NCBI GenBank assembly: GCA_020723405.1
Contig: DYIY01000008.1
Span: forward strand, 62,001-126,000
Direction of reading: 5' to 3'
DNA: 64,000 nt
Origin: Thiobacillus denitrificans
GTDB taxonomy: Bacteria > Pseudomonadota > Gammaproteobacteria > Burkholderiales > Thiobacillaceae
A program made the position numbers and the translations under genes. Each line of letters begins with the position of its first letter. The first letter of the stretch is position 1. The notes under the pieces are model-generated. The model worked only from the letters and a program-made list of their open reading frames with translations, searched no databases and was not told the DNA's origin. Of the stretch, positions 1 through 64,000 are shown piece after piece.

Positions 1-231
1 CACCGGCATGGCCGGGTCCACCTCCCGGGCGGCGGCGATGAGGGCCAGGCCGTCGGCCCCGGGCAGGCGCAGGTCGGTGAACAGGGCGTCGGGCGGGCTG
101 GCCCGCAGTTCCGCCAGGGCCGTGTCGCCGTCGGCGGCCACATGGGCCTGGAAACCCGCCTCGGCGGCCATGCGCGCCAGGAGCTTGGCCTGGAGGGCGT
201 CGTCTTCGGCGATGAGCAGGGTGAAATTCAT
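1..231 (-). CDS. Response regulator receiver domain, 3' end beyond window
   Basis: Partial gene running off the left edge. The visible residues begin MNFTLLIAEDD and contain the acidic pair of a CheY-like receiver, the phospho-acceptor aspartate in DLRLPGADG, and a following helix. The start ATG (229-231) overlaps the stop of the upstream ATPase gene as ATGA, so the two are probably translationally coupled. The output domain is not visible. By position it is likely the partner of the histidine kinase at 1470-2810, from which it is separated only by the ATPase gene. That partnership is inference. Confidence 0.85.
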   Translation of the reverse strand, partial: MNFTLLIAEDDALQAKLLARMAAEAGFQAHVAADGDTALAELRASPPDALFTDLRLPGADGLALIAAAREVDPAMPV

Positions 232-1406
232 GGGGCGCTGGTTTCCGGGTTGAAAGCGCGTTCGATATCGCGCCAGCCCAGCACCGGAAAATCCGAGCGG
301 CGTTGTCCCGTTTCACCGCCGAACACCACACATCCCTGCGCACAGGCCTCCGGATAGTGCCTGGACCAGGCCGCCAGGCCACGGAAGTAGTCCGGGTTGA
401 CGGTGGCGCCCGCCTTGGCCTCCACCGCCACGAAGCGGCGTCCACTCGGGAGCAGCAGATCCACTTCCTGGCCATTGGTATCCCGGTAGAAGTAGATTTC
501 CCCCGTCTCCCCCCGGTTGAAGCGGTTTTTCAACGCCTCCATCACCACGAAGTTCTCGAACAGCCCCCCCAGGAGGGGGTCCCGGGCAACCTGTTCAGGC
601 TCCCTCAAGCCCAGCAGCCAACAGGCCAGGCCCACGTCGTGGAAATACAGTTTCGGGCTTTTGACCAGGCGCTTTCCGGTGTTGGTGAACCAGGGCGGCA
701 GCAGATGGACGATGTAGCTGGTCTGCAGGAGATCGATCCAGGCCCGGGTGGTGGCATGGGAGACACCGGCATCGTTGCCCAGGCTGCTGAGGTTGAGGAT
801 CTGGCCCACCCGTCCGGCACACAAGCGCACGAAACGGCCGAACCGTTGCAGGTCGTGCACGGCGGCCAACTGGCGCAGGTCCCGCTCCACATAGGTGGCG
901 AAGTAATCGGCCAGGGCCTGGGCGGGATCGAGCTTGCGGTCGTGGATACGTGGAAAAAAGCCGCGCAACAGCGTCCCCGGCAAGCCTTCCGGAACGGCCA
1001 GACGGGTGGCTTCGGCCAGGCTGAAGGGCAACAGGCGCAGCACGGCCGTGCGCCCGGCCAAGGATTGACTCACCCGGGACATCAACTCGAACTGCTGGCT
1101 GCCGGTAAGGATGAAGCGCCCCGGCGTCGGGTCGGCATCCACCAGGCCTTGGAGATAGGAGGGCAATTCCGGCGCCCGCTGGATTTCATCCAGAATGGCC
1201 CCGCCTTCCACCCCCTTCAGAAACCCGCGCGGATCTTCGCTGGCAAACCGGCGGGTGTCCGGATCTTCCAGGGAGATGTACGCCTTGTCGGGAAAGGCAG
1301 CCCGGCACAAAGTCGTCTTGCCGCTTTGCCGGGGCCCGGTCAGGGTCACCACGGGATATTGGGCGGCAACGCGCAGCAAGGTGGGGGTGATCTGGCGAGG
1401 AATCAT
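228..1406 (-). CDS. AAA+ ATPase with DUF4143-type C-terminus (COG1373 family)
   Basis: A 392-residue protein. The N-terminal AAA domain has a Walker A motif GPRQSGKTT near residue 24, a Walker B-like ILDEIQ near residue 72 and a sensor-like ILTGSQQF. The C-terminal half has the restriction-nuclease-like DUF4143 pattern, with FENFVVMEAL and a VDLLL...VAVEAKAG segment near residues 315-335. The family is widespread, often mobile, and its function is poorly known. The gene lies between a histidine kinase and a response regulator that would normally be adjacent, and overlaps the regulator by 4 bp. A perfect AT-rich palindrome lies 20 bp upstream of its start. I infer a later insertion into a sensory operon. 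Confidence 0.85.
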   Translation of the reverse strand: MIPRQITPTLLRVAAQYPVVTLTGPRQSGKTTLCRAAFPDKAYISLEDPDTRRFASEDPRGFLKGVEGGAILDEIQRAPELPSYLQGLVDADPTPGRFILTGSQQFELMSRVSQSLAGRTAVLRLLPFSLAEATRLAVPEGLPGTLLRGFFPRIHDRKLDPAQALADYFATYVERDLRQLAAVHDLQRFGRFVRLCAGRVGQILNLSSLGNDAGVSHATTRAWIDLLQTSYIVHLLPPWFTNTGKRLVKSPKLYFHDVGLACWLLGLREPEQVARDPLLGGLFENFVVMEALKNRFNRGETGEIYFYRDTNGQEVDLLLPSGRRFVAVEAKAGATVNPDYFRGLAAWSRHYPEACAQGCVVFGGETGQRRSDFPVLGWRDIERAFNPETSAP

Positions 1407-1425
1407 GGCCTGGATAGTAGGTGGG

Positions 1426-1466
1426 ACTTATGCAATTTGAAGAATATTTCTTCAAATTGCATAAGT
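1426..1466. repeat. Perfect 19-bp inverted repeat with 3-bp spacer
   Basis: Arms ACTTATGCAATTTGAAGAA (1426-1444) and its exact complement (1448-1466) flank TAT. It is strikingly AT-rich against the GC-rich surroundings and fills almost the whole gap between the kinase stop (1470-1472) and the ATPase start (1404-1406). It could be a dyad operator, a hairpin in the mRNA, or a target/end sequence of the inserted ATPase cassette. There is no T-tract, so a terminator is less likely. Confidence 0.85.
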
Positions 1467-1469
1467 CAG

Positions 1470-2810
1470 TCAAGCCACCGGGAAACGCACGGCAAACACA
1501 CACCCCGGCCCGGGATGTTCGCAGGCCAGTTCCGCCCCCATTTCCCGGGCCAGGCGCAGGCTGATGGCCAGGCCCAGGCCGGTGCCCTGGCCGGCGGGCT
1601 TGGTGGTGACGAAGGGTTCGAAGAGCCGGGCCCGCACGCTGTCCGGCAAGCCCGGCCCGTCGTCCCGCACTTCCAGGCAGGGGACCGGATCAGACCGGGT
1701 GTCCAGGCGGACTTCCCGGGCACCGGCCTGGACGGCGTTGAACACCAGGTTGAAGAGAATCTGCTCCACCCGGGCCGGGTCGGCCCGCACCGTCACCGGC
1801 TCGTCGGCTTCCAGAGCGATGGCGCAACCCTGCTTGCGGGCCAGGGGCGTGACCAGGCGCACGAAGGCGGCGCCCAGGGCGGTCAGGTCCAGGGTCTGCA
1901 GGCTGGGGGCCGGGGCCCGGGCGGCGGTGAGCATGTCGCGCACGATCTGGGCGGAGCGGCGGGCCTGGTCCTGGATGGTCTCCAGGGATTCCCGCAGTTC
2001 CCCGTCGGCCGCCAGGGGCAGGGCGCTTTGGGCATAGCCCAGGATGTTGGACAGGGGCGTGTTGAGTTCGTGGGCCACTTCCCCGGCGATCTGCCCCACG
2101 GCGGCCAGGCGCTGTTCAGAGCAGAGCCGGCGCAGGGCCTCGTTGCGGCTCTGGGCTGCCTCCTCGGCCTCGGCCAGGTGCCGGCCGATGCGCTCCCGCA
2201 GGTGGCCGATGGCGGCGGCCAGTTCGGCGATCTCCGCCGGGGCCCGGTCCGGCACCGAAGGGGCCGCCCGCTCCGGGTCTGCCCGGGCGATGAGCCCGGC
2301 CACCGGCTGGATCAACTGGGCCAGCAGCAGCCGGCGCAGGGCCCAGAAGCTCAGGCCGGCGAACAGGGCCAGGCCCAGGGCCAGCAGGCCGGCCAGTTGC
2401 CAGGCTGCCCGGCGGGCCGGTTCCGGGTCGTACTGGGCCAGGACTTCCCCCACCACCTCGGCCGCCGGGCCGCCGACCCGCATGGGGGCCCGCAGCAGGG
2501 GCAGGCCGGCGACCCGCCGGCCGGCGCTGCCCAGCACCTGGCCGTCGGCCCGGCGGATCTCCACGAAGGCCACGCCGCCGGCCAGGTCGGCCAGGTAGCG
2601 CTCCAGGGTGCCGTAGTCGCGCAGCAGCACCGCGTCCAGGGACACCGCGGCCAGCTGGCTGGCCAGGGCCCGGGCCTTGTCGGCCTGGGCTTCCTCGATG
2701 AGGCGCAGGGTGGTCTGCCAGAGCAGGGCGCCCAGGACCAGGAAGAAGAACAGCCAGGCCACCCCCAGGATGGCGGTCAGGCGGAAGGCCAGGGAGTGGC
2801 GCTTCACCAT
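1470..2810 (-). CDS. Sensor histidine kinase of the second sensory set
   Basis: A 446-residue membrane kinase. It has one transmembrane segment at about residues 10-32, a periplasmic sensor region, a second segment at about 138-160, then a HAMP-like linker. The HisKA box is GEVAHELNTPLSNI near residue 240, followed by a HATPase domain with N (NLVFNAVQAG), G1 (DDGPGLP) and G2 (GQGTGLGLAI) boxes. The start overlaps the 3' end of the binding-protein gene by 7 bp, indicating coupled expression. It likely reads the liganded state of that binding protein and phosphorylates the regulator at the window edge (inference). Confidence 0.9.
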   Translation of the reverse strand: MVKRHSLAFRLTAILGVAWLFFFLVLGALLWQTTLRLIEEAQADKARALASQLAAVSLDAVLLRDYGTLERYLADLAGGVAFVEIRRADGQVLGSAGRRVAGLPLLRAPMRVGGPAAEVVGEVLAQYDPEPARRAAWQLAGLLALGLALFAGLSFWALRRLLLAQLIQPVAGLIARADPERAAPSVPDRAPAEIAELAAAIGHLRERIGRHLAEAEEAAQSRNEALRRLCSEQRLAAVGQIAGEVAHELNTPLSNILGYAQSALPLAADGELRESLETIQDQARRSAQIVRDMLTAARAPAPSLQTLDLTALGAAFVRLVTPLARKQGCAIALEADEPVTVRADPARVEQILFNLVFNAVQAGAREVRLDTRSDPVPCLEVRDDGPGLPDSVRARLFEPFVTTKPAGQGTGLGLAISLRLAREMGAELACEHPGPGCVFAVRFPVA

Positions 2811-3637
2811 TGCGCCAGGGCCTTGACCATGCGCCGCACGGCATGGAAATGGGCGTCCTCGATGGCGGTGAAGCCGGTCTGGGGCCCCAGGGCGCGCAGG
2901 GCCTCCTGGCCGCTGGCGTCGGGATGGAGCAGGGCCAGGCGCACCTTTTCGGCCTGGCCCCGGGGAACCCCGGGAGATGCCGCGATGACGTGGGGCGGCA
3001 GGGGCTGGGAGGTGGCCAGGATGCGCAGCCCCCGGGGGACGTAGGTCTTGGCAATGTCCAGGCGCAGGCCGCCGGCGTCGAAATCCCCGTGGAGCACGGC
3101 CAGGGCCACCCGCTCGTGGCGGTCCAGGTGGGCCAGTCCGGCCAGGTCGCCCCGGGCCAGGCCCGCCTGGGCCAGCATCTGCTTGGGCGCCACGGCGCTG
3201 GACATGGAGATTTCCGCCCCCAGGGCCACCCGCTTGCCGGCCAGGTCGGCCACCCGCTGGACGGGGCTGTCGGCCCGCACCACCAGGGCGCTCTGGTAGA
3301 AGGCCTGGCCCCCTTCCGTCTCCCCGGCCAGGATCTCCACCGGGGCCCGGGCCCGGGCGCGCACGTAGGGGGTGGGGCCGATGTAGGCGAAATCGGCCCG
3401 GCCGCCGGCCAGCATGTCGATCTGCTCGTCGTAGCTGGCGGCGATGACCAGGCTCATGGGCCGGCCCAGGACGCCGCCCAGGTACAGGGTCAGGGGCCGG
3501 TAGCGGGCATAGAGGCGGCTGGGGGTGTCGTAGGGATGCACCACGAACACCGCCGGCCGGCCGGCGGCGGCGCCGGGCGGCGACAGCGCCAGCCAGGGCA
3601 GCAGGCCCAGGGCGGCGAGGCAGCGGCGGCGCTTCAT
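2804..3637 (-). CDS. PhnD-like periplasmic binding protein, non-cysteine type
   Basis: A 277-residue exported protein. The start ATG (3635-3637) overlaps the stop of the sigma-54 regulator as ATGA; an N-terminal signal (MKRRRC, then a hydrophobic run) follows. The fold motif ADFAYIGPTPYV is typical of PhnD-type oxyanion-binding proteins (PF12974). Where the two AioX-like proteins in this window have an AWxCxYPF motif with a cysteine, this one has AYIGPTPY, so it probably binds something other than arsenite, for example phosphate-, phosphite- or phosphonate-like ligands. It is followed directly by its kinase, so it is likely a sensory co-receptor and not a transporter component; no ABC permease is nearby. 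Confidence 0.85.
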   Translation of the reverse strand: MKRRRCLAALGLLPWLALSPPGAAAGRPAVFVVHPYDTPSRLYARYRPLTLYLGGVLGRPMSLVIAASYDEQIDMLAGGRADFAYIGPTPYVRARARAPVEILAGETEGGQAFYQSALVVRADSPVQRVADLAGKRVALGAEISMSSAVAPKQMLAQAGLARGDLAGLAHLDRHERVALAVLHGDFDAGGLRLDIAKTYVPRGLRILATSQPLPPHVIAASPGVPRGQAEKVRLALLHPDASGQEALRALGPQTGFTAIEDAHFHAVRRMVKALAQW

Positions 3638-4953
3638 TGCCCGTCTCCGTCCGCCGACAGGCCCAGCTTCTTCATCTTCTCCCACAGGTTCTTGCGGCTG
3701 ATGCCCAGGGCCTCGGCGGTGTGGCCCAGGTGGCCGCTGCACTCGTCCAGGGTCTTGGCGATGTAGCGGCGCTCGCTGCGGGCCACGAAATCCGCCAGGG
3801 AGGCCGGCGCGCTTTCCGGGGTGACCGCCTCGTCGCCGAACAGGGCCGCCACCCCCACCACGGGACCGCCGGCCAGGATGGCGCCCCGCTCCACCGCGTG
3901 CTTGAGCTCCCGGGCGTTGCCGGACCAGTCGTGGGTGAGCAGGGCCTGCTCCGCCTCCTCGGACAGGCGCTTGTCCGGGGCCGCCTCGGCCAGGAAGCGG
4001 CGGGCCAGCCAGAGGATGTCCTCCCGGCGCTGGCGCAGGGGCGGGATGTGGATCTGGATGACGTTGAGCCGGTAGTAGAGGTCCTCCCGGAACAGGCCCT
4101 GGGTGACCCGCTTCTTCAGGTCCTGGTGGGTGGCGGAGATGAGGCGGATGTCCACCGGCACGGGCTTGTCGCCTCCAACCCGGGTGACCCGCCGCTCCTG
4201 GATCACCCGCAGCAGCTTCACCTGCATGGGGAAGGGCATGTCGCCGATCTCGTCGAGGAACAGGGTGCCCCCGTCGGCCTGCTCGAACACCCCCTTGCGG
4301 GAGCGCACGGCGCCGGTGAAGGCGCCCCGTTCGTGGCCGAACAGTTCGGCTTCCAGCAGGCCTTCCGGAAAGGCGCCGCAGTTCACCGCCACGAAGGGCG
4401 CCCCTGCCCCCTCTGGAGCGAGGGTGTGGAAAGCCTTGGCCACCATCTCCTTGCCCACCCCGGATTCGCCGGTGATGAGCAGGGTGCGGGCCTTGCCCGC
4501 CAGTTGCGGCAGTTGCGCCTCGATGCGGCGCAGGGCGGGAGAAATGCCCAGGGCCGCGTCGGGCACGGCCGGGGCCGGCGGCTGGGCCAGGGCGTAGAGC
4601 TTCAGCTTGTCCACCAGGGCGTCCAGATCGAAGGGCTTGGTCAGGTAGTCCGCCGCCCCCAGCTTGAGGAGCTGCACCGCCTGGTCCACCGCCCCGTAGC
4701 CGGTGATGAACAGCCAGGGGGGCAGGATGGGATGGCTCTCCAGCACTTCCCGGAACAGGGCTTCGCCGCCCATGTCCGGCAGGCGCAGGTCCGAGATCAC
4801 CACCCCGAACCCGCCCCGGGCCAGCCAGTGGCGGCCTTCCTGGCCGGTGCGCGCCCAGCGGGCCTGGAAGCCCTCCAGCTCGAAGCGCTCCATGAGGGAC
4901 TCGCCCATGATGGGGTCGTCCTCGATGAGCAGGATGTGCAGGTCAGGTTTCAT
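3634..4953 (-). CDS. aioR: Sigma-54-dependent response regulator, AioR-like (copy 1)
   Basis: A 439-residue NtrC-family activator. It has a receiver with the phospho-acceptor in SDLRLPDMGGEAL, a central AAA+ domain with Walker A GESGVGKE and the sigma-54 contact loop GAFTGA, and a Fis-type helix-turn-helix at the C-terminus (HTAEALGISRKNLWEKMKK). The start at 4953 was chosen because MKPDLHILLIEDD aligns with the start of the paralogue at 25291. It is in an operon-like array with aioS1 and aioX1 upstream, but 261 bp with a repeat element intervene. It probably binds the TTACC-N4-GGTAA palindromes at 7546-7604 and 18462-18520 and activates aioBA (inference). Confidence 0.85.
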   Translation of the reverse strand: MKPDLHILLIEDDPIMGESLMERFELEGFQARWARTGQEGRHWLARGGFGVVISDLRLPDMGGEALFREVLESHPILPPWLFITGYGAVDQAVQLLKLGAADYLTKPFDLDALVDKLKLYALAQPPAPAVPDAALGISPALRRIEAQLPQLAGKARTLLITGESGVGKEMVAKAFHTLAPEGAGAPFVAVNCGAFPEGLLEAELFGHERGAFTGAVRSRKGVFEQADGGTLFLDEIGDMPFPMQVKLLRVIQERRVTRVGGDKPVPVDIRLISATHQDLKKRVTQGLFREDLYYRLNVIQIHIPPLRQRREDILWLARRFLAEAAPDKRLSEEAEQALLTHDWSGNARELKHAVERGAILAGGPVVGVAALFGDEAVTPESAPASLADFVARSERRYIAKTLDECSGHLGHTAEALGISRKNLWEKMKKLGLSADGDGQ

Positions 4954-5029
4954 GATGGGGGGCGATGGGACGGTGACGGGGGTTTGACTTTCCCCTTGGG
5001 AATGGGACATCGAGGGGGCAATGCTGTTC

Positions 5030-5130
5030 TTCCCCCTTTTGCGAAGGGGGACTGAGGGGGATTTGACCCGGGCGGGCCAAGCAGGCCGGCGCCAAATCCC
5101 CCCTGGCCCCCCTTTAAGAAAGGGGGGGAA
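5030..5130. repeat. Imperfect long inverted repeat, REP/MITE-like
   Basis: Two arms of about 36 bp (5030-5065 and 5093-5130) are near-complements and consist of C-runs, a short AT centre and G-runs (for example TTCCCCC...GGGGGATTTG). They flank a GC-rich loop of about 27 bp. The element occupies the gap between aioS1 and aioR1. Elements of this look are dispersed in many proteobacterial genomes. It may form a strong hairpin and reduce read-through into aioR1. Confidence 0.7.
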
Positions 5131-5214
5131 TCGGTATCGGTCAAGGGAAGATGTGTTGTTCTTCCCACCTCCGGAGAAGGCAATGCCCCAGGGCGAAGCG
5201 GAACTTTTCCCATC

Positions 5215-6651
5215 TCAGCCCCCCACCCCGCCATGCAGGGGCAACACCACTTCGAACCGGGTATGCCCCGGCACGCTGTCCACCCGGATCTCCCCCTGGA
5301 GCTGGGCCACCAGTTGGTAGGTCACCCACAAGCCCAGGCCGTGCACCTCCCCCTCGCCGAAATAGGGCTCGAACAGGTGCTGGCGGCGCCGTTCCGGGAT
5401 GGCCGGCCCGGCATTCCCCACGGCCAGGCGCAGGGTGTCGCCGGATCGTTCAATCACGCAGAGCATCGCGTCCCCTTCGGGGCTGGCGGCCACGGCGTTG
5501 AGCAGCAGGTTGAGCAGGATCTGCCGCACCTGGGCCGAGGGCAGGGGCAGGGTTTCCGCCACGCCGTTGCGCCAGTCCAGGGTCAGGCCCTTGTGCTGGG
5601 CGTCGGCGTGGATGAGGGTGCGGGCGTCCTCCAGGTCCTCCGGGGTCAGGGCCCGGGACTCCAGCTTGGTTTCCACCAGCAGGGCGGACACCGTGTCGCG
5701 GATCTGGACCAGGCCCCGTTCGATGAGGGCCAGGGTCTTCTCCGCCTGGGGATCCGTGCCGCCCCGGCGGCGGTAGTTGCTGATGCTGTTGAGCATGCCC
5801 CCCAGGGGGTTGTTGATCTCGTGGGCGATGCCGGCGGACAGGCGGCCCACGGCGGCCAGCCGGTCGCTCTGGGCCAGGTGGCGCTCCAGGGCCTGCTTGT
5901 TGCGCAGCTCCTCCACCATGTTCCGGAAGCGTTCCGCCAGTTGGCCGATCTCGTCCCGGCCGTGGGGGAATTCGCAGCGGATGGGTTCCGGCAGCTCCCG
6001 GCCCACCCGGGCCAGGCAGTCGGCCAGATGGGACAGGGGTTCCGCCAGGCGGTGGCCGGCCAGCCAGCCCAGGGGCAGGAGCAGCAGCACGGCGGCCAGG
6101 GCGGCGTAGACCGTGCCGGTGGCCACCTCCCCCAGGCGGGGGCCGAACAGGGCCTGGTCGTAGCGTTGCACCAGCCGGCCCAGCAGGGTGCCGTCCTCGG
6201 CCAGCACCGGGGTGAGGATGTAGAGGAAGCGCCCCGCCCCGTCCTCCACCTGGACCTGGGCCCGGACCTCCGGCCGGGCCAGGGCGGCGGCTATGGCCGG
6301 CTCCTCGGCGGCGTGGACGAAATCGTCCAGCACCGCGAACTGGCGGGGCTCCGAGGCGGCGAACACCAGGCCCCGGGCGTCCAGCAGGACCAGGGCCCGG
6401 CCCGGGTCGCCGGAGCGTTCCAGGGGCGTGAGCAGGATTTCGTAGGCCTGCCAGACGTCATCGTGGAGCAGGGCCGGGCGCACCGTGCGGGCCAGGGTCT
6501 TGCCCAGGGCCTGGCTGTGGGTGACGAAGTCGGCCCGGGCCTGGCGATAGCCCTGCCAGACCAGGGCCGCCGCCACCACCGCCGCCGCCACCACGATGAC
6601 CAGGCCCATGGCCAGGGGCGTCTTGTGGCGGTAGCTCAGGTTGGCCAGCAT
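5215..6651 (-). CDS. aioS: Sensor histidine kinase, AioS-like (copy 1)
   Basis: A 478-residue membrane kinase. It has an N-terminal transmembrane helix (about residues 15-35), a periplasmic sensor domain of about 140 residues, a second helix (about 180-200), HAMP, then HisKA with the phospho-site in GIAHEINNPLGGML and a HATPase with NLLLNAVAAS and a short GLGLWVTYQL G2 box. It is a close paralogue of the kinase at 23843. It starts 26 bp after the aioX1 stop, which fits the AioX-AioS-AioR order in which a periplasmic arsenite-binding protein signals to the kinase. The ligand assignment rests on homology and context. Confidence 0.88.
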   Translation of the reverse strand: MLANLSYRHKTPLAMGLVIVVAAAVVAAALVWQGYRQARADFVTHSQALGKTLARTVRPALLHDDVWQAYEILLTPLERSGDPGRALVLLDARGLVFAASEPRQFAVLDDFVHAAEEPAIAAALARPEVRAQVQVEDGAGRFLYILTPVLAEDGTLLGRLVQRYDQALFGPRLGEVATGTVYAALAAVLLLLPLGWLAGHRLAEPLSHLADCLARVGRELPEPIRCEFPHGRDEIGQLAERFRNMVEELRNKQALERHLAQSDRLAAVGRLSAGIAHEINNPLGGMLNSISNYRRRGGTDPQAEKTLALIERGLVQIRDTVSALLVETKLESRALTPEDLEDARTLIHADAQHKGLTLDWRNGVAETLPLPSAQVRQILLNLLLNAVAASPEGDAMLCVIERSGDTLRLAVGNAGPAIPERRRQHLFEPYFGEGEVHGLGLWVTYQLVAQLQGEIRVDSVPGHTRFEVVLPLHGGVGG

Positions 6652-6677
6652 GGGTGGGGGTGGGCCGAAGACCGGGG

Positions 6678-7538
6678 CTACACGCCCAGGAAACGCCAGT
6701 TGGCCTCGATGCCGTCATAGAGGGACGGATCCCCCGGCACGAAGCCATCCAGGTTGAGGCGGGCCAGCAGGGCCTGGCCCGGGGGGGTGCGGGCCATGTT
6801 GAGCAGGGCCTGGCGCAAGGGGTGCCCTTCATCGGCTCCCCGCCGCGCCACGATGGGCGGAAAGCCGTAGGGACCGGAGCGCCAGGCCACCCGGGTGGCC
6901 CCGGTCAACTCCGGATGCAGGCGGGCCAGGCTGTCCCAGATGTAGCCGTCCACCGCGCCGCCCTGGGCCAGCCCCGCCGCCACCGCCTCGATGACCTTGC
7001 GGTGGCCCCAGGTGTAGAAGCTCTTCTTGAAGAAGCCGCTGGCGTCCTGGCCGGCCCGCTTCAACTCCACCTGGGGCACCAGCCAGCCCGAGTTGGAATC
7101 CGGATCGGAAAAGGCGAACACCTTGCCGCGCAGGTCCAGGATGGAGCGGGTGGCCCCGTCCCCGGCCGGCACGATGAGATAGGACCGGTACACCGTCTGC
7201 CCGCCGTGGACCGGCACCGCCACCAGGTCCAGCCGGTCCTTCATGCGCACGAAGGGATAACCGCACAGCCAGGCGCAATCCAGCTTGCCGCCGGCCAGCA
7301 TGACCAGGATCTCCCGATAGCTGCCCCGCTGCACGAAGCGCACCGGCCGGCGCAACTGGGTCTCCAGGTACACCCGCCAGCGGGCCAGGAAGTCCGCCTG
7401 CTCGTCCAGGATCACCGGCGTGGTGCCGAACAGCAGGGGCGACCCGGCCCCGGGCTCCGGGCCGGACGCCCGCACCAGGCCGGGCAAGCCGGCCAGGGCC
7501 AGGGCGGACAAGAGGCGACGACGGGTCATGTCGGTCAT
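6678..7538 (-). CDS. aioX: Periplasmic sensor protein, AioX-like (copy 1)
   Basis: A PhnD-family binding protein of about 286 residues with a twin-arginine-like leader (MTRRRLLSALALAG). It carries DCAWLCGYPF, where the second cysteine aligns with the single cysteine of copy 2 at the place reported to bind As(III) in AioX proteins. Other shared features are YRSYLIVP, HRKVIEAVAAGLAQGGAVDGYIWD and the C-terminal LDGFVPGDPSLYDG. Start choice is uncertain: ATGs lie at 7574, 7538 and 7529. The first falls between two palindromic sites and would put sequence ahead of the leader, so 7538 or 7529 is preferred. It heads the minus-strand sensory array. Confidence 0.85.
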   Translation of the reverse strand: MTDMTRRRLLSALALAGLPGLVRASGPEPGAGSPLLFGTTPVILDEQADFLARWRVYLETQLRRPVRFVQRGSYREILVMLAGGKLDCAWLCGYPFVRMKDRLDLVAVPVHGGQTVYRSYLIVPAGDGATRSILDLRGKVFAFSDPDSNSGWLVPQVELKRAGQDASGFFKKSFYTWGHRKVIEAVAAGLAQGGAVDGYIWDSLARLHPELTGATRVAWRSGPYGFPPIVARRGADEGHPLRQALLNMARTPPGQALLARLNLDGFVPGDPSLYDGIEANWRFLGV

Positions 7539-7545
7539 GGCCCAT

Positions 7546-7604
7546 GTTACCGGGCGGTAATAGGCCAAGGTCAAGGGGCGGGAAAATTATTACCGGATGG
7601 TAAC
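7546..7604. promoter_or_regulatory. Pair of AioR1-type palindromic sites beside aioX1
   Basis: Two 16-bp palindromes, GTTACCGGGCGGTAAT (7546-7561) and ATTACCGGATGGTAAC (7589-7604), are centred 43 bp apart. The spacing is identical to the pair in front of aioB. Both fit TTACC-N4-GGTAA. They match the style of enhancer sites for NtrC-family regulators, but here they overlap the aioX1 start region, which would suit autoregulation or a relic enhancer left when the defence island inserted. Nothing else recognisable was found in 7605-7791. Confidence 0.7.
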
Positions 7605-7791
7605 AATCACTCCCTTGGTCTCCCTTGCCATCCCCACGCCCCCACGATGTGGCCTTACCGGGCACGTGCCCAAACCATTGGCCCCCAGGCCCGACTGATG
7701 GACAATCCGCAACCAAACCAGCGCCGCCATCGGTTGGCGGGATTTTCAGGCTCACCGACGACACGAACAGTTCAAACAGGGGAAAGCCGGC

Positions 7792-10572
7792 ATGACACCG
7801 GAAGCCGTGGCCCGGGAAAGCATCGACCAGAAACTGGCCCTGGCCGGCTGGGCCATTCAGGATATGAAAAAACTCAACCTCGGCGCCGCAATGGGCGTCG
7901 CGGTTCGGGAATACCCCACCGACACCGGACCCGCCGATTACCTGCTGTTCGTGAACCGTGAACCCGTCGGCGTCATTGAAGCCAAGCCCGACAACACCAT
8001 CCTCACTTTCGTCGAATCCCAGACGGAGCGTTACGCCCACAGCAACCTGAAATGGCGGATCAAGACCGCTCCCCTGCCCTTCCTGTTTGAGAGCACAGGC
8101 CAGGTCACCCGCTTCACCGATGGCCGTGACCCGGCTCCCCGATCCCGGGAAGTCTTCCACTTCTACAAACCCGAAACCCTGGCCCAATGGCTGGCCCAAC
8201 CGGAAAGCCTGCGCCACCGTCTGACGGCGCATCTGCCCACCCTGCCCACCCGAAACCTGCGCGAGTGTCAGGTAAGTGCCGTCACCGGCCTGGAACAATC
8301 CCTGGCCCTCAACAAACCCCGGGCCCTGGTGCAGATGGCCACCGGTGCCGGCAAGACCTTCACCGCCATCACCGCCGTCTACCGTCTACTGAAATTCGGG
8401 GGGGCAAAGCGCGTCCTCTTCCTGGTGGATACCCGCAATCTGGGCAAGCAGGCCCACCAGGAGTTCATGGCTTACACCCCGCCGGACGACGGCCGCAAAT
8501 TCACCGAGCTCTACAACGTTCAGCGGCTTGCCTCACCCAGCATCGACCCCCATGCCCAGGTGTGCATTTCCACCATCCAGCGCATGTATTCCATCCTCTC
8601 CGGCGAGCCCATCGACGACGCCGCCGAAGATGTCTCCCTCAACGAAGTGCGCCAGATCGAACAGCAGGCCAAGTGGGTTCGCTACAACCCCGCCATCCCG
8701 GTGGAGACCTTTGATTTCATCGTCATCGACGAGTGCCACCGCTCCATCTACAACCTGTGGAAGCAGGTGCTGGACTACTTCGACGCCTTCCTCGTCGGCC
8801 TCACCGCCACCCCGGACCAGCGCACCTTCGGCTTCTTCGACGAAAACGTCGTCGCCGAATACAGCTACGAGCAATCCGTGGCCGACGGTGTCAACGTGGG
8901 CTACGACGTGTACGAGATCGAAACCGAGATCACCAAGAAGGGCGCCCAACTCCAGGCCCGGGAATGGGTGGACCACCGGGACCGCCTCACCCGCAAGAAG
9001 CGTTGGAGTCAGGTGGACGAGGACACCCCATACACCGGCAAGGAGCTGGACCGCTCCGTGGTCAACCCCAGCCAGATCCGCAAGGTCATCCAGGCCATGA
9101 AGACGGCGGTGGAAACTGACATCTTCCCCAGCCGCAAGGAAGTCCCCAAGACCCTCATCTTTGCCAAGACCGACAGCCACGCCGACGACATCATCCAGAT
9201 CGTCCGGGACGTCTACGGCCAGGGCAACGCCTTCTGCAGAAAGGTCACCTACAGCGCCGACAACCCCGACGGCACCTTGAGCGACTTCCGCAACGAGCAC
9301 TACCCGCGCATCGCCGTCACCGTGGACATGATCGCCACCGGCACCGACGTCAAACCCCTGGAAATCCTGCTCTTCATGCGCGACGTGCGCAGCCGCAACT
9401 ACTACGAGCAGATGAAAGGCCGGGGCGTGCGCAGCCTGGGTTTCGACGACCTGCGCCGGGTCAGCAACTCCGCCGACAGCGCCAAGACCCGCTTCGTCCT
9501 CATCGACGCCGTGGGCGTGGAAAAGTCCCTGAAAACCGAATCCCGCCCCCTGGAACGCAAGCCCGGCCTGGCCCTGAAAGACCTGCTGCAAGGCATCGCC
9601 ATCGGCCACCGGGACGACGACACCGTCACCAGCCTGGCCAACCGCCTGGTGCGCCTCACCAAGCAACTGGATGACAAAGCCCTGGCCCGCATCGAACAGG
9701 CCGGCGGAATCCCCCTGAGCCAACTGGGCAAGGGGCTGCTCACCGCCCTGGACCCGGACCGCATCGTCGCCACAGCTTTGGCCACGGCCAGGGAACAAGG
9801 CATCAGCCGTTCCGAAGACACCCTCACCGACGAGGAACTGGCGGCGGCCAAGGACAGAAACCTTGCCGCCGCCTGCGCCCCCTTCGATCAACCCGAACTG
9901 CGCGACGCCATTGAAGCCGCCCGCCGGGAACGGGAACAGCTCATCGACACCGTCAACCTGGACCAGGTCACCTTCGCCGGCTACAGCGCCCAGGCCGAGG
10001 ACCAGGCCCGCAAGACCATCCAGACCTTCACCGACTACCTGGCCGCCCACAAGGACGACATCGCCGCCCTGGCCTTCTTCTACCAGCAGCCCTACCAGCG
10101 CCGCCAGCTCACCTTCGACATGATCGCAGACCTGCACGACCGCCTCAGCCGCCCGCCCCTCATGCTCACCAGCGAACGCCTGTGGAGCGCCTACGCCCGC
10201 ATCCAGCAAAACCGGGAGGCAAACAAAGTCAGGGGCACCGACATCAAGCGCCAGCTCACCGACCTCATCGCCCTGGTGCGTTTCGCCCTGGGCCTGGACA
10301 GCGAACTCAGGCCCTTCGCCGAGCAGGTCAACCTGCGCTTCCAGGAATGGATCTTCCGCCACAACGCCCAGCGCGGCACCGCCTTCACCCCCAAGCAGAC
10401 CGACTGGCTGCGCCTGATCAAGGACCACATCGCCAGCAGTTGCAGCATCAGCCGGGAGGATTTCGACTACGCCGAGTTTGCCAACCAGGGCGGGCTGCAA
10501 AAGGCCTGGGGGGTGTTCGGGGAGGAGCTGGATGGGTTGATGGCGGAGATGAATGAGGAGTTGGTAGCGTGA
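7792..10572 (+). CDS. hsdR: Type I restriction enzyme, R subunit
   Basis: A 926-residue motor/nuclease subunit. The N-terminal nuclease motif is GVIEAKPDN near residue 60 (PD-(D/E)XK type). It is followed by a superfamily 2 helicase core with Walker A QMATGAGKT (about residue 182), DECHR box II (about 310), VGLTATP, and later MIATGTDVKPLE and MKGRGVRSLG. The C-terminal part is helical, for assembly with the M and S subunits. It starts at ATG 7792 behind an AGGGG-type ribosome site and overlaps hsdS by 4 bp (GTGA). The M subunit is not adjacent but lies 6 kb downstream, beyond three other defence-type genes. Confidence 0.95.
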   Translation: MTPEAVARESIDQKLALAGWAIQDMKKLNLGAAMGVAVREYPTDTGPADYLLFVNREPVGVIEAKPDNTILTFVESQTERYAHSNLKWRIKTAPLPFLFESTGQVTRFTDGRDPAPRSREVFHFYKPETLAQWLAQPESLRHRLTAHLPTLPTRNLRECQVSAVTGLEQSLALNKPRALVQMATGAGKTFTAITAVYRLLKFGGAKRVLFLVDTRNLGKQAHQEFMAYTPPDDGRKFTELYNVQRLASPSIDPHAQVCISTIQRMYSILSGEPIDDAAEDVSLNEVRQIEQQAKWVRYNPAIPVETFDFIVIDECHRSIYNLWKQVLDYFDAFLVGLTATPDQRTFGFFDENVVAEYSYEQSVADGVNVGYDVYEIETEITKKGAQLQAREWVDHRDRLTRKKRWSQVDEDTPYTGKELDRSVVNPSQIRKVIQAMKTAVETDIFPSRKEVPKTLIFAKTDSHADDIIQIVRDVYGQGNAFCRKVTYSADNPDGTLSDFRNEHYPRIAVTVDMIATGTDVKPLEILLFMRDVRSRNYYEQMKGRGVRSLGFDDLRRVSNSADSAKTRFVLIDAVGVEKSLKTESRPLERKPGLALKDLLQGIAIGHRDDDTVTSLANRLVRLTKQLDDKALARIEQAGGIPLSQLGKGLLTALDPDRIVATALATAREQGISRSEDTLTDEELAAAKDRNLAAACAPFDQPELRDAIEAARREREQLIDTVNLDQVTFAGYSAQAEDQARKTIQTFTDYLAAHKDDIAALAFFYQQPYQRRQLTFDMIADLHDRLSRPPLMLTSERLWSAYARIQQNREANKVRGTDIKRQLTDLIALVRFALGLDSELRPFAEQVNLRFQEWIFRHNAQRGTAFTPKQTDWLRLIKDHIASSCSISREDFDYAEFANQGGLQKAWGVFGEELDGLMAEMNEELVA

Positions 10573-12380
10573 ACGGAAAAGGGCATTACCCATCAAGCTG
10601 GATTGAGGTTGATCTCGGAGAACTATTTACGCTTCCAGGCGATGACATCGTTGATGGACCTTTTGGCTCAAACCTAAAGGCATCCGAGTACGTTGAAAAA
10701 GGCGTCCCAATCGCACGTCTACAGAACATTGATCGCAATAGGTTCGTTTTTAAGAACATCAAATATGTCACTGAAGATAAAGCGAACGCACTGGACCGCC
10801 ACACATTTTGTCCTGGCGACCTATTAATCACGAAACTAGGTGACCCACTTGGCAAAGTTTGTCTTGCACCTCTTTCGATACACCGCGGAGTACTAGTTGC
10901 TGACGTTGTGCGTGCCCGAGTAACCCATGCCTGGGTCAACTCGCCCTTCCTTTGCTACCAGCTCAATTCTGAAAACGTAGTTGAGCAATTCACAGAACAA
11001 ACCAAAGGCACAACACGTCCTCGCGTTAGCCTCACAAAAATTCGTTCTCTCAAAGTCTGGTTGTGCCCTCTTGGTGAACAAACCCGCATCGTCGAAAAAC
11101 TCGAAGAACTCCTATCCGACCTAAATGCTGGCGTGGCCGAACTCAAGGCCGCGCAAAAGAAACTGGCCCAGTACCGGCAAGCCCTGCTGAAAGCGGCGGT
11201 GGAAGGCGCCCTCACCGCCGAATGGCGCGCCGCGTGCACCGGCGAACAGGAAACTGGCGCCCAACTCCTCGCCCGTATCCTCAGCGAACGCCGCCGCCGC
11301 TGGGAAGAAAAGCAACTCGCCAAATTCCAGCAACAAGGCAAGACCCCGCCTCAGGGCTGGCAGGACAAATACCCTGAACCGATCCAGCCCGAAACCACTG
11401 ACCTGCCGGCTTTGCCGGAGGGATGGGTGTGGGCGAGCCTGGATATGTTGGGCGAAATCGTTTCCGGGGTGGCGAAGGGCACGAAACGGGACCCTGAAAT
11501 CGCCGTTCGTGAGGTGCCTTATCTGCGAGTCGCCAACGTCCAGCGCGGTTATCTAGACTTGAAGGAGGTCAAAACCATCCTCGCCACCGAGCGGGATATC
11601 GAAGAACTCGCCCTCAGGAATGGCGACGTTCTCTTCAACGAGGGGGGCGACCGGGACAAGCTGGGACGCGGCTGGGTATGGCGTGACGAGGTGGCCAATT
11701 GCATACACCAGAATCACGTCTTCAGAATGCGCCCCTACCTGCCCGAAATCGTTCCCGAACTGGTCTCTCACCATGGCAATACCTTCGGCAAGACCTGGTT
11801 CCAGACGGCGGGCAAGCAAACCACGAACCTCGCCTCCATTAACATGGCGATCCTGCGAGGCTTCCCGGTGCCGCTTGCTCCTACGGCGGAACAGGAAGTG
11901 ATTCTGTCCACCCTCGTCGCACAGTTGGAGACGCTGGATGGCCAAGTGAAAGCGACGGAGCTGGGTTTGAAACAAACCGAAGCCCAACGCAAAAACCTGC
12001 TCAAAGCAGCTTTCTCCGGCCAACTTGTTCCCCAAGACCCCAACGACGAACCCGCCAGCAGGCTATTGGAACGCATCCGCGCAGAGCGGGCGGCGCGGGC
12101 CAAGCAACCCAAGGAACAAAAAACCCAGTCTCGCCATCGGGAGGTGAAATCCATCATGAAGAAACTGAAAGATGTACTGGCCGAGGCGGGCGACTGGTTG
12201 CCCGCCCAAGAAGCCTTCCGCCGATGCGGTGTGGCCGATGGCGTGGATACGGATCGGATCGAAATGCTCTATGCCGAGTTGCGGGAACTGGACAAGGCCG
12301 GGGTGCTGGTGGCAGAACCGGTGCGGGATGCCGATGGCCGAAAACTGCATGACCGTTTGAAGCTGAGCACGAGGGACTGA
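10569..12380 (+). CDS. hsdS: Type I restriction specificity subunit
   Basis: A 603-residue specificity subunit starting at GTG 10569. It has two target-recognition domains (about residues 1-165 and 280-455), each followed by a conserved helical spacer (EQTRIVEKLEELLSDLNAG near 173 and EQEVILSTLVAQLETLDGQ near 442). The C-terminus carries an extra segment of about 75 residues after residue 530 that resembles a small winged-helix domain, unusual for HsdS. The first recognition domain (about 10575-11115) is visibly more AT-rich than the rest of the gene, as expected of a domain exchanged by recombination. Confidence 0.93.
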   Translation: MNGKGHYPSSWIEVDLGELFTLPGDDIVDGPFGSNLKASEYVEKGVPIARLQNIDRNRFVFKNIKYVTEDKANALDRHTFCPGDLLITKLGDPLGKVCLAPLSIHRGVLVADVVRARVTHAWVNSPFLCYQLNSENVVEQFTEQTKGTTRPRVSLTKIRSLKVWLCPLGEQTRIVEKLEELLSDLNAGVAELKAAQKKLAQYRQALLKAAVEGALTAEWRAACTGEQETGAQLLARILSERRRRWEEKQLAKFQQQGKTPPQGWQDKYPEPIQPETTDLPALPEGWVWASLDMLGEIVSGVAKGTKRDPEIAVREVPYLRVANVQRGYLDLKEVKTILATERDIEELALRNGDVLFNEGGDRDKLGRGWVWRDEVANCIHQNHVFRMRPYLPEIVPELVSHHGNTFGKTWFQTAGKQTTNLASINMAILRGFPVPLAPTAEQEVILSTLVAQLETLDGQVKATELGLKQTEAQRKNLLKAAFSGQLVPQDPNDEPASRLLERIRAERAARAKQPKEQKTQSRHREVKSIMKKLKDVLAEAGDWLPAQEAFRRCGVADGVDTDRIEMLYAELRELDKAGVLVAEPVRDADGRKLHDRLKLSTRD

Positions 12381-12382
12381 GC

Positions 12383-14098
12383 ATGCGCCTCGACAAGCTC
12401 ACCCTAGGCAGCCCCAAGGACAGCCCGACCCACCAATTCAAGAACCTGAAGGACGTCTGTATAGACTTCGACCAGGACCATTGGGTGACGGTGGTGATTG
12501 GCTGGAACGGCACGGGCAAGTCCAACGTTCTGGAGGCGCTGGCCATCATCTTCCGGGACCTGATCGGCAAGAAGAAGGCACCGGAATTCGCCTATCGCCT
12601 GGCTTACCGCATGGGCACGGGTGATGACTCCCGCCATATCCATATCGACGCCGATCCGGACCGCACCAAGGTGCCTTACGTCATCCATGTGGCCAGCACG
12701 GCCGAGGTCCGGCAAGCGGCCGAGGAACAGGCACGCTTGGTGTTCGAGGTCCCGAATCCGTCCCCGCCCGGGAGCCAGATCAAGTTCTCCAGTTTCGTCT
12801 CTGAGCAGGTGCGCTATCTGCCGCGCTATGTGTTCAGCTATTACTCGGGCGAGAGCACTCGCATGCATGAGGTTTTTCGCCCGTATCTCGAAATCTATGA
12901 CAACAAGTTGCGCAATGGCGATGACCCAGGGTTGAAGCGGTTGTTCTTCGCGCTACCCGTGCACAGTCAATTCGTGTTGCTGGCATTTCTGATACAGCAA
13001 ACCGATGTTGTGCAGAGCTTTCTGGATGAACACCTGGGGCTTGATCCGGAAGAGGGGCTCGAGTCCGTGCTCTTCGTGTTGCGACAACCCCCTTGGAATT
13101 CCAAGGCGCCGGATGGCGACCCGCGCTTTTGGAACGCACGCGGGGTGGTGAGAGGATTTCTTGCGCGCCTCTACGACATTGCCTTGGCGCCCATCAAGAT
13201 CAACCGTCGCGTCCCGGTTTCCCTTTGGAACGAGAAGTCCTTGGAATTTCAGTACCTGTTCGTGAAGGATATCGGCGCTTTACGGGCGCTGGTTGGGGCG
13301 CAATCACCCGCCGAGTTCTTCCGTGACTTGGAAAGCACCTATGTGTCCGAGTTGATCGAAGAGGTCCGCATCCGCGTCCGTCTCAAAAAGAACGATGGCA
13401 GCGTCACTTTCCGTGAACTGAGCGAAGGCGAGCAGCAGTTGCTGACCGTGCTAGGCCTGCTGCGGTTTACGTCGGAGGAGGAAAGCCTGTTCCTGCTGGA
13501 TGAGCCGGATACCCACCTGAACCCGCGTTGGTGTGTGGACTACCTGTCCTACTTGAAGCAATTCGTCGGTAGGGATGCGTCAAGTCAGGAAAGCAGCCAC
13601 ATTGTATTCACGACCCATAACCCGCTGGCCATCGCGGAGCTGGTGCGGGGGCAGGTGCAGATACTCAAACGAGGAGAGGGCGTTCGCCAGATCATGGCGC
13701 GCCAGCCGGACTTCGACCCCAGGGGCATGGGGTATGCAGGAATCGTCACCAGCGACATGTTTGGCTTGGCCGCCGCGTTGGATACCCATACTCAGGACTT
13801 GCTGGAGAGGAAACGGCTGATTTCCTTGAAGGACGGGCCATTGACCGACGCCGAGCGTGAAGACCTGGAGCGAATCAATCTGGTACTCGATGGCTATGGC
13901 TTCCGCTATTCGGCGCGAGACCCTTTGTTCGAGGAATATCTGCGTGCCCGCTACCAGTTCGACGAGGCGCGGCAAGAGGGCGAGAAACTATCCCAGCTTC
14001 CCAGTAAGGAACGCCGGGAGAAAGCGCGTGCGCTGATCCAACAGGTTGCCGCCAAGGTGAAATCAGAGCAGGAGGGTGTTGCCGATGCGTCGCATTGA
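12383..14098 (+). CDS. ptuA: AAA ATPase of a Septu-like defence system (PtuA-like)
   Basis: A 571-residue SMC/RecF-class ATPase with Walker A GWNGTGKS (about residue 49), an ABC-type signature LSEGEQQLL (about 346) and Walker B LFLLDEPDTHLNP (about 369), followed by the H-loop region FTTHNPLAIAEL. It starts 2 bp after hsdS and overlaps the following HNH gene by 14 bp. This ATPase-HNH pairing is the hallmark of Septu (PtuAB) anti-phage systems and of retron-associated effectors. No reverse transcriptase is present, so Septu is the better label. Function is inferred from the pair. Confidence 0.82.
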   Translation: MRLDKLTLGSPKDSPTHQFKNLKDVCIDFDQDHWVTVVIGWNGTGKSNVLEALAIIFRDLIGKKKAPEFAYRLAYRMGTGDDSRHIHIDADPDRTKVPYVIHVASTAEVRQAAEEQARLVFEVPNPSPPGSQIKFSSFVSEQVRYLPRYVFSYYSGESTRMHEVFRPYLEIYDNKLRNGDDPGLKRLFFALPVHSQFVLLAFLIQQTDVVQSFLDEHLGLDPEEGLESVLFVLRQPPWNSKAPDGDPRFWNARGVVRGFLARLYDIALAPIKINRRVPVSLWNEKSLEFQYLFVKDIGALRALVGAQSPAEFFRDLESTYVSELIEEVRIRVRLKKNDGSVTFRELSEGEQQLLTVLGLLRFTSEEESLFLLDEPDTHLNPRWCVDYLSYLKQFVGRDASSQESSHIVFTTHNPLAIAELVRGQVQILKRGEGVRQIMARQPDFDPRGMGYAGIVTSDMFGLAAALDTHTQDLLERKRLISLKDGPLTDAEREDLERINLVLDGYGFRYSARDPLFEEYLRARYQFDEARQEGEKLSQLPSKERREKARALIQQVAAKVKSEQEGVADASH

Positions 14099-14867
14099 TC
14101 AACACAAGATCGCGCCGGATGCCCAGTGGGAGGCCAAGGCCGATACGGAGAAGGAAAAGGTGTTGGCAGGAACGCCGATCGGAAAGTGCAAAGCGGTTTG
14201 GTCTGAGGCGAAGGATCGGCTCAAGAAGGTTTCGCACGGCAAGTGCTGGTACTGCGAAGCCCGCCAGGAGCGCGCAGACAATGCGGTGGACCATTACCGT
14301 CCCAAGAGCATTTATCCCTGGCTCGCCTATGAGCTGGCCAACTTCCGTTATGCCTGTACCTTCTGCAACAGCATCCGAACGAATCCTGAGACAGGCGAGT
14401 CAGCCGGCAAAGGTGACCACTTTCCGCTTTTCAACAACGGAGCCAGGGCAACGACAGCAGCGCTGTTGAATGCCGAAGATGTTGTGTTGCTTGATCCATG
14501 CAGAGGGTCAGATCCAGGTTTGCTGGATTTTCGTGAAGACGGAAAGCCTTGCGCCAAGTACCCGGACCAACAAAAGCGCTGTGATCGTGCTGAGCAGTCG
14601 ATTCACTACTACCACCTGGACCACCCTGACCTCGTGGAGTCGAGGCGCCAACTTGCCCTGGAGATCAAGGAATGGGTCGATGGAGCCGATGCAATCTATA
14701 GAGCTGATGACCAGGGTGAACCGAACCAAGAGCGTGCTTTTTCACGTTTCGTGGAAAGCATATGCAGGGCGCTTGGAGAGGGTGCCGAGTTCTCGGTCTT
14801 TGCCAGGCGGATAGTCGACGGCTACAGGGATAGGCCATGGATTGAAGATTTGTTGCAATGCGTATAA
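14085..14867 (+). CDS. ptuB: HNH endonuclease of the Septu-like system (PtuB-like)
   Basis: A 260-residue nuclease of the TIGR02646-like HNH group. Zinc/HNH elements are visible as CWYCE (about residue 50), the catalytic DHYRPKS, and a second CxxC in ACTFCNSIR. The start was set at ATG 14085 because a GGAGGG ribosome site ends 8 bp before it; an in-frame GTG at 14076 would lie inside that site. It overlaps ptuA, so the two are co-translated. In characterised Septu systems the ATPase and nuclease form one complex that cleaves DNA on phage infection. The gene is less GC-rich than the aio genes, consistent with transfer. Confidence 0.82.
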   Translation: MRRIDQHKIAPDAQWEAKADTEKEKVLAGTPIGKCKAVWSEAKDRLKKVSHGKCWYCEARQERADNAVDHYRPKSIYPWLAYELANFRYACTFCNSIRTNPETGESAGKGDHFPLFNNGARATTAALLNAEDVVLLDPCRGSDPGLLDFREDGKPCAKYPDQQKRCDRAEQSIHYYHLDHPDLVESRRQLALEIKEWVDGADAIYRADDQGEPNQERAFSRFVESICRALGEGAEFSVFARRIVDGYRDRPWIEDLLQCV

Positions 14868-14883
14868 CAGGGAAACAACGCAA

Positions 14884-16845
14884 GTGACTGAAACTCACAC
14901 ACTGGACGACCTCGCCCTCCTGGCGGAGTCCGTTGAACTTGAGTGCAAATCCGCACAGGGCCGTCACGGGCAAGGGGAACTCCCCGCCGATTTCTGGCCC
15001 ACCTACAGTGCCATGGCCAACAGCGATGGCGGGGTGGTCCTGCTGGGCATCCAGGAAAAGCCGCGCGGCACCTTCCAGGTGGCGGGTCTGGCCCGGTTCG
15101 AGCAGGTGCGCAAGGCCTTGTGGGACAACCTACACAACCCGAAGCAGGTGAGTGCGAACCTGCTCACGGAACAACACATCCAGCCGGTGACGGTGGCGGG
15201 CAAGACGGTGTTACGGGTGGAAGTGCCCCGCGCCAGCCGCCGCCAGCGGCCGGTACACGTGGGTGCCAATCCCTTTGGTGGTACCTATCTGCGCCGTTAC
15301 GAGGGGGACTACCAGGCCGACGACGAAACCGTGCGGCGCATGCTGGCGGAGCGGGTGGAGGATTCTCGCGATGAGCGCGTGCTGAAGGGCTTTGATTTCG
15401 CCGACCTGGATATGGATTCCCTGGCGGCCTACCGCAACCGTTTTTCGGCCGTGAAACCGGGGCACGTCTGGCTGGACTTGCCCTTGCCGGAGTTCGCGGA
15501 GCGTATCGGCGCCTATGGTCGCAACCGGGAGGAAAGCTATTCCGGTTTGCGTCTGGCGGGGTTGTTGATGTTTGGTCGTGCGGAGGTGATCCGCGATGCC
15601 CTGCCCCACTACATGGTGGATTATCAGGAACGCCCGGAACCCAAGGCGGAAAAACGCTGGATTGACCGGCTGGTGCCGGATGGCACCTGGTCTGGCAACC
15701 TATATGACTTCTTCCGGCGGGTGTATCAGAAGCTGACGGCCGATCTGAAGGTGCCTTTCCAGTTGCAGGCCGGGCAGCGCATCGAGGACACGCCGGTGCA
15801 TGAGGCCCTGCGGGAGGCGTTGGTGAATACGCTGATCCACGCTGATTTTTCCGGCCGGGTGTCGGTGTTGGTGGTGAAGCGGCCGGACATGTTCGGTTTC
15901 CGCAACCCGGGCTTGATGCGGGTGCCGCCTGCCTTGGCGGTGCAGGGCGGCAACAGCGACTGCCGCAACCGCCGCTTGCAAACCATGTTCCAGTTGGTGG
16001 GTTACGGTGACCACGCCGGTTCCGGGATACCGAAAATTTACCGCAACTGGGAAGGCCAGCATTGGCGGCGCCCCTTGCTCTATGAATTGCCGGACCCGGA
16101 ACAGACCCTTATGGAATTGCGCATGACCAGCCTTGTGCCGGCGGAAACCCTGGCGGAGCTGGAGGCCCATCTCGGTTCCAAGTTTTCATCCTTGCCAGAA
16201 TTGGAACGCCTGGCCTTGGTTACGGCGGCCACGGAAGGTGTCGTAAACCACGCCCGTTTAAGGGAAATTTCGACCGAGCACCCAGCGGACATCACCAAAA
16301 TGCTGGCCCATCTGGTGAAGGAGGGTTTGCTGATTTCGGATGGCGTGGGGCGCGGCATGGTGTATTTCCTGCCCTGGCAGTCTTCCAGCAATGTGGTCAG
16401 CTTTACGGGTGAGTATGGGCGTGACGCGGCTGAGGCGTTATCACAGGAGCCCGATGCGTTAACACAGGAGCTCGGGCCGTTAACACAGGAGTTCGGCCCG
16501 TTAACACAGGAGCTGGGTGCGCCTTTATGGGTAGAGGTGACGGATGTTCCACCCGAGCAGATGCTCCAGTTGGAACGCCTTGCTTATCCGGCGAGCAGTC
16601 GAAAACGTGCCAGCCCGGGTTTGATGCGGGAGGTCGTGCTGAGGCTTTGCGAGAGGCATTACCTAGGCGTGCGTGTGCTGGCCCACCTGCTGCGCCGGGA
16701 TTCGAACGACTTGGTTCGCAGGACGTTGACCCCGTTAGTCGCAGAGCGAGCACTACGCAGAGCATTTCCCCGACCCAACGACCCGCGCCAGGCCTATACG
16801 GTTACACCAAGAGAAAATGCCACGCGTGGCAGCGCAACGGAATGA
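14884..16845 (+). CDS. AlbA_2/Schlafen-type ATP-binding protein with GHKL-like domain
   Basis: A protein of about 653 residues. The N-terminal AlbA_2 (divergent AAA_4) domain is marked by LECKSAQGRHGQGE and ANSDGGVVLLGIQE. The central part holds the HATPase_c_4-like segment VHEALREALVNTLIHADF and RNPGLM...GSGIPKIYR. The C-terminus looks like winged-helix DNA-binding modules. A heptad-like repeat of the form PLTQELG lies near residues 518-545 and is encoded by 21-bp tandem repeats. GTG 14884 was chosen as start; an upstream in-frame TTG would overlap ptuB. Such proteins are common accessory genes in type I restriction operons. The specific role is unknown. Confidence 0.78.
   Translation: MTETHTLDDLALLAESVELECKSAQGRHGQGELPADFWPTYSAMANSDGGVVLLGIQEKPRGTFQVAGLARFEQVRKALWDNLHNPKQVSANLLTEQHIQPVTVAGKTVLRVEVPRASRRQRPVHVGANPFGGTYLRRYEGDYQADDETVRRMLAERVEDSRDERVLKGFDFADLDMDSLAAYRNRFSAVKPGHVWLDLPLPEFAERIGAYGRNREESYSGLRLAGLLMFGRAEVIRDALPHYMVDYQERPEPKAEKRWIDRLVPDGTWSGNLYDFFRRVYQKLTADLKVPFQLQAGQRIEDTPVHEALREALVNTLIHADFSGRVSVLVVKRPDMFGFRNPGLMRVPPALAVQGGNSDCRNRRLQTMFQLVGYGDHAGSGIPKIYRNWEGQHWRRPLLYELPDPEQTLMELRMTSLVPAETLAELEAHLGSKFSSLPELERLALVTAATEGVVNHARLREISTEHPADITKMLAHLVKEGLLISDGVGRGMVYFLPWQSSSNVVSFTGEYGRDAAEALSQEPDALTQELGPLTQEFGPLTQELGAPLWVEVTDVPPEQMLQLERLAYPASSRKRASPGLMREVVLRLCERHYLGVRVLAHLLRRDSNDLVRRTLTPLVAERALRRAFPRPNDPRQAYTVTPRENATRGSATE
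16435..16518 (+). repeat. Four tandem 21-bp repeats inside the AlbA_2 gene
   Basis: Units at 16435, 16456, 16477 and 16498 share the core gTTAACACAGGAG with a few differences (unit 1 has TTATCACAGGAG). Because 21 is a multiple of three, copy-number change would add or remove seven residues (consensus PLTQELG) without breaking the frame. It encodes a flexible or coiled linker between the ATP-binding part and the C-terminal domain. Confidence 0.9.
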
Positions 16846-16874
16846 GGCTTTTCCCAGAGGGCCGGCGACGCGTT

Positions 16875-16958
16875 TTTATTATCCAGTCGGCGAGATAATA
16901 AACCTTGGTATCAAACAATGTCATTTAAAAACATCGAATTACGCGTTTGTTTATTATC
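16875..16958. promoter_or_regulatory. AT-rich operator-like region before hsdM
   Basis: TTTATTATC (16875-16883) and its exact complement GATAATAAA (16894-16902) form an inverted repeat with a 10-bp spacer; a third copy TTTATTATC is at 16950-16958. The stretch 16846-16997 is the only long gap in the island and is clearly AT-rich. It is a plausible separate promoter/operator for hsdM, perhaps ensuring that methylase expression precedes nuclease expression. The cognate protein is unknown. Confidence 0.5.
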
Positions 16959-16997
16959 TGTTCAGGTATTCCGGAGCGGAGCAATGAGGGGTTACGC

Positions 16998-18476
16998 ATG
17001 AACGCCTCCACCCTGGTCCAAAAGATATGGAACTTCTGCCACACCCTGCGGGATGATGGCGTGGGTTACGGCGATTACCTGGAACAGCTCACCTACCTGT
17101 TGTTCCTCAAGCTGGCCCACGAGTATTCCCAACCGCCCTACAACCGCAACACCCACATTCCGCGCAGTTGCGATTGGGCCAGTTTGCGGGGCAAGACGGG
17201 GGAGCCGCTGGAGGCCCATTACCTGGCCACCTTGCACAAGCTGGGTCAGGAGCCGGGCATGTTGGGGGCCATCTTCTTCAAGGCCCAGAACAAGATCCAG
17301 GATCCGGCCAAGTTGTCGCGCCTGGTGCAGATGATCGACGCGGAGGCCTGGATCAGCCTGGGTTCGGACATCAAGGGCGATCTGTACGAGGGCCTGCTGA
17401 AGAAGAACGCGGAAGACACCAAGAGCGGTGCCGGCCAGTACTTCACGCCCCGGGCACTGATTTCGGCCATGGTGGAATGCGTGAATCCACAGCCGATGAA
17501 GACCATCGCCGACCCGGCCTGCGGCACCGGCGGCTTTTTCCTGGGTGCCTATCACTGGCTCACTCGGCCGGGCCAGTCTCTGGACAAGCGGCAGAAGGCC
17601 TTTCTACGGGACCAGACCTTCCACGGCAACGAGATTGTGCCCAGCACCCGGCGCATGTGCCTGATGAATCTGTTCCTGCACAACATCGGCGAACTGGATG
17701 GCGAACCCGCCGTGGACCGGGCCGACGCGCTGATCGCCGATCCTGGAATACGCTTCGACTACGTGCTGGCCAATCCGCCCTTCGGCAAGAAGAGCAGTAT
17801 GACCATCACCAACGAGGAGGGCGAGGAAGACCGGGACGCGCTGACCTATGAGCGCCAGGATTTCTGGGAAACCACATCGAACAAGCAGCTCAATTTCCTG
17901 CAACACATTGTCACCATCCTCAAGGACACCGGCCAGGCCGCCGTGGTGCTGCCCGACAACGTGCTATTCGAGGGAGGCGCGGGGGAGCGCATCCGCCGCA
18001 AGCTGCTGGAAACCTGCGACGTGCATACCTTGCTGCGCCTGCCCACCGGCATCTTCTACGCCCAGGGGGTGAAGGCGAACGTGCTGTTCTTCGACGCCCG
18101 GCCCAAGGATGGCAAGGTCCATACCAAAGGGATATGGATCTACGACCTGCGCACCAACAAGCACTTCACCCTCAAGACTCGCCAGTTGAAAGATGACGAC
18201 CTGCGCGACTTCATCGACTGCTATCACCCGGAAAACCGCCACAACCGCCAGGAAACCGAGCGCTTCAAGTACTACAGCTACGAGGAATTGATGGCCAGGG
18301 ACAAGGCCAACCTGGATGTCTTCTGGCTGAAGGACGACAGCCTGGACAACCTGGACGAGCTCCCTCCGCCGGATGTCTTGCAGCAGGAGATCATCGACCA
18401 CCTGGAAGCGGCCTTGGCGGCTTTCCGGGATGTGGCGGCGAGCTTGGCGGGGCCCGGAACCATTACCAAACGGTAA
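16998..18476 (+). CDS. hsdM: Type I restriction-modification methyltransferase subunit
   Basis: A 492-residue N6-adenine methyltransferase subunit. It has an N-terminal helical HsdM_N domain, the SAM-binding motif DPACGTGGFFL near residue 175 and the catalytic NPPFG near residue 260; GQYFTPRALI precedes the SAM motif. ATG 16998 has a GAGGGG ribosome site and gives the usual N-terminus MNASTLVQKIWNFCHTLRD; an upstream TTG in frame is not needed. The stop codon lies inside the first AioR-type palindrome of the aioBA control region, so the island ends exactly at that control region. Confidence 0.95.
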   Translation: MNASTLVQKIWNFCHTLRDDGVGYGDYLEQLTYLLFLKLAHEYSQPPYNRNTHIPRSCDWASLRGKTGEPLEAHYLATLHKLGQEPGMLGAIFFKAQNKIQDPAKLSRLVQMIDAEAWISLGSDIKGDLYEGLLKKNAEDTKSGAGQYFTPRALISAMVECVNPQPMKTIADPACGTGGFFLGAYHWLTRPGQSLDKRQKAFLRDQTFHGNEIVPSTRRMCLMNLFLHNIGELDGEPAVDRADALIADPGIRFDYVLANPPFGKKSSMTITNEEGEEDRDALTYERQDFWETTSNKQLNFLQHIVTILKDTGQAAVVLPDNVLFEGGAGERIRRKLLETCDVHTLLRLPTGIFYAQGVKANVLFFDARPKDGKVHTKGIWIYDLRTNKHFTLKTRQLKDDDLRDFIDCYHPENRHNRQETERFKYYSYEELMARDKANLDVFWLKDDSLDNLDELPPPDVLQQEIIDHLEAALAAFRDVAASLAGPGTITKR

Positions 18477-18520
18477 ATACGCTCGCCCCTCCCTCTGGTC
18501 CTTTGCTACCAGCCGGTAAC
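18462..18520. promoter_or_regulatory. Pair of AioR1-type enhancer sites upstream of aioBA
   Basis: Palindromes ATTACCAAACGGTAAA (18462-18477) and GCTACCAGCCGGTAAC (18505-18520) are centred 43 bp apart. Their centres lie about 119 and 76 bp before the predicted transcription start of the sigma-54 promoter at 18562-18577, a normal position for NtrC-family enhancers. The subclass (C-N4-G core) equals that of the sites next to aioX1, suggesting the regulator is AioR copy 1. Confidence 0.78.
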
Positions 18521-18561
18521 ACCCCCACCCCCAAGTCCTTGATCTTTCAGGCCCCAGGCCC

Positions 18562-18577
18562 TGGCACGCTTCTCGCA
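18562..18577 (+). promoter_or_regulatory. Sigma-54 promoter of aioBA
   Basis: TGGCACGCTTCTCGCA has the -24 GG and -12 GC separated by exactly 10 bp and a full TGGCACG -24 element. It lies 50 bp upstream of the aioB ATG and downstream of two enhancer-like palindromes. This agrees with the known sigma-54/AioR dependence of arsenite oxidase operons. Confidence 0.88.
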
Positions 18578-18626
18578 ATGGTCCAGGGGCGCAATCGCGC
18601 CCAATCCAAGCAGCGAGGAGACTCAC

Positions 18627-19148
18627 ATGACTCAGACCACCGTGTCCCGCCGGGACTTTTTCAAGATGGGTGGCGGCCTGGCCGCCGGAGCCGGGGTGGC
18701 CGTGACCGGCCTGGCGCCGGCCAGCGCCGAGGCCGCGCCCAACACCGCCGTGACCCTGCCCTACAAGCCCAAGACCGTGGCCCGGGTGAAGACCATGAAG
18801 GTGAACCAGCCGGTGCCCTTCAACTATCCCGACGCGGCCAGCCCCTGTTCGGCGGTGAAGATGGGCGCCCCGGTGCCCGGCGGCGTGGGTCCCGACGGGG
18901 ACATCGTGGCCTTCAGCGTACTGTGCACCCACCAGGGCTGCCCCACGGTCTATGACACCACCGACCGCTGCTTCAAGTGCCCCTGCCATTACTCCATCTT
19001 CGACGCGGAAAAGGGCGGCCAGATGGTGTGCGGCCAGGCCCCCAGCAAGCTGCCCCAGATCGTCCTGGAATACGACGCCAAGACCGACATGATCGCCGCC
19101 GTGGCCGTCAACGGCCTCATCTATGGCCGCCAGGCCAACGTGCTGTAA
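18627..19148 (+). CDS. aioB: Arsenite oxidase small subunit (Rieske protein)
   Basis: A 173-residue Tat-exported Rieske [2Fe-2S] protein. The leader has SRRDFF followed by a hydrophobic stretch to about residue 36. Cluster ligands are visible as C100-T-H102 and C118-P-C-H121; C105 and C120 can form the stabilising disulfide found in many Rieske proteins. It accepts electrons from the molybdenum subunit and passes them to a periplasmic cytochrome c. GAGGAG precedes the ATG. It is 11 bp upstream of aioA and downstream of a sigma-54 promoter. Confidence 0.96.
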
Positions 19149-19159
19149 GGAGAGACACC

Positions 19160-21634
19160 ATGGCCAACGATCGCATCGTCCTGCCCCCGGTCAACGCGCA
19201 AAAGACCAACATGACCTGCCACTTCTGCATCGTCGGATGCGGCTACCACGTGTACAAGTGGCCGGAAGCCCAGGAAGGCGGCAAGGCGCCCCACCAGAAC
19301 GCCCTGGGCCTGGATTTCCGCAAGCAGTTGCCGCCCTTCTCCACCATCGTCTCCACCACCCAGCAGAACGTGGTCACCGACCATGACGGCAGCCGGCACA
19401 ACATCCTCATCGTGCCCGACAAGGAATGCGTGGTGAACCAGGGCGGCGGCTCCGTGCGCGGCCTGCACATGGCCAGCTACATGCACGCCGACGGTTCCAT
19501 GACCGGAGAGCGCATGAAGCATCCGCGCCTGCATACCGGCGACCAGTGGCTGGAGACCGACTGGGACCAGGCCCTGGCCCTCTATGCCGGGGTGACCAAG
19601 AAGGTGCTGGACGCCAAGGGCCCCCGGGAACTGTGCTTCGACTCCGCCGACCACGGCGGCGCCGGCGGCGGCTTCGAGAACACCTGGGGGGCGGGCAAGC
19701 TCATGTTCACCGCCCTGCAGACGCCCCTGGTGCGCATCCACAACCGGCCGTCCTACAACTCCGAGTGCCACGCCACCCGGGAGATGGGCATCATGGAGCT
19801 GAACAACTCCTACGAGGACGCCGAGGTGGCCGACTGCATCATGGCCATCGGCTGCAACCCCTACGAGACCCAGACCAACTACTTCCTGGTCCACTGGCTG
19901 CCCAACATCCAGGGCATCACCGTGGACAAGAAGAAGGAATGGTTCCCCGGCGAGGAAGTGGGCGACGGCAAGGTGATCTTCGTGGATCCGCGCAAGACCG
20001 CCTCCATCGCCATCGCCGAAGCCACGGCGCCGGACCGGGTCATCCACCTGGACCTGCTGCCCGGCACCGACGTGGCCCTGTTCAACGGCCTGTTCACCTA
20101 CGTCATCGAGCAGGGCTGGATCGACAGGGACTTCATCGCCAAACGCACCAAGGGTTTCGAGGAAGCCGCCAAGGCCAACTCCATGAGCCTGGACGAATGT
20201 TCCCAGGTCACCGGCATCCCGGTGGCCAAGCTCAGGCAGGCGGCGGAATGGGCCTACAAGCCCAAGGCCGGCGGCAAGCTCAAGCGCACCATGCACGGCT
20301 ACGAGAAGGGCATCATCTGGGGCAACGACAACTACGCCATCCAGTCATCCCTGCTCGACCTGGCCATCGCCACCCACAACGTGGGCGGCCGGCGCGGCAC
20401 CGGCTGCGTGCGCATGGGCGGCCACCAGGAAGGCTACGCCCGGCCCCCCCATCCCACCGGCGAGAAGCTCTACAACGACCAGGAGATCATCAATGGCAAG
20501 GCCATGATGTACACCGCCTGGGCGGTGAACCCCTTCCAGTCCACCCTCAACGCCGAAGCCTTCCGGGAAACCGTGCAGCGCCGTGCCGAGATCGTCAAGC
20601 AGGCCATGCGCGGGGCCCGGGGCGCCACCACGGCCGAGATGATCGACGTGATCTTCGACGCCATTTCCACCAAGGGCGGCCTGTTCGTCACCCACATCAA
20701 CCTCTATCCCACGGCCATGGCCGAGGTGGCCCACCTGATGATGCCGGCGGTGCATCCCGGGGAGATGAACCTGACTTCCATGAGCGGCGAGCGGCGCATG
20801 CGCCTGTCCGAACGCTTCATGGACCCGCCCGGTTCCGCCAAGCCGGACTGCCTCATCTCCGCCGACATCGCCAACGCCCTGAAGGCCCTGTACCTGAAGG
20901 AGGGCAACGCCAAGATGGCCGACCGCTTCAAGGGCTTCGAGTGGAAGACCGAGGAGGACGCCTTCAACGACGGCTTCCGCCTCATGGGCGCCAAGGACGT
21001 GGGCGGCGAGATCCACAGCCAGGGCGGCGACACCGGCCATCTGGCCACCTATGCCCTGCTCAAGGCCGCCGGCAACAACGGCGTGCAACTGCCCATCAAG
21101 GAAGTGAAGAACGGCAAGCTCATCGGCACCGAGATGCTCTACACCGACAAGTTCGGCACCGACGACGGCCTGGCCCACTTCAAGGCTTCCCCCTGGAAGG
21201 GCTTCTTCAAGGCCGTGGAAGGGCAGCGGGCCAAGTATCGCTTCTGGGTCAACAACGGCCGCATCAACGAGATCTGGCAGACCGGCTACCACGACCAGTA
21301 CAACCCCACCATGAAGGAACGCTGGCCCATGGCGCCCCTGGAGATCAACCCGGACGACGCCAAAGAACTGGGGGTCAGCAACGGCGACATCGTGGAGTTG
21401 TTCAACGACTACGGCGCCACCTACGCCATGGCCTACCTCACCCCGGAAGCCAAGCGCAACCAGGTGTTCATGCAGTTCGGCCACTTCAACGGCGTGGTGG
21501 GTGATGTGGTGACCGAGGCGGTGGACCGCAACGTGCTGCCCGACTACAAGCACACCTGGGCCAACCTCCGCAAGGTCACCCGCGGGGAATACAAGGCCAC
21601 GGTGAGCTTCAAGTCACGGCATTACAAGGCCTGA
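19160..21634 (+). CDS. aioA: Arsenite oxidase large molybdopterin subunit
   Basis: An 824-residue DMSO-reductase-family enzyme oxidising arsenite to arsenate in the periplasm. The [3Fe-4S] ligands C20, C23, C27 (CHFCIVGC) and S98 are one position offset from those of the Alcaligenes faecalis enzyme as I recall them. Active-site segments [11 protein letters not shown] and [10 protein letters not shown] carry the histidine, glutamate and arginine residues of the arsenite pocket. It has no signal peptide, as expected for co-export with AioB. ATG 19160 follows AAGGAGAG. Length and motifs are full, so it should be functional. Confidence 0.97.
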
Positions 21635-21656
21635 CGCCTGGAACCGGTGTTGTGAA

Positions 21657-21732
21657 CCGTCATGCCGGCGCAAGCCGGCATCCAGGGGGGTGGCCCTGTC
21701 TTCCTGGGCCCCGGCGTGCGCCGGGGTGACGG
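21657..21732. repeat. REP/BIME-like inverted repeat pair
   Basis: Two short hairpin units, CCGTCATGCCGGCGCAAGCC... at 21657-21685 and a near-complement ending ...GCCGGGGTGACGG at 21732, face each other across about 17 bp. Such extragenic palindromes are dispersed in many proteobacteria. It lies between aioA and moaA and may terminate or stabilise the aioBA mRNA. Confidence 0.75.
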
Positions 21733-21757
21733 TCCACGGGCCTACCGGTCCCGCACT

Positions 21758-21771
21758 TTGATCCCGATCAA
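21758..21771. promoter_or_regulatory. Perfect FNR-type box upstream of moaA
   Basis: TTGATCCCGATCAA is a perfect TTGAT-N4-ATCAA palindrome, 83 bp upstream of the moaA ATG. The FNR-class regulator at 26868 has the recognition-helix residues that read TTGAT half-sites, so it is a good candidate to bind here. This would tie molybdenum cofactor synthesis to the molybdoenzymes in the window. Confidence 0.75.
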
Positions 21772-21854
21772 GACTCCGTGGCGGACCGGATTTCTTCCGG
21801 CCCGGCGGGGAGTAGATTGACTGACTGCTTTCCCCGCCCCCACCCGCACCCGCC

Positions 21855-22823
21855 ATGCTGACCGATCATTTCGGACGTTCCATCGAATACCTGCGGCTGT
21901 CCGTCACCGACCGCTGCGACCTGCGCTGCGCCTACTGCATCCCGGAGGGTTTCAAGGGCTTCGAGGAGCCGGCCCACTGGCTCGGCTTCGACGAGATCGA
22001 ACGCCTGCTGGGCCTGTTCGCCCGCCTGGGACTGAAACGCATCCGCCTCACCGGCGGCGAACCCCTGTTGCGCCGGGACATCACCGGCCTGGCCCGGCGC
22101 CTGGCCGCCCTGCCCGGCATCGAGGACATTTCCCTGTCCACCAACGCCACCCAGTTGGGCCGCATGGCGGCGGACCTGAAGGCCGCCGGCGTCAGCCGCC
22201 TGAACGTGAGCCTGGATTCCCTGGACCCGGCCACCATCGCCCGCATCAACGGCCGCCCCGTGCTGGCCGACGTACTGGCCGGCCTGGCAGCCGCCAGCGC
22301 CGCCGGCTTCGCCCCCATCAAGCTGAACATGGTGGTCATGGAGGACAACGCCCGCGAAGTGGACGCCATGGTGGATTTCTGCCTGGAACAGGGCTACGTG
22401 CTGCGTCTCATCGAACTCATGCCCATGGGCGACACGGCCCGGCGCATGGGCTATGTGGACCTGCAACCCATCAAGCGCCGCCTGCAACGGCGATTCGGCC
22501 TGGTGGACACCCTCTTCCCCGGCGGCGGCCCGGCCCGCTACCTGGGCACGGCGGACGGCCGTTTCAGCGTGGGCTTCATCACCCCCCTGTCCCAGCATTT
22601 CTGCGCCACCTGCAACCGGGTGCGCCTCACCGTGGACGGGCAACTGCACCTCTGCCTGGGCCAGGACGCACGCATGGACTTCCGCAGCCTGCTGCGCAGC
22701 GGCGCCACGGACGACGACCTGGTGGCCGCCATCCAGCAGGCCATGGCCCTCAAGCCCGAGCGCCACGAGTTCAGCGAACAGCCGGAAAAACTGCTGCGCT
22801 TCATGAGCATGACCGGCGGGTAA
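21855..22823 (+). CDS. moaA: GTP 3',8-cyclase, molybdenum cofactor biosynthesis
   Basis: A 322-residue radical SAM enzyme for the first step of molybdopterin synthesis. The N-terminal SAM cluster motif is CDLRCAYC (about residues 18-25), and the C-terminal cluster is FCATCNRVRLT...LHLCLG (about 252-275). The GTP-binding arginines and TGGEPLLR are visible. It supplies cofactor for AioA and for the molybdoenzyme at 29764. An FNR-type box lies in its upstream region, so it may be induced with the downstream operon and not only with aioBA. Confidence 0.95.
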   Translation: MLTDHFGRSIEYLRLSVTDRCDLRCAYCIPEGFKGFEEPAHWLGFDEIERLLGLFARLGLKRIRLTGGEPLLRRDITGLARRLAALPGIEDISLSTNATQLGRMAADLKAAGVSRLNVSLDSLDPATIARINGRPVLADVLAGLAAASAAGFAPIKLNMVVMEDNAREVDAMVDFCLEQGYVLRLIELMPMGDTARRMGYVDLQPIKRRLQRRFGLVDTLFPGGGPARYLGTADGRFSVGFITPLSQHFCATCNRVRLTVDGQLHLCLGQDARMDFRSLLRSGATDDDLVAAIQQAMALKPERHEFSEQPEKLLRFMSMTGG

Positions 22824-22882
22824 GCCAGCCCATCCGAAGCGCACCTGGTTCCACACCTGGACAAATCTGCTAGGTTTGCCGC

Positions 22883-22898
22883 GTTACCCTGAAGTTAC
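22883..22898. promoter_or_regulatory. AioR2-type site overlapping the aioX2 leader
   Basis: GTTACCCTGAAGTTAC matches the left half and core of the class B sites at 26629-26686 but has a GTTAC right half in place of GTAAC. It ends 10 bp before the aioX2 ATG. Only one copy is seen. The position suits autoregulation rather than distant activation. Confidence 0.5.
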
Positions 22899-22908
22899 GG
22901 TGCCAGCC

Positions 22909-23820
22909 ATGAACGCCAAACCAGCGACCTTGACCCAGCCCCAGGACGTCTCCGTGTCGACCCCCGGCCGCCGTGATTTCCTGCGCGGCCTTTCCGCCGC
23001 CGCCCTGGGCCTGTTGCCCGCCCCCCTCCTGGCCCGCCCCGCCAAGCACACCATCCGCATCGGCTTCACCCCCGCCTTCGTCCACGACCAGCACGCCCTG
23101 CTGGCCGACTGGCGGGTGTACATGGAGAAACGCCTGGGCCTGAAGGTGGAGATCGTGCAGCGGGACAGTTACCGGGAAACCATGGACCTGCTGCGCCTGA
23201 AGCAGATGGATTTTGCCTGGGTCTGCGACTACCCCTTCCTGCACCTGAAGGATCTGGTGCGGCTCATGGCCGTGCCCCTCTACAAGGGCCAGCCCCTGTA
23301 CCGTTCCTACATCATCGTGCCCGTCGGCAATCAGAAAGCCACGGGCCTGAAGGACCTGAAGCAGACGGTGTTCGCCTACGCGGATCCCCTGTCCAACACC
23401 GGCTACCTCTATCCCCGCTTCGCCATCCACAAGATGGGCGACAAACCCCAGGACTACTTCCGCAAGACCTTCTTCACCTGGTCCCACAAGAAGGTGGTGG
23501 AAGCCGTGGCCATGGGCTTCGCCCAGGGGGGGGCGGTGGACAGCTACATCTGGGAGACCCTGGACCGCATCCATCCGGAACTCACCCAGCGCACCCGCAT
23601 CATCCAGCGCTCCCCGGAATACGGCTTCCCCCCCTTCGTGGGCCACCGGGAACTGGACCCGGAACTGTTCGGCCAGGTGCAGAACTTCCTGCTCACCATG
23701 CACCGGGACCCGGAAGGGGCCGCCCTGCTCAAGCGCATCAACCTGGACGGCTTCGTGCGCGGCGACATCCATCTCTACGACGGGGTGGCGGAGATGATGC
23801 GGGTGTTCGACGAACACTGA
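22909..23820 (+). CDS. aioX: Periplasmic sensor protein, AioX-like (copy 2)
   Basis: A 303-residue PhnD-family protein with a Tat-like leader (GRRDFLRG then a hydrophobic run). The motif DFAWVCDYPF places a lone cysteine at residue 106, the position I recall as the arsenite-binding cysteine of AioX. The rest aligns with copy 1 (YRSYIIVP, SHKKVVEAVAMGFAQGGAVDSYIWE, LDGFVRGDIHLYDG). ATG 22909 was chosen over an upstream TTG that would overlap the palindromic site. It is followed by its kinase after 22 bp. The ligand may be arsenite or a related oxyanion; the sequence alone cannot decide. Confidence 0.87.
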   Translation: MNAKPATLTQPQDVSVSTPGRRDFLRGLSAAALGLLPAPLLARPAKHTIRIGFTPAFVHDQHALLADWRVYMEKRLGLKVEIVQRDSYRETMDLLRLKQMDFAWVCDYPFLHLKDLVRLMAVPLYKGQPLYRSYIIVPVGNQKATGLKDLKQTVFAYADPLSNTGYLYPRFAIHKMGDKPQDYFRKTFFTWSHKKVVEAVAMGFAQGGAVDSYIWETLDRIHPELTQRTRIIQRSPEYGFPPFVGHRELDPELFGQVQNFLLTMHRDPEGAALLKRINLDGFVRGDIHLYDGVAEMMRVFDEH

Positions 23821-23842
23821 CCCCCGCCTGGCGCGCCACCCC

Positions 23843-25294
23843 ATGCACCTGTTCAACCTCAGCTTCCGCTACAAGATCCCCCTCTGGGGCGGCATGCTGA
23901 TCCTGCTCTCGGTGCTGGCGGTGTCGGCGGCCCTGATGCTCAAGGCCTATGAAGACCTGAAGGAGGACCTGCGCATCAGCGCCGAGGGCCTGGGGGGCAT
24001 CCTCACCCAGACCCTGTTCGCCCCCCTGCTCCACGACGACGTGTGGCGGGCCTTCGAGCTGGTCAACGCCACCTTCCACGGCGGGCGGACCCAGAACCCC
24101 ATCCAGCCGGAAATGATCTTCGTGGTGAGCCCGGTGGGCCACGTCACCGTCTCCACGGCGCCGGCGGAACTGCCCATGCTGGCCGACCTGCACACCCTGG
24201 GCGGCGATTACGCGGAACTGGTGCGGCGCCTAGACGAACCCCTGGCCGGACGATTCCTGCGCTTCGAGCCCGACCTGGCCGGACGGGTGTTCTTCGCCTT
24301 CCCCATCCAGCAGGAAAGCGCCCGGGTGGGCACCCTGGTGCTGGCCTATTCCAAGGACGTGTTCCTGCCCCGCTTCCGGGGCCTGGCCCTGCACGGCATC
24401 CTGGTGGGCAGCCTGGTGCTGGCGGTGCTGCTGCCCCTCAACTGGTACTGGGGGCAACGCATGGCCCGGCCCCTGGTGGACCTGGCCCGGCGCATGGGCC
24501 AGGCGGTCCACGGCGGCCGCCAGGATCCGCCCCGGGAAACCTATGCCTACCGGGACGAACTGGGCCAGTTGTTCCAGGCCTACGACGACATGCTGGTGGA
24601 AATGCGCGAGAAGGCCCTGCTGGAGAAGGAACTGTTGCAGACCGAGCGGCTCACCGCCATCGGCCGCCTGGCCGCCGGCATCGCCCACGAGGTCAACAAC
24701 CCCCTGGGGGGCATGCTCATGTCCCTGGACACCCTGCGCGAGCGGGGCGGCCTGCCGGACCACGCGGGCAAGACCCTGGGCCTCCTGGAACGGGGCCTGA
24801 AGCAGATCCAGGAAACCGTGGCGGCCCTGCTGGTGCAGACCCGGGACCAGCGCCGCACCCTCACCGGCCAGGACCTGGAAGACGTGCGCACCCTGATCCA
24901 TCCCCAGGTGCTGAAGAAATCCCAGGTCCTGGACTGGCAGACGGAACTGCCCAACGGACTGGACCTGCCCGCCGCCGCCTGCCGGCAGATCCTCATCAAC
25001 CTGCTGCTCAACGCGGTCCAGGCCACCGCCGAAGGGGATCGCATCCAGGTCCTGCTGGAGCCCCACCTGGGAGGCCTGCGCCTGCGGGTGAGCAACCAGG
25101 CCCCGCCCATCCCGCCGGAATACATGGAACACCTGTTCGAGCCCTTCGTCAGCGGCCGGGAAGGGGGCCACGGCCTGGGCCTGTGGGTCACCTACCAGAT
25201 GGTCCGGCAACTGGGCGGGCGCATCGACGCCACCTGCAACGGCGGCGAAGTGCGCTTCGAAGTCTGGCTGCCCCGGGGAGAGGAGAAACCATGA
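23843..25294 (+). CDS. aioS: Sensor histidine kinase, AioS-like (copy 2)
   Basis: A 483-residue membrane kinase, collinear with copy 1. It has two transmembrane helices (about residues 10-32 and 180-202) flanking a periplasmic domain, HAMP, the HisKA phospho-site in GIAHEVNNPLGGML, and a HATPase with NLLLNAVQAT and GLGLWVTYQM. The stop overlaps the aioR2 start as ATGA. It likely relays the AioX2 signal to AioR2. Confidence 0.9.
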   Translation: MHLFNLSFRYKIPLWGGMLILLSVLAVSAALMLKAYEDLKEDLRISAEGLGGILTQTLFAPLLHDDVWRAFELVNATFHGGRTQNPIQPEMIFVVSPVGHVTVSTAPAELPMLADLHTLGGDYAELVRRLDEPLAGRFLRFEPDLAGRVFFAFPIQQESARVGTLVLAYSKDVFLPRFRGLALHGILVGSLVLAVLLPLNWYWGQRMARPLVDLARRMGQAVHGGRQDPPRETYAYRDELGQLFQAYDDMLVEMREKALLEKELLQTERLTAIGRLAAGIAHEVNNPLGGMLMSLDTLRERGGLPDHAGKTLGLLERGLKQIQETVAALLVQTRDQRRTLTGQDLEDVRTLIHPQVLKKSQVLDWQTELPNGLDLPAAACRQILINLLLNAVQATAEGDRIQVLLEPHLGGLRLRVSNQAPPIPPEYMEHLFEPFVSGREGGHGLGLWVTYQMVRQLGGRIDATCNGGEVRFEVWLPRGEEKP

Positions 25295-26643
25295 AAACCC
25301 GCATCTGCCTCATCGAGGACGATCCCATCATGGGCGAGGCCCTGGCCGAGCGCCTGGACCTGGAAGGCTATGCCTGCGACTGGTTCCAGAGCGGCGCCGC
25401 CGCCATCCAGGCCCTGGCCAGCCGGCGCTTCGCCGTGGCGGTGAGCGACATCCGCCTGCCGGACATGAGCGGCGAAGCCCTGTTCGAACGGCTGCGCAGC
25501 CAGGGCATGGCACTCCCCCCCTTCCTGTTCATCACCGCCCACGGCGCCATCGACCAGGCCGTGCGCCTGCTCAAGCTGGGGGCCGAGGACTACCTCACCA
25601 AGCCCCTGGACATCCCGGTGCTGCTGGCCAAGGTGAGGGAACTGGCAGCTCGGGCCCGGGGCCCCGTCGGGGAGCCCGGGGATCTGGGCCTGTCTGCCGC
25701 CATGCGCCGCATCGAAGCCGCCCTGCCCCGCCTGGCGCTCCATGCGGACACCGTGCTCATTACCGGTGAATCCGGGGTGGGCAAGGAATGGGTGGCCCGG
25801 GCCCTGCACCGCCAGTCCGACCCCGCCGGCAGGAAACCCTTCGTGGCGGTGAACTGCGGTGCCATCCCGGACAACCTGCTGGAATCGGAACTGTTCGGCC
25901 ATGTAAAGGGCGCCTTCACCGGCGCCATCCGCGACAAACCCGGGGTGTTCGAGCAGGCCGACGGGGGCACCCTGTTCCTCGACGAAATCGGCGACATGCC
26001 CCTGGCCATGCAGGTGAAGCTGCTGCGCGCCATCCAGGAACGCACGGTGGTGCGGGTGGGCGGCGAGAAACCCCTCAGCTTCGCCATCAAGCTGGTCTGC
26101 GCCACCCACCGGGATCTGAAGGACATGGTGCAGAAGGGGGAATTCCGCGACGACCTCTACTACCGGGTCCACGTCATGGCCCTGCACGTGCCGCCCCTGC
26201 GCGAGCGCAAGGAGGACATCCTCTGGCTGGCGGCCCGCTTCGCCAGCGAGCTGTGCCAGGCCAAGGGCCTGCCGCCGCGCAAGCTGGATCCCCTGGAAGA
26301 GCGCACCCTCACCGCCTACCCCTGGCCGGGCAACATCCGGGAACTGAAGCACAGCCTGGAGCGGGCCTGCATCCTGGGGCCCCAGGCCAGCCTCACCCCG
26401 GAACTGCTGTTCGGCGGACTGGCCCCTGAACTGGCCTGCGTTCCCGAGGACGCGACCCCGGAGCGCCTGGCCGACTACCTGGCCAAGTGCGAGCGGGCCT
26501 ACCTGGTGCAGATGCTGGAACAGAACGGCTGGCGCATCACCGAGACCGCCGGCCACCTGGGCATCACCCGCAAGGCCCTGTGGGACAAGATGCGCCGGCT
26601 GGAGATCAGCCGCCCCGGCGCGGAGGCCGTTACCCCGGAGTAA
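25291..26643 (+). CDS. aioR: Sigma-54-dependent response regulator, AioR-like (copy 2)
   Basis: A 450-residue NtrC-family activator: receiver with SDIRLPDMSGEAL, AAA+ domain with GESGVGKEW and GAFTGA, WPGNIRELKH, and a Fis-type helix-turn-helix (ITETAGHLGITRKALWDKM). It is paralogous to the regulator at 3634, and the DNA-binding helices differ (GITRKALWDKM here, GISRKNLWEKM there), consistent with slightly different sites. Its stop codon lies within the first of a new pair of palindromes that precede a sigma-54 promoter for the FNR-class gene. It likely activates that gene. Confidence 0.9.
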   Translation: MKTRICLIEDDPIMGEALAERLDLEGYACDWFQSGAAAIQALASRRFAVAVSDIRLPDMSGEALFERLRSQGMALPPFLFITAHGAIDQAVRLLKLGAEDYLTKPLDIPVLLAKVRELAARARGPVGEPGDLGLSAAMRRIEAALPRLALHADTVLITGESGVGKEWVARALHRQSDPAGRKPFVAVNCGAIPDNLLESELFGHVKGAFTGAIRDKPGVFEQADGGTLFLDEIGDMPLAMQVKLLRAIQERTVVRVGGEKPLSFAIKLVCATHRDLKDMVQKGEFRDDLYYRVHVMALHVPPLRERKEDILWLAARFASELCQAKGLPPRKLDPLEERTLTAYPWPGNIRELKHSLERACILGPQASLTPELLFGGLAPELACVPEDATPERLADYLAKCERAYLVQMLEQNGWRITETAGHLGITRKALWDKMRRLEISRPGAEAVTPE

Positions 26644-26686
26644 CCTCCCCGGGGCTGCACCAGCCCCGGCGTTACCCTGGCGTAAC
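26629..26686. promoter_or_regulatory. Pair of AioR2-type enhancer sites
   Basis: GTTACCCCGGAGTAAC (26629-26644) and GTTACCCTGGCGTAAC (26671-26686) are perfect GTTAC-N6-GTAAC palindromes centred 42 bp apart, about four helical turns. They lie roughly 140-200 bp before the sigma-54 promoter at 26822. Their core lacks the trailing G of the aioBA sites, which defines a second subclass shared with the site at aioX2. Confidence 0.78.
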
Positions 26687-26821
26687 GCGGCAGCCCGCCT
26701 TGCCCGTCCCTGGCCGAGGGGGGCCACGGCCCGCCCAACACCCCCGCAAGCCTCGCCGGATTTGGCTTCGGTCAACGGGCCACGGTTGCTGAAACCCGCT
26801 TACCACCCGCCGTTTTCCCCC

Positions 26822-26837
26822 TGGCATGACGGTTGCA
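26822..26837 (+). promoter_or_regulatory. Sigma-54 promoter of the FNR-class regulator
   Basis: TGGCATGACGGTTGCA has -24 GG and -12 GC 10 bp apart and a near-consensus TTGCA. It lies 30 bp before the ATG at 26868. An in-frame ATG at 26826 lies inside the promoter and is therefore not the start. Confidence 0.9.
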
Positions 26838-26867
26838 ACACCTTGGCCACAGCCAAGAAAAGCCGCC

Positions 26868-27596
26868 ATGAACGCCTTCCCCCTCAGCCCCACCCAGATC
26901 AGCGACATTCTCAGCCGCCTGGGCTACTTCCGCGACCTGGGCCCGGCCACCCTGCGCAACCTGGCCCAGGGTGCCCGGCAGATCACCGTGCGCCGCATGG
27001 AAAGCGTGTTCAACAAGGGCGACCCGGCCGAAGCGCTCTACGTGGTGGTGAGCGGCCAGGTGAAGCTCTACCTGTCCCAGGCCAACCGCAGCGAAAAGGT
27101 GGTGGCCCTGGTGAACCACGGCCAGAGCTTCGGCATCGCCTCCCTGTGGCTGGGCCTGCCCCACGCCGCCCACGCCATGGCCAAGAGCGACAGCCACCTG
27201 CTCCTGGTGGATCGCCAGACCCTGATCCGCCAGGCCCGCCAGGACAGTCTGCTGGCGGAATGCCTGATGACCGACCTGTCGCAACGGGTCATGGACCTGA
27301 TGCACGACCTGGAAAGCTGCACCCCCCGCTCCAGCCTGCAACGGGTGAGCTGTTTCCTGTTGCAGCACCGGCCCGAATCCGGGCTGGGCGATTACGACAT
27401 CCTGCTCACCTCCACCAAGCGGGACATCGCCGCCAAGCTCAACCTGACCCAGGAGACCCTGTCGCGCATGTTCCAGCACCTGAGCCGGGAAGGGGCCATC
27501 CAGGTCCAGGGCCGGCTCATCCGGGTGCTGGACAGCCACAAACTGGCCGAGATCAACCGGCTGCAATGCCCCCCCGGGGAAGCCTTATCCGAGTGA
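26868..27596 (+). CDS. Crp/FNR-family transcriptional regulator
   Basis: A 242-residue regulator with an N-terminal cyclic-nucleotide-binding-type beta barrel (about residues 20-130), a dimerisation helix and a C-terminal HTH_Crp domain. The recognition helix TQETLSRMF has the E-x-x-S-R arrangement of FNR, predicting TTGAT-type half-sites. The N-terminal cysteines of FNR are absent, so it is not an oxygen sensor of the FNR Fe-S kind; the signal may be its own level, set by AioR2 and sigma-54. FNR-type boxes lie before moaA and before the next operon. Confidence 0.9.
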   Translation: MNAFPLSPTQISDILSRLGYFRDLGPATLRNLAQGARQITVRRMESVFNKGDPAEALYVVVSGQVKLYLSQANRSEKVVALVNHGQSFGIASLWLGLPHAAHAMAKSDSHLLLVDRQTLIRQARQDSLLAECLMTDLSQRVMDLMHDLESCTPRSSLQRVSCFLLQHRPESGLGDYDILLTSTKRDIAAKLNLTQETLSRMFQHLSREGAIQVQGRLIRVLDSHKLAEINRLQCPPGEALSE

Positions 27597-27610
27597 TTTA
27601 CTCAGGCACA

Positions 27611-27624
27611 TTGAGTGGAATCAA
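27611..27624. promoter_or_regulatory. FNR-type box upstream of the cytochrome/molybdoenzyme operon
   Basis: TTGAGTGGAATCAA differs by one base from TTGAT-N4-ATCAA. It lies 134 bp before the first gene of the operon and just after the FNR-class regulator. No clear -35/-10 or sigma-54 elements were seen in 27625-27757. Confidence 0.6.
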
Positions 27625-27757
27625 TGGAAGTTCACGCAAAGCCCGGTCCGGCGGTCCTTTGTGTTCATGATGCGCTCCCGGCTGGCCATTCCAACCCAAC
27701 CCGCGAGCCCGGTCCCAGTCAAATCGGCCCCAGACAAATGGATAGGAGACAACACCC

Positions 27758-28333
27758 ATGATTGCCCGGTATCCCTTGCTACTCGCCGCCGGCCTGGCCC
27801 TGGCCGGCTCCCTGGCCCACGCCGGCCCCACCGATGACCTGGCCCGGACCTGCAACGGCTGCCACGGCCTGAACGGCGTGTCCGCGGGCCCCAACATGCC
27901 CAGCATCGGCGGCCTGCCCGAGACCTACCTGAAGAACCTGCTGCTGCAATGGAAGAAGGGCGAGCGCTACGCCGCCACCATGGATCGTCACGTCAAGGGC
28001 TACAGCGATGACGAACTGGCCGCCCTGGCCGCCTACTTCAGCAAGCTGCCCTGGGTGCCCGTGGTGCAGAAGGCCGACGACAAGACCCTGGCCGCCGGCA
28101 AGGCCGCCACCGAGCGCTGCGAGACCTGCCACGGCGCCACCGGCGGCGAGCCCGACGATGCCGAGACCCCCAGGCTCAATGGCCAGTGGGCCGGCTACAT
28201 GGAGCTGGAACTCCTGAAATACCGCACCGAAGCGGCCAACATGCCCCACAAGAAGATGCGCAACAACGCCAGGAAACTGGATGAAGCCGACGTGGGCCAG
28301 GCCGCCCGCTATTACGCCGCCCAGCCCAAGTAA
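27758..28333 (+). CDS. Diheme cytochrome c, c4/FccA-like
   Basis: A 191-residue periplasmic cytochrome with a signal peptide (about residues 1-22) and two class I heme motifs, CNGCHG (about 32) and CETCHG (about 125), each followed by distal methionine-containing segments (NMPSIGG, NMPHKKMR). It is followed after 15 bp by an FccB-like flavoprotein, so it may be the cytochrome subunit of a flavocytochrome c sulfide dehydrogenase. It could equally be a c4-type electron acceptor for AioBA or the molybdoenzyme. AGGAG precedes the ATG. Confidence 0.88.
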   Translation: MIARYPLLLAAGLALAGSLAHAGPTDDLARTCNGCHGLNGVSAGPNMPSIGGLPETYLKNLLLQWKKGERYAATMDRHVKGYSDDELAALAAYFSKLPWVPVVQKADDKTLAAGKAATERCETCHGATGGEPDDAETPRLNGQWAGYMELELLKYRTEAANMPHKKMRNNARKLDEADVGQAARYYAAQPK

Positions 28334-28348
28334 GCCAGGAGACGACTC

Positions 28349-29665
28349 ATGAGCCATTTCAATCGCCGCGCCTTCATCAAGGCCGCCATCGCCGCCGCCC
28401 CCGCCTCTGCCTGTCTGACCCTGCCCGGAACCGCCCGGGCCGGCAGGAAGGCAGCCGTCGTGGTGGTGGGTGGCGGCTTCGGCGGCGCCACCGCCGCCAA
28501 GTACCTGAAGCTGATGGACCCGGCCCTGGACGTGACCCTGGTGGAGCGGCAGAAGACCTACACCTCCTGCCCCCTGTCCAACGAGGTCATCTCCGGCCAT
28601 GGCCGGATCGAGGATCTGCAGGCGGGCTATGACGGCCTGAAGAAGCGGGGCGTCAACGTGATCTTCGACGATGCCACCGGCATCGACGCCGCCAGGAAGA
28701 CCGTCAGCCTGAAGGGGGGCAAGACCCTGAACTACGACGCCCTGGTGCTGTCCCCGGGCATCGACTTCAACTATGCCGGGGTGGCCGGCTACAGCGAGGA
28801 ACTGGCCAACACCAGCCACCCCCACGCCTGGAAGGCCGGCCCCCAGACCCTGGCCCTGAAGAAGAAGCTGGAGGGCATGCAGGACGGACAGACCTTCGTC
28901 CTCACCGTGCCTCCCGGTCCTTTCCGCTGCCCCCCCGGGCCCTATGAGCGGGCTTCCCAGGTGGCCAGCTACTTCAAGCACCACGGCCTGAACAAGTCCA
29001 AGGTGATCATCGCCGACGCCAACGATTCCTTCTCCAAGAAGGGCCTGTTCGAGCAGGCCTGGAAGCTGCAATACCCGGGCATGATCGAGTGGATTGCCGG
29101 GGCGGCCGGGGGCAAGGTGGTGAAGTTCGACGCCAGGACCAACACGGCCTCCAGCGACTTCAACGATTTCAAGGGCGACGTGGTGAACGTGATACCGCCC
29201 CACCATGCCGGGGCCATCGCCAGGAACGCCGGCCTGACCAACGACAAGGGCTGGTGCCCGGTGGACATGCTGACCATGGAATCCACGATCCAGAAGGACA
29301 TCTGGGTGGTGGGCGACGCCTGCGTCCACGGTGACCTGCCGGTCTACGCGGCACCCAAGTCGGCCCACTCGGCGGCCACCCAGGCCAAGGTGGCGGCCGG
29401 CGCCATCATCGCCAAGCTGAACGGCCTGCCGGCCCCGGAGCCCTTCTTCGTCAACACCTGCTACAGCATCACGGCGCCGGACTGGGGCTTCTCGGTGGTG
29501 CACATCTACCGGGTCCAGGGCGGCAAGCTGGTCTACATCAAGGAGGCCGGCGGCATCAGCCCGGTGAACATCGAGGACCCGGCCCAGCTCAGGCTGCAAC
29601 GCAAGCTGGAATCCGAATACGCCACCGGCTGGCTGAAAAACATCATGGCGGATGCCTTCGCCTGA
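28349..29665 (+). CDS. fccB: FccB-like FAD-dependent sulfide dehydrogenase flavoprotein
   Basis: A 438-residue flavoprotein with a Tat leader (NRRAFIKA). The Rossmann motif VVVGGGFGGATAAKYL is near residue 37. YTSCPLSNEV contains the cysteine position used for covalent FAD attachment in FccB. RCPPGPYERAS (about residue 192) and VNTCYS (about 371) supply the redox-active cysteine pair, and the C-terminal part is the FCSD flavin-binding domain. In the family it oxidises sulfide to sulfur/polysulfide and passes electrons to the diheme subunit. Linkage to a molybdoenzyme and to aio regulation is unusual. Confidence 0.9.
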   Translation: MSHFNRRAFIKAAIAAAPASACLTLPGTARAGRKAAVVVVGGGFGGATAAKYLKLMDPALDVTLVERQKTYTSCPLSNEVISGHGRIEDLQAGYDGLKKRGVNVIFDDATGIDAARKTVSLKGGKTLNYDALVLSPGIDFNYAGVAGYSEELANTSHPHAWKAGPQTLALKKKLEGMQDGQTFVLTVPPGPFRCPPGPYERASQVASYFKHHGLNKSKVIIADANDSFSKKGLFEQAWKLQYPGMIEWIAGAAGGKVVKFDARTNTASSDFNDFKGDVVNVIPPHHAGAIARNAGLTNDKGWCPVDMLTMESTIQKDIWVVGDACVHGDLPVYAAPKSAHSAATQAKVAAGAIIAKLNGLPAPEPFFVNTCYSITAPDWGFSVVHIYRVQGGKLVYIKEAGGISPVNIEDPAQLRLQRKLESEYATGWLKNIMADAFA

Positions 29666-29763
29666 TTGCCGCTGATTTCCGTTGATCTCCGTTTACCGGT
29701 CGCCCTATCCCCTCCAGGGGGGTGGCCGGGCTTTATCCCTGCCTCAAATCAAGGAGACGAATG

Positions 29764-32361
29764 ATGAGCGTGACACGTAGGGGTTTCATGAAGGGCATGG
29801 GCGCGGTGGCGGGAGCCACCGGGGTCAGCTTCAACCTTCCCGGCATCGCCCGGGCCGCCGAGAAGGCGGAAGCCGCAGCGGTGGCCAAGTCGGCCCTGGG
29901 GGACCAGGTGATCAAGTCCACCTGTGTCCATTGCGTGAATTTCTGCGGCATCGAGGCCCGGGTGTCGGACGGGGTGATCCGCGCCATCTACCCCGACAAG
30001 GCCCGCTCCGACTATTACAACTGGGGCATCTGCCCGAAGGGGGCCTCCGGGGTGTTCAACACCTACAACCCCTACCGGCTGAAGAAGCCCATGAAACGCA
30101 CCAACCCCAACAAGGGCATGAACGAAGACCCGAAATGGGTGGAAATCTCCTGGGACGAGGCCTTCCAGACCCTCACCGACAGGCTGGGCAGGATCAAGGC
30201 CGACAACCCCTCCAAGCTGGTCTGGCATCACGGCCACGGCAAGTACACCATCGGCGACCAGTTCCCCAAGGCCTTCTGCGCCGCCTTCGGCACGCCCAAC
30301 GTCATCCACCGCACCACCACCTGCGAGTCCTCCCGCCATGTGGCGGACGAACTGACCTGGGGCTATCACGGCCACCTGCCGGACCTGGAATACACCAAGC
30401 TCTATCTGTCCTTCGGCTCCAATCCCTTCGAGGGTGAACAATGGTCCCGCTGGCTGGACCACGCCATCATGGACGGCAAGGAACGGGGCATGAAGATGAT
30501 CGTCATCGAACCCCGCTTCTCCCACGCTGCCGCCAAGGCCAACGAGTGGATCCCGGTGCGCCCGGGCAAGGATGCGGCCCTGATCCTGGCCCTGTGCAAG
30601 CAGCTCATCGACAACAAGACCATCGACACAGGCTTCCTCACCACCTACACCAACGCCGCCCAACTGGTGGGGGAGGACGGCCTGATCCTGAAAAGCGCGG
30701 AAGGCAAGCCCCTGGTCTGGGACAAGACCTATTCCTCTGCGCGCAGTTATGACGACGGCATGCTCGATCCGGCCCTCAACGGCAGCTTCGAAGTAAACGG
30801 GAAGATGTACAAAACGGCCTTCCAGGTCCTGACGGACAGCCTGAAGGACGTGACCCCGGAATACGCCGAGGAAGTGAGCGGCGTGCCCGCCGCCCGCATC
30901 AGGAGCCTGGCCCAGGAGATCGCCACCGCCGCCAGCATCGGCTCGGTGATGAATCTGGAAGGCCAGTACATCCGCTACCGGCCCGTGGTGGCCTACACCT
31001 TCCGGGGCCTGTCGGCCAAGGAGTTCGGCGTGCAGAACTCCCGGGCAGCCCTGATCCTCAACATGCTCATCGGTTCCCCCGACGCCGTGGGCGGGCTGCA
31101 CCTCCACGACGTGTTGAAGAATCCGGCCTATCTGGAAGCTTCCAAGTGCGAATACCCGCCCAAGCGGGTGGACCTGGCCAAGACCGTGTACTTCCCCCAT
31201 GGCCACCATGACGTGTGCCAGCAGGTGCAATACACGGTGAACGATCCCAAGGCCTACGGCCTGCCCTACGTGCCGGAGATGCAGATCTTCTTCGCCACCA
31301 ACCGGCCCTTCTCCACCTCCGACGCCCTCAAGCAGCAGGATGGCATGAAGAAGACCTTCAACGTGGTCATCGACATCGTCAACACCGAGACCTGCCAGTT
31401 TGCCGATCTGGTCCTGCCCGACCTCACCTACCTGGAGGCCTGGCACTTCTCCCCCACCCGCTGGACGCCCAACCGCAAGCACACGGCCATCCGCCAGCCC
31501 ATGACCAACGCCTACAACATCCCCCACGACGCCACCAGCATCCTCTGGGAACTGGCCAAGCGCCTGGGCATCCGCGACGCCTACGTGGAGAACCTGAACA
31601 AGCAGTGGGGCTTGAAGGACAAGCTGTTCGAGAAGGGCCGCGACTACACCCCCCGGGAGATGGTGGAAGTGCTGTGGGAGGACAAGGCCCACAAACCCTT
31701 CCAGTACGCCCTGGACAATGGCTTCACCGGCAAGAAGGTGGATGCCAAGGCCCGCTACCTCAGCGGCCTGGAGGCCAAGATGAAGGGTGCCGGGCAGCCG
31801 CGCATGAAGCTCTATGCCGATCAGTTGGTGGAAAGCTACGCCAAGGTGGAAAAAACGGTGAAGACCAACAACATCGCCAACATCGACCTGGCGGGCTACA
31901 AACTGGCCTATTCGCCCCTCCCCCTGAAGGAGCATGCGTTCCCCACCCCCCACCGGGAAGCCAAGGACTATCCGCTGTACCTCATCACCCACAAGCGGAT
32001 GTACCGCAACCAGGCGGGCAACACCGCCCACAACCCCATCCTCAACTTCGCCATCGGCGCCGACACCCAGGAGAACGCCATCGCCATCAACGCCGACACG
32101 GCCAAGGCCATGGGCCTGAAGGATGGCGACGCGGTGATAGTGGAAAGCCGGGTGGGCAAGGCCAGGGGCACGGTCAAGCTGACCCAGGGCATCCGCCCGG
32201 ACACCATCGCCATTTCCTACCACCACGGCCACTGGTCCCTGGGGGCGCCGGAATACGCCAGGAAGGGCACCTGGATCAACCAGGCCATGGAACTGCATCC
32301 GGACAAGATCTCCGGCATGAATTCCTTCAACGACACCAAAGTCAAGCTCTACAAGGCCTGA
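29764..32361 (+). CDS. Molybdopterin oxidoreductase catalytic subunit (ArrA/ArxA/PsrA-like)
   Basis: An 865-residue DMSO-reductase-family enzyme with a Tat leader (TRRGFMKG). [4Fe-4S] ligands are C54, C57, C61 and C90 (CVHCVNFCG...GICPKG). The probable molybdenum-ligating cysteine is in TTTCESSRH. The C-terminal MoCo domain contains HKRMYRNQAGNTAHNP. Length and subunit partners fit complex iron-sulfur molybdoenzymes acting on arsenic or sulfur compounds, but I cannot choose between arsenite oxidase (Arx), arsenate reductase (Arr) and polysulfide/thiosulfate chemistry. AAGGAG lies 7 bp before ATG 29764; ATG 29761 is an alternative. No NrfD/DmsC membrane anchor is present. Confidence 0.88.
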   Translation: MSVTRRGFMKGMGAVAGATGVSFNLPGIARAAEKAEAAAVAKSALGDQVIKSTCVHCVNFCGIEARVSDGVIRAIYPDKARSDYYNWGICPKGASGVFNTYNPYRLKKPMKRTNPNKGMNEDPKWVEISWDEAFQTLTDRLGRIKADNPSKLVWHHGHGKYTIGDQFPKAFCAAFGTPNVIHRTTTCESSRHVADELTWGYHGHLPDLEYTKLYLSFGSNPFEGEQWSRWLDHAIMDGKERGMKMIVIEPRFSHAAAKANEWIPVRPGKDAALILALCKQLIDNKTIDTGFLTTYTNAAQLVGEDGLILKSAEGKPLVWDKTYSSARSYDDGMLDPALNGSFEVNGKMYKTAFQVLTDSLKDVTPEYAEEVSGVPAARIRSLAQEIATAASIGSVMNLEGQYIRYRPVVAYTFRGLSAKEFGVQNSRAALILNMLIGSPDAVGGLHLHDVLKNPAYLEASKCEYPPKRVDLAKTVYFPHGHHDVCQQVQYTVNDPKAYGLPYVPEMQIFFATNRPFSTSDALKQQDGMKKTFNVVIDIVNTETCQFADLVLPDLTYLEAWHFSPTRWTPNRKHTAIRQPMTNAYNIPHDATSILWELAKRLGIRDAYVENLNKQWGLKDKLFEKGRDYTPREMVEVLWEDKAHKPFQYALDNGFTGKKVDAKARYLSGLEAKMKGAGQPRMKLYADQLVESYAKVEKTVKTNNIANIDLAGYKLAYSPLPLKEHAFPTPHREAKDYPLYLITHKRMYRNQAGNTAHNPILNFAIGADTQENAIAINADTAKAMGLKDGDAVIVESRVGKARGTVKLTQGIRPDTIAISYHHGHWSLGAPEYARKGTWINQAMELHPDKISGMNSFNDTKVKLYKA

Positions 32362-32373
32362 GGAGAAGACACC

Positions 32374-33060
32374 ATGGCAAAGTTTGTTCGCGTCATCGAC
32401 ACTGAACGCTGCTTCGGCTGCCGCTCCTGCGTGGCGGCCTGCGCGGTGGAGAACCACTTCACGCCCGAGTCGCCGTGGAACGTGATGATCGAGTACGAAA
32501 GCGGCCACTTTCCCAACGTGGCCCGCAACTTCGTCACCATGAACTGCATGCACTGCGAGCACCCGTCCTGCAAGGCGGCCTGCGATGCGGCCGGCTTCAA
32601 GGCCATCAGCAAGAACGAGTTCGGCGTGGTGCTCATCGACTACGAGAAGTGCACCGGCTGCGGCTACTGCGCCACCACCTGCCCCTACGGGGTGCCCCAG
32701 CTCAACGGGGCCAAGGTGGACAGCCTTTACCCCGGCGCCGACAGGACCGCCTACGAGCAGATGGGCAACCTCTCGCCCCTGCATCGCAAGAAGGCCAACA
32801 CGGCGGAGAAGTGCACCTTCTGCTGGCACAAGCTGGAGAAGGCCATCGCGGCGGGCAAGATCAGCGAGATCGGCAAGACCCCGGACTTCACCCCCACCTG
32901 CGACCTGGTCTGCCCGGTCCAGGCCCGGGTATTCGGCGACATCGACGACCCCACCAGCGCCGTCTCCACCTACATCGCCAGGAAGAAGGCCACCCAGGTG
33001 AAGAAGGAGTTCGGCACCGAACCGCAGGTCTATTACGTCCTCAACGGGGGAGATCACTGA
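32374..33060 (+). CDS. Four-cluster ferredoxin-like electron transfer subunit
   Basis: A 228-residue DmsB/PsrB/ArrB-type protein. Cysteine groups CFGCRSCVAAC, CMHCEHPSCKAAC, CTGCGYCATTC and CTFC...CDLVCP can ligate four cubane clusters. No signal peptide is present; it would be exported with the Tat-carrying catalytic subunit. It starts 12 bp after that gene and is 1 bp from the next. It passes electrons from the molybdenum centre, here probably to the small cytochrome encoded next. Confidence 0.92.
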   Translation: MAKFVRVIDTERCFGCRSCVAACAVENHFTPESPWNVMIEYESGHFPNVARNFVTMNCMHCEHPSCKAACDAAGFKAISKNEFGVVLIDYEKCTGCGYCATTCPYGVPQLNGAKVDSLYPGADRTAYEQMGNLSPLHRKKANTAEKCTFCWHKLEKAIAAGKISEIGKTPDFTPTCDLVCPVQARVFGDIDDPTSAVSTYIARKKATQVKKEFGTEPQVYYVLNGGDH

Positions 33061-33061
33061 G

Positions 33062-33433
33062 ATGAAACAGCTCAAACTCATGGCCATCCTGGCCACCGCC
33101 CTGCTGGTCTGTGCCTCCGCCGCCACGGCCGAGGACAAGCCCATGAACCTGCGCAAGACCGCCGAGGGCATCCGCGCCGGCACGGTCAACGTGGGCAAGG
33201 CCTACAACCTGGCCGAGGAAGGCCGCTTCCACCAGATCCACACCGAAACCCTGGGTATCAAGTGCGGCGGCTGCCACACCAACGACAGCTATCCGGCCGA
33301 CTACCTCTACCTGCGCAAGCCTGAATTCCCGCACCAGTACCAGGGCGAGAAGGTAAAGGCGGTGGAGCGGGCAAAATGCATCGGCTGCCACTCGGAAGGC
33401 AACGTGGCCACGGTTTTCTACAACCGGAAATAG
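33062..33433 (+). CDS. Small diheme cytochrome c
   Basis: A 123-residue protein with a signal peptide (about residues 1-22) and two heme motifs, CGGCH (about 67) and CIGCH (about 106), in its C-terminal half. The final residues TVFYNRK end just after the second heme. It is in the position where related complexes have a membrane anchor, suggesting the complex is soluble and hands electrons to the periplasmic cytochrome pool. No close named family was recognised. Confidence 0.85.
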   Translation: MKQLKLMAILATALLVCASAATAEDKPMNLRKTAEGIRAGTVNVGKAYNLAEEGRFHQIHTETLGIKCGGCHTNDSYPADYLYLRKPEFPHQYQGEKVKAVERAKCIGCHSEGNVATVFYNRK

Positions 33434-33442
33434 CCCGGGCAA

Positions 33443-33465
33443 CCGGCGCCGTTCCCCGGCGCCGG
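33443..33465 (+). other. GC-rich hairpin between cytochrome and chaperone genes
   Basis: CCGGCGCC, a 7-bp loop, and GGCGCCGG form a perfect 8-bp stem just after the cytochrome gene. There is no T-run, so it is not a canonical terminator; it could lower expression of the downstream chaperone or protect the upstream mRNA. Confidence 0.5.
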
Positions 33466-33498
33466 CCGCCTCCCCACACGACCCGAGCGAGACTGCAC

Positions 33499-34194
33499 AT
33501 GATCCCGGACACCCTGGCGGCTTCGGCCGAAGAGCGAAGCCGATTCTTCTGGTGGCTAGCCGAATGGTTCCTGGCTCCTCCCGACCCGGAGAGGCTCGCC
33601 TCGCTGCCCGACACGAGCGACGGCTGGACCCCGGCGGACCTGCCCGACGGCCTGGGACGGGCCTGGCAAGCCCTGGCCGTCAGCGCGCCCGCCCCGGGGT
33701 CCACACCGCCCCTGGAGCACCTGGGCGTGGAGTTCACCCGGCTGTTCTCCGGCCTGCAGGAAGGCCTGGGACCGCCTCCTCCCTTCGAATCGGTGTGGCG
33801 GGAAGAGCGCCTCATCGGCGAGACCACCGCCCAAGTCATCGCGACCTACAGCCGGGCCGGCTTCGCCGACATCGAACCGGCCACCGGTCCCCAGGACCAC
33901 GTCGCCGTGGAACTCAAGTTCCTGGCCCTCCTGGCCTTTCGGGAAGCGGAGGCCTGGCTAAGGAACGACCGGGAGGCCGCCGTCCTGCGCGGCAAGCAGC
34001 AACAGGACTTCATCGCCGAACACGTGAATGTCTGGGTACCCCGCTGGGCGAGGGCCGTGGCGGAACAGGCCCGGCATCCCCTGTACCCGGCCCTGGTCCG
34101 GCTCCTGGTGGTCGGCCTGGAGCAAAGCCTGTTCGAATGCAGCGGGGATCAGGCAAACGACGTGCTGCCGCCGGCCCAGGCCGTGGCACGATGA
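33499..34194 (+). CDS. TorD/DmsD-family molybdoenzyme chaperone
   Basis: A 231-residue, all-helical cytoplasmic chaperone. The family pattern is visible in LGVEFTRLFSG (about residue 77) and GPQDHVAVELKFLALL (about 130). Such proteins bind the Tat leader and mature the apo-enzyme before export; the client should be the oxidoreductase at 29764. The stop overlaps the next start as ATGA. Confidence 0.88.
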   Translation: MIPDTLAASAEERSRFFWWLAEWFLAPPDPERLASLPDTSDGWTPADLPDGLGRAWQALAVSAPAPGSTPPLEHLGVEFTRLFSGLQEGLGPPPPFESVWREERLIGETTAQVIATYSRAGFADIEPATGPQDHVAVELKFLALLAFREAEAWLRNDREAAVLRGKQQQDFIAEHVNVWVPRWARAVAEQARHPLYPALVRLLVVGLEQSLFECSGDQANDVLPPAQAVAR

Positions 34195-35717
34195 ACGGGA
34201 CCGGCCCCGAAGCCGGTGTGCGCTACGCCTTCGGCGATGTCGCCCTGCTGGTTGGCCCAGCGCCCCTGCTGTCCAAACGTCGGCAGGCGGTACATCTGGC
34301 CGGCCTGCGACCGGTCCTGCTCTGCACCGGGCCGACCGGGTTGGCAGGCCTGCCCCGGGGCCTGCGTGCCCTGGCGGGCCCGGCTGCCCGGGTGCGCGGC
34401 TGGCTGGGCGCATTCCGCGCCACCCTGCCGGCGATGGACGGCCCCGTGGACATCGGCCCCCTTTCCTACCATGCAGACGGCCATTTCGACTGGGTGCTGG
34501 ACTTCACCGGACAGGCGCTGGCCCAGCATGCGCCGCCGGGCTACTACAGCCTGGACGGAGAAGACTTTTCTGCCTTGAAGTTGGCCCTGCGGGAGATCGC
34601 CGGCCGACTGCGGGGCGGCTACGCCAAGCCCCGCCATGTCGCGCTCGATGCCAGCCGTTGCGCCCATCGCCGCCAGGAGATCCCCGGCTGCCAGGCCTGC
34701 CTGTCGTCCTGCCCGGCGGGGGCCATCCACAGCGCCAAGGACGGCGTGGAGATCGAACCCCACCTGTGCCGGGGATGCGGCACCTGCGTGCTGAATTGCC
34801 CCGCCGGCGCGGTGCGCTACATCCGGCCCACGACGGAGGAAAGCCTGGCCCGGCTGCAGGCCGCCTTGGCCGAGCAACGCCGGAGCGGCGGCTCCCCGCC
34901 CGGGCTGTGGATCGCCCCCCCGGCTCTGGCGGGGACCGTTCCGGCGGGCTGGCTGGCCCACCCCGTGGACGAACCCGCCAGCCTGGACCTGGCATTCTGG
35001 TTGACCGCCCTGGCCACCGGTGCGGTCCGCGTGGCCGTCGCCTGCACCGGGCTGCCCGGAGAAACCCGCGCGGCCCTGGCGCAACAACTGGCGATGGGCC
35101 GCGCCCTGCTGGTGGGCCTGGGTTGGCCCGGGGCCCTGGATATGGCGGACGAGGCGGCGGAACTGGACCGGCTGCCGGCGCTGCCCCGGGCCATGGCGGC
35201 GCCGTTGCCCGCTGGCGACGACAAGCGAGCCCTGCTCTTCCACGCCCTGGATGTCCTGGCCGCGGAACGGGCCGGCGGACCGGTGGCCGTCCCGCTGCCC
35301 GCCGCCGCTCCGCTGGGGGGCGTGACCATCGCCGCCGACGCCTGCACCCTTTGCGGCGCCTGCGTGCGCATCTGCCCCTCGGGGGCCCTGGAATTCGCGG
35401 GCTCCACGGCCCGCATCGCCTTCACCGAACAGCCCTGCCTGCAATGCGGCCTGTGCCGCAACGTGTGCCCGGAGAAGGCGGTGACCCTGACGCCCCGCCT
35501 GCTGGTCTCGGCCGCCGCCCGACAGGCCCCCCGAATCGCGGCTGAGGCGGAGCTGTTCGCCTGCAACGAATGTGGCGCACCCTTCGCGCCCCGGGCCCTG
35601 GTGGAACGGAGCCGGGCCCTCATGGCCGACCATCCCATGTTCCAGGGCGACCAGGCCCGGCTCATGGCCTGCTGTCCGGATTGCCGGCAGCGCGCCATGG
35701 CCGGCGCGTCCGCCTGA
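34191..35717 (+). CDS. Cytoplasmic polyferredoxin with four [4Fe-4S] motifs
   Basis: A 508-residue protein. Two cluster motifs (CQACLSSCP and CRGCGTCVLNCP) lie near residues 166-205, and two more (CTLCGACVRICP and CLQCGLCRNVCP) near 384-427. A C-terminal CNEC...CCPDC set near 460-500 could bind zinc or iron. There is no leader, and the N-terminal third lacks recognisable motifs. Genes of this kind accompany TorD chaperones in molybdoenzyme operons and may insert clusters or supply electrons during maturation. The function is unproven. Confidence 0.8.
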   Translation: MNGTGPEAGVRYAFGDVALLVGPAPLLSKRRQAVHLAGLRPVLLCTGPTGLAGLPRGLRALAGPAARVRGWLGAFRATLPAMDGPVDIGPLSYHADGHFDWVLDFTGQALAQHAPPGYYSLDGEDFSALKLALREIAGRLRGGYAKPRHVALDASRCAHRRQEIPGCQACLSSCPAGAIHSAKDGVEIEPHLCRGCGTCVLNCPAGAVRYIRPTTEESLARLQAALAEQRRSGGSPPGLWIAPPALAGTVPAGWLAHPVDEPASLDLAFWLTALATGAVRVAVACTGLPGETRAALAQQLAMGRALLVGLGWPGALDMADEAAELDRLPALPRAMAAPLPAGDDKRALLFHALDVLAAERAGGPVAVPLPAAAPLGGVTIAADACTLCGACVRICPSGALEFAGSTARIAFTEQPCLQCGLCRNVCPEKAVTLTPRLLVSAAARQAPRIAAEAELFACNECGAPFAPRALVERSRALMADHPMFQGDQARLMACCPDCRQRAMAGASA

Positions 35718-35736
35718 AATCCGCTCCGGCCCCGGC

Positions 35737-36105
35737 TCAGGCCACCCGGATCTCGACCCGCCTGGGTTGCAGATGGGCAGCCTTGGGAATGCGCAGCTTC
35801 AGCACCCCCTGGTTGAATTCGGCGGCCACCTGTTCGCTGTCCAGCTCCTTGGACAGGGTGAACACCCGGCGGTAGCGGGGCAGGCTCACCTCGGCGTGGC
35901 TGGAATCCATGCCCTCGGGCATGTCCAGCTGGATCTCGCCCTCGATGGTCAGGGTGTCGGCGTCCACGTGCAGGTGCAGCTTGTCCTTGGGCACGCCGGG
36001 CAGGTCGGCGTAGAGGGTGATGCCGCCGGCATCTTCGATGACGTCCACGGGGGGCAGCAGGGCCGCCTCCGCACGGGGGGCGTCGGGGGTCTTGGTCTCG
36101 CTCAT
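35737..36105 (-). CDS. Hsp20 small heat shock protein
   Basis: A 122-residue alpha-crystallin-domain protein. The start ATG (36103-36105) follows AGGAGAAGG. Conserved features are ADLPGVPKDKLHLHVD, LTIEGE, YRRVFTLS and FNQGVLKLRIPKA, the last containing the G-x-L motif. It is an ATP-independent holdase. It lies 10 bp after the other hsp20 gene on the same strand, so the two form one transcript. Confidence 0.92.
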   Translation of the reverse strand: MSETKTPDAPRAEAALLPPVDVIEDAGGITLYADLPGVPKDKLHLHVDADTLTIEGEIQLDMPEGMDSSHAEVSLPRYRRVFTLSKELDSEQVAAEFNQGVLKLRIPKAAHLQPRRVEIRVA

Positions 36106-36115
36106 GGCCTTCTCC

Positions 36116-36547
36116 TCACTGGATGGCGATGCGCCGGGGCTGGGCGGCCGCCTTGCGCGGGATGTGGATGTGCAGCACGCCATCCCGGTATTGGGCACTG
36201 ACCGCGTTGGCGTCGATGTCGTCGGGCAGGCTCACCACCCGGCGGAAGCGCCCGGCAAAGCGCTCGTCGATGTGCACGGCGGCCTTGTCCGGCACGGTTT
36301 CGGCCTTGCGTTCGCCGGACAGGGTGAGCACGCCCTTCTCGATCTGGGCGTCCAGGCTGGCCGGATCCACGCCGGGCACGAAGGCGTAGATGTCCACCGA
36401 GTTGGGGGTGCCGCCCACGTTCATGGCCGGGTAGCCCCGGGCCAGGCCGCGGATGCTGGGGGTGGCGTCGGAGCCGTGCTGCAACTCCCGTTGCAGACGG
36501 TCCAGTTCCGCGAACAGGTCGCGGGGAAACATGGTGCGATACATCAT
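36116..36547 (-). CDS. Hsp20 small heat shock protein
   Basis: A 143-residue alpha-crystallin-domain protein with AFVPGVDPASLDAQIEKG, LTLSGERK, FRRVVSLPDDI and YRDGVLHIHIPRKA. The start at 36547 has AAGGAGG 8 bp upstream. It is paralogous to its downstream neighbour and divergent from cbpA, giving a small heat-shock locus. Confidence 0.93.
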   Translation of the reverse strand: MMYRTMFPRDLFAELDRLQRELQHGSDATPSIRGLARGYPAMNVGGTPNSVDIYAFVPGVDPASLDAQIEKGVLTLSGERKAETVPDKAAVHIDERFAGRFRRVVSLPDDIDANAVSAQYRDGVLHIHIPRKAAAQPRRIAIQ

Positions 36548-36623
36548 GCTCGATCCTCCTTGACTGGGGGGCGGGCGGCCAAAGGGGCGCCCTTGCCAGC
36601 AACGTAGGGACGGGCCGGGCAAG

Positions 36624-36674
36624 TTCAATAGGGCCCGCAGCAAATCTTGAATCCGGGACAGCCGGAAGCCATTT
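36624..36674. promoter_or_regulatory. Candidate divergent heat-shock promoters
   Basis: On the plus strand CTTGAA (36646-36651) is followed after 15 bp by AGCCATTTA, similar to the sigma-32 -10 element CCCCATNT, toward cbpA. On the minus strand ATTGAA (36629-36624) is followed after about 14 bp by CCCTACGT, toward hsp20. Both matches are partial, and the gene content is the main support. Confidence 0.4.
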
Positions 36675-36704
36675 ATCCTGTGGACAGGAATCACCGGAGT
36701 CAGC

Positions 36705-37631
36705 ATGCAATTCAAGGATTACTACCAGACCCTGGGCGTGGCCCGGGACGCCTCGGCGGACGAGATCAAGCAGGCCTACCGCAAACTGGCCCGCAAGTAC
36801 CATCCCGACGTGTCCAAGGAAAAGGACGCGGAGGCCCGCATGAAGGAGATCAACGAGGCCAACGCCGTACTGTCAGACCCGGAAAAACGGGCCGCCTACG
36901 ACCAGTTGGGCAGCCACTACCGGCCCGGCCAGGAGTTCCGCCCGCCACCGGGCTGGGACGCGGGCTTCGAGTTCTCCGGCGGGGGCTTCCGGGGTGGCGA
37001 AGGCGCCGATTACTCCGATTTTTTCGCCGAACTGTTCGGCGGCCTGGGCCGTACGTCCCGCAGCGGTGGTTACCGCAGCCAGGGCGAGGACCATCACGCC
37101 AAGGTACTGTTGGATCTGGAGGACGCCTTCACCGGGGCCACCCGGCAGGTGAGCCTGCGGGTGCCCGGCCTGGACGAACGGGGGCGCATGAGCCTGGCCA
37201 CCCGCACCCTCAACGTGCGCATCCCCAAGGGGGTGCGGGAAGGCCAGGTGATCCGCCTGGCCGGCCAGGGATCGCCCGGTCCGGGACGGGCCGGCGACCT
37301 GCTCCTGGAAGTGGCTTTCCGCCCCCATCCCCGCTTCCGGGTCGAGGGCCGGGATCTCCATCTCACCCTGCCCGTGGCTCCCTGGGAGGCCGCCCTGGGC
37401 GCTGTGGTGGAAGTGGATCTTCCCGGCGGCCCGGTGAAGGTCCGCATCCCCGACAACAGCCAGAGCGGCCGGCAATTGCGGGTGCGGGGCAAGGGCATCC
37501 CCGGCGAGCCGGCCGGCGACCTCCTGCTCAGCCTGCAGGTGGTGCTGCCCCCGGCGGATACCCCCCGGGCCAGGGAACTCTACGAGGCCATGGCCCGGGA
37601 CCTGGGGTTTAAGGCTCGCCAGGCCGGCTGA
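36705..37631 (+). CDS. cbpA: DnaJ-type co-chaperone CbpA
   Basis: A 308-residue co-chaperone. The J domain (residues 1-70) has the HPD motif in KYHPDVSKE. A Gly/Phe-rich linker follows, then two C-terminal substrate-binding domains (from about 125), with no zinc-finger cysteines, which separates CbpA from DnaJ. It stimulates DnaK ATPase. It is divergent from the two hsp20 genes. Confidence 0.93.
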   Translation: MQFKDYYQTLGVARDASADEIKQAYRKLARKYHPDVSKEKDAEARMKEINEANAVLSDPEKRAAYDQLGSHYRPGQEFRPPPGWDAGFEFSGGGFRGGEGADYSDFFAELFGGLGRTSRSGGYRSQGEDHHAKVLLDLEDAFTGATRQVSLRVPGLDERGRMSLATRTLNVRIPKGVREGQVIRLAGQGSPGPGRAGDLLLEVAFRPHPRFRVEGRDLHLTLPVAPWEAALGAVVEVDLPGGPVKVRIPDNSQSGRQLRVRGKGIPGEPAGDLLLSLQVVLPPADTPRARELYEAMARDLGFKARQAG

Positions 37632-37687
37632 CGGCGGTCTGATGTCGCCTTCCCCCCGAGTACGCGGGGCACGCCGGGGGCCCGGGC

Positions 37688-39415
37688 TCAGTTGTCCGGG
37701 TAGCTCTCCGGGTTGTGGTTGTCGCCGTGGCACTTCAGGTAGCAGGTGCCCCTGCCGGTGCCCGTGGAGGTGTACTCGAGGCGGCCGGAGGAGTTGGCCG
37801 TGACCACCGTGGTGTCGAAGTTGATCAGCTTGCTGTTGTGGCCGGTGCTGCCCTGGGTGACGCTGACGCCGTGGGGATCGTGGCAGACGTTGCAGGGGGT
37901 CTTCTCTTCCACCACGTGCTTCTTGTGCTCGCTGAACCCGCCGCCGCCCTGGGTGATGACGTTGCGGTCATGGCACTTGTAGCAGAGGGCGTAGTTGGAG
38001 GCGCTTTCGGTGGTGTTGTCCGTGGTCACGTAGCGCCGCTCCAGCAGGGGTGAATAGAGGGATCCGTGGGGGCCCTTCGGGCCGGTGCCGCCGGCTCCCG
38101 GCCCTGAACTGTTGCTGTGGCAGTCGCTGCACTTGACGACGCTGCTGGTGGTCCAGGGCGACAGGAGGCTGGGCACGTTGGGATTCTTGCCCGGCCCGGC
38201 GATGGGATGGTAGGACGGGTTGGCGGTGTCGAACTCCAGCCGCGTATTGGTCTGGGCGATCTGCCGGGTCGTATGGGGCGCCGGCTTGCCGGTACTGTCG
38301 GCGTGGCAGCGGAAACAGATCTGGTACTCGGCGGTGGCCGGCGTCACCTCGGCGCCGGTGATGCTGATGCCGCGCACGCCGGTCAGGGAGCCGGGCAGAT
38401 TTCCAGAGACCGACTTGGTGGCGTGGGGGTTGTGGCAATCCTGGCACTCCACGTGCCGGTTCTGGGCGATGCCGGCTTCAGCGGCGTCGTGCACCCCCGT
38501 GGTGAGGGCCACCGGGTGAATGGACGGCTTGCCGGTGAACTCGCTCTCGATGTTCTTCGCGGCCACGTTGCCGTTGTGGCAGGGATAGCAGTTTCCCTCC
38601 TCAGCAGCGCTGTTGAGCAGCCACTTGCGCCCCCCGGCGGAATGGGGCCGGTGGCAGTTCTCGCAACCGTTGGCCGAGACCGTGGCGGCCGTGGTGTGGG
38701 GCCAGGGATCGCTGCCGGCACCGTTCCAGCCGGCGCCGGACAGCTTGTGGCTGCTGGCGTTCCAGTCCGACTTGGTGTGGCAGGTGGTGCATAAGGCGGA
38801 GGCCGTGTTGGGGATCACCAGGAACTTGCCGTTGCTGTCGTCGTGGGGGTCGTGGCAGGAGGTGCATTGCATGCGCCCCGATGAATCCAGGCGCACCTTG
38901 CCGATCAGCAGGCTGGGGTCCACCAGTTCGCCGTTGCGCTGGGCAGGCAGGCTGGAGGAATAGGTGAAGGACACGGGATGGTCGTCGGACAGGTCGGTGC
39001 CCAGATTGCTGGTGCCCGCCGGCATGGCGCCCACCCCGCCGGCCATGGACACCTTGCTGGTGCGGCTCACCAGGTCGCCCAGGGCGATGGTACCGTCGTG
39101 GCAGCTCAGGCAGGCCAGGGAAGCGCCGTTGGGCTGGCCGGCCAGGGCCTTGGCGGTGGAACTGCTGTAGGGCACGTAGTTGGACCCCGGATCCCGGCGG
39201 TTCCAGAGAGGTGCGCTGGGCGTGGAATTATGGGGGGCGTGGCAGAAGATGCAGATCTGGGTCTCGCTGCTGGCACGAATCGTCCCCGTTCCGCTCACCG
39301 ACAGGTTGTGCTTGGTGGCGGCCACGTCGGCCAGGGCCGGGGCGATGACCCCGGCGGGCAGCAGGATGGACAGCAGGGCCAGCATGCCCGTGGCCAGTCG
39401 GCGCAGGGGCGTCAT
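37688..39415 (-). CDS. Dodecaheme c-type cytochrome of a surface electron conduit
   Basis: A 575-residue exported cytochrome (signal about residues 1-30). It has eleven CxxCH motifs (CIFCH, CLSCH, CTSCH, CTTCH, CENCH, CYPCH, CQDCH, CFRCH, CSDCH, CYKCH, CNVCH) and a twelfth, C-terminal CYLKCH with three intervening residues. Many are followed by xPH, as in doubled-CxxCH domains. The N-terminal four hemes are laid out like the tetraheme protein at 43677. It is the last gene of a tight five-gene operon containing a barrel and two NHL proteins, and is probably the periplasmic or surface wire of the complex (inference). Confidence 0.88.
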   Translation of the reverse strand: MTPLRRLATGMLALLSILLPAGVIAPALADVAATKHNLSVSGTGTIRASSETQICIFCHAPHNSTPSAPLWNRRDPGSNYVPYSSSTAKALAGQPNGASLACLSCHDGTIALGDLVSRTSKVSMAGGVGAMPAGTSNLGTDLSDDHPVSFTYSSSLPAQRNGELVDPSLLIGKVRLDSSGRMQCTSCHDPHDDSNGKFLVIPNTASALCTTCHTKSDWNASSHKLSGAGWNGAGSDPWPHTTAATVSANGCENCHRPHSAGGRKWLLNSAAEEGNCYPCHNGNVAAKNIESEFTGKPSIHPVALTTGVHDAAEAGIAQNRHVECQDCHNPHATKSVSGNLPGSLTGVRGISITGAEVTPATAEYQICFRCHADSTGKPAPHTTRQIAQTNTRLEFDTANPSYHPIAGPGKNPNVPSLLSPWTTSSVVKCSDCHSNSSGPGAGGTGPKGPHGSLYSPLLERRYVTTDNTTESASNYALCYKCHDRNVITQGGGGFSEHKKHVVEEKTPCNVCHDPHGVSVTQGSTGHNSKLINFDTTVVTANSSGRLEYTSTGTGRGTCYLKCHGDNHNPESYPDN

Positions 39416-40464
39416 CCCCGTTCTCCCAGGTAGCGCAGGATCTGCACCCTGCGGTTGTAAGCGTCGGCCACGTAGATCAGGTCGTCGCCGCCGATGGTGA
39501 TGCCGGTGGGCAGCCAGAATTCCCCCCGGTCCTGGCCCTGGCTGCCCAGGCTGAGCAGGTAGCGGCCCCCAGGGTCGAACACCTGGACGGTATGGAACAG
39601 GGAATCCACGATGTAGACGTGCCCGTCCCGGTCCGTGGCAATGCCCTTCTGCCGGGCGGCATCCCCCGTGCCGTCGCCCAGGCGGCCGAACTGCCCGGCG
39701 AAGCGGCCATTCCCGTCGAGGATCTGCACCCGGTAGTTGAGGGAGTCGGTCACGTAGATCCGATCCGGCCCGGCCAGGCTGATCATGGTGGGATAGTTGA
39801 ACTGTCCGGGTCCGCTGCCCCGCTCGCCGATGACGGCGGTGCGCCGCCCCTGGACGTCATAGACGTTGATGCGGTGGGCCCGGGTATCCACCACGAACAG
39901 GCGCTGCCCGGACAGGTCGTAGGCGAGTCCGGTGGGTTGCAGCAGTTCCCCTTCCAGATCCAGGGCCCGGGCTTCCCGGGCGCCGGGTTCGATGACCAGC
40001 ACCCGGGCCAACCGGGAGTCGGCCACGTAGATCTCGCCCCGGGCACCCCGGGCCAGCCCGACCGGCGAGGGCAAGGCGCTCTCGCCCGGGCCGCCGATCA
40101 ACTGGTAGTCCGCCTTGCTACGGTCGAAGCGGTGCACCCCCTTGATTCCCGGATCGGCCACGAACAGGGTCCCGCCGGCTTCCACCACGGCCATGGGACG
40201 CACCATCCGGGTCTCGTCTTCGCCGAAGATGAAGTCCCGCAGGCGTTGCAGGAAACTCCGTTCAATGCCCAGATCGGCCGGGCGGGAAAAAGCGCTGACC
40301 CAGGCCACCCGGGGCGGTTCCGGCGGCGCCGGCCAGACCAGGGGCGGCGCTTCCGGGCGCACCCCGGCACTGCCGCCGCATCCGGCCAGGAAGCCCGCCA
40401 GGGCGAGTCCGGCGGCAAAGCCGAGGAAGCGGTGCCGGGAGAAGGATGGACGGAAGCCGGCCAT
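39412..40464 (-). CDS. NHL-repeat lipoprotein
   Basis: A 350-residue beta-propeller lipoprotein. The lipobox is LAGC near residue 29 and is followed by GGSAG. Six or so NHL-type blades are visible as repeated VADSR...V, VVDTR...I, VTDSLNYRVQ, IVDSLFHTVQ and VADAYNRRVQ strands. It overlaps the next cytochrome by 4 bp (ATGA). Its N-terminal region (PPEPPRVAWVSAF...FGEDET) matches that of the NHL protein at 42527, so the two are paralogues. It probably scaffolds the cytochromes at the outer membrane. Confidence 0.87.
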   Translation of the reverse strand: MAGFRPSFSRHRFLGFAAGLALAGFLAGCGGSAGVRPEAPPLVWPAPPEPPRVAWVSAFSRPADLGIERSFLQRLRDFIFGEDETRMVRPMAVVEAGGTLFVADPGIKGVHRFDRSKADYQLIGGPGESALPSPVGLARGARGEIYVADSRLARVLVIEPGAREARALDLEGELLQPTGLAYDLSGQRLFVVDTRAHRINVYDVQGRRTAVIGERGSGPGQFNYPTMISLAGPDRIYVTDSLNYRVQILDGNGRFAGQFGRLGDGTGDAARQKGIATDRDGHVYIVDSLFHTVQVFDPGGRYLLSLGSQGQDRGEFWLPTGITIGGDDLIYVADAYNRRVQILRYLGERG

Positions 40465-40466
40465 GT

Positions 40467-42527
40467 TCAGAAATCCCGCCGGAGAACCAGCCGGAACGAG
40501 GTGTGGTCCCGCTCATACCCCCCCTGGGACTCCCGGGAGCGGACCAGGCTGGTGGTGACGGTGAGCTTGCGCTCCCGCCACTGGCCGTTGAGAGAAAAGT
40601 CCCGGCGGCTGCGCGGCAAAGTTCCCCCCACGTCCTGCTCCCAACCCGCCACCGCGCTCAGATCCAGCCCCATGCGCCGGCCCCAGACGCGAAATTCCGC
40701 TCCCGTCAGATCCACGTCCTCGCTGGAAAAATCGTAGGTGACCCGGGTCCGGCGCACGGTCAACCGACCGTTGATCACGCCGAGCCAGGGCTCCGTGCTC
40801 TGCACGAACAGATCCGCCGCCTGGCGACGGTACGGAGATATCACTTCCGACCGGGTCTCCTGTTCGTAGCTTCCGCCGAACGTGAAGGGCAGGCCAAAGC
40901 CGGCCTGCACCTCGCCCCGCATGCCGGCCAGGAAGGTGCGCGAAGGATTCAGGGGAAAGGTGGACAGTCCGGAGGTGATGGCCGGCGTCGAATCAGACCA
41001 GCGCAGGTAGCTTTCCAGATGGGGGCCCATGTTCCAGTTGAACGCCAGGGTCTGATCCATCTGGGTGGATCCGTAGGTGCCTCCCAGGTCATAGGTGTAG
41101 TCCACCAGCACTTCCTCCCCATCCAGAATGGCACCGCCCACCAGGCGTTGCAGGCGGGTTTCGGTGCCCACCAGCACCACCAGGTAATCCACGTTCTCCA
41201 CGTAGGTCTGGCTCTGGGCCAGGTTGGTGACCACCACGCTGCCGCCCACCACGTGGCTGCGGGACAGGGCCACCTGGCCGGTGCCGCTGAGAACGACGTG
41301 TTCGTCCAGTACCGTGACGAGGGGATTGGCGGCCTGCTGATCGCGCATTTCGTAGCGGGCCCCGTAGCTGGTCTGGAGCTGGCCCAGGGGCAGCGGGGTC
41401 TTGTAGCGCACCGTGCCGTCCAGGACACGGCTGTTCACTGCATACTGGTCCGCATCATTACCCTCGGCCCGGACCGACAACGCGGTTTCCAGGTCTGCCG
41501 TGGGCAGGAAGGTAAAGCCACTGCTCAAGGCCTGATTGACCAGGGTGGTGGCACCCTGGTCGTTCGTGCTGTAACGGACGTTGGCGAAGCCGTTCAGGCG
41601 CTTCGAGGGACGGACGTGGAAATCCAGGTAGGTGCCTGCATCCCCCTGGCTGGGCAACTCGCCCTGGGCAAGCGTGAAACTGCGCCGGTTCAGGAACAGG
41701 GCGTGGCTGAGGTCGTATGGCACCTCTTTGCCGAATTGCAGCCGCGTATCCAGGCTGATGCCCTGGCTGCGTGAGGTGGTGGCCTGGATGGGCAGGTTGA
41801 GGCTGCCGCTGCTGGATGCCTGATCGGCCAGTTGGTAGTAAAGCGTCGAGGACCCCAGTACGCCATAGTTGCGGCTGAGGTCCAGGCGGAACTGGCGCAT
41901 GTCATCGTCCTGGACCCGATCGGCCCCGCTGCCCTGGGTATGGGTGCGGGTAAAACCCAGACGGACGGGCAGCGTGATCCCCTTGCCCGAGTAGGCCGCA
42001 TCGAATCCGTAGCGCTCGCTTTCCTGGACCATCACTTCTCCCGGCGCAACGGTCACGGTCGGGTTCAGATGATCGAAGAAGACGTTTCCCCGCAGGGACT
42101 TCTCCTTCAGGATGCTGGCCCGTCCCGTGAAGTTGAAGAGTCCCTTGCCCGCGCTGGTGCGGTTCCCATCCTGGTCCACGACGGTGTTCTGCAGGATGGG
42201 CCCCCCCCCGACGTCCAGGCTGAGCAGGTTGGGGTGGTAGACGTAGCTGCGGGTCATGAGGAACAGTTCCTCACGCAGGTTGCGCTGGTCCTGGCGAGTC
42301 GCCCCCCCAGGCAGGAGAACGCCTGACTGGGCCGTATCCAGTCCGTCGCCCAGAAAATCCACCAGCAGGTGGCCAGACAGACCAGTGAGCTTGAACCAGG
42401 CGATTTCCTCCGCCCGGGCCTGCTGCCCCGTCGGGGTGACGGCCAGCACCAGCATGACCACGGCCTTCGCGCGGAAGGCCGGCCCTGGGAATGGATGCCG
42501 CGCCCATGCTTCCCCACCTTCCGCCAT
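40467..42527 (-). CDS. Outer-membrane beta-barrel of a porin-cytochrome complex
   Basis: A 686-residue protein. After an N-terminal export signal (cleaved near QARA), it has a long series of alternating-hydrophobicity strands and ends in LRRDF with the terminal phenylalanine typical of outer-membrane barrels. I see no heme motifs. The start ATG overlaps the upstream stop as TGATG. Context with multiheme cytochromes suggests a role like MtrB/PioB or the barrels of Geobacter conduits, though no sequence signature of those was recognised. About 20 or more strands would fit this length. Confidence 0.82.
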   Translation of the reverse strand: MAEGGEAWARHPFPGPAFRAKAVVMLVLAVTPTGQQARAEEIAWFKLTGLSGHLLVDFLGDGLDTAQSGVLLPGGATRQDQRNLREELFLMTRSYVYHPNLLSLDVGGGPILQNTVVDQDGNRTSAGKGLFNFTGRASILKEKSLRGNVFFDHLNPTVTVAPGEVMVQESERYGFDAAYSGKGITLPVRLGFTRTHTQGSGADRVQDDDMRQFRLDLSRNYGVLGSSTLYYQLADQASSSGSLNLPIQATTSRSQGISLDTRLQFGKEVPYDLSHALFLNRRSFTLAQGELPSQGDAGTYLDFHVRPSKRLNGFANVRYSTNDQGATTLVNQALSSGFTFLPTADLETALSVRAEGNDADQYAVNSRVLDGTVRYKTPLPLGQLQTSYGARYEMRDQQAANPLVTVLDEHVVLSGTGQVALSRSHVVGGSVVVTNLAQSQTYVENVDYLVVLVGTETRLQRLVGGAILDGEEVLVDYTYDLGGTYGSTQMDQTLAFNWNMGPHLESYLRWSDSTPAITSGLSTFPLNPSRTFLAGMRGEVQAGFGLPFTFGGSYEQETRSEVISPYRRQAADLFVQSTEPWLGVINGRLTVRRTRVTYDFSSEDVDLTGAEFRVWGRRMGLDLSAVAGWEQDVGGTLPRSRRDFSLNGQWRERKLTVTTSLVRSRESQGGYERDHTSFRLVLRRDF

Positions 42528-43687
42528 CAACGCCCTGCCACGGCCGGCAGGGGCGACTCAGCCGGATACTCCCTGCCGTCCATCCGGCCGAAGCCGAACA
42601 CGTCCACCTTGTTGGGGCCGAACTGACTCGCCACGAAAACCAGGTATTCGATCTGGAAATCCGCCGCAGCGTATTTGCTGAACAACGCCACGTTGTCGTA
42701 ATCCAGGCTGATGCCCGCCGGCAGGTGCAGGCGCCGGGCCGCGTCGCCCGCCTGGCCGAAGAACAGCAGCAGCTTGCCCTGGCCGTCGAATAGCTGCACG
42801 TTCTCGAACGCCGCGTCGCTGACGTAGATCCGTCCGGCATGATCCACGGCCACGCCCTTGGGCCGGGCGAAACTGCCCGGGGTGGCGCCCACCTCTCCGT
42901 AGGTGCGAACCGGCGTGCCGTCCAGGGTGAAACGCTGCAAGCGGTAATTGCTCGTTTCCGAGATGTACAGATCGCCATCCGGCCCCTGGGAGATGTTCGT
43001 CGGGTGGAACAGTTCACCCGCGCCCGAGCCTGCCTTGCCGAAGACGAAGAGGGTTTTCCCGCTGGCTTTTTCCAATACGTGGATCTGGTGATGCAGCACA
43101 TCCGTCACGTACAGCCGGTCGCCCACGATGGCCAGATCGGTCGGACGGAACAAGCCGGCCTTGCCGTAGGCGGTCACGTAACGATCGTCGCGATCGTAGA
43201 CGAGCACTTGCTCCCGGCCCGCATCAGCAACGTACTTGGTGCCGTCCCCATCGATTCGGATGTTGATGGGACGCCGCAACTGGCCGTTGGACAAGCTGGC
43301 GGGGTAGGAAAAGGTCTTCCTTGCCAGATCGAACACCGCCACGGCCGCCGCTCCGGTGTCCACGACGTAAAGGCGCCCATCGTACATGGCCGAACCATAG
43401 GGCTGGGACAGTTGCTGGGCGGCCTCGTCTTCACCGAGGACGAAGCGGGCGAAGGCGCTGCTCGGCGCGCGCATGTCCTTTTCACCGGTGAACGTGACCA
43501 GGTGCTGGATGCGCGGCGGATCGGGCAGCGCCGGAAAGAACAGGACCTCCCGGGCCGCCGGGTCTTCCTTCTCCTGGGCCGCCCAGGCAAACGGGGCGAG
43601 GCACTGGCCGGCCAGGAGAAAGCCCGTCAGAAGCCGGCGCAGCAGGACCTTCCCCGCACTGGCCATGCCGGAACGCTCACTTGTCAT
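42527..43687 (-). CDS. NHL-repeat exported protein
   Basis: A protein of up to 386 residues with a signal peptide ending near AWA. It has NHL blades such as YVVDTGAAAVAVFD, YVADAGREQVLVYD, YVTDVLHHQIHVLE, YISETSNYRLQRF and YVSDAAFENVQLFD. Two starts are possible: 43687, overlapping the tetraheme gene by 11 bp, or 43666, just after it. It shares the N-terminal pattern DPPRIQHLVTF...LGEDEA with the NHL lipoprotein at 39412 but lacks a lipobox. It may sit on the periplasmic face of the barrel. Confidence 0.86.
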   Translation of the reverse strand: MTSERSGMASAGKVLLRRLLTGFLLAGQCLAPFAWAAQEKEDPAAREVLFFPALPDPPRIQHLVTFTGEKDMRAPSSAFARFVLGEDEAAQQLSQPYGSAMYDGRLYVVDTGAAAVAVFDLARKTFSYPASLSNGQLRRPINIRIDGDGTKYVADAGREQVLVYDRDDRYVTAYGKAGLFRPTDLAIVGDRLYVTDVLHHQIHVLEKASGKTLFVFGKAGSGAGELFHPTNISQGPDGDLYISETSNYRLQRFTLDGTPVRTYGEVGATPGSFARPKGVAVDHAGRIYVSDAAFENVQLFDGQGKLLLFFGQAGDAARRLHLPAGISLDYDNVALFSKYAAADFQIEYLVFVASQFGPNKVDVFGFGRMDGREYPAESPLPAVAGR

Positions 43688-44330
43688 GGCAGGACAGGCA
43701 GATCTTGCTGCCGGAAGGGTCCACCTTCACCAAACCGGTACCCGAGCCCCCCACGGTGAAGGTGTTGTGCACGTCGTGGCAGGAGCCGCACTCCAGTTTC
43801 CCGCCATAGAGGAGGACCGAACCGATGGTCCCGGTCTTGGTCTGGGTGCCGGAACCGATGGTCACCACCTTGGTGGCCGGATCATGCAGGGAACCGTTCT
43901 GGGACGACAGGGTGGTGTCGTAGGTGAAGCCGATGGGGTGGGAGGACTTCAGGTTGGTTCCCAGGTTGCTGGCCGTGGAAATCATGGTGGTGCCGGTCAC
44001 GCCGCCGAAACTGTTCACCGCCACGGTGCCGTCGTGGCAGGACAGGCACAGCTTTGAACTGCCACCCGGCTGGGTGATGGTGGCCTTCAGGGTGGGGCTG
44101 CTGTAGAGGGTGTAGCTTGCCGTGGTGCTGGCGTGGTTCCACAGAGGCGCATCCGCCACGCTGGTGTCGGACTTGTGGGGCGTGTGGCAGGCCACGCAGA
44201 TGCGTCCACCGGACCAGGACGACGACGTGAAGTCGTGGGCCGATCCGGTGATGGTTCCGGCCGTAGCCGGCAGGCTGGCCAGCAGGGCCCCGAGCATCAG
44301 GGCCGGGGCTAGAGTGCGCTGCAGTTTCAT
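43677..44330 (-). CDS. Tetraheme c-type cytochrome
   Basis: A 217-residue exported cytochrome (signal about 1-24) with CVACHTPH, CLSCHDG, CGSCHDVH and C-terminal CLSCHDK. Spacing and surrounding residues (PLWN, NLGT, HPI/V-x-FTY) match the first tetraheme module of the dodecaheme protein at 37688, so the two are duplicates. It is first in the operon and its promoter should lie in 44331-44633. It could carry electrons across the periplasm to the barrel complex. Confidence 0.9.
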   Translation of the reverse strand: MKLQRTLAPALMLGALLASLPATAGTITGSAHDFTSSSWSGGRICVACHTPHKSDTSVADAPLWNHASTTASYTLYSSPTLKATITQPGGSSKLCLSCHDGTVAVNSFGGVTGTTMISTASNLGTNLKSSHPIGFTYDTTLSSQNGSLHDPATKVVTIGSGTQTKTGTIGSVLLYGGKLECGSCHDVHNTFTVGGSGTGLVKVDPSGSKICLSCHDK

Positions 44331-44633
44331 GTCTGATCCTCCAAGATCAAATTAACGGCCCGGCCTGAACACATGATGCGTGAAGACATCACACGTCATG
44401 CATGTCTCATTCCGGGTTGAGACTCTTACAAACAAACCACCTTCGCCGATTCCATTACATTGTTTATTTGTGATTTTCTAACCAACACCTACGACTTGCA
44501 GCCGGTCTGGAAATGACCCGGCACTCGTCATATGTGTGCTTTTTACACACACTATGCTAAAGTGTCAAGAAATCGTCACGGGGGTCCGTTTGCGGTGCCT
44601 CCTGGAACTCGATACGGAATAGAGACCCCCACC
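44331..44633. promoter_or_regulatory. AT-rich divergent control region of the cytochrome operons
   Basis: This 303-bp gap separates the divergent operons. An imperfect palindrome TGATGCGTGA-AGACA-TCACACGTCA (44374-44398, 8 of 10 positions paired) lies near the minus-strand operon. A second dyad, TGTGTG-N7-CACACA, lies near 44535-44553 and is followed by TATGCT, a possible -10 for the plus operon. The region is far more AT-rich than its flanks. No AioR-type, FNR-type or sigma-54 elements were found, so regulation differs from the aio genes. Confidence 0.5.
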
Positions 44634-45515
44634 ATGAGCGCGGAAATCACTCTCCAACAACCGGCTGAGGAAGCCGTTTCCCCCTTGAGCGTGCGGCTGC
44701 GCACCCGGCTGGGCCACCTGACCCGGGGACTGGCCGTGATCGCCTTGCTGGCGGCGGCCTGGGCCGTGCGTACCCAGGCTTACTACGAGTCCAATTCAGA
44801 CTTTGCCTACTGGCTTGGCGTGGTTGGCGGGACCCTCATGCTTGCGCTTCTGGCCTATCCCCTGCGCAAGCGGGTACGCGGCCTGTCCGGGCTGGGCGCG
44901 TTGCGCCACTGGTTCCGCTTTCACATGCTGGCCGGCCTGCTGGGGCCTTTGCTGGTGCTGTTCCACTCCACCTTCCACGTGCGATCCCTGAACGCGGCGG
45001 TGGCCCTGGGCAGCATGCTGCTGGTGGCGCTGAGCGGCATCATCGGCCGCTTCATCTACCGCCACATCCACCGGGGCCTGTACGGCCGCCGGGCCACCCT
45101 GGATGAGCTGAAGAAGGCGCTGGAGCAGCACCGTGCCGATCTGGCTTCCCGGATGGCTGGGCTGCCGGAGACCGCCCGGGAGATCAGCCAGTTTGCCGAT
45201 CTGGTCGGCGTGGTTCCAGAAGGCCGCTGGGAACGCATGCTGCACTTCCTGTCCCTGGGGTTGCGGCGCCGCCTGGCGGGCCTGCGGGCCCGCCGCGCCC
45301 TGGCCCGCCAGGGTGGCCGGGACACCGACGCCGACCTTGCGGCCATGGAAGAATTGATTCGAAATGTCGATCTCACCCTCAAGGCTGCCCAACAGGCGGC
45401 CCAGTTCTCCACTTATGAACGCCTTTTCTCCCTTTGGCATGCGGTGCACATTCCCTTTCTGTGCATGCTGGTCATCACTGCGCTGGTCCACGTTTTGGCA
45501 GTCCACGCCTATTGA
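44634..45515 (+). CDS. b-type cytochrome-like inner-membrane protein
   Basis: A 293-residue protein with about five transmembrane segments. Possible heme b ligands are the histidines in HWFRFHMLAG and LVLFHSTFH (about residues 100-120), RHIHRG, and the C-terminal WHAVHIPFL...ALVHVLAVHAY. A soluble helical insert of about 100 residues lies between the fourth and last segments. I read it as a quinone- or NAD(P)H-linked electron entry/exit point in the membrane (inference). ATG 44634 has only a weak ribosome site. Its stop is next to the following heme protein. Confidence 0.78.
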   Translation: MSAEITLQQPAEEAVSPLSVRLRTRLGHLTRGLAVIALLAAAWAVRTQAYYESNSDFAYWLGVVGGTLMLALLAYPLRKRVRGLSGLGALRHWFRFHMLAGLLGPLLVLFHSTFHVRSLNAAVALGSMLLVALSGIIGRFIYRHIHRGLYGRRATLDELKKALEQHRADLASRMAGLPETAREISQFADLVGVVPEGRWERMLHFLSLGLRRRLAGLRARRALARQGGRDTDADLAAMEELIRNVDLTLKAAQQAAQFSTYERLFSLWHAVHIPFLCMLVITALVHVLAVHAY

Positions 45516-47121
45516 TGCCCCGGCGCGCCTGTCCGGGCGGGTTCTGCTGGCCGTCCTACTCGCCCTCCTCCTCGTCGCCCCGTCCTTCCCGCTCCGTGCC
45601 CAGAGCCTGGAGTCGGCCGTGATGCCGGGCAAGGTCGTTGCCGGCCACGCGAAGCTGGAAAATCAATGCGACAACTGCCACGTGCGCTTCGACCGGGGCG
45701 CCCAGAACCGGCTCTGTCTCGACTGCCACAAGCCGGTGGCGGTGGACGTGGCGGCGGGCCAGGGGTTTCATGGCCGCATGGAGGAGAAACCCTGCCGTTC
45801 CTGCCATACCGATCACAAGGGCCGCAATGCCCGGGTGGTCAAGCTGGACGAGAAGATCTTCGATCACGCCGGCACCGATTTCGCCCTGCGCGGCAAACAC
45901 GGCAAGGCCGCCTGCAAGGAATGCCATCCCGCCGGCAGCAAGCACCGCAAGGCCCCGTCGGATTGCGTCGCCTGCCACCGGGACGACGACAAGCACAAGG
46001 GCTCACTGGGTGCGAAATGCGCCAGTTGCCATGACGAAACCGACTGGAAGAAGGCCCGCTTCGATCATGGCCGGACCCGTTTCGCCCTGCGCGGCGGCCA
46101 CGAGGATCTGGCCTGCAACAAATGCCATGCCGACCTGACCTTCGCCAAGACCCCCACCGACTGCCTGAGCTGCCACCGCAAGGATGACGAACACAAGGGC
46201 ACCTTCGGTGGCCGCTGCCAGGACTGCCACCGGGAGACCCAGTGGGACCAGCCCTTCTTCGACCATGATCGTAAAACCCGATTCCGTCTGTTGGACAAAC
46301 ACCGCCAGGTGGCCTGTGCCAAATGCCATACCCAAGCGATCACCCAGAAGAAGACGCCCAACCGCTGTGTGGACTGTCACAAGGCCGACGACGTCCACAA
46401 GGGCAGCCTGGGGGAGAAGTGCGAGTCCTGCCATAACGCCAACCAATGGAAGCAGGGCCGCTTCGACCACGCTCGGGATGCCCGCTTCCCCCTGCGCGAC
46501 AAGCACGCCGCGGCCAAGTGCGAGAGCTGCCACAAACCGGGCGCCGCCAGCGCCAAGTTGCCCAACCGCTGCCACGACTGCCACGCCGAGGACGACCGGA
46601 AGAAGGGACACAAGGGCCGTTACGGGGAGAAATGCGAGACCTGCCACAACGAGAAGGCTTTCAAGCCGTCCACCTTTCTGCATGACCGGGACACCCGCTA
46701 CCTGCTCCGCGACAAGCACCGGCAGGTGAAGTGCGACGATTGCCACAAGACGCCCAGCCTGTTCGACAAGCTGGGCACCCGCTGCTTCGCCTGCCACGAG
46801 CGTACCGACATGGAGAAGGGCCACAAGGGCCGCTTCGGGGAGAAGTGCGAGACCTGCCATGTGGAGAAGGACTTCATCACCGTCCGCTTCAATCATGACA
46901 AGGACACGGCCTTCACCCTCGCCGGCAAGCATCGCCAGGCCAAGTGTGCCGCCTGCCACAAGGACCCCTTGAACCAGGGCAAGGGCACCCGCCGCTGTCT
47001 GGACTGCCACAAGGACGACGACGTGCACTTCGGCAGCTACGACTTGCGCTGCGACCAGTGCCACGTGGCCGACGACTGGCGCAAGGTGATCCGCAAGGAC
47101 GGGGCCAAGGCGGGACCATGA
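45515..47121 (+). CDS. 21-heme c-type cytochrome with triheme repeats; start disrupted by one base
   Basis: An exported protein of about 535 residues with 21 CxxCH motifs. After three N-terminal hemes come about six repeats of roughly 75 residues, each with the pattern KH...C..CH...C..CH..DD.HKG..G.KC..CH....W. The open frame has no usable start near its signal peptide (ARLSGRVLLAVLLALLL). ATG 45515, overlapping the previous stop as TGATG, is one base out of frame; one extra C in the run at 45518-45521 would give MPPARLSGR and join them. This is a probable homopolymer sequencing error or a real frameshift. Otherwise a rare ATT start at 45511 is needed. Confidence 0.88.
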
Positions 47122-48419
47122 AAACGATGCTGCCCCTCTGGACGATCTACGTCATCCCCCTGGCCGCCGCCTTCACCGCCTACCTGTTCACCCGTCGCCG
47201 ACGGGAATCACGGGCCCGGGCCGTGCTCGACAAATCCATCCAGAGCGGGCTCACCGAGCCCGCCAGCCTGCATCCCCGCATCGATCCGGCCATCTGCGTG
47301 GGGTCCGGCGCCTGTACCCGGGCCTGTCCGGAGCACACCCTGGGCATCATCAACGGCAAGGCCCACCTGGTGAATCCCACGGTCTGCATCGGCCACGGCG
47401 CCTGCGCCGCCAGCTGCCCCCTGGGCGCCATCACCCTGGTGTTCGGCACCGCCAAGCGGGGCGTGGACATTCCCTTCGTGAAACCCAACTTCGAAACCAA
47501 CGTGCCGGGCATCTACATCGCCGGCGAACTGGGCGGCATGGGCCTCATCCGCAAAGCGGCCGAGCAGGGACGCCAGGCCATGGACGGCATCGCCGCCAGC
47601 CCGGGGGCGGCCGACATGCTCGACGTGGTCATCGTCGGCGCCGGCCCCGCCGGCCTGTCGGCCACCCTGGCCGCCATGGAGAAGAAGCTGCGCTTCGTCA
47701 CCCTGGAGCAGGAGGACTCCCTGGGCGGCACGGTCTATCACTATCCGCGCAACAAGATCGTCATGACCCAACCCGTCGTCCTGCCCCTGGCCGGCAAAGT
47801 CCCCCTGGGCGAGATCTCCAAGGAAAGCCTCCTGGAGTTCTGGCAGGGGCTGGTGGCGCGCTTCTCCATCCCCATCAACTTCAGCGAACGCATGGAGAAG
47901 ATCGAGCCGGTGGACGGCGGCTACCGGGTGCGCACCCCGCACCACGAGTACCTGACCCGATCCGTGCTCCTCGCCATCGGCCGGCGCGGCACGCCGCGCA
48001 AGCTGGGCGTGCCCGGGGAAGAACACGCCAAGGTGGTCTACCGTCTCATCGACCCGGAGCAGTACCGGGGCCGCAAGGTGCTGGTGGTGGGCGGCGGCGA
48101 CAGCGCCATCGAGGCCGCCGTGGCCCTGGCCGAACAAGCGGACACCAGCGTGGCTTTGTCCTATCGCGGCGAGTCCTTTGGCCGGGTCAAGCAGAAGAAC
48201 CGGGAACGGGTGGCGGAAGCAGAGCAGGCGGGCCGCCTGCGGGTCATGTTGAATTCCCAGGTGGGACGCATCGACGAGAACTGGGTGTCCATGGACCATG
48301 CCGGCGAGCCGGTCATGCTGGAGAACGACTACGTCATCGTCTGCGCCGGCGGCGTGCTGCCCACCCCCATGCTCAAGGAGATGGGCATCCGCGTGGAGAC
48401 CAAGTTCGGCACCGAATAG
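47118..48419 (+). CDS. Membrane-anchored ferredoxin/NAD(P)-binding FAD oxidoreductase
   Basis: A 433-residue protein: one N-terminal transmembrane helix (about residues 6-24), a two-cluster ferredoxin domain (about 55-110), and a thioredoxin-reductase-like flavoprotein domain with GAGPAGLSA (about 176) for FAD and VVGGGDSAIEAA (about 322) for NAD(P). The two cluster motifs, CVGSGACTRACP and CIGHGACAASCP, have serine and histidine in place of the second cysteine of CxxCxxCxxxCP. It overlaps the 21-heme gene as ATGA. I infer that it connects the cytoplasmic NAD(P)H pool with the cytochromes. Confidence 0.88.
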   Translation: MKTMLPLWTIYVIPLAAAFTAYLFTRRRRESRARAVLDKSIQSGLTEPASLHPRIDPAICVGSGACTRACPEHTLGIINGKAHLVNPTVCIGHGACAASCPLGAITLVFGTAKRGVDIPFVKPNFETNVPGIYIAGELGGMGLIRKAAEQGRQAMDGIAASPGAADMLDVVIVGAGPAGLSATLAAMEKKLRFVTLEQEDSLGGTVYHYPRNKIVMTQPVVLPLAGKVPLGEISKESLLEFWQGLVARFSIPINFSERMEKIEPVDGGYRVRTPHHEYLTRSVLLAIGRRGTPRKLGVPGEEHAKVVYRLIDPEQYRGRKVLVVGGGDSAIEAAVALAEQADTSVALSYRGESFGRVKQKNRERVAEAEQAGRLRVMLNSQVGRIDENWVSMDHAGEPVMLENDYVIVCAGGVLPTPMLKEMGIRVETKFGTE

Positions 48420-48454
48420 CCGGCCCGGGCCCCCGGGCCGGCGTCTTCAGTTTT
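48420..48454 (+). terminator. Possible rho-independent terminator
   Basis: A 10-bp GC-only stem CCGGCCCGGG / CCCGGGCCGG (48420-48441) follows the oxidoreductase stop at once. Eight bases later comes a short TTTT at 48451-48454. The weak T-tract makes full termination uncertain. Confidence 0.45.
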
Positions 48455-48510
48455 CGCCGAAAAGGTCGATATGGGCAGCAATGCCGATTTCCTTTGCGAG
48501 GGGTATTTTC

Positions 48511-49296
48511 ATGGTCCCTGCCACCCTGGCCCGCATGGCCGCCTTCCTGCTTGCGCTGTCGTCCTCGGCCGCCGCCCTGGCCCAGCAGGTCCGCCCCGAA
48601 ATCCTCATCTACTGCGGCATCACCATGGTCCGCCCCATGACCGAGATCGCCCGGGCCTTCGAGCAGAAGGAGAACGTGAAGATCACCCTGGCCCAGGGGG
48701 GCTCGGAAGACCTGTACCAGGCGCTCAAGAAGAGCCACCAGGGAGACCTGTACCTGCCCGGCGAGCCCACGTATCGCAGCAAATACCTGAATGAGGGCCT
48801 GCTCGGGGACGTGGTCACCGTGGGCTACAACCAATTGGCCATCGTGGTGAAGAAGGGCAATCCCAAGCGGGTGAAGGGCGACCCGAAGGAACTCTTGCGC
48901 GCTGACCTGACGGTGCTCATCGGCAATGCCGACTCGGGCAGCGTGGGCAAGGAAACCAAGGACGTGCTGGAAAGCGCCGGCCTTTACCAGAAGGTGCTGG
49001 ACGTGGCCGTCTACCTGGCCCCCGACTCCCGGGTGCTGAACAACGCCATGAAGAAGGGCGAGGCCGACGTCATCCTCAACTGGCGGGCCACGGCCTTCTT
49101 CCCGGACAACGTGGCAGCGGTGGACGTGGTGGATCTGAGCCCGAAACTGGCCAAGCCCCAGGCCCTGCTCCTCAACCTGCTCACCTTCTCGGAACACAAG
49201 GACCTGGCCAAGCGCTTCATGGCCTTCACCGCCGGTGAGGAAGGCCAGGCCATCTACCGCAAATGGGGCTTCCTGGACAACAAGGCGCTGAATTGA
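48511..49296 (+). CDS. ModA-like periplasmic substrate-binding protein
   Basis: A 261-residue exported protein (signal to about residue 25, ALAQQ) of the molybdate/tungstate-type binding fold, with ILIYCGITMVRPM, QGGSEDLYQALK, NADSGSVGKETKDVL and DVILNWRATAFF. GAGGGG lies before ATG 48511. No ABC permease or ATPase genes are adjacent. The next gene is a hybrid histidine kinase whose start overlaps this stop, so it probably acts as a sensory co-receptor. The ligand is unknown and need not be molybdate. Confidence 0.85.
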   Translation: MVPATLARMAAFLLALSSSAAALAQQVRPEILIYCGITMVRPMTEIARAFEQKENVKITLAQGGSEDLYQALKKSHQGDLYLPGEPTYRSKYLNEGLLGDVVTVGYNQLAIVVKKGNPKRVKGDPKELLRADLTVLIGNADSGSVGKETKDVLESAGLYQKVLDVAVYLAPDSRVLNNAMKKGEADVILNWRATAFFPDNVAAVDVVDLSPKLAKPQALLLNLLTFSEHKDLAKRFMAFTAGEEGQAIYRKWGFLDNKALN

Positions 49297-51647
49297 GCCA
49301 GACCGACCGGCCCGGGCCGGATCTGCCTCTGGAGGACCAGCCCCAGGAACTGGCCGCCTCCCGGCTGTTCTGGCTCATCGGCGTGTTCTTTGCCGGCCTG
49401 CTGCTGGTGGTGGGCCTGAAGGCCTTCTTCTCCCACCTGAACGACGAACTGGGCCAGCGCAGCGCCAACGAACGGGCCCGCCTGGCCATCGGCGAAGGCA
49501 TCGTCGGCAGCATCAACGAGATCGAGAAGGACGTCTACCTGCTCTCCACCCTGGGCGGAGAGGCGGCCCAGGCCCGCATGCAGGAGGAAATCCGCGAGCA
49601 CGTGGCCCGCCTGGGCAATGACCTGAAGGTGCTCAAGGAAGGCGGCATCGTCACCCGGGAACTGGAACTCAACATGGAAGGCCGGGACAGCATGGTCCGG
49701 GAATTCCATTACCAGCCGCCCAGTGAAGGCGGCGGCTACGTGCTGGAGCTCATCGAGATCGCTCCCCTGCTCGACCAACTGGACGGCAAGGTCACCGAAC
49801 TGCGCAGTCTGCTGGCCCAGCGTAGCGCCCTGCGGGACCAAGGCAAGGGCCGGGGGCTGATCGAACTGGAACAGCGCATCACCCTGGCCTTGAAACACCT
49901 GCCCCCCTATTTCCTGCGCCTCAAGGAAAACGCCAACCGGTTGTTCTTCGATTCCAGCGAACGCCTGGCCGAACTGGAAAAGCGCCTGCAAGTGGAACGG
50001 GACCGCTACCAGAGCCTGGAGAACCTGCTGGTGATCCTGGTCATCGTCACGGTCACCGTGGCCGGCGGCCTGTTCGCCCGCAAGATCCGCGCCTCCAACC
50101 AGCGCCTGCGCCACGCCTGGGAGGAAATGCGTACCGCCAAGGAAGAGGCCGAGCGGGCCAGCCGGGCCAAGTCGGAATTCGTCTCGCGCATGAGCCACGA
50201 GTTGCGCACCCCCATGAACGCCATCCTGGGGTTTGCCCAACTGTTGGAAGGGGAAGCCCTGAATTCCGAACAACGGGACTTCGTGAAGGAGATCAACCGG
50301 GCCGGCGTGCACCTGCTGGAACTCATCAACCAGGTGCTGGATCTGGCCAAGATCGAAGCCGGCGGCATGATTCTGGAGGACATCCCCTTCGACCTCATGA
50401 AGACCATGGACGAAGTGGCCACCCTGGTGGCCGAGCGGGCCCGGGCCCAGGGCCTCAACCTGCGCTTCTTCGCCTCGCCGGAACTGCCCAGCCTGGTGCT
50501 CGGCGATCCCACCCGGCTGCGCCAGGTGCTCATCAACCTCATGGGCAATGCCGTCAAGTTCACCCACGCAGGCGGCATCGACCTGCGGGTGGAACCCGTC
50601 GAGGGGGGCGCATGCATCCGCTTCAGCGTCCAGGACACAGGCATCGGCATGGACCAGGCCACCCTGGAACGGCTGTTCAAACCCTTCGCCCAGGCCGACG
50701 AATCCACCACCCGCAAATACGGCGGCACGGGCCTGGGGCTCATGATCTCCCGGGATCTGGTGCGGGCCATGGGCGGCGACATCCTGGTGGAAAGCACCCC
50801 GGGACTGGGCAGCCATTTTCACTTCTGCCTGCCCTGCCGCCCGGCCCCCGACGCGCCCGCCCGCCCGGCGCCCCTGGCCGGCTACCGGGCTCTGCTCTCC
50901 TGTAGCGATGCCCATCAGGTGGAGGTGCTGGACGCCCATCTGACCGCCCTGGGGGCGCAGATCGTGCCCGCCTCGGGCCTGGATGGGGTCCAGGCGGCCA
51001 TGGCCGACGACCCGGACCGGCCCTGGGTGTTCATCGGCCGCGCCGGCTGTCTGGCCGGACTGGCGGGCCTGCGTCATCTGGGCCGCCACCCCCGGGACAT
51101 CCGTCTGCTGATCCCCGAAGCCGAGGACAACGGGCCGCCCCCGCCGGGGGTGGACGGCCTGCTGCGGGAACCCTTCACCTACACCCGTCTGCTGGATGCC
51201 GTCGCCACCGTCGCCCAGCGGCCGGCCACGGCCCCGGCGGCCCCGGCCACGGTTGAAGATGCCGCACCCCATGTGGCCCACCTGCTGCTGGTGGAAGACA
51301 ACCGCATCAACCAGATGGTGGCCAGCCGCATGCTGGACAAACTGGGGGTCACCCACCAGGTGGCGGAACACGGGCTCCAGGCCCTGGCCATGCTGCGCAA
51401 CGGCCGCTTCGACCTGGTACTCATGGACATGCAGATGCCGGAAATGGACGGCATCGAGGCTACCCGGGCCCTGCGGGCCTGGGAACGGGAAGAAGGCCGC
51501 AAACCGGTGCCCGTGGTGGCCATGACCGCCAACGCCCTGGTCGAGGACCGGGACGCCTGCCTGGCCGCCGGCATGGACGACCACCTGGCCAAGCCGGTGG
51601 AGATGGACCGGCTCAGGGAGGTATTGAATCGGTGGCTGGGGCGCTGA
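49293..51647 (+). CDS. Hybrid sensor histidine kinase
   Basis: A kinase of about 784 residues. It has two transmembrane helices (about 25-45 and 245-263) flanking a helical periplasmic domain, then HisKA with SHELRTPMNAILGF, HATPase with GTGLGLMISRDLV, a degenerate receiver-like domain lacking the phospho-aspartate (about 540-640), and a C-terminal receiver with LMDMQMPEMDG. The likely start is TTG 49293, overlapping the upstream stop; ATG 49263 inside the binding-protein gene is the alternative. It resembles AioX-AioS or TorT-TorS pairings in being coupled to a binding protein. No output regulator is adjacent. Confidence 0.9.
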   Translation: MSQTDRPGPDLPLEDQPQELAASRLFWLIGVFFAGLLLVVGLKAFFSHLNDELGQRSANERARLAIGEGIVGSINEIEKDVYLLSTLGGEAAQARMQEEIREHVARLGNDLKVLKEGGIVTRELELNMEGRDSMVREFHYQPPSEGGGYVLELIEIAPLLDQLDGKVTELRSLLAQRSALRDQGKGRGLIELEQRITLALKHLPPYFLRLKENANRLFFDSSERLAELEKRLQVERDRYQSLENLLVILVIVTVTVAGGLFARKIRASNQRLRHAWEEMRTAKEEAERASRAKSEFVSRMSHELRTPMNAILGFAQLLEGEALNSEQRDFVKEINRAGVHLLELINQVLDLAKIEAGGMILEDIPFDLMKTMDEVATLVAERARAQGLNLRFFASPELPSLVLGDPTRLRQVLINLMGNAVKFTHAGGIDLRVEPVEGGACIRFSVQDTGIGMDQATLERLFKPFAQADESTTRKYGGTGLGLMISRDLVRAMGGDILVESTPGLGSHFHFCLPCRPAPDAPARPAPLAGYRALLSCSDAHQVEVLDAHLTALGAQIVPASGLDGVQAAMADDPDRPWVFIGRAGCLAGLAGLRHLGRHPRDIRLLIPEAEDNGPPPPGVDGLLREPFTYTRLLDAVATVAQRPATAPAAPATVEDAAPHVAHLLLVEDNRINQMVASRMLDKLGVTHQVAEHGLQALAMLRNGRFDLVLMDMQMPEMDGIEATRALRAWEREEGRKPVPVVAMTANALVEDRDACLAAGMDDHLAKPVEMDRLREVLNRWLGR

Positions 51648-51682
51648 AGGGCCCACTGGCCCCGGCCTGCCCACCACCTCCG

Positions 51683-54154
51683 TCAGGTCCCCCCTTTGCG
51701 CGTCTGGGCCTTCTGCTGAGCCCGGAGCAAGCCTTCCACCTCGTCCTGATAGCGGCCCATGGCATCGGTCAGGAGCTGCCTGCGGGCCTCGGTCAGATCC
51801 AGGACCGCCACCGAATCCACCCCTCGGGCCATGGCCAGCCAGCGCCGCCCCATGGGTGAACCCATCCAGCGGCTCAGCGACTCCACTTCCTCCCCGGGCA
51901 AGCGCGCCTGCCAGGCCTGCCGGTAGGCCTGGCGGAACAGGGCGTGGTCGTTGCCCATCACGCAGACGGCATCGGCATAGCGCTGCCAGGCCGCCAAAAG
52001 GGAAGGCCAGGCCACGTGGCCGGGCGCCACCCCGCCGAAGTAGTTCGGCGTCCGGGCCACCAACACCTCGGGCCCCACCCCCTCCACTTCCTTCAGACAG
52101 GCCTGTTGGGCCGCCCTGGCCATCTCGTCCAGCCCCAGCAGGGCAAGCAAGCGGTCATAGCGGTCATCCTTCGCCGCCGGCGTCTCCCCGGCCTGGGGCC
52201 CGGGGCCCCGGGCCAGTTCCTCCAGGGGCCCGCGCAGCCCCTCGCCCAGGAACATCCGGGGCTCGGACGGGGGCGTGCTGTTCTCGGCCCGCTCCCGCTC
52301 GGCGATGCGCACCCGGGCGATGTCGAAGGCCTCGGTGAAGGATCGGGTCTGACGCAGGGCTTCGTCGAAATAGGCCTTGCCGAAGTAGGTGAAGTCCGCC
52401 TGATCACTACACCCGAAGGAGCGTCGGTCCGGGGCGGCGGCGGTGATGACCAGGGTGTGCTCGTCCTTCAGGGCGTCAATGTAGCCGCCGGAATAGCAGG
52501 CCGACACCACCACCACCCGGCGCTGGATGCCGGCCCGGTCCAGCATGGCGCGCAGGTTGGCGGGATGCAGGGGCTTGGTACGCAGGGGCCAGAAATCCAG
52601 GGCCAGGCGATGGTCCTCGCCACCGTGGGAACTCAGGTAAAGAAACAGGATGTCCTCGTCCCGATCCATGAGCTGGCCCATCCGGTTCAGGGTCCGTTCC
52701 AGGCTGGTGGCGGTGGCGATGGGGCTGGTCCCCACGCTGTCCGGATTGTTGATGAGGGTGACACTGTGGCCCGCCGTGCCGAAGCGCTCCCGGAAAAGAT
52801 CCGCCACCACCCGCACTTCCTTCATGAACACGTCCTGGCTCGCGTCCCCGGCCAGGCCCACGAAGAACAGTTCCGGCACCCCGGGCCGACCCGGCCGGAC
52901 CTGTTCCATGGCCCGATCCAGCAGGCGGGATTGCAGGTAGAAGCTGTCTTCATTCACCAGGGCGTTCCAGCGCCGTTCGTTGGCGGCCTGTTCCTCGGGG
53001 GACTCGGGCGCCTCCCACAGGGCCCGGTCCCGATAGATGGAGGTCAGGGGCAGAGCCACGGTGGCCACGGCAACCGCCACGGCGGCCAAGCCGAGCCGCC
53101 GGGGCAGACCCAGCATGCGGCCCGCCGCCAGGGCCGCCGCCAGGGCCAGCCAGAAATTGGGCAACTGATAGGCGATTTCGCTGTCCTCCCACCAGTCGGG
53201 AAACAGGGCAAAACCCAGCCCCACCAGCGCGTCCAGGGGAATGGCCATGGCCACCAGGGCCAGCAGCAGATCCAGGGTCCGTTCCGTCTGCCGGGCCAGG
53301 GCCGCCAGGGCCCAGGCGGCCAGGACAAAGACCGGCAGATGGAACAGGGCCGACGGCAACTGATAAGTCTGGAACTCCCCCTGGAAGCCGCTCTGCAACA
53401 GGGAAGACAGGGGCGGCACCACCAGGCTCAGCAGGGCCAGCAGGATGAGGGACGTCCAGCCGGCCCGGGGTCCGGGGGCCTGGGCCGGCAACAGGAAGAG
53501 CAGGCGGACGCCCCGTCGCAGATGGGCCGCCAGGTCCGGCCCCACGCCGGCGGCGGCCACGTTGTCGGGTAGCGGGGCCGGGGACGCCTGCTCAGGAGGC
53601 GCGACGACTGGCGTCTCCCCGTCCACCGTGGCCAACCCCCGGGTCACGGCTTCCCGGAAGGCCCCCAGGGCCGCCTCGTCCGGAAAGGCGCTCAGGGGGA
53701 TGGGCAGCACCCCGTAGCCGCGCAACTGGAGTATCAGCATCTCCGGTCCGTCCAGCAGGGCCCGGATGCCCCGCCAGGCGATCCGGCTGGAGCCCTGGAC
53801 ATGGGAGACCGTCAGGCCGTCCTCGTCCTGCTCCAGATGAAAATCCCGGCTGTGGGCGAGGACGCCTTCGGCCATGGCGTGGAAGGCCGCCGCCTGGGTG
53901 CGCTTGGACAGCCAGACCATGACCCCCAGCCCCCCCAGAAGCAGGGCCAGGAGCCCCAGGGCCTGGGCTGGCGCCAAGGGGTCCAGCAGGGTCAGGACGG
54001 CCACGGTGAGCCCCATCCACACCAGGAAGTTGATCCAGGCGGTGGCCCACCCGCCGCGCCCCGCCGCCAGGGCGGCAAACAGTTTCCGGTTGCCCAGGGC
54101 CACGGCGGTCTGCACCTGGGCGGGCGTGAGTGAATAGCGGTACTGGGCGCCCAT
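51683..54154 (-). CDS. Membrane-bound caspase-like C13-family peptidase
   Basis: An 823-residue protein. The N-terminus has two helices and a YcxB-like domain (about 95-185), then several transmembrane segments (about 235-395), then a caspase-fold C13 peptidase domain with catalytic histidine in LSSHGGEDH (about 545) and cysteine in VVSACYSGGYID (about 587). The last 130 residues are helical and resemble DUF2059. GGGGAGG precedes the start. The active site is probably periplasmic, by topology inference. The role is unknown; related proteins appear beside stress and envelope genes. Confidence 0.85.
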   Translation of the reverse strand: MGAQYRYSLTPAQVQTAVALGNRKLFAALAAGRGGWATAWINFLVWMGLTVAVLTLLDPLAPAQALGLLALLLGGLGVMVWLSKRTQAAAFHAMAEGVLAHSRDFHLEQDEDGLTVSHVQGSSRIAWRGIRALLDGPEMLILQLRGYGVLPIPLSAFPDEAALGAFREAVTRGLATVDGETPVVAPPEQASPAPLPDNVAAAGVGPDLAAHLRRGVRLLFLLPAQAPGPRAGWTSLILLALLSLVVPPLSSLLQSGFQGEFQTYQLPSALFHLPVFVLAAWALAALARQTERTLDLLLALVAMAIPLDALVGLGFALFPDWWEDSEIAYQLPNFWLALAAALAAGRMLGLPRRLGLAAVAVAVATVALPLTSIYRDRALWEAPESPEEQAANERRWNALVNEDSFYLQSRLLDRAMEQVRPGRPGVPELFFVGLAGDASQDVFMKEVRVVADLFRERFGTAGHSVTLINNPDSVGTSPIATATSLERTLNRMGQLMDRDEDILFLYLSSHGGEDHRLALDFWPLRTKPLHPANLRAMLDRAGIQRRVVVVSACYSGGYIDALKDEHTLVITAAAPDRRSFGCSDQADFTYFGKAYFDEALRQTRSFTEAFDIARVRIAERERAENSTPPSEPRMFLGEGLRGPLEELARGPGPQAGETPAAKDDRYDRLLALLGLDEMARAAQQACLKEVEGVGPEVLVARTPNYFGGVAPGHVAWPSLLAAWQRYADAVCVMGNDHALFRQAYRQAWQARLPGEEVESLSRWMGSPMGRRWLAMARGVDSVAVLDLTEARRQLLTDAMGRYQDEVEGLLRAQQKAQTRKGGT

Positions 54155-54258
54155 GGCGTCCTCCCCTGAATTCGATGGCCGTTATCTTAACCGGGCCTTG
54201 TCCTTCCGCCGGGCCGTCCCCAGATAGGCGGCAATTCCATCCCTGCAAGGTGCTTTTC

Positions 54259-54696
54259 ATGAGTGACGCCCTCCACGTGGTCTGCCCCCATTGCGCGGCG
54301 GTGAACCGCCTGCCGGCCGCCCGGCTGGCCCAGAGCCCCCAGTGCGGCCAGTGCCACGAACCCCTGTTCGAGGCCCACCCGGTGGCCCTCACCCAGGCCG
54401 ATTTCGACCGGCACATCCAGCGCAACGACATCCCCGTGCTGGTGGACTTCTGGGCCCCCTGGTGCGGACCCTGCAAGATGATGGCCCCCCAGTTCCAGCA
54501 GGCCGCCGGCCTCCTGGAACCCCGGGTGCGCGTGGCCAAGGTGGACACCGAGGCCGAACAGGCCCTGGGCGCCCGCCATGGCATCCGCAGCATCCCCACC
54601 CTGGCCCTGTTCAAGGGAGGCCGGGAGATCGCCCGCCAGGCCGGGGCCATGGATGCCCGGAGCATCGTGGCCTGGGTGAACAGCCAGTTGGGCTGA
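54259..54696 (+). CDS. trxC: Thioredoxin 2 with N-terminal zinc ribbon
   Basis: A 145-residue TrxC. Zinc-ribbon cysteines are in VVCPHCAAVN and PQCGQC (residues 8-35). The active site is FWAPWCGPCKMM, and cis-proline is in SIPTL. It reduces disulfides in the cytoplasm and is often induced by oxidative stress. ATG 54259 gives the normal N-terminus. It is divergent from the C13 peptidase gene. Confidence 0.96.
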   Translation: MSDALHVVCPHCAAVNRLPAARLAQSPQCGQCHEPLFEAHPVALTQADFDRHIQRNDIPVLVDFWAPWCGPCKMMAPQFQQAAGLLEPRVRVAKVDTEAEQALGARHGIRSIPTLALFKGGREIARQAGAMDARSIVAWVNSQLG

Positions 54697-54794
54697 ATCG
54701 GGTCAGGGGGAACGCCGCCGGGCCTCTCCTCGATCCTGCCCCACCCGCCCCGGGCGTGGTTAAACTGCGGCCTTCCCCTTCCAGCGCCGCCGCC

Positions 54795-55676
54795 ATGTCC
54801 ACTGCCTCCTGCTCCCGCCCCGTCGGACCCGGCCTGCCGCACCAGGCAATCCTGCTCATGGCCGCCCTCATGGCCCTGCCCGCCCTGGCCGACCAGACCG
54901 ACCCGGGCCTGGCGGGCACCTGGCGCATCACCCACGCCCTGCCGGCTCCTTGGGGAGCGGCCCTGCCAGGCAGCAGCGACCTGGCCGGCCAGACCCTGCG
55001 GGTATCCCGCCAGGCCATGGCCGGTCCCGGACCCCTGGCGTGCGCCGCACCCAAGCTGGAGCCGACCCGCTACCCGGCCCAGGGCCTGTTCCAGGGCAAC
55101 CTGGCTGCCCCGGCCGAACAGCAGGCCCGACAATTGGGCCTGGGCCAGTTTCCGGTTTCCGGCATCCGGGCCACCTGCGCCAAGGGGATATTCGAATTCC
55201 ACCGGGCCGACCCCGACACCCTCCTGCTGGGGCTGGACAACCGGGTATGGATCCTGTCCCGGGCCCCGGGCACCCAGGTCAGGGCCAACAGCCCGGCAGG
55301 CAGGGTGGAAAGCTTGCTGGAACGGCATTTCGGCGGCGACATGGGCTTTGGCCCTGCCACCGCCCCGGCCAAGGCGCCCTTCCAGAGCAAACGCCTGAAC
55401 CAGATGGTGGCCGACTACCTGGCCCGGCCCCGAACGGCGGACCAGGTGCCCCCCATCAACGGCGACCCCTACACTGCCAGCCAGGAATACCCCACCCGCT
55501 TCGCCGTGGGGGTGGCCAGCCTGGGCAAGCAGCGGGCCCGGGTGCCGGTGCGTTTCGCCGATGCCTGGGGCCAGCGCATGGTCACCTACGATCTGGTTCT
55601 GGAAGACGGGGGCTGGCGGGTGGATGACCTGGATTTCGGCCATGGCACCCGCCTGAGCGCCCTGTTGCACGAGTGA
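54795..55676 (+). CDS. Exported hypothetical protein
   Basis: A 293-residue protein with a signal peptide ending near ALADQ. The first half has GTWRITHALPAPW, suggesting a lipocalin-like or META-like beta domain. The second half (from about 180) has DYLARPRTADQVPPINGDPYT and a C-terminal VRFADAWGQRMVTYDLVLEDGGWRVDD of DUF3828 type. It precedes an HDOD gene by 38 bp. No function can be assigned. Confidence 0.75.
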   Translation: MSTASCSRPVGPGLPHQAILLMAALMALPALADQTDPGLAGTWRITHALPAPWGAALPGSSDLAGQTLRVSRQAMAGPGPLACAAPKLEPTRYPAQGLFQGNLAAPAEQQARQLGLGQFPVSGIRATCAKGIFEFHRADPDTLLLGLDNRVWILSRAPGTQVRANSPAGRVESLLERHFGGDMGFGPATAPAKAPFQSKRLNQMVADYLARPRTADQVPPINGDPYTASQEYPTRFAVGVASLGKQRARVPVRFADAWGQRMVTYDLVLEDGGWRVDDLDFGHGTRLSALLHE

Positions 55677-55714
55677 GCGCCCCAAGGCGGCCCCAGGCCG
55701 TCTATGATCCATGC

Positions 55715-56560
55715 ATGGACAAGCGCGCGATCCATTCCCGTCTGGCCGCCGACGCCGCCCAGGGCGAATTGGCGTTTCCCACCAGCGCCCGGGTGGCCAT
55801 GAAACTGCGGCAGACCCTGGCCGATCCGGATTGCCCCATGGAAACCGTGGCCCGGCTCGTCCAGGCCGAGCCCCTGCTGTCTGCCCGGGTGGTGGCCATG
55901 GCCAACTCGGTGACGCTGAACCCCGGCGGCCGGCCCATCACCGACGTGCGGGCCGCCGTCATGCGGCTGGGTTTTCGCACCGTGCAGACCCTGGCCACCG
56001 CCCTGGTGGCCCGACAACTGGCCGGTGCCCGCCTCCAGGGTGCCGAACAGGAACTGGCCGGCAAGTTGTGGGAGCACACCGCCCACGTGGCCGCCCTGTG
56101 CAGCGTCATCGCCCGCCGCTTCACCCACGTGGATGCGGAAACCGCCCTCTTTGCCGGCATTCTCCACGAAGTGGGGGGCTTCTACCTCCTTTCCCGGGCC
56201 CAGGAATTCCCCGGACTGCTGGACGGGGACTACGGCGACTGGCTGGAAGAAGGCGAGGCCGAGGTGGGCCGGGCCATCCTCAAGGTGCTGGCCGTGCCGG
56301 ACATCGTGGTCCAGGCCGTGGAAGCCTACTGGGGCGGCTACCTGGCCATCCCTCCCGTGTCCCTGGGCGACACCCTGATGATCGCCGAGGATCTGGCCCC
56401 CGTGCCTTCCCCCCTCCATGCCCTGCCGGACTTGGGGGCCCCGGTGCCACCGGGCGGCGGCACCGGGATCGACATCATCATTGGCGAAGACGCCCTGTCG
56501 GTCATCCTGGCCGAGTCTGCCGAGGAAGTCCGCTCCCTCAGCGATGCCCTGACCTTCTGA
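55715..56560 (+). CDS. HDOD-domain protein
   Basis: A 281-residue protein whose HDOD domain spans about residues 18-210 (for example FPTSARVAMKLRQTL, LVQAEPLLSARVVAMANS, FAGILHEVGGFYLL). HDOD proteins are non-catalytic HD-domain relatives that occur in signalling. The C-terminus (about 215-281) has no recognised domain. ATG 55715 was chosen because it gives a normal N-terminus. It is 1 bp from the cdsA-like gene. Confidence 0.88.
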   Translation: MDKRAIHSRLAADAAQGELAFPTSARVAMKLRQTLADPDCPMETVARLVQAEPLLSARVVAMANSVTLNPGGRPITDVRAAVMRLGFRTVQTLATALVARQLAGARLQGAEQELAGKLWEHTAHVAALCSVIARRFTHVDAETALFAGILHEVGGFYLLSRAQEFPGLLDGDYGDWLEEGEAEVGRAILKVLAVPDIVVQAVEAYWGGYLAIPPVSLGDTLMIAEDLAPVPSPLHALPDLGAPVPPGGGTGIDIIIGEDALSVILAESAEEVRSLSDALTF

Positions 56561-56561
56561 A

Positions 56562-57488
56562 TTGAACCTGCCAGTCGTCCCGGGGACCCAGGCTGATGCC
56601 CTGATTCTGGCCGTCCTCATCCTGTCCGTACTCACGCTGGGCAGTCTGGGGGGGGTCTGGCTCAAGCGCCGGGTGGCCCGGGGCCAGCCCCATGCCACCA
56701 TCGACAACGTCGTCGAACGGGTGAAGTCCTGGTGGCTGCTGGCCGGGCTGGTGGGCCTTGCCTTCTGGATCGGCCCCCCCGGCATCACCGGCCTGTTCGC
56801 CCTGGCGGCCTGGCTGGCCCTGACGGAATACCTGCCGGCCGGCAGGGGTGCTCCGTCTGAACGTCTGGCCCGGAGACTGGCCTTCTGGGGGGTGCTGCCG
56901 CTCCAGTTCATCCTGGCTGTCCCGGCCGGGGGCCTCTGGCTGCTGCTGCCCGTTGCCGCCGCTGTCGTCCTGCTGCAATGGCCCCGTGGACCAGCCCGGC
57001 GCTGGAGCGCCCCCCTCCAGGCCGGCCTGCTGCTTTGCGTGCTGGGGATCTCCTTCGTCCCGGCCCTGCCGGCCCTGGCCCCGCCGGGGCGGGGCCCCTA
57101 CCTGCTCATGTTCCTGCTCCTGGTGAGCCAGTTGGGCGATGTTTTCCAGTATCTCTGGGGCCAGTTGGCGGGCCGCCGTCCCCTGGCCCCGGCCATATCC
57201 CCCGGCAAGACCGTGGAGGGGCTGGTGGGTGGCGTGGCCAGTGCCACCGTCCTGGGGGCCGCCCTGGCCTGGACCACCCCCTTCACGGCCCTGGGCGCGG
57301 CCGGCGCGGCCCTGCTGATCGCCCTGGCCGGCGTGCTGGGCGGACTCCTGCTGTCCGCCGCGAAACGGCGGCGCGGCATCAAGGACTGGAGCAGCCGCAT
57401 TCCCGGCCACGGCGGCGTGCTGGATCGGCTGGACTCCCTGTGCCTGTCGGCGCCGCTGTTCTATCTGCTGCTCAGCCTGGCGGCTTGA
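56562..57488 (+). CDS. Phosphatidate cytidylyltransferase (CdsA-like)
   Basis: A 308-residue polytopic membrane protein starting at TTG 56562. The CDP-diglyceride synthetase signature is present near the C-terminus (SAAKRRRGIKDWSSRIPGHGG followed by VLDRLDSL), along with ISPGKTVEG. It would make CDP-diacylglycerol from phosphatidate and CTP. Its position outside the usual frr-uppS-cdsA-dxr cluster suggests a second, accessory copy. Confidence 0.87.
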   Translation: MNLPVVPGTQADALILAVLILSVLTLGSLGGVWLKRRVARGQPHATIDNVVERVKSWWLLAGLVGLAFWIGPPGITGLFALAAWLALTEYLPAGRGAPSERLARRLAFWGVLPLQFILAVPAGGLWLLLPVAAAVVLLQWPRGPARRWSAPLQAGLLLCVLGISFVPALPALAPPGRGPYLLMFLLLVSQLGDVFQYLWGQLAGRRPLAPAISPGKTVEGLVGGVASATVLGAALAWTTPFTALGAAGAALLIALAGVLGGLLLSAAKRRRGIKDWSSRIPGHGGVLDRLDSLCLSAPLFYLLLSLAA

Positions 57489-57500
57489 GCCTGGCGGCCT

Positions 57501-58097
57501 TCAACCCCGCATCCGCCACCAGGTCACCAGCCCCCCCAGCAGCAGCCCGGCCAGGGCACCGCCGATACCCACCTTCCAGATAGCCTGGGTGGCCTCGCTC
57601 ATCAGGTCGTTGGTGAACACGTTGGAAGACAGGTGCAGGGAGGCCACCTTCCAGTGGCCGTCCACCTTCACCGAAGTGGATGTCCAGCGGGAATCCAGTT
57701 GGAAGGGTGCCCGGGACACGGGGAAAAAGCTGTCGCGCATGCTGCCGTCGGCCACCGCCACGTCGCCGTAGAAGCGGGCATGGGCGCCGATCCGGGCGGC
57801 AGTGGTGTACTTGTCGATGTAGCGGTCCGGGCCCTTGACCATGCGCTGGTAGTAGGCACGGATTTCGTCGTGGCCCCGGGAGATTTCCCCGTTCAGCCAA
57901 GTGACCGTGGCGTCGGGGGTCATCTGGGCCACCATGCGCTCCACGTCCTGGGCGTTGATGGCCGCTTCCATTTCGTGGAACACCTGGATGAGGGCCTGCC
58001 GGTCGGCGCCGTGGGGATCGTTCCCCTCGGCCAGGGCCGGGCCGGCGGGCAGGATGGGCAGGGCGAGGACCAGCATGAAGGGCAGCAGGCGATGCAT
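57501..58097 (-). CDS. Exported NTF2/SnoaL-like protein (DUF4440 type)
   Basis: A 198-residue protein with a signal peptide (about 1-23), an NTF2-like cone fold (ALIQVFHEMEAAINAQDVERM...VTWLNGEISRGHDEIRAYY, about 35-150) and a C-terminal transmembrane helix ending WWRMRG. This suggests a periplasmic domain anchored in the membrane. The ligand or activity is unknown. Confidence 0.8.
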   Translation of the reverse strand: MHRLLPFMLVLALPILPAGPALAEGNDPHGADRQALIQVFHEMEAAINAQDVERMVAQMTPDATVTWLNGEISRGHDEIRAYYQRMVKGPDRYIDKYTTAARIGAHARFYGDVAVADGSMRDSFFPVSRAPFQLDSRWTSTSVKVDGHWKVASLHLSSNVFTNDLMSEATQAIWKVGIGGALAGLLLGGLVTWWRMRG

Positions 58098-58229
58098 GGG
58101 ACGGGCTCCGCGTGGACAGGGGTGCGCCATGGTAGCGCGGGGCCGGCGTTTGGGGCGATCCGGACGGGGGTGGTGGTCACTGCGGGGCCATCCCCCTTAT
58201 GCTTGGCCAGTGTTTGTTCCCTGCCGGCC

Positions 58230-59633
<1,404 letters not shown>

Positions 59634-59773
59634 CGGACTCCGTGTCCTTCCCGGGGAGGGCAGCAGGAACCCGCCGACCAGGGCGAAGCGCTCCATCCGG
59701 GCCTTGTCCTGAAGCCAAGCCGGCCCCACGCTTGTCACACCGCCCCCCCATTGCTCGGGAAAGGTTCCACACC

Positions 59774-60367
59774 ATGCGCCAACACCTCGAAGAATTGCTG
59801 GTCCGCATCCGCGCCCTCCAGGAGGAAGTGGAGGAGGCCTACCGCCAAGCCCGGGAGGAACTGGAGCGGCAACGCCAGGATCTGGCCGGAGAGTTCCTGC
59901 GCCGGCAGCAGGCCTACAAGCAGGGCCTGCTGCGCTACCTGGCCGGGGCCCGGCTGCGGGTGGTGCTCACCGCACCGCTGATCTACGCCGGCTGGATTCC
60001 CTTCCTGCTGCTGGACCTGTTCGTCACCGTCTACCAGGCGATCTGCTTCCGCGCCTATGGCATCCCCCGGGTGCGGCGGGGCGACTACCTGGTCTTCGAC
60101 CGGGAACGGCTGCCCTATCTCAACCTCATCGAGCGCTTCAATTGCTTCTACTGCACCTACGGCAACGGGGTGGTGGCCTACGCCCGGGAAGTGGCCGGCC
60201 GCACCGAGCAGTACTGGTGCCCCATCAAGCACGCCCGGCGGCTGCGCGGCGCCCACGATTACTATCCCAAGTTCCTGGACCACGGCGACGCCGAGGCCTA
60301 CCGCCGGGAACTTGCCCGGCTGCGGCGGGACTATGAACAGGTCTGCTCACTGCTTGACAAGCAGTGA
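59774..60367 (+). CDS. Conserved hypothetical protein with coiled coil and membrane hairpin
   Basis: A 197-residue protein. The N-terminal 45 residues are a charged coiled coil (LEELLVRIRALQEEVEEAYR). A hydrophobic stretch follows (about 60-90). The conserved C-terminal domain has FNCFYCTYGNGVVAYAREV and TEQYWCPIKHARR, with cysteines that could bind a metal. The same pattern recurs in proteins of many aquatic proteobacteria. It lies between two HtrA genes. No function is known to me. Confidence 0.8.
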   Translation: MRQHLEELLVRIRALQEEVEEAYRQAREELERQRQDLAGEFLRRQQAYKQGLLRYLAGARLRVVLTAPLIYAGWIPFLLLDLFVTVYQAICFRAYGIPRVRRGDYLVFDRERLPYLNLIERFNCFYCTYGNGVVAYAREVAGRTEQYWCPIKHARRLRGAHDYYPKFLDHGDAEAYRRELARLRRDYEQVCSLLDKQ

Positions 60368-60412
60368 GCCGGCCCAATTTACCCCTCCGATACCCACCCC
60401 CAGCCCACCATC

Positions 60413-61537
<1,125 letters not shown>

Positions 61538-61619
61538 GTGCCGTGCCGACAGGGGCCCGGGCTAAAGACTTGCCCGCCCCGTCCGATATTGGCGCAACAA
61601 CGCCAACAACGGATGGCCC

Positions 61620-62510
61620 ATGGCACTTCCCCTCGAAAGAGAACAGATCCAGACCCTGACCGAGGAGCTGGAAGTCATCATCGCGGCCCATCTGGCCTGG
61701 TTCAAGCAACTCAACCGCACCCTGGTATGCGGGGGTCCGGTAAGCAGGACCGATCTGGCCGACGATGCCCATCTCCGTTCCCCCTTCGGCCAGTGGTACC
61801 ACAGCCGGGAACCCCATCCCCTGGAAGACAACCTGGACTTCAAGGATCTGGGCGCCACCCAGCAGGCCATGCACGACGCCGCCCGGCTGGCCCTGCTGGA
61901 AATCATGGACCAGCGCCGCCCGGAGCCGGAACTCTACGACCAGTGCATCGACCTGGCCCTGCGGCTCAATACCTGCCTGCGCCGCCTGCAACTGGAAACC
62001 ATCGGCGAACTGCTCACCACCGACAGTCTGACCGGCTGCGCCACCCGCCGGGGCATGCTGGGCCGGCTGCGGGAGGAGCAGGAACGGGCTGTCCGCATCC
62101 AAAGGCCCTGCTGCCTGTGCCTCATGGATTTCGACCGCTTCAAACGCATCAACGACGAACTGGGCCACCCGGCCGGTGACGCGGTGTTGCGCCAGGGCAT
62201 GCGCTACGTGACCAGCAGCCTGCGCAAGTACGACTCCATCTACCGCTACGGCGGCGAGGAATTCCTCATCTGCCTGCCGGGCAGCCCCATGAAGGACGCC
62301 GCCCTGGTGGTGGAACGCATCCGCGAGGGCCTGTCCCATCTGCCCATCCGCCTGCCCAACGGCGAAACGCTGCGCATCACCGCTTCCTTCGGTCTGGCTG
62401 AAATGGATGCCCGCAAGCCCGTGGAGGAATCCATCGCCTGGGCCGACATGGCCCTCATCCGGGCCAAGGAAAACGGCCGGGATCGGCTGGAAATCTGGGC
62501 TTCAGCGTGA
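61620..62510 (+). CDS. Diguanylate cyclase with CZB sensor domain (DgcZ-like)
   Basis: A 296-residue enzyme. The N-terminal zinc-binding CZB-like domain (about 15-120) has histidines in IAAHLAWFKQLN, DAHLRSPFGQWYHS and AMHDAARLA. The GGDEF domain has DSLTGCATRRG, the active-site GGEEF and an inhibitory RKYD (RxxD) five residues before it, so both catalysis and product inhibition should work. It converts two GTP to c-di-GMP, probably under zinc or metal control as in E. coli DgcZ. Confidence 0.9.
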   Translation: MALPLEREQIQTLTEELEVIIAAHLAWFKQLNRTLVCGGPVSRTDLADDAHLRSPFGQWYHSREPHPLEDNLDFKDLGATQQAMHDAARLALLEIMDQRRPEPELYDQCIDLALRLNTCLRRLQLETIGELLTTDSLTGCATRRGMLGRLREEQERAVRIQRPCCLCLMDFDRFKRINDELGHPAGDAVLRQGMRYVTSSLRKYDSIYRYGGEEFLICLPGSPMKDAALVVERIREGLSHLPIRLPNGETLRITASFGLAEMDARKPVEESIAWADMALIRAKENGRDRLEIWASA

Positions 62511-62564
62511 ATCCCGCGGCTTTCCCCTTGCCCAGGGCGGCTCGGCCCGGTTAATTTCCATCCG

Positions 62565-63584
62565 ATGAGCACCTACGATCTGGTCCGCCCCCTGCTTTTC
62601 CGCCTGGACCCGGAAACCGCCCACAATCTGACCCTGGCCGGGCTGCGCTTCCTGGAGAAGCTGGATCTGGTGGAACCCTTCATGCCCAACGTGCCGCCCC
62701 TGCCCAGGCGGGTCATGGGCCTGGACTTCCCCAACCCGGTGGGCCTGGCGGCAGGTCTGGACAAGAACGGCGAGGCCATCGACGCCCTGGCCCGCTTCGG
62801 TTTCGGCTTCATCGAGGTGGGGGCGGTGACGCCCCGGCCCCAGCCCGGCAACCCCCGGCCGCGGATGTTCCGTCTGCCCCAGGCCAAGGCCATCATCAAC
62901 CGCATGGGCTTCAACAACCTGGGGGTCCACCACCTGCTGGCCAACCTGGAGCGGACCGCCTACAAGGGCATCCTGGGGGTAAACCTGGGCAAGAACTTCG
63001 ACACGCCCATCGAGAAGGCCGCCGACGATTACCTGATCCTGCTGGACAAACTCTATGGCCGGGTCAGTTTCGTCACGGTGAATATTTCCTCGCCCAACAC
63101 CAAGAACCTGCGGGCCCTGCAAAGCACCGAGGAACTGGATCTGCTGCTCCGTGCCATCAAGGCCCGCCAGGCGGACCTGGCCCAGCGCCATGGCAGCTAC
63201 ATGCCGGTGGCGGTGAAGATCGCCCCGGATCTGGACGACGCCCAGATCGACGCCATGGCCGCCCTGTTCCGCCGCCACCGGGTGGACGCGGTGATGGCCA
63301 CCAACACCACCCTGTCCCGGGAAGGGGTGGAATACCTGCGCCACGGCAAGGAAGCGGGGGGCCTGTCGGGCCGCCCCCTGCGCGAGAAATCCACCCGGGT
63401 GCTGGCCGCCTTCCACCGGGCTCTGGGGGGGGAGGTGCCGCTCATCGGCTCCGGGGGCATCATGAGCGGCGACGACGCCCGGGAGAAACGCAATGCCGGC
63501 GCCGATCTCATCCAGATCTACACCGGCCTCATCTACCGGGGCCCGGAACTGGTCCGGGACTGCGTGGAAGCCCTGGGCACCTGA
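62565..63584 (+). CDS. pyrD: Dihydroorotate dehydrogenase (quinone), class 2
   Basis: A 339-residue FMN enzyme oxidising dihydroorotate to orotate with quinone, at the inner membrane. The N-terminal membrane-binding helices (DLVRPLLFRLDPETAHNLTL), NPVGLAAGLDKNGE, the catalytic serine in NISSPNT and FMN-binding IGSGGIMSGDDA are all present. A normal-length housekeeping gene. Confidence 0.97.
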   Translation: MSTYDLVRPLLFRLDPETAHNLTLAGLRFLEKLDLVEPFMPNVPPLPRRVMGLDFPNPVGLAAGLDKNGEAIDALARFGFGFIEVGAVTPRPQPGNPRPRMFRLPQAKAIINRMGFNNLGVHHLLANLERTAYKGILGVNLGKNFDTPIEKAADDYLILLDKLYGRVSFVTVNISSPNTKNLRALQSTEELDLLLRAIKARQADLAQRHGSYMPVAVKIAPDLDDAQIDAMAALFRRHRVDAVMATNTTLSREGVEYLRHGKEAGGLSGRPLREKSTRVLAAFHRALGGEVPLIGSGGIMSGDDAREKRNAGADLIQIYTGLIYRGPELVRDCVEALGT

Positions 63585-63591
63585 GTCCCCC

Positions 63592-64000
63592 TCAGGGCTC
63601 ACTCTTCCAGGCGAAGCTTCCGTCGCGCCGGACGAAACCGGTCATCCTGCCCAGGGAAACGTAGCCCAGACCCTGATGGAAGGCCCGGGCGAAATTGAAG
63701 CGCGGTTCGATCACCGTGCGGCCGGACTTGTCGATGTAGCCGTACTTGCCGCCCCGCTTGACCACTGCCAGGCCCTCGCTGAACCCATAGGCCCGTTCGG
63801 CGTCGGGCACCAGCACCTCGCGCCCCTGCTTGTCCACGTAGCGCTGCCTGCCTTCCAGCTTCACCAGGGCCAGGCCGTCGGAGAAGTCCTCCGCCGTTTC
63901 GTAGCGGGCCGGCACGGCCAGCACGCCGGTCCGGTCGATGAAGCCGTACAGCCCGTCGATCCACACCCGGGCCATGCCGTCGCGGAAGTCGCCGGCCTGG
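63592..64000 (-). CDS. WG-repeat protein, 5' end beyond window
   Basis: The C-terminal part of a KWG/WG beta-repeat protein. Repeats such as FSDGLALVK, YGFSEGLAVVK, GKYGYIDKSGRTVIEPRF and FHQGLGYVSL are spaced about 35-45 residues apart. The frame stays open to the window edge (upstream residues QAGDFRDGMARV continue the repeat pattern), so an internal ATG at 63975 is not the start. The function of this family is unclear. Confidence 0.85.
   Translation of the reverse strand, partial: QAGDFRDGMARVWIDGLYGFIDRTGVLAVPARYETAEDFSDGLALVKLEGRQRYVDKQGREVLVPDAERAYGFSEGLAVVKRGGKYGYIDKSGRTVIEPRFNFARAFHQGLGYVSLGRMTGFVRRDGSFAWKSEP

Follow-up and report, generated by a model that had tools for sequence, protein, structure and literature searches.

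Seven 16-bp palindromes in the 64-kb stretch of DNA analyzed here (the window) are probably, with a probability of about 0.7, the activator sites of two AioR-type sigma-54 activators, R1 and R2, each of which would act on its own class of site, the recognition helix of R2 and its sites having changed together. As the sequence-only reading of this DNA had proposed, the two AioR paralogues appear to have diverged in DNA recognition, and this divergence is supported by comparative evidence: an overall identity of 54%, a change in the recognition helix, covariation of helix residue and base among relatives, and a contrast at base pair 7 (bp7) of the half-site. The two regulators probably also run separate branches, which is something that we infer only from the sequence.

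R1 and R2 are each encoded with an AioX-type sensor and an AioS-type kinase, in X-S-R order in both sets. Set 1 lies on the minus strand and comprises X1, an AioX-type periplasmic arsenite sensor (6678..7538; Phosphonate-bd Pfam; best PDB match AioX 6ESV, E 2.6e-67), the AioS-type histidine kinase S1 (5215..6651; HAMP/HisKA/HATPase), and the AioR-type sigma-54 activator R1 (3634..5010; Response_reg, Sigma54_activat, and HTH_8), whose recognition helix is GISRKNLWEKMKKL (N441, E444). The plus-strand genes aioB (18627..19148) and aioA (19160..21634) pass the curated arsenite oxidase cutoffs, aioB with 188.7 bits against TIGR02694 (cutoff 95.65) and aioA with 1227 bits against TIGR02693 (cutoff 359). 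In the window, X1 and aioB lie on either side of a type I restriction-modification island of about 10.7 kb. Set 2, on the plus strand, consists of the AioX-type sensor X2 (22909..23820; best PDB match AioX 6ESV, E 7.6e-56), the AioS-type kinase S2 (23843..25294), assigned by its similarity to S1, and the AioR-type activator R2 (25291..26643), with the helix GITRKALWDKMRRL (A429, D432). Identity between the sets is 54% for R1/R2, 46% for X1/X2, and 41% for S1/S2, and both activators match PF00072, PF00158, and PF02954 above cutoff, that is, a receiver, a sigma-54 AAA+ domain, and a Fis-type helix-turn-helix. The first gene of the set-2 operon encodes a CRP/FNR-family regulator (26868..27596, plus strand; cNMP_binding and HTH_Crp_2; start at 26868 proposed). 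The set-2 structural genes together span 27758..33060 on the same strand and encode a cytochrome c (27758-28333), a flavocytochrome-c-type flavoprotein (28349-29665), a molybdopterin oxidoreductase (about 29761-32361), and a 4Fe-4S subunit (32374-33060). The molybdoenzyme was rejected both as ArrA (NCBIfam model, 222 bits; cutoff 1600) and as PhsA (280 bits; cutoff 694). The AioX pocket is formed by Tyr88, Cys106, Tyr131, Ser161, Ser163, His192, and Asp210 (PMC5908839); when the alignment to 6ESV was judged by eye, X1 had 7 of these 7 residues and X2 had 6, with Thr in place of Ser163. Since ArrX retains the AioX pocket residues and yet binds arsenate, as described in the same source, the pocket residues of X1 and X2 do not settle the ligand.

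The palindromes had been described as seven sites of the form GTTAC-N6-GTAAC, six of them in pairs 42 to 43 bp apart. All seven (7/7) are at the positions given for them, and the pairing is as described, with start-to-start spacings of 43 (7546/7589), 43 (18462/18505), and 42 (26629/26671); the exact form is found only at 26629 and 26671. Four predicted AioR sites belong to class 1 (N-type). Immediately upstream of X1 is 7546..7561 (GTTACCGGGCGGTAAT; core CGGGCG; one mismatch), and its partner, 43 bp away, is 7589..7604 (ATTACCGGATGGTAAC; core CGGATG; one mismatch). The pair before aioB is made up of 18462..18477 (ATTACCAAACGGTAAA; core CAAACG), with two mismatches, both in the outer arms, and 18505..18520 (GCTACCAGCCGGTAAC; core CAGCCG), 43 bp from its partner and with one mismatch. 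The hsdM stop codon falls inside the site at 18462..18477. The predicted class-2 (A-type) sites are the unpaired 22883..22898 (GTTACCCTGAAGTTAC; core CCTGAA; one mismatch) upstream of X2 and the pair of exact matches at 26629..26644 (GTTACCCCGGAGTAAC; core CCCGGA) and 26671..26686 (GTTACCCTGGCGTAAC; core CCTGGC), 42 bp apart. The R2 stop codon falls inside the site at 26629..26644.

With one mismatch or fewer, GTTAC-N6-GTAAC occurs six times in the window, compared with a mean of 0.17 and a largest count of 1 in 100 shuffles of the window. Both exact copies in the whole genome (4.15 Mb) fall in the window. When one mismatch was allowed, the genome contained 23 places, 6 in the window and 17 outside it, and a reversed control pattern gave 35; because the 17 outside the window compare with 35 for the control genome-wide, the isolated imperfect sites elsewhere are background. 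The strict paired pattern TTAC-N6-GTAA-N26..31-TTAC-N6-GTAA, which does not take in the 18462/18505 pair, was found twice in the genome, both times in the window, and its control 0 times. The restriction of the sites to aio-type genes, as first proposed, thus holds for the exact and the paired ones and fails for the isolated imperfect ones, and the motif is not equally common genome-wide in its exact and strict-paired forms, since all genome copies of these lie within the window. In the family, the strict pair was present in 17/117 genomes (reversed control, 0/117), and it was present in 16/24 genomes that encode an R2-like activator (E<=1e-120) versus 1/93 others (Fisher, 6e-13). The shuffles, the genome-wide strict-pair search, and the family-wide control rule out a chance origin of the palindromes. 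The 43-bp pair upstream of aioB likewise recurs in relatives: a search of related aio loci for such pairs, which the earlier reading had suggested, found a spacing of exactly 43 bp in 7 of the 8 loci whose sequence extends upstream of aioB (L009-L016, window included).

Two of the three window pairs, those of aioBA and of the set-2 CRP-type gene, are upstream of a sigma-54-like promoter. The -24/-12-like element of aioBA (18562..18577, plus strand; TGGCACGCTTCTCGCA) begins 57 bp from the start of site 18505, so that the pair stops 41 bp short of it. The element of the CRP-type gene (26822..26837, plus strand; TGGCATGACGGTTGCA) lies 151 bp from the start of site 26671 and is the sole full-score sigma-54 match in the window; because an ATG at 26826 sits within its -24 box, the gene most likely starts at 26868. 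Across all five A-type loci with a CRP gene, window included, a sigma-54-like element is found 146 to 152 bp away, counted from the first base of the second site. More generally, such an element occurs within 180 bp of 47/78 pairs versus 116/1560 random places. A search near X2 and along the plus strand at X1 gave no sigma-54 element with a score of at least 4, and the vicinity of X1 holds three weak minus-strand candidates. The spacings within pairs cluster at 31 to 34 and 40 to 44 bp (56 loci plus the window, overlapping stretches kept), with an additional cluster at 51 to 53 bp among the nonredundant sets, and all three clusters are near whole helical turns. A second mismatch in site calling was permitted mainly at the chosen spacings of 31 to 34 and 40 to 44 bp, so the nonredundant spacing counts are partly conditioned on that choice; the cluster at 51 to 53 bp falls outside the rule. 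With sigma-54-like promoters downstream and a geometry that is repeated in relatives, the palindromes look like AioR enhancers.

The pair at X1 reaches to within 7 bp of 7538, the proposed start of X1. X1 and aioB are divergent neighbors with one common pair in two genomes (G050 and G023) and lie kilobases apart, with one pair each, in two others (G017 and G021). That X1 keeps a pair after separation from aioB suggests a role at X1 itself, which is probably autoregulation.

The recognition helix has its common form, RKNLWEK, in R1 and reads RKALWDK in R2, with N changed to A and E to D. Both site classes have the same outer GTTAC arms. The profile of the DNA-binding domain matches 4FTH, identified as NtrC4 in PMC11407668, with an E value of 7e-4 and Fis with one of 0.02 to 0.5. 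Residue x of RKxLW was compared with bp6 and bp7 of the half-site among XSR sets gathered from relatives (101 genomes), the order (399), the family (117), and the class (369), together with further sets from a named-contig scan of the best 80 of 407 relatives. The 155 sets were reduced to 139 nonredundant ones at 97% R identity; sites were called in all but 17 of the 139 (15 N, 1 T, 1 S), and one set without a readable helix stands outside the class tests. This left 121 sets with called sites and N, T, A, or S at position x. The sites had been selected using only the outer five bases of each arm.

Half-sites of N-type sets had C at bp6 in 371/477 cases (78%), compared with 11/62 for T, 17/30 for A, and 16/18 for S. 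In the T-type half-sites, bp6 was G in 36 and A in 12 of 62 (77% G or A; N versus T, p=2e-20), and the A-type half-sites had C in 57% and T in 33%. At bp7, C was found in 17/30 A-type half-sites (57%) versus 56/477 N-type ones, where G (43%) and A (33%) prevail. Counted by set, C6 fell below half in 5/99 N sets versus 12/13 T sets, the exception being the T-type L098, which is mostly C6 (0.75). A scan of 20 variable helix columns against 8 bases (160 combinations, 121 sets), with statistics that ignore kinship, ranked residue x by bp6 as the strongest association (z=22; next, 12.7); because the scan is uncorrected for the tree, part of the associations of other columns (z up to 12.7) must be shared descent. 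On a tree of the regulators minus the DNA-binding domain, T changes 8 times and A once. Six independent pairs on supported branches gave an average of 5.8 in the same direction and 0.0 in the opposite one (median p 0.031); with a tie-inclusive threshold (C6<=0.5), 4.6 of the 6 pairs agreed (median p 0.0625). The N/T result was robust at 85% and 75% clustering and also with exact sites only. The link between A and bp7 is less secure than the N/T link, because the six loci that support it are related and trace back to a single A change; clustering at 75% leaves one data point, with a p of 0.044 (0.051 for exact sites). C7 also makes up half or more in 10/99 N sets and 5/13 T sets, so A429 is not the sole cause of C7, and N sets with LWER have C7 in 41% of half-sites. 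Base composition was rejected as the cause, as locus GC is the same across the N, T, and A groups. The divergence of R1 and R2 belongs to this wider residue-base correlation, which is supported by the comparisons above and was not in the literature searched, namely, open-license PMC text; in the same text, no earlier description was found of recognition classes among AioR proteins or of sites of AioR paralogues.

Orthologues of R2, with 76 to 84% identity, are present in G021, G011, G019, and G003, and a Ferrovaceae MAG carries an A-type relative of R2 (L179; R, 75%). RKALWDK is found in six loci, i.e., these five and the window. The set-2 cores of the window recur at their sites. The 16-mer at 22883 also stands, as its reverse complement, in front of the CRP gene of G003 (L069:13241), that at 26671 is identical to one in G011 (L156:4699), and GTTACCCTGAAGTAAC, with the same core as at 22883, precedes X2 in G021 and in L176, a contig that has an X2 (81%) and stops before any regulator. 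In the same-genome contrast over five genomes, C at bp7 (GTTAC[C/T]C) was present in 18/26 half-sites beside A-type regulators versus 1/38 beside N-type regulators or aioBA (p=7e-9). The contrast was 18/26 versus 1/34 (p=3e-8) without the sites on G011:C48, which carries X1-S1 genes (83% and 79%), and 5/6 versus 0/8 in the window alone (p=0.003). Two G003 sites were omitted from this contrast because they adjoin both aioBA and X2, between which they lie; the family half-site totals include them in the A group. G011 (L156, which has no X) is in the contrast and absent from the 139 sets because these needed X and R on one stretch.

The class rules first drawn from the cores did not carry over unchanged. 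A C-N4-G core next to set 1 and aioBA, which had been proposed as the mark of one class, is seen in 4/4 sites in the window and in 17/19 over five genomes with such loci. The companion rule, that set-2 cores never end in G, describes the window (C-N4-G in 0/3 sites) but is not strict elsewhere, as 3/13 A-adjacent sites over the five genomes are C-N4-G. We have replaced it with bp7=C, which is what discriminates the classes in these sequences; a TTAC[C/T]C half is missing from 2/13 A-adjacent sites. That site class always follows the adjacent regulator is a rule broken by G003, in which a CTCCCG (C-N4-G) site and a TAATCG (T-N4-G) site lie between aioBA and the A-type X2S2R2 operon. This arrangement points to cross-wiring and would argue against strict insulation everywhere. 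Three XSR sets with helix residues N, T, and A and three site classes are present in G021.

Outside the class, six loci among the 18 stretches scanned carry AioX, AioR, and aioBA, and all six have T at position x, as RTTLW in 5/6 and RTTFW in one. GTTAC sites with one mismatch or fewer were absent from these six aio loci, and GTTCGG-type sites precede aioB in 5/6. At these (7 sites, 5 loci), bp6 was G in 11, A in 2, and C in 1 of the half-sites; the count leaves out L270, where all sites are weak, as well as a second, weak match at L274 and the weak ones near X. A bp6 other than C, which had been predicted for T helices ahead of the phylum scan, was thus found in 13 of 14 half-sites, a result that fits both the T prediction and the published AioR footprint. 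These loci are supporting rather than clean evidence, because bp4-5 and the preceding helix residue (RT versus RK) also differ. One further stretch, L269, has X and part of S, with R and an aio gene absent, and no R1/R2-like gene was found on stretches L275-L285.

In the mechanism that we propose, X1 would sense arsenite and S1 would phosphorylate R1, which would then bind the class-1 pair, with TTACC[G/A] as its half-site, upstream of the aioBA sigma-54 promoter. For X2, S2, and R2, the point of action would be the class-2 pair, with GTTAC[C/T]C as its half-site, upstream of the set-2 sigma-54 promoter, with the operon for the CRP/FNR protein, cytochrome c, flavocytochrome, and molybdoenzyme as the target, and the lone class-2 site at X2 would serve autoregulation. 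Paired sites, four turns apart on one helix face, would place activator dimers side by side. As the R2 helix changed (N to A, E to D), the sites would have changed along with it at bp7 and partly at bp6. What we infer from these patterns is that each regulator binds its class, and does so selectively in the cell, along with the identity of the ligands and the direction of regulation. There is perhaps an even chance that a short code underlies them, in which residue x of RKxLW would read the base beside GTTAC (N, C; T, G or A; A with D, a shift to C at the next base). Such a code would let several arsenic-oxyanion circuits coexist in one cell, with set 2 as an insulated branch that would run an undescribed molybdoenzyme/flavocytochrome pathway when arsenite or a related anion is sensed.

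Several other explanations were weighed. R2 may have merely relaxed, its sites having drifted at bp6-7, so that both regulators bind both classes and share one overlapping regulon. The identical GTTAC arms of the two classes, the mixed A-type bp6 (C, 57%; T, 33%), and the C-N4-G and T-N4-G sites adjoining the A-type operon in G003 are in keeping with this. However, bp7 has moved toward C rather than flattened, near-identical CCTGAA and CCTGGC cores repeat across several A-type loci, and a near copy of the set-2 operon in G022 (CRP, 73%; molybdoenzyme, 87% identical) that has an N-type regulator carries N-type sites (C7, 0.17); we consider relaxation unlikely. A comparably low probability attaches to stacked layers of control, in which R1 would control aioBA and set 2 or in which a cascade would run from R1 down to R2 and the CRP-type regulator. 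In G003, set 2 could be switched on by R1, since the X2S2R2 operon there starts beside non-class-2 sites and an R1-type set is located elsewhere (L103). In the window, though, a class-2 site of its own stands before X2, about 4 kb from the aioBA promoter, and in G019 an A-type set is present where the best AioA match is below arsenite-oxidase grade (E 5e-9).

The likeness of the cores might instead go back to a single ancestral site within a young clade, copied between the promoters of X2 and the CRP gene, and have no functional connection with the helix. A-type regulators arose once, and the X2 and CRP cores are similar, as this would predict, but the sites of L179, whose divergent gene is of another kind, are still C7-rich (0.75), and the N/T comparison ties the same residue to the adjacent base in 6 independent comparisons; we regard descent alone as a rather poor prospect. 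The 5-N6-5 layout is shared with sites of the CRP/FNR family, and GTTAC-N6-GTAAC itself looks like a CRP-type site, so the adjacent CRP/FNR-type protein, rather than R2, could bind the set-2 sites, one pair of which is upstream of its gene. This we find highly improbable, as the same paired frame is present at XSR/aioBA loci that have no gene like that of the window (BLAST, E<=1e-12), tracks the presence of an AioR-type gene, and agrees with the footprinted AioR frame, and X2 has a single site.

If the reading of two AioR-type activators with coevolved site classes is true, the sites of AioR, ArxR, and kindred regulators would be predictable from one helix residue, and regulon assignment would become possible where a genome carries several XSR sets. 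It would also provide a case of duplication rewiring both activator and enhancer that is open to direct test by a few mutations. In addition, an AioXSR-linked operon is indicated, with a CRP-type regulator, a cytochrome c, a flavocytochrome, and a molybdoenzyme.

The inference is of the same type as in studies that relate protein positions to bases in families other than AioR, namely, MerR (Prot-DNA-Korr, PMC5045206) and IclR (PMC8222616). ArxXSR/arx clusters are also close, with an XSR set divergent from a molybdoenzyme operon; control of arxAB by arxXSR is described as not yet demonstrated in PMC6549141. The set-2 enzyme, as noted above, falls below the ArrA cutoff. Loci with a distant divergent Mo enzyme, several of which may be arx, likewise have pairs and sigma-54-like elements. 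The closest known systems are AioXSR/aioBA of Agrobacterium tumefaciens GW4/5A, Rhizobium NT-26, and Herminiimonas (PMC5335332, PMC6011840, PMC7533571), which share with the window the three-component set, the sigma-54 activator, the 16-bp GTT-N10-AAC frame, and, as predicted for the window, an RpoN promoter before aioB. For AioR of A. tumefaciens GW4, the consensus is GTT-N10-AAC, and DNase I footprinting showed protection of GTTCGGATTTCCGAAC, a 16-bp palindrome (PMC5335332); sites of this frame, with arm mismatches, are present at the sequence level upstream of aioB in the window, together with a sigma-54-like element. Unlike these systems, the window has two paralogous sets for one aioBA and sites that are paired in helical phase. 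Its half-sites are GTTACC or GTTAC[C/T]C, not GTTCGG, and its helices are RKNLW and RKALW, compared with RTTLW (5/6) or RTTFW (1/6) in aio loci outside the class.

The sensor gene of set 1 (X1) and aioB, the first gene of the arsenite oxidase operon, are divergent neighbours in the related genomes G050 and G023, whereas in the window a type I restriction-modification island lies between them (7792-18476, plus strand). This island encodes HsdR, HsdS, an AAA ATPase, a Schlafen/AlbA_2 protein, HsdM, and one protein without a Pfam match. The stop codon of the upstream hsdM gene is contained within a palindrome, a predicted AioR site, at 18462-18477, as the TAA of its GTAA. Likewise, the palindrome at 26629-26644 includes, as the TAA of GTAA, the stop codon of the gene upstream of it, the set 2 activator R2. 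In another relative, locus L118 (G021, contig C170) contains a tandem duo of X1-like frames, of which the leading one is shorter than the other. Each frame has its own site pair and, with the aioB pair, this single locus carries three.

An additional sensor/kinase pair, X3-S3, follows the set 1 activator R1 (1470-3742, minus strand). By alignment, the cysteine of the AioX pocket is missing from X3. The gene after S3 encodes a further activator in G017, with 36% identity to R1, and a DUF4143 ATPase in the window.

The minus-strand genes at 37688-44330 perhaps specify an outer-membrane electron conduit: they encode multihaem cytochromes and two NHL-repeat proteins, along with a large protein that has no Pfam match. 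The plus-strand operon at 26868-33060 encodes a CRP-type regulator, a cytochrome c, a flavocytochrome flavoprotein, a molybdoenzyme, and an Fe-S subunit; AioXSR-like sets adjoin parts of this operon in G003, G011, G022, G469, and other genomes.
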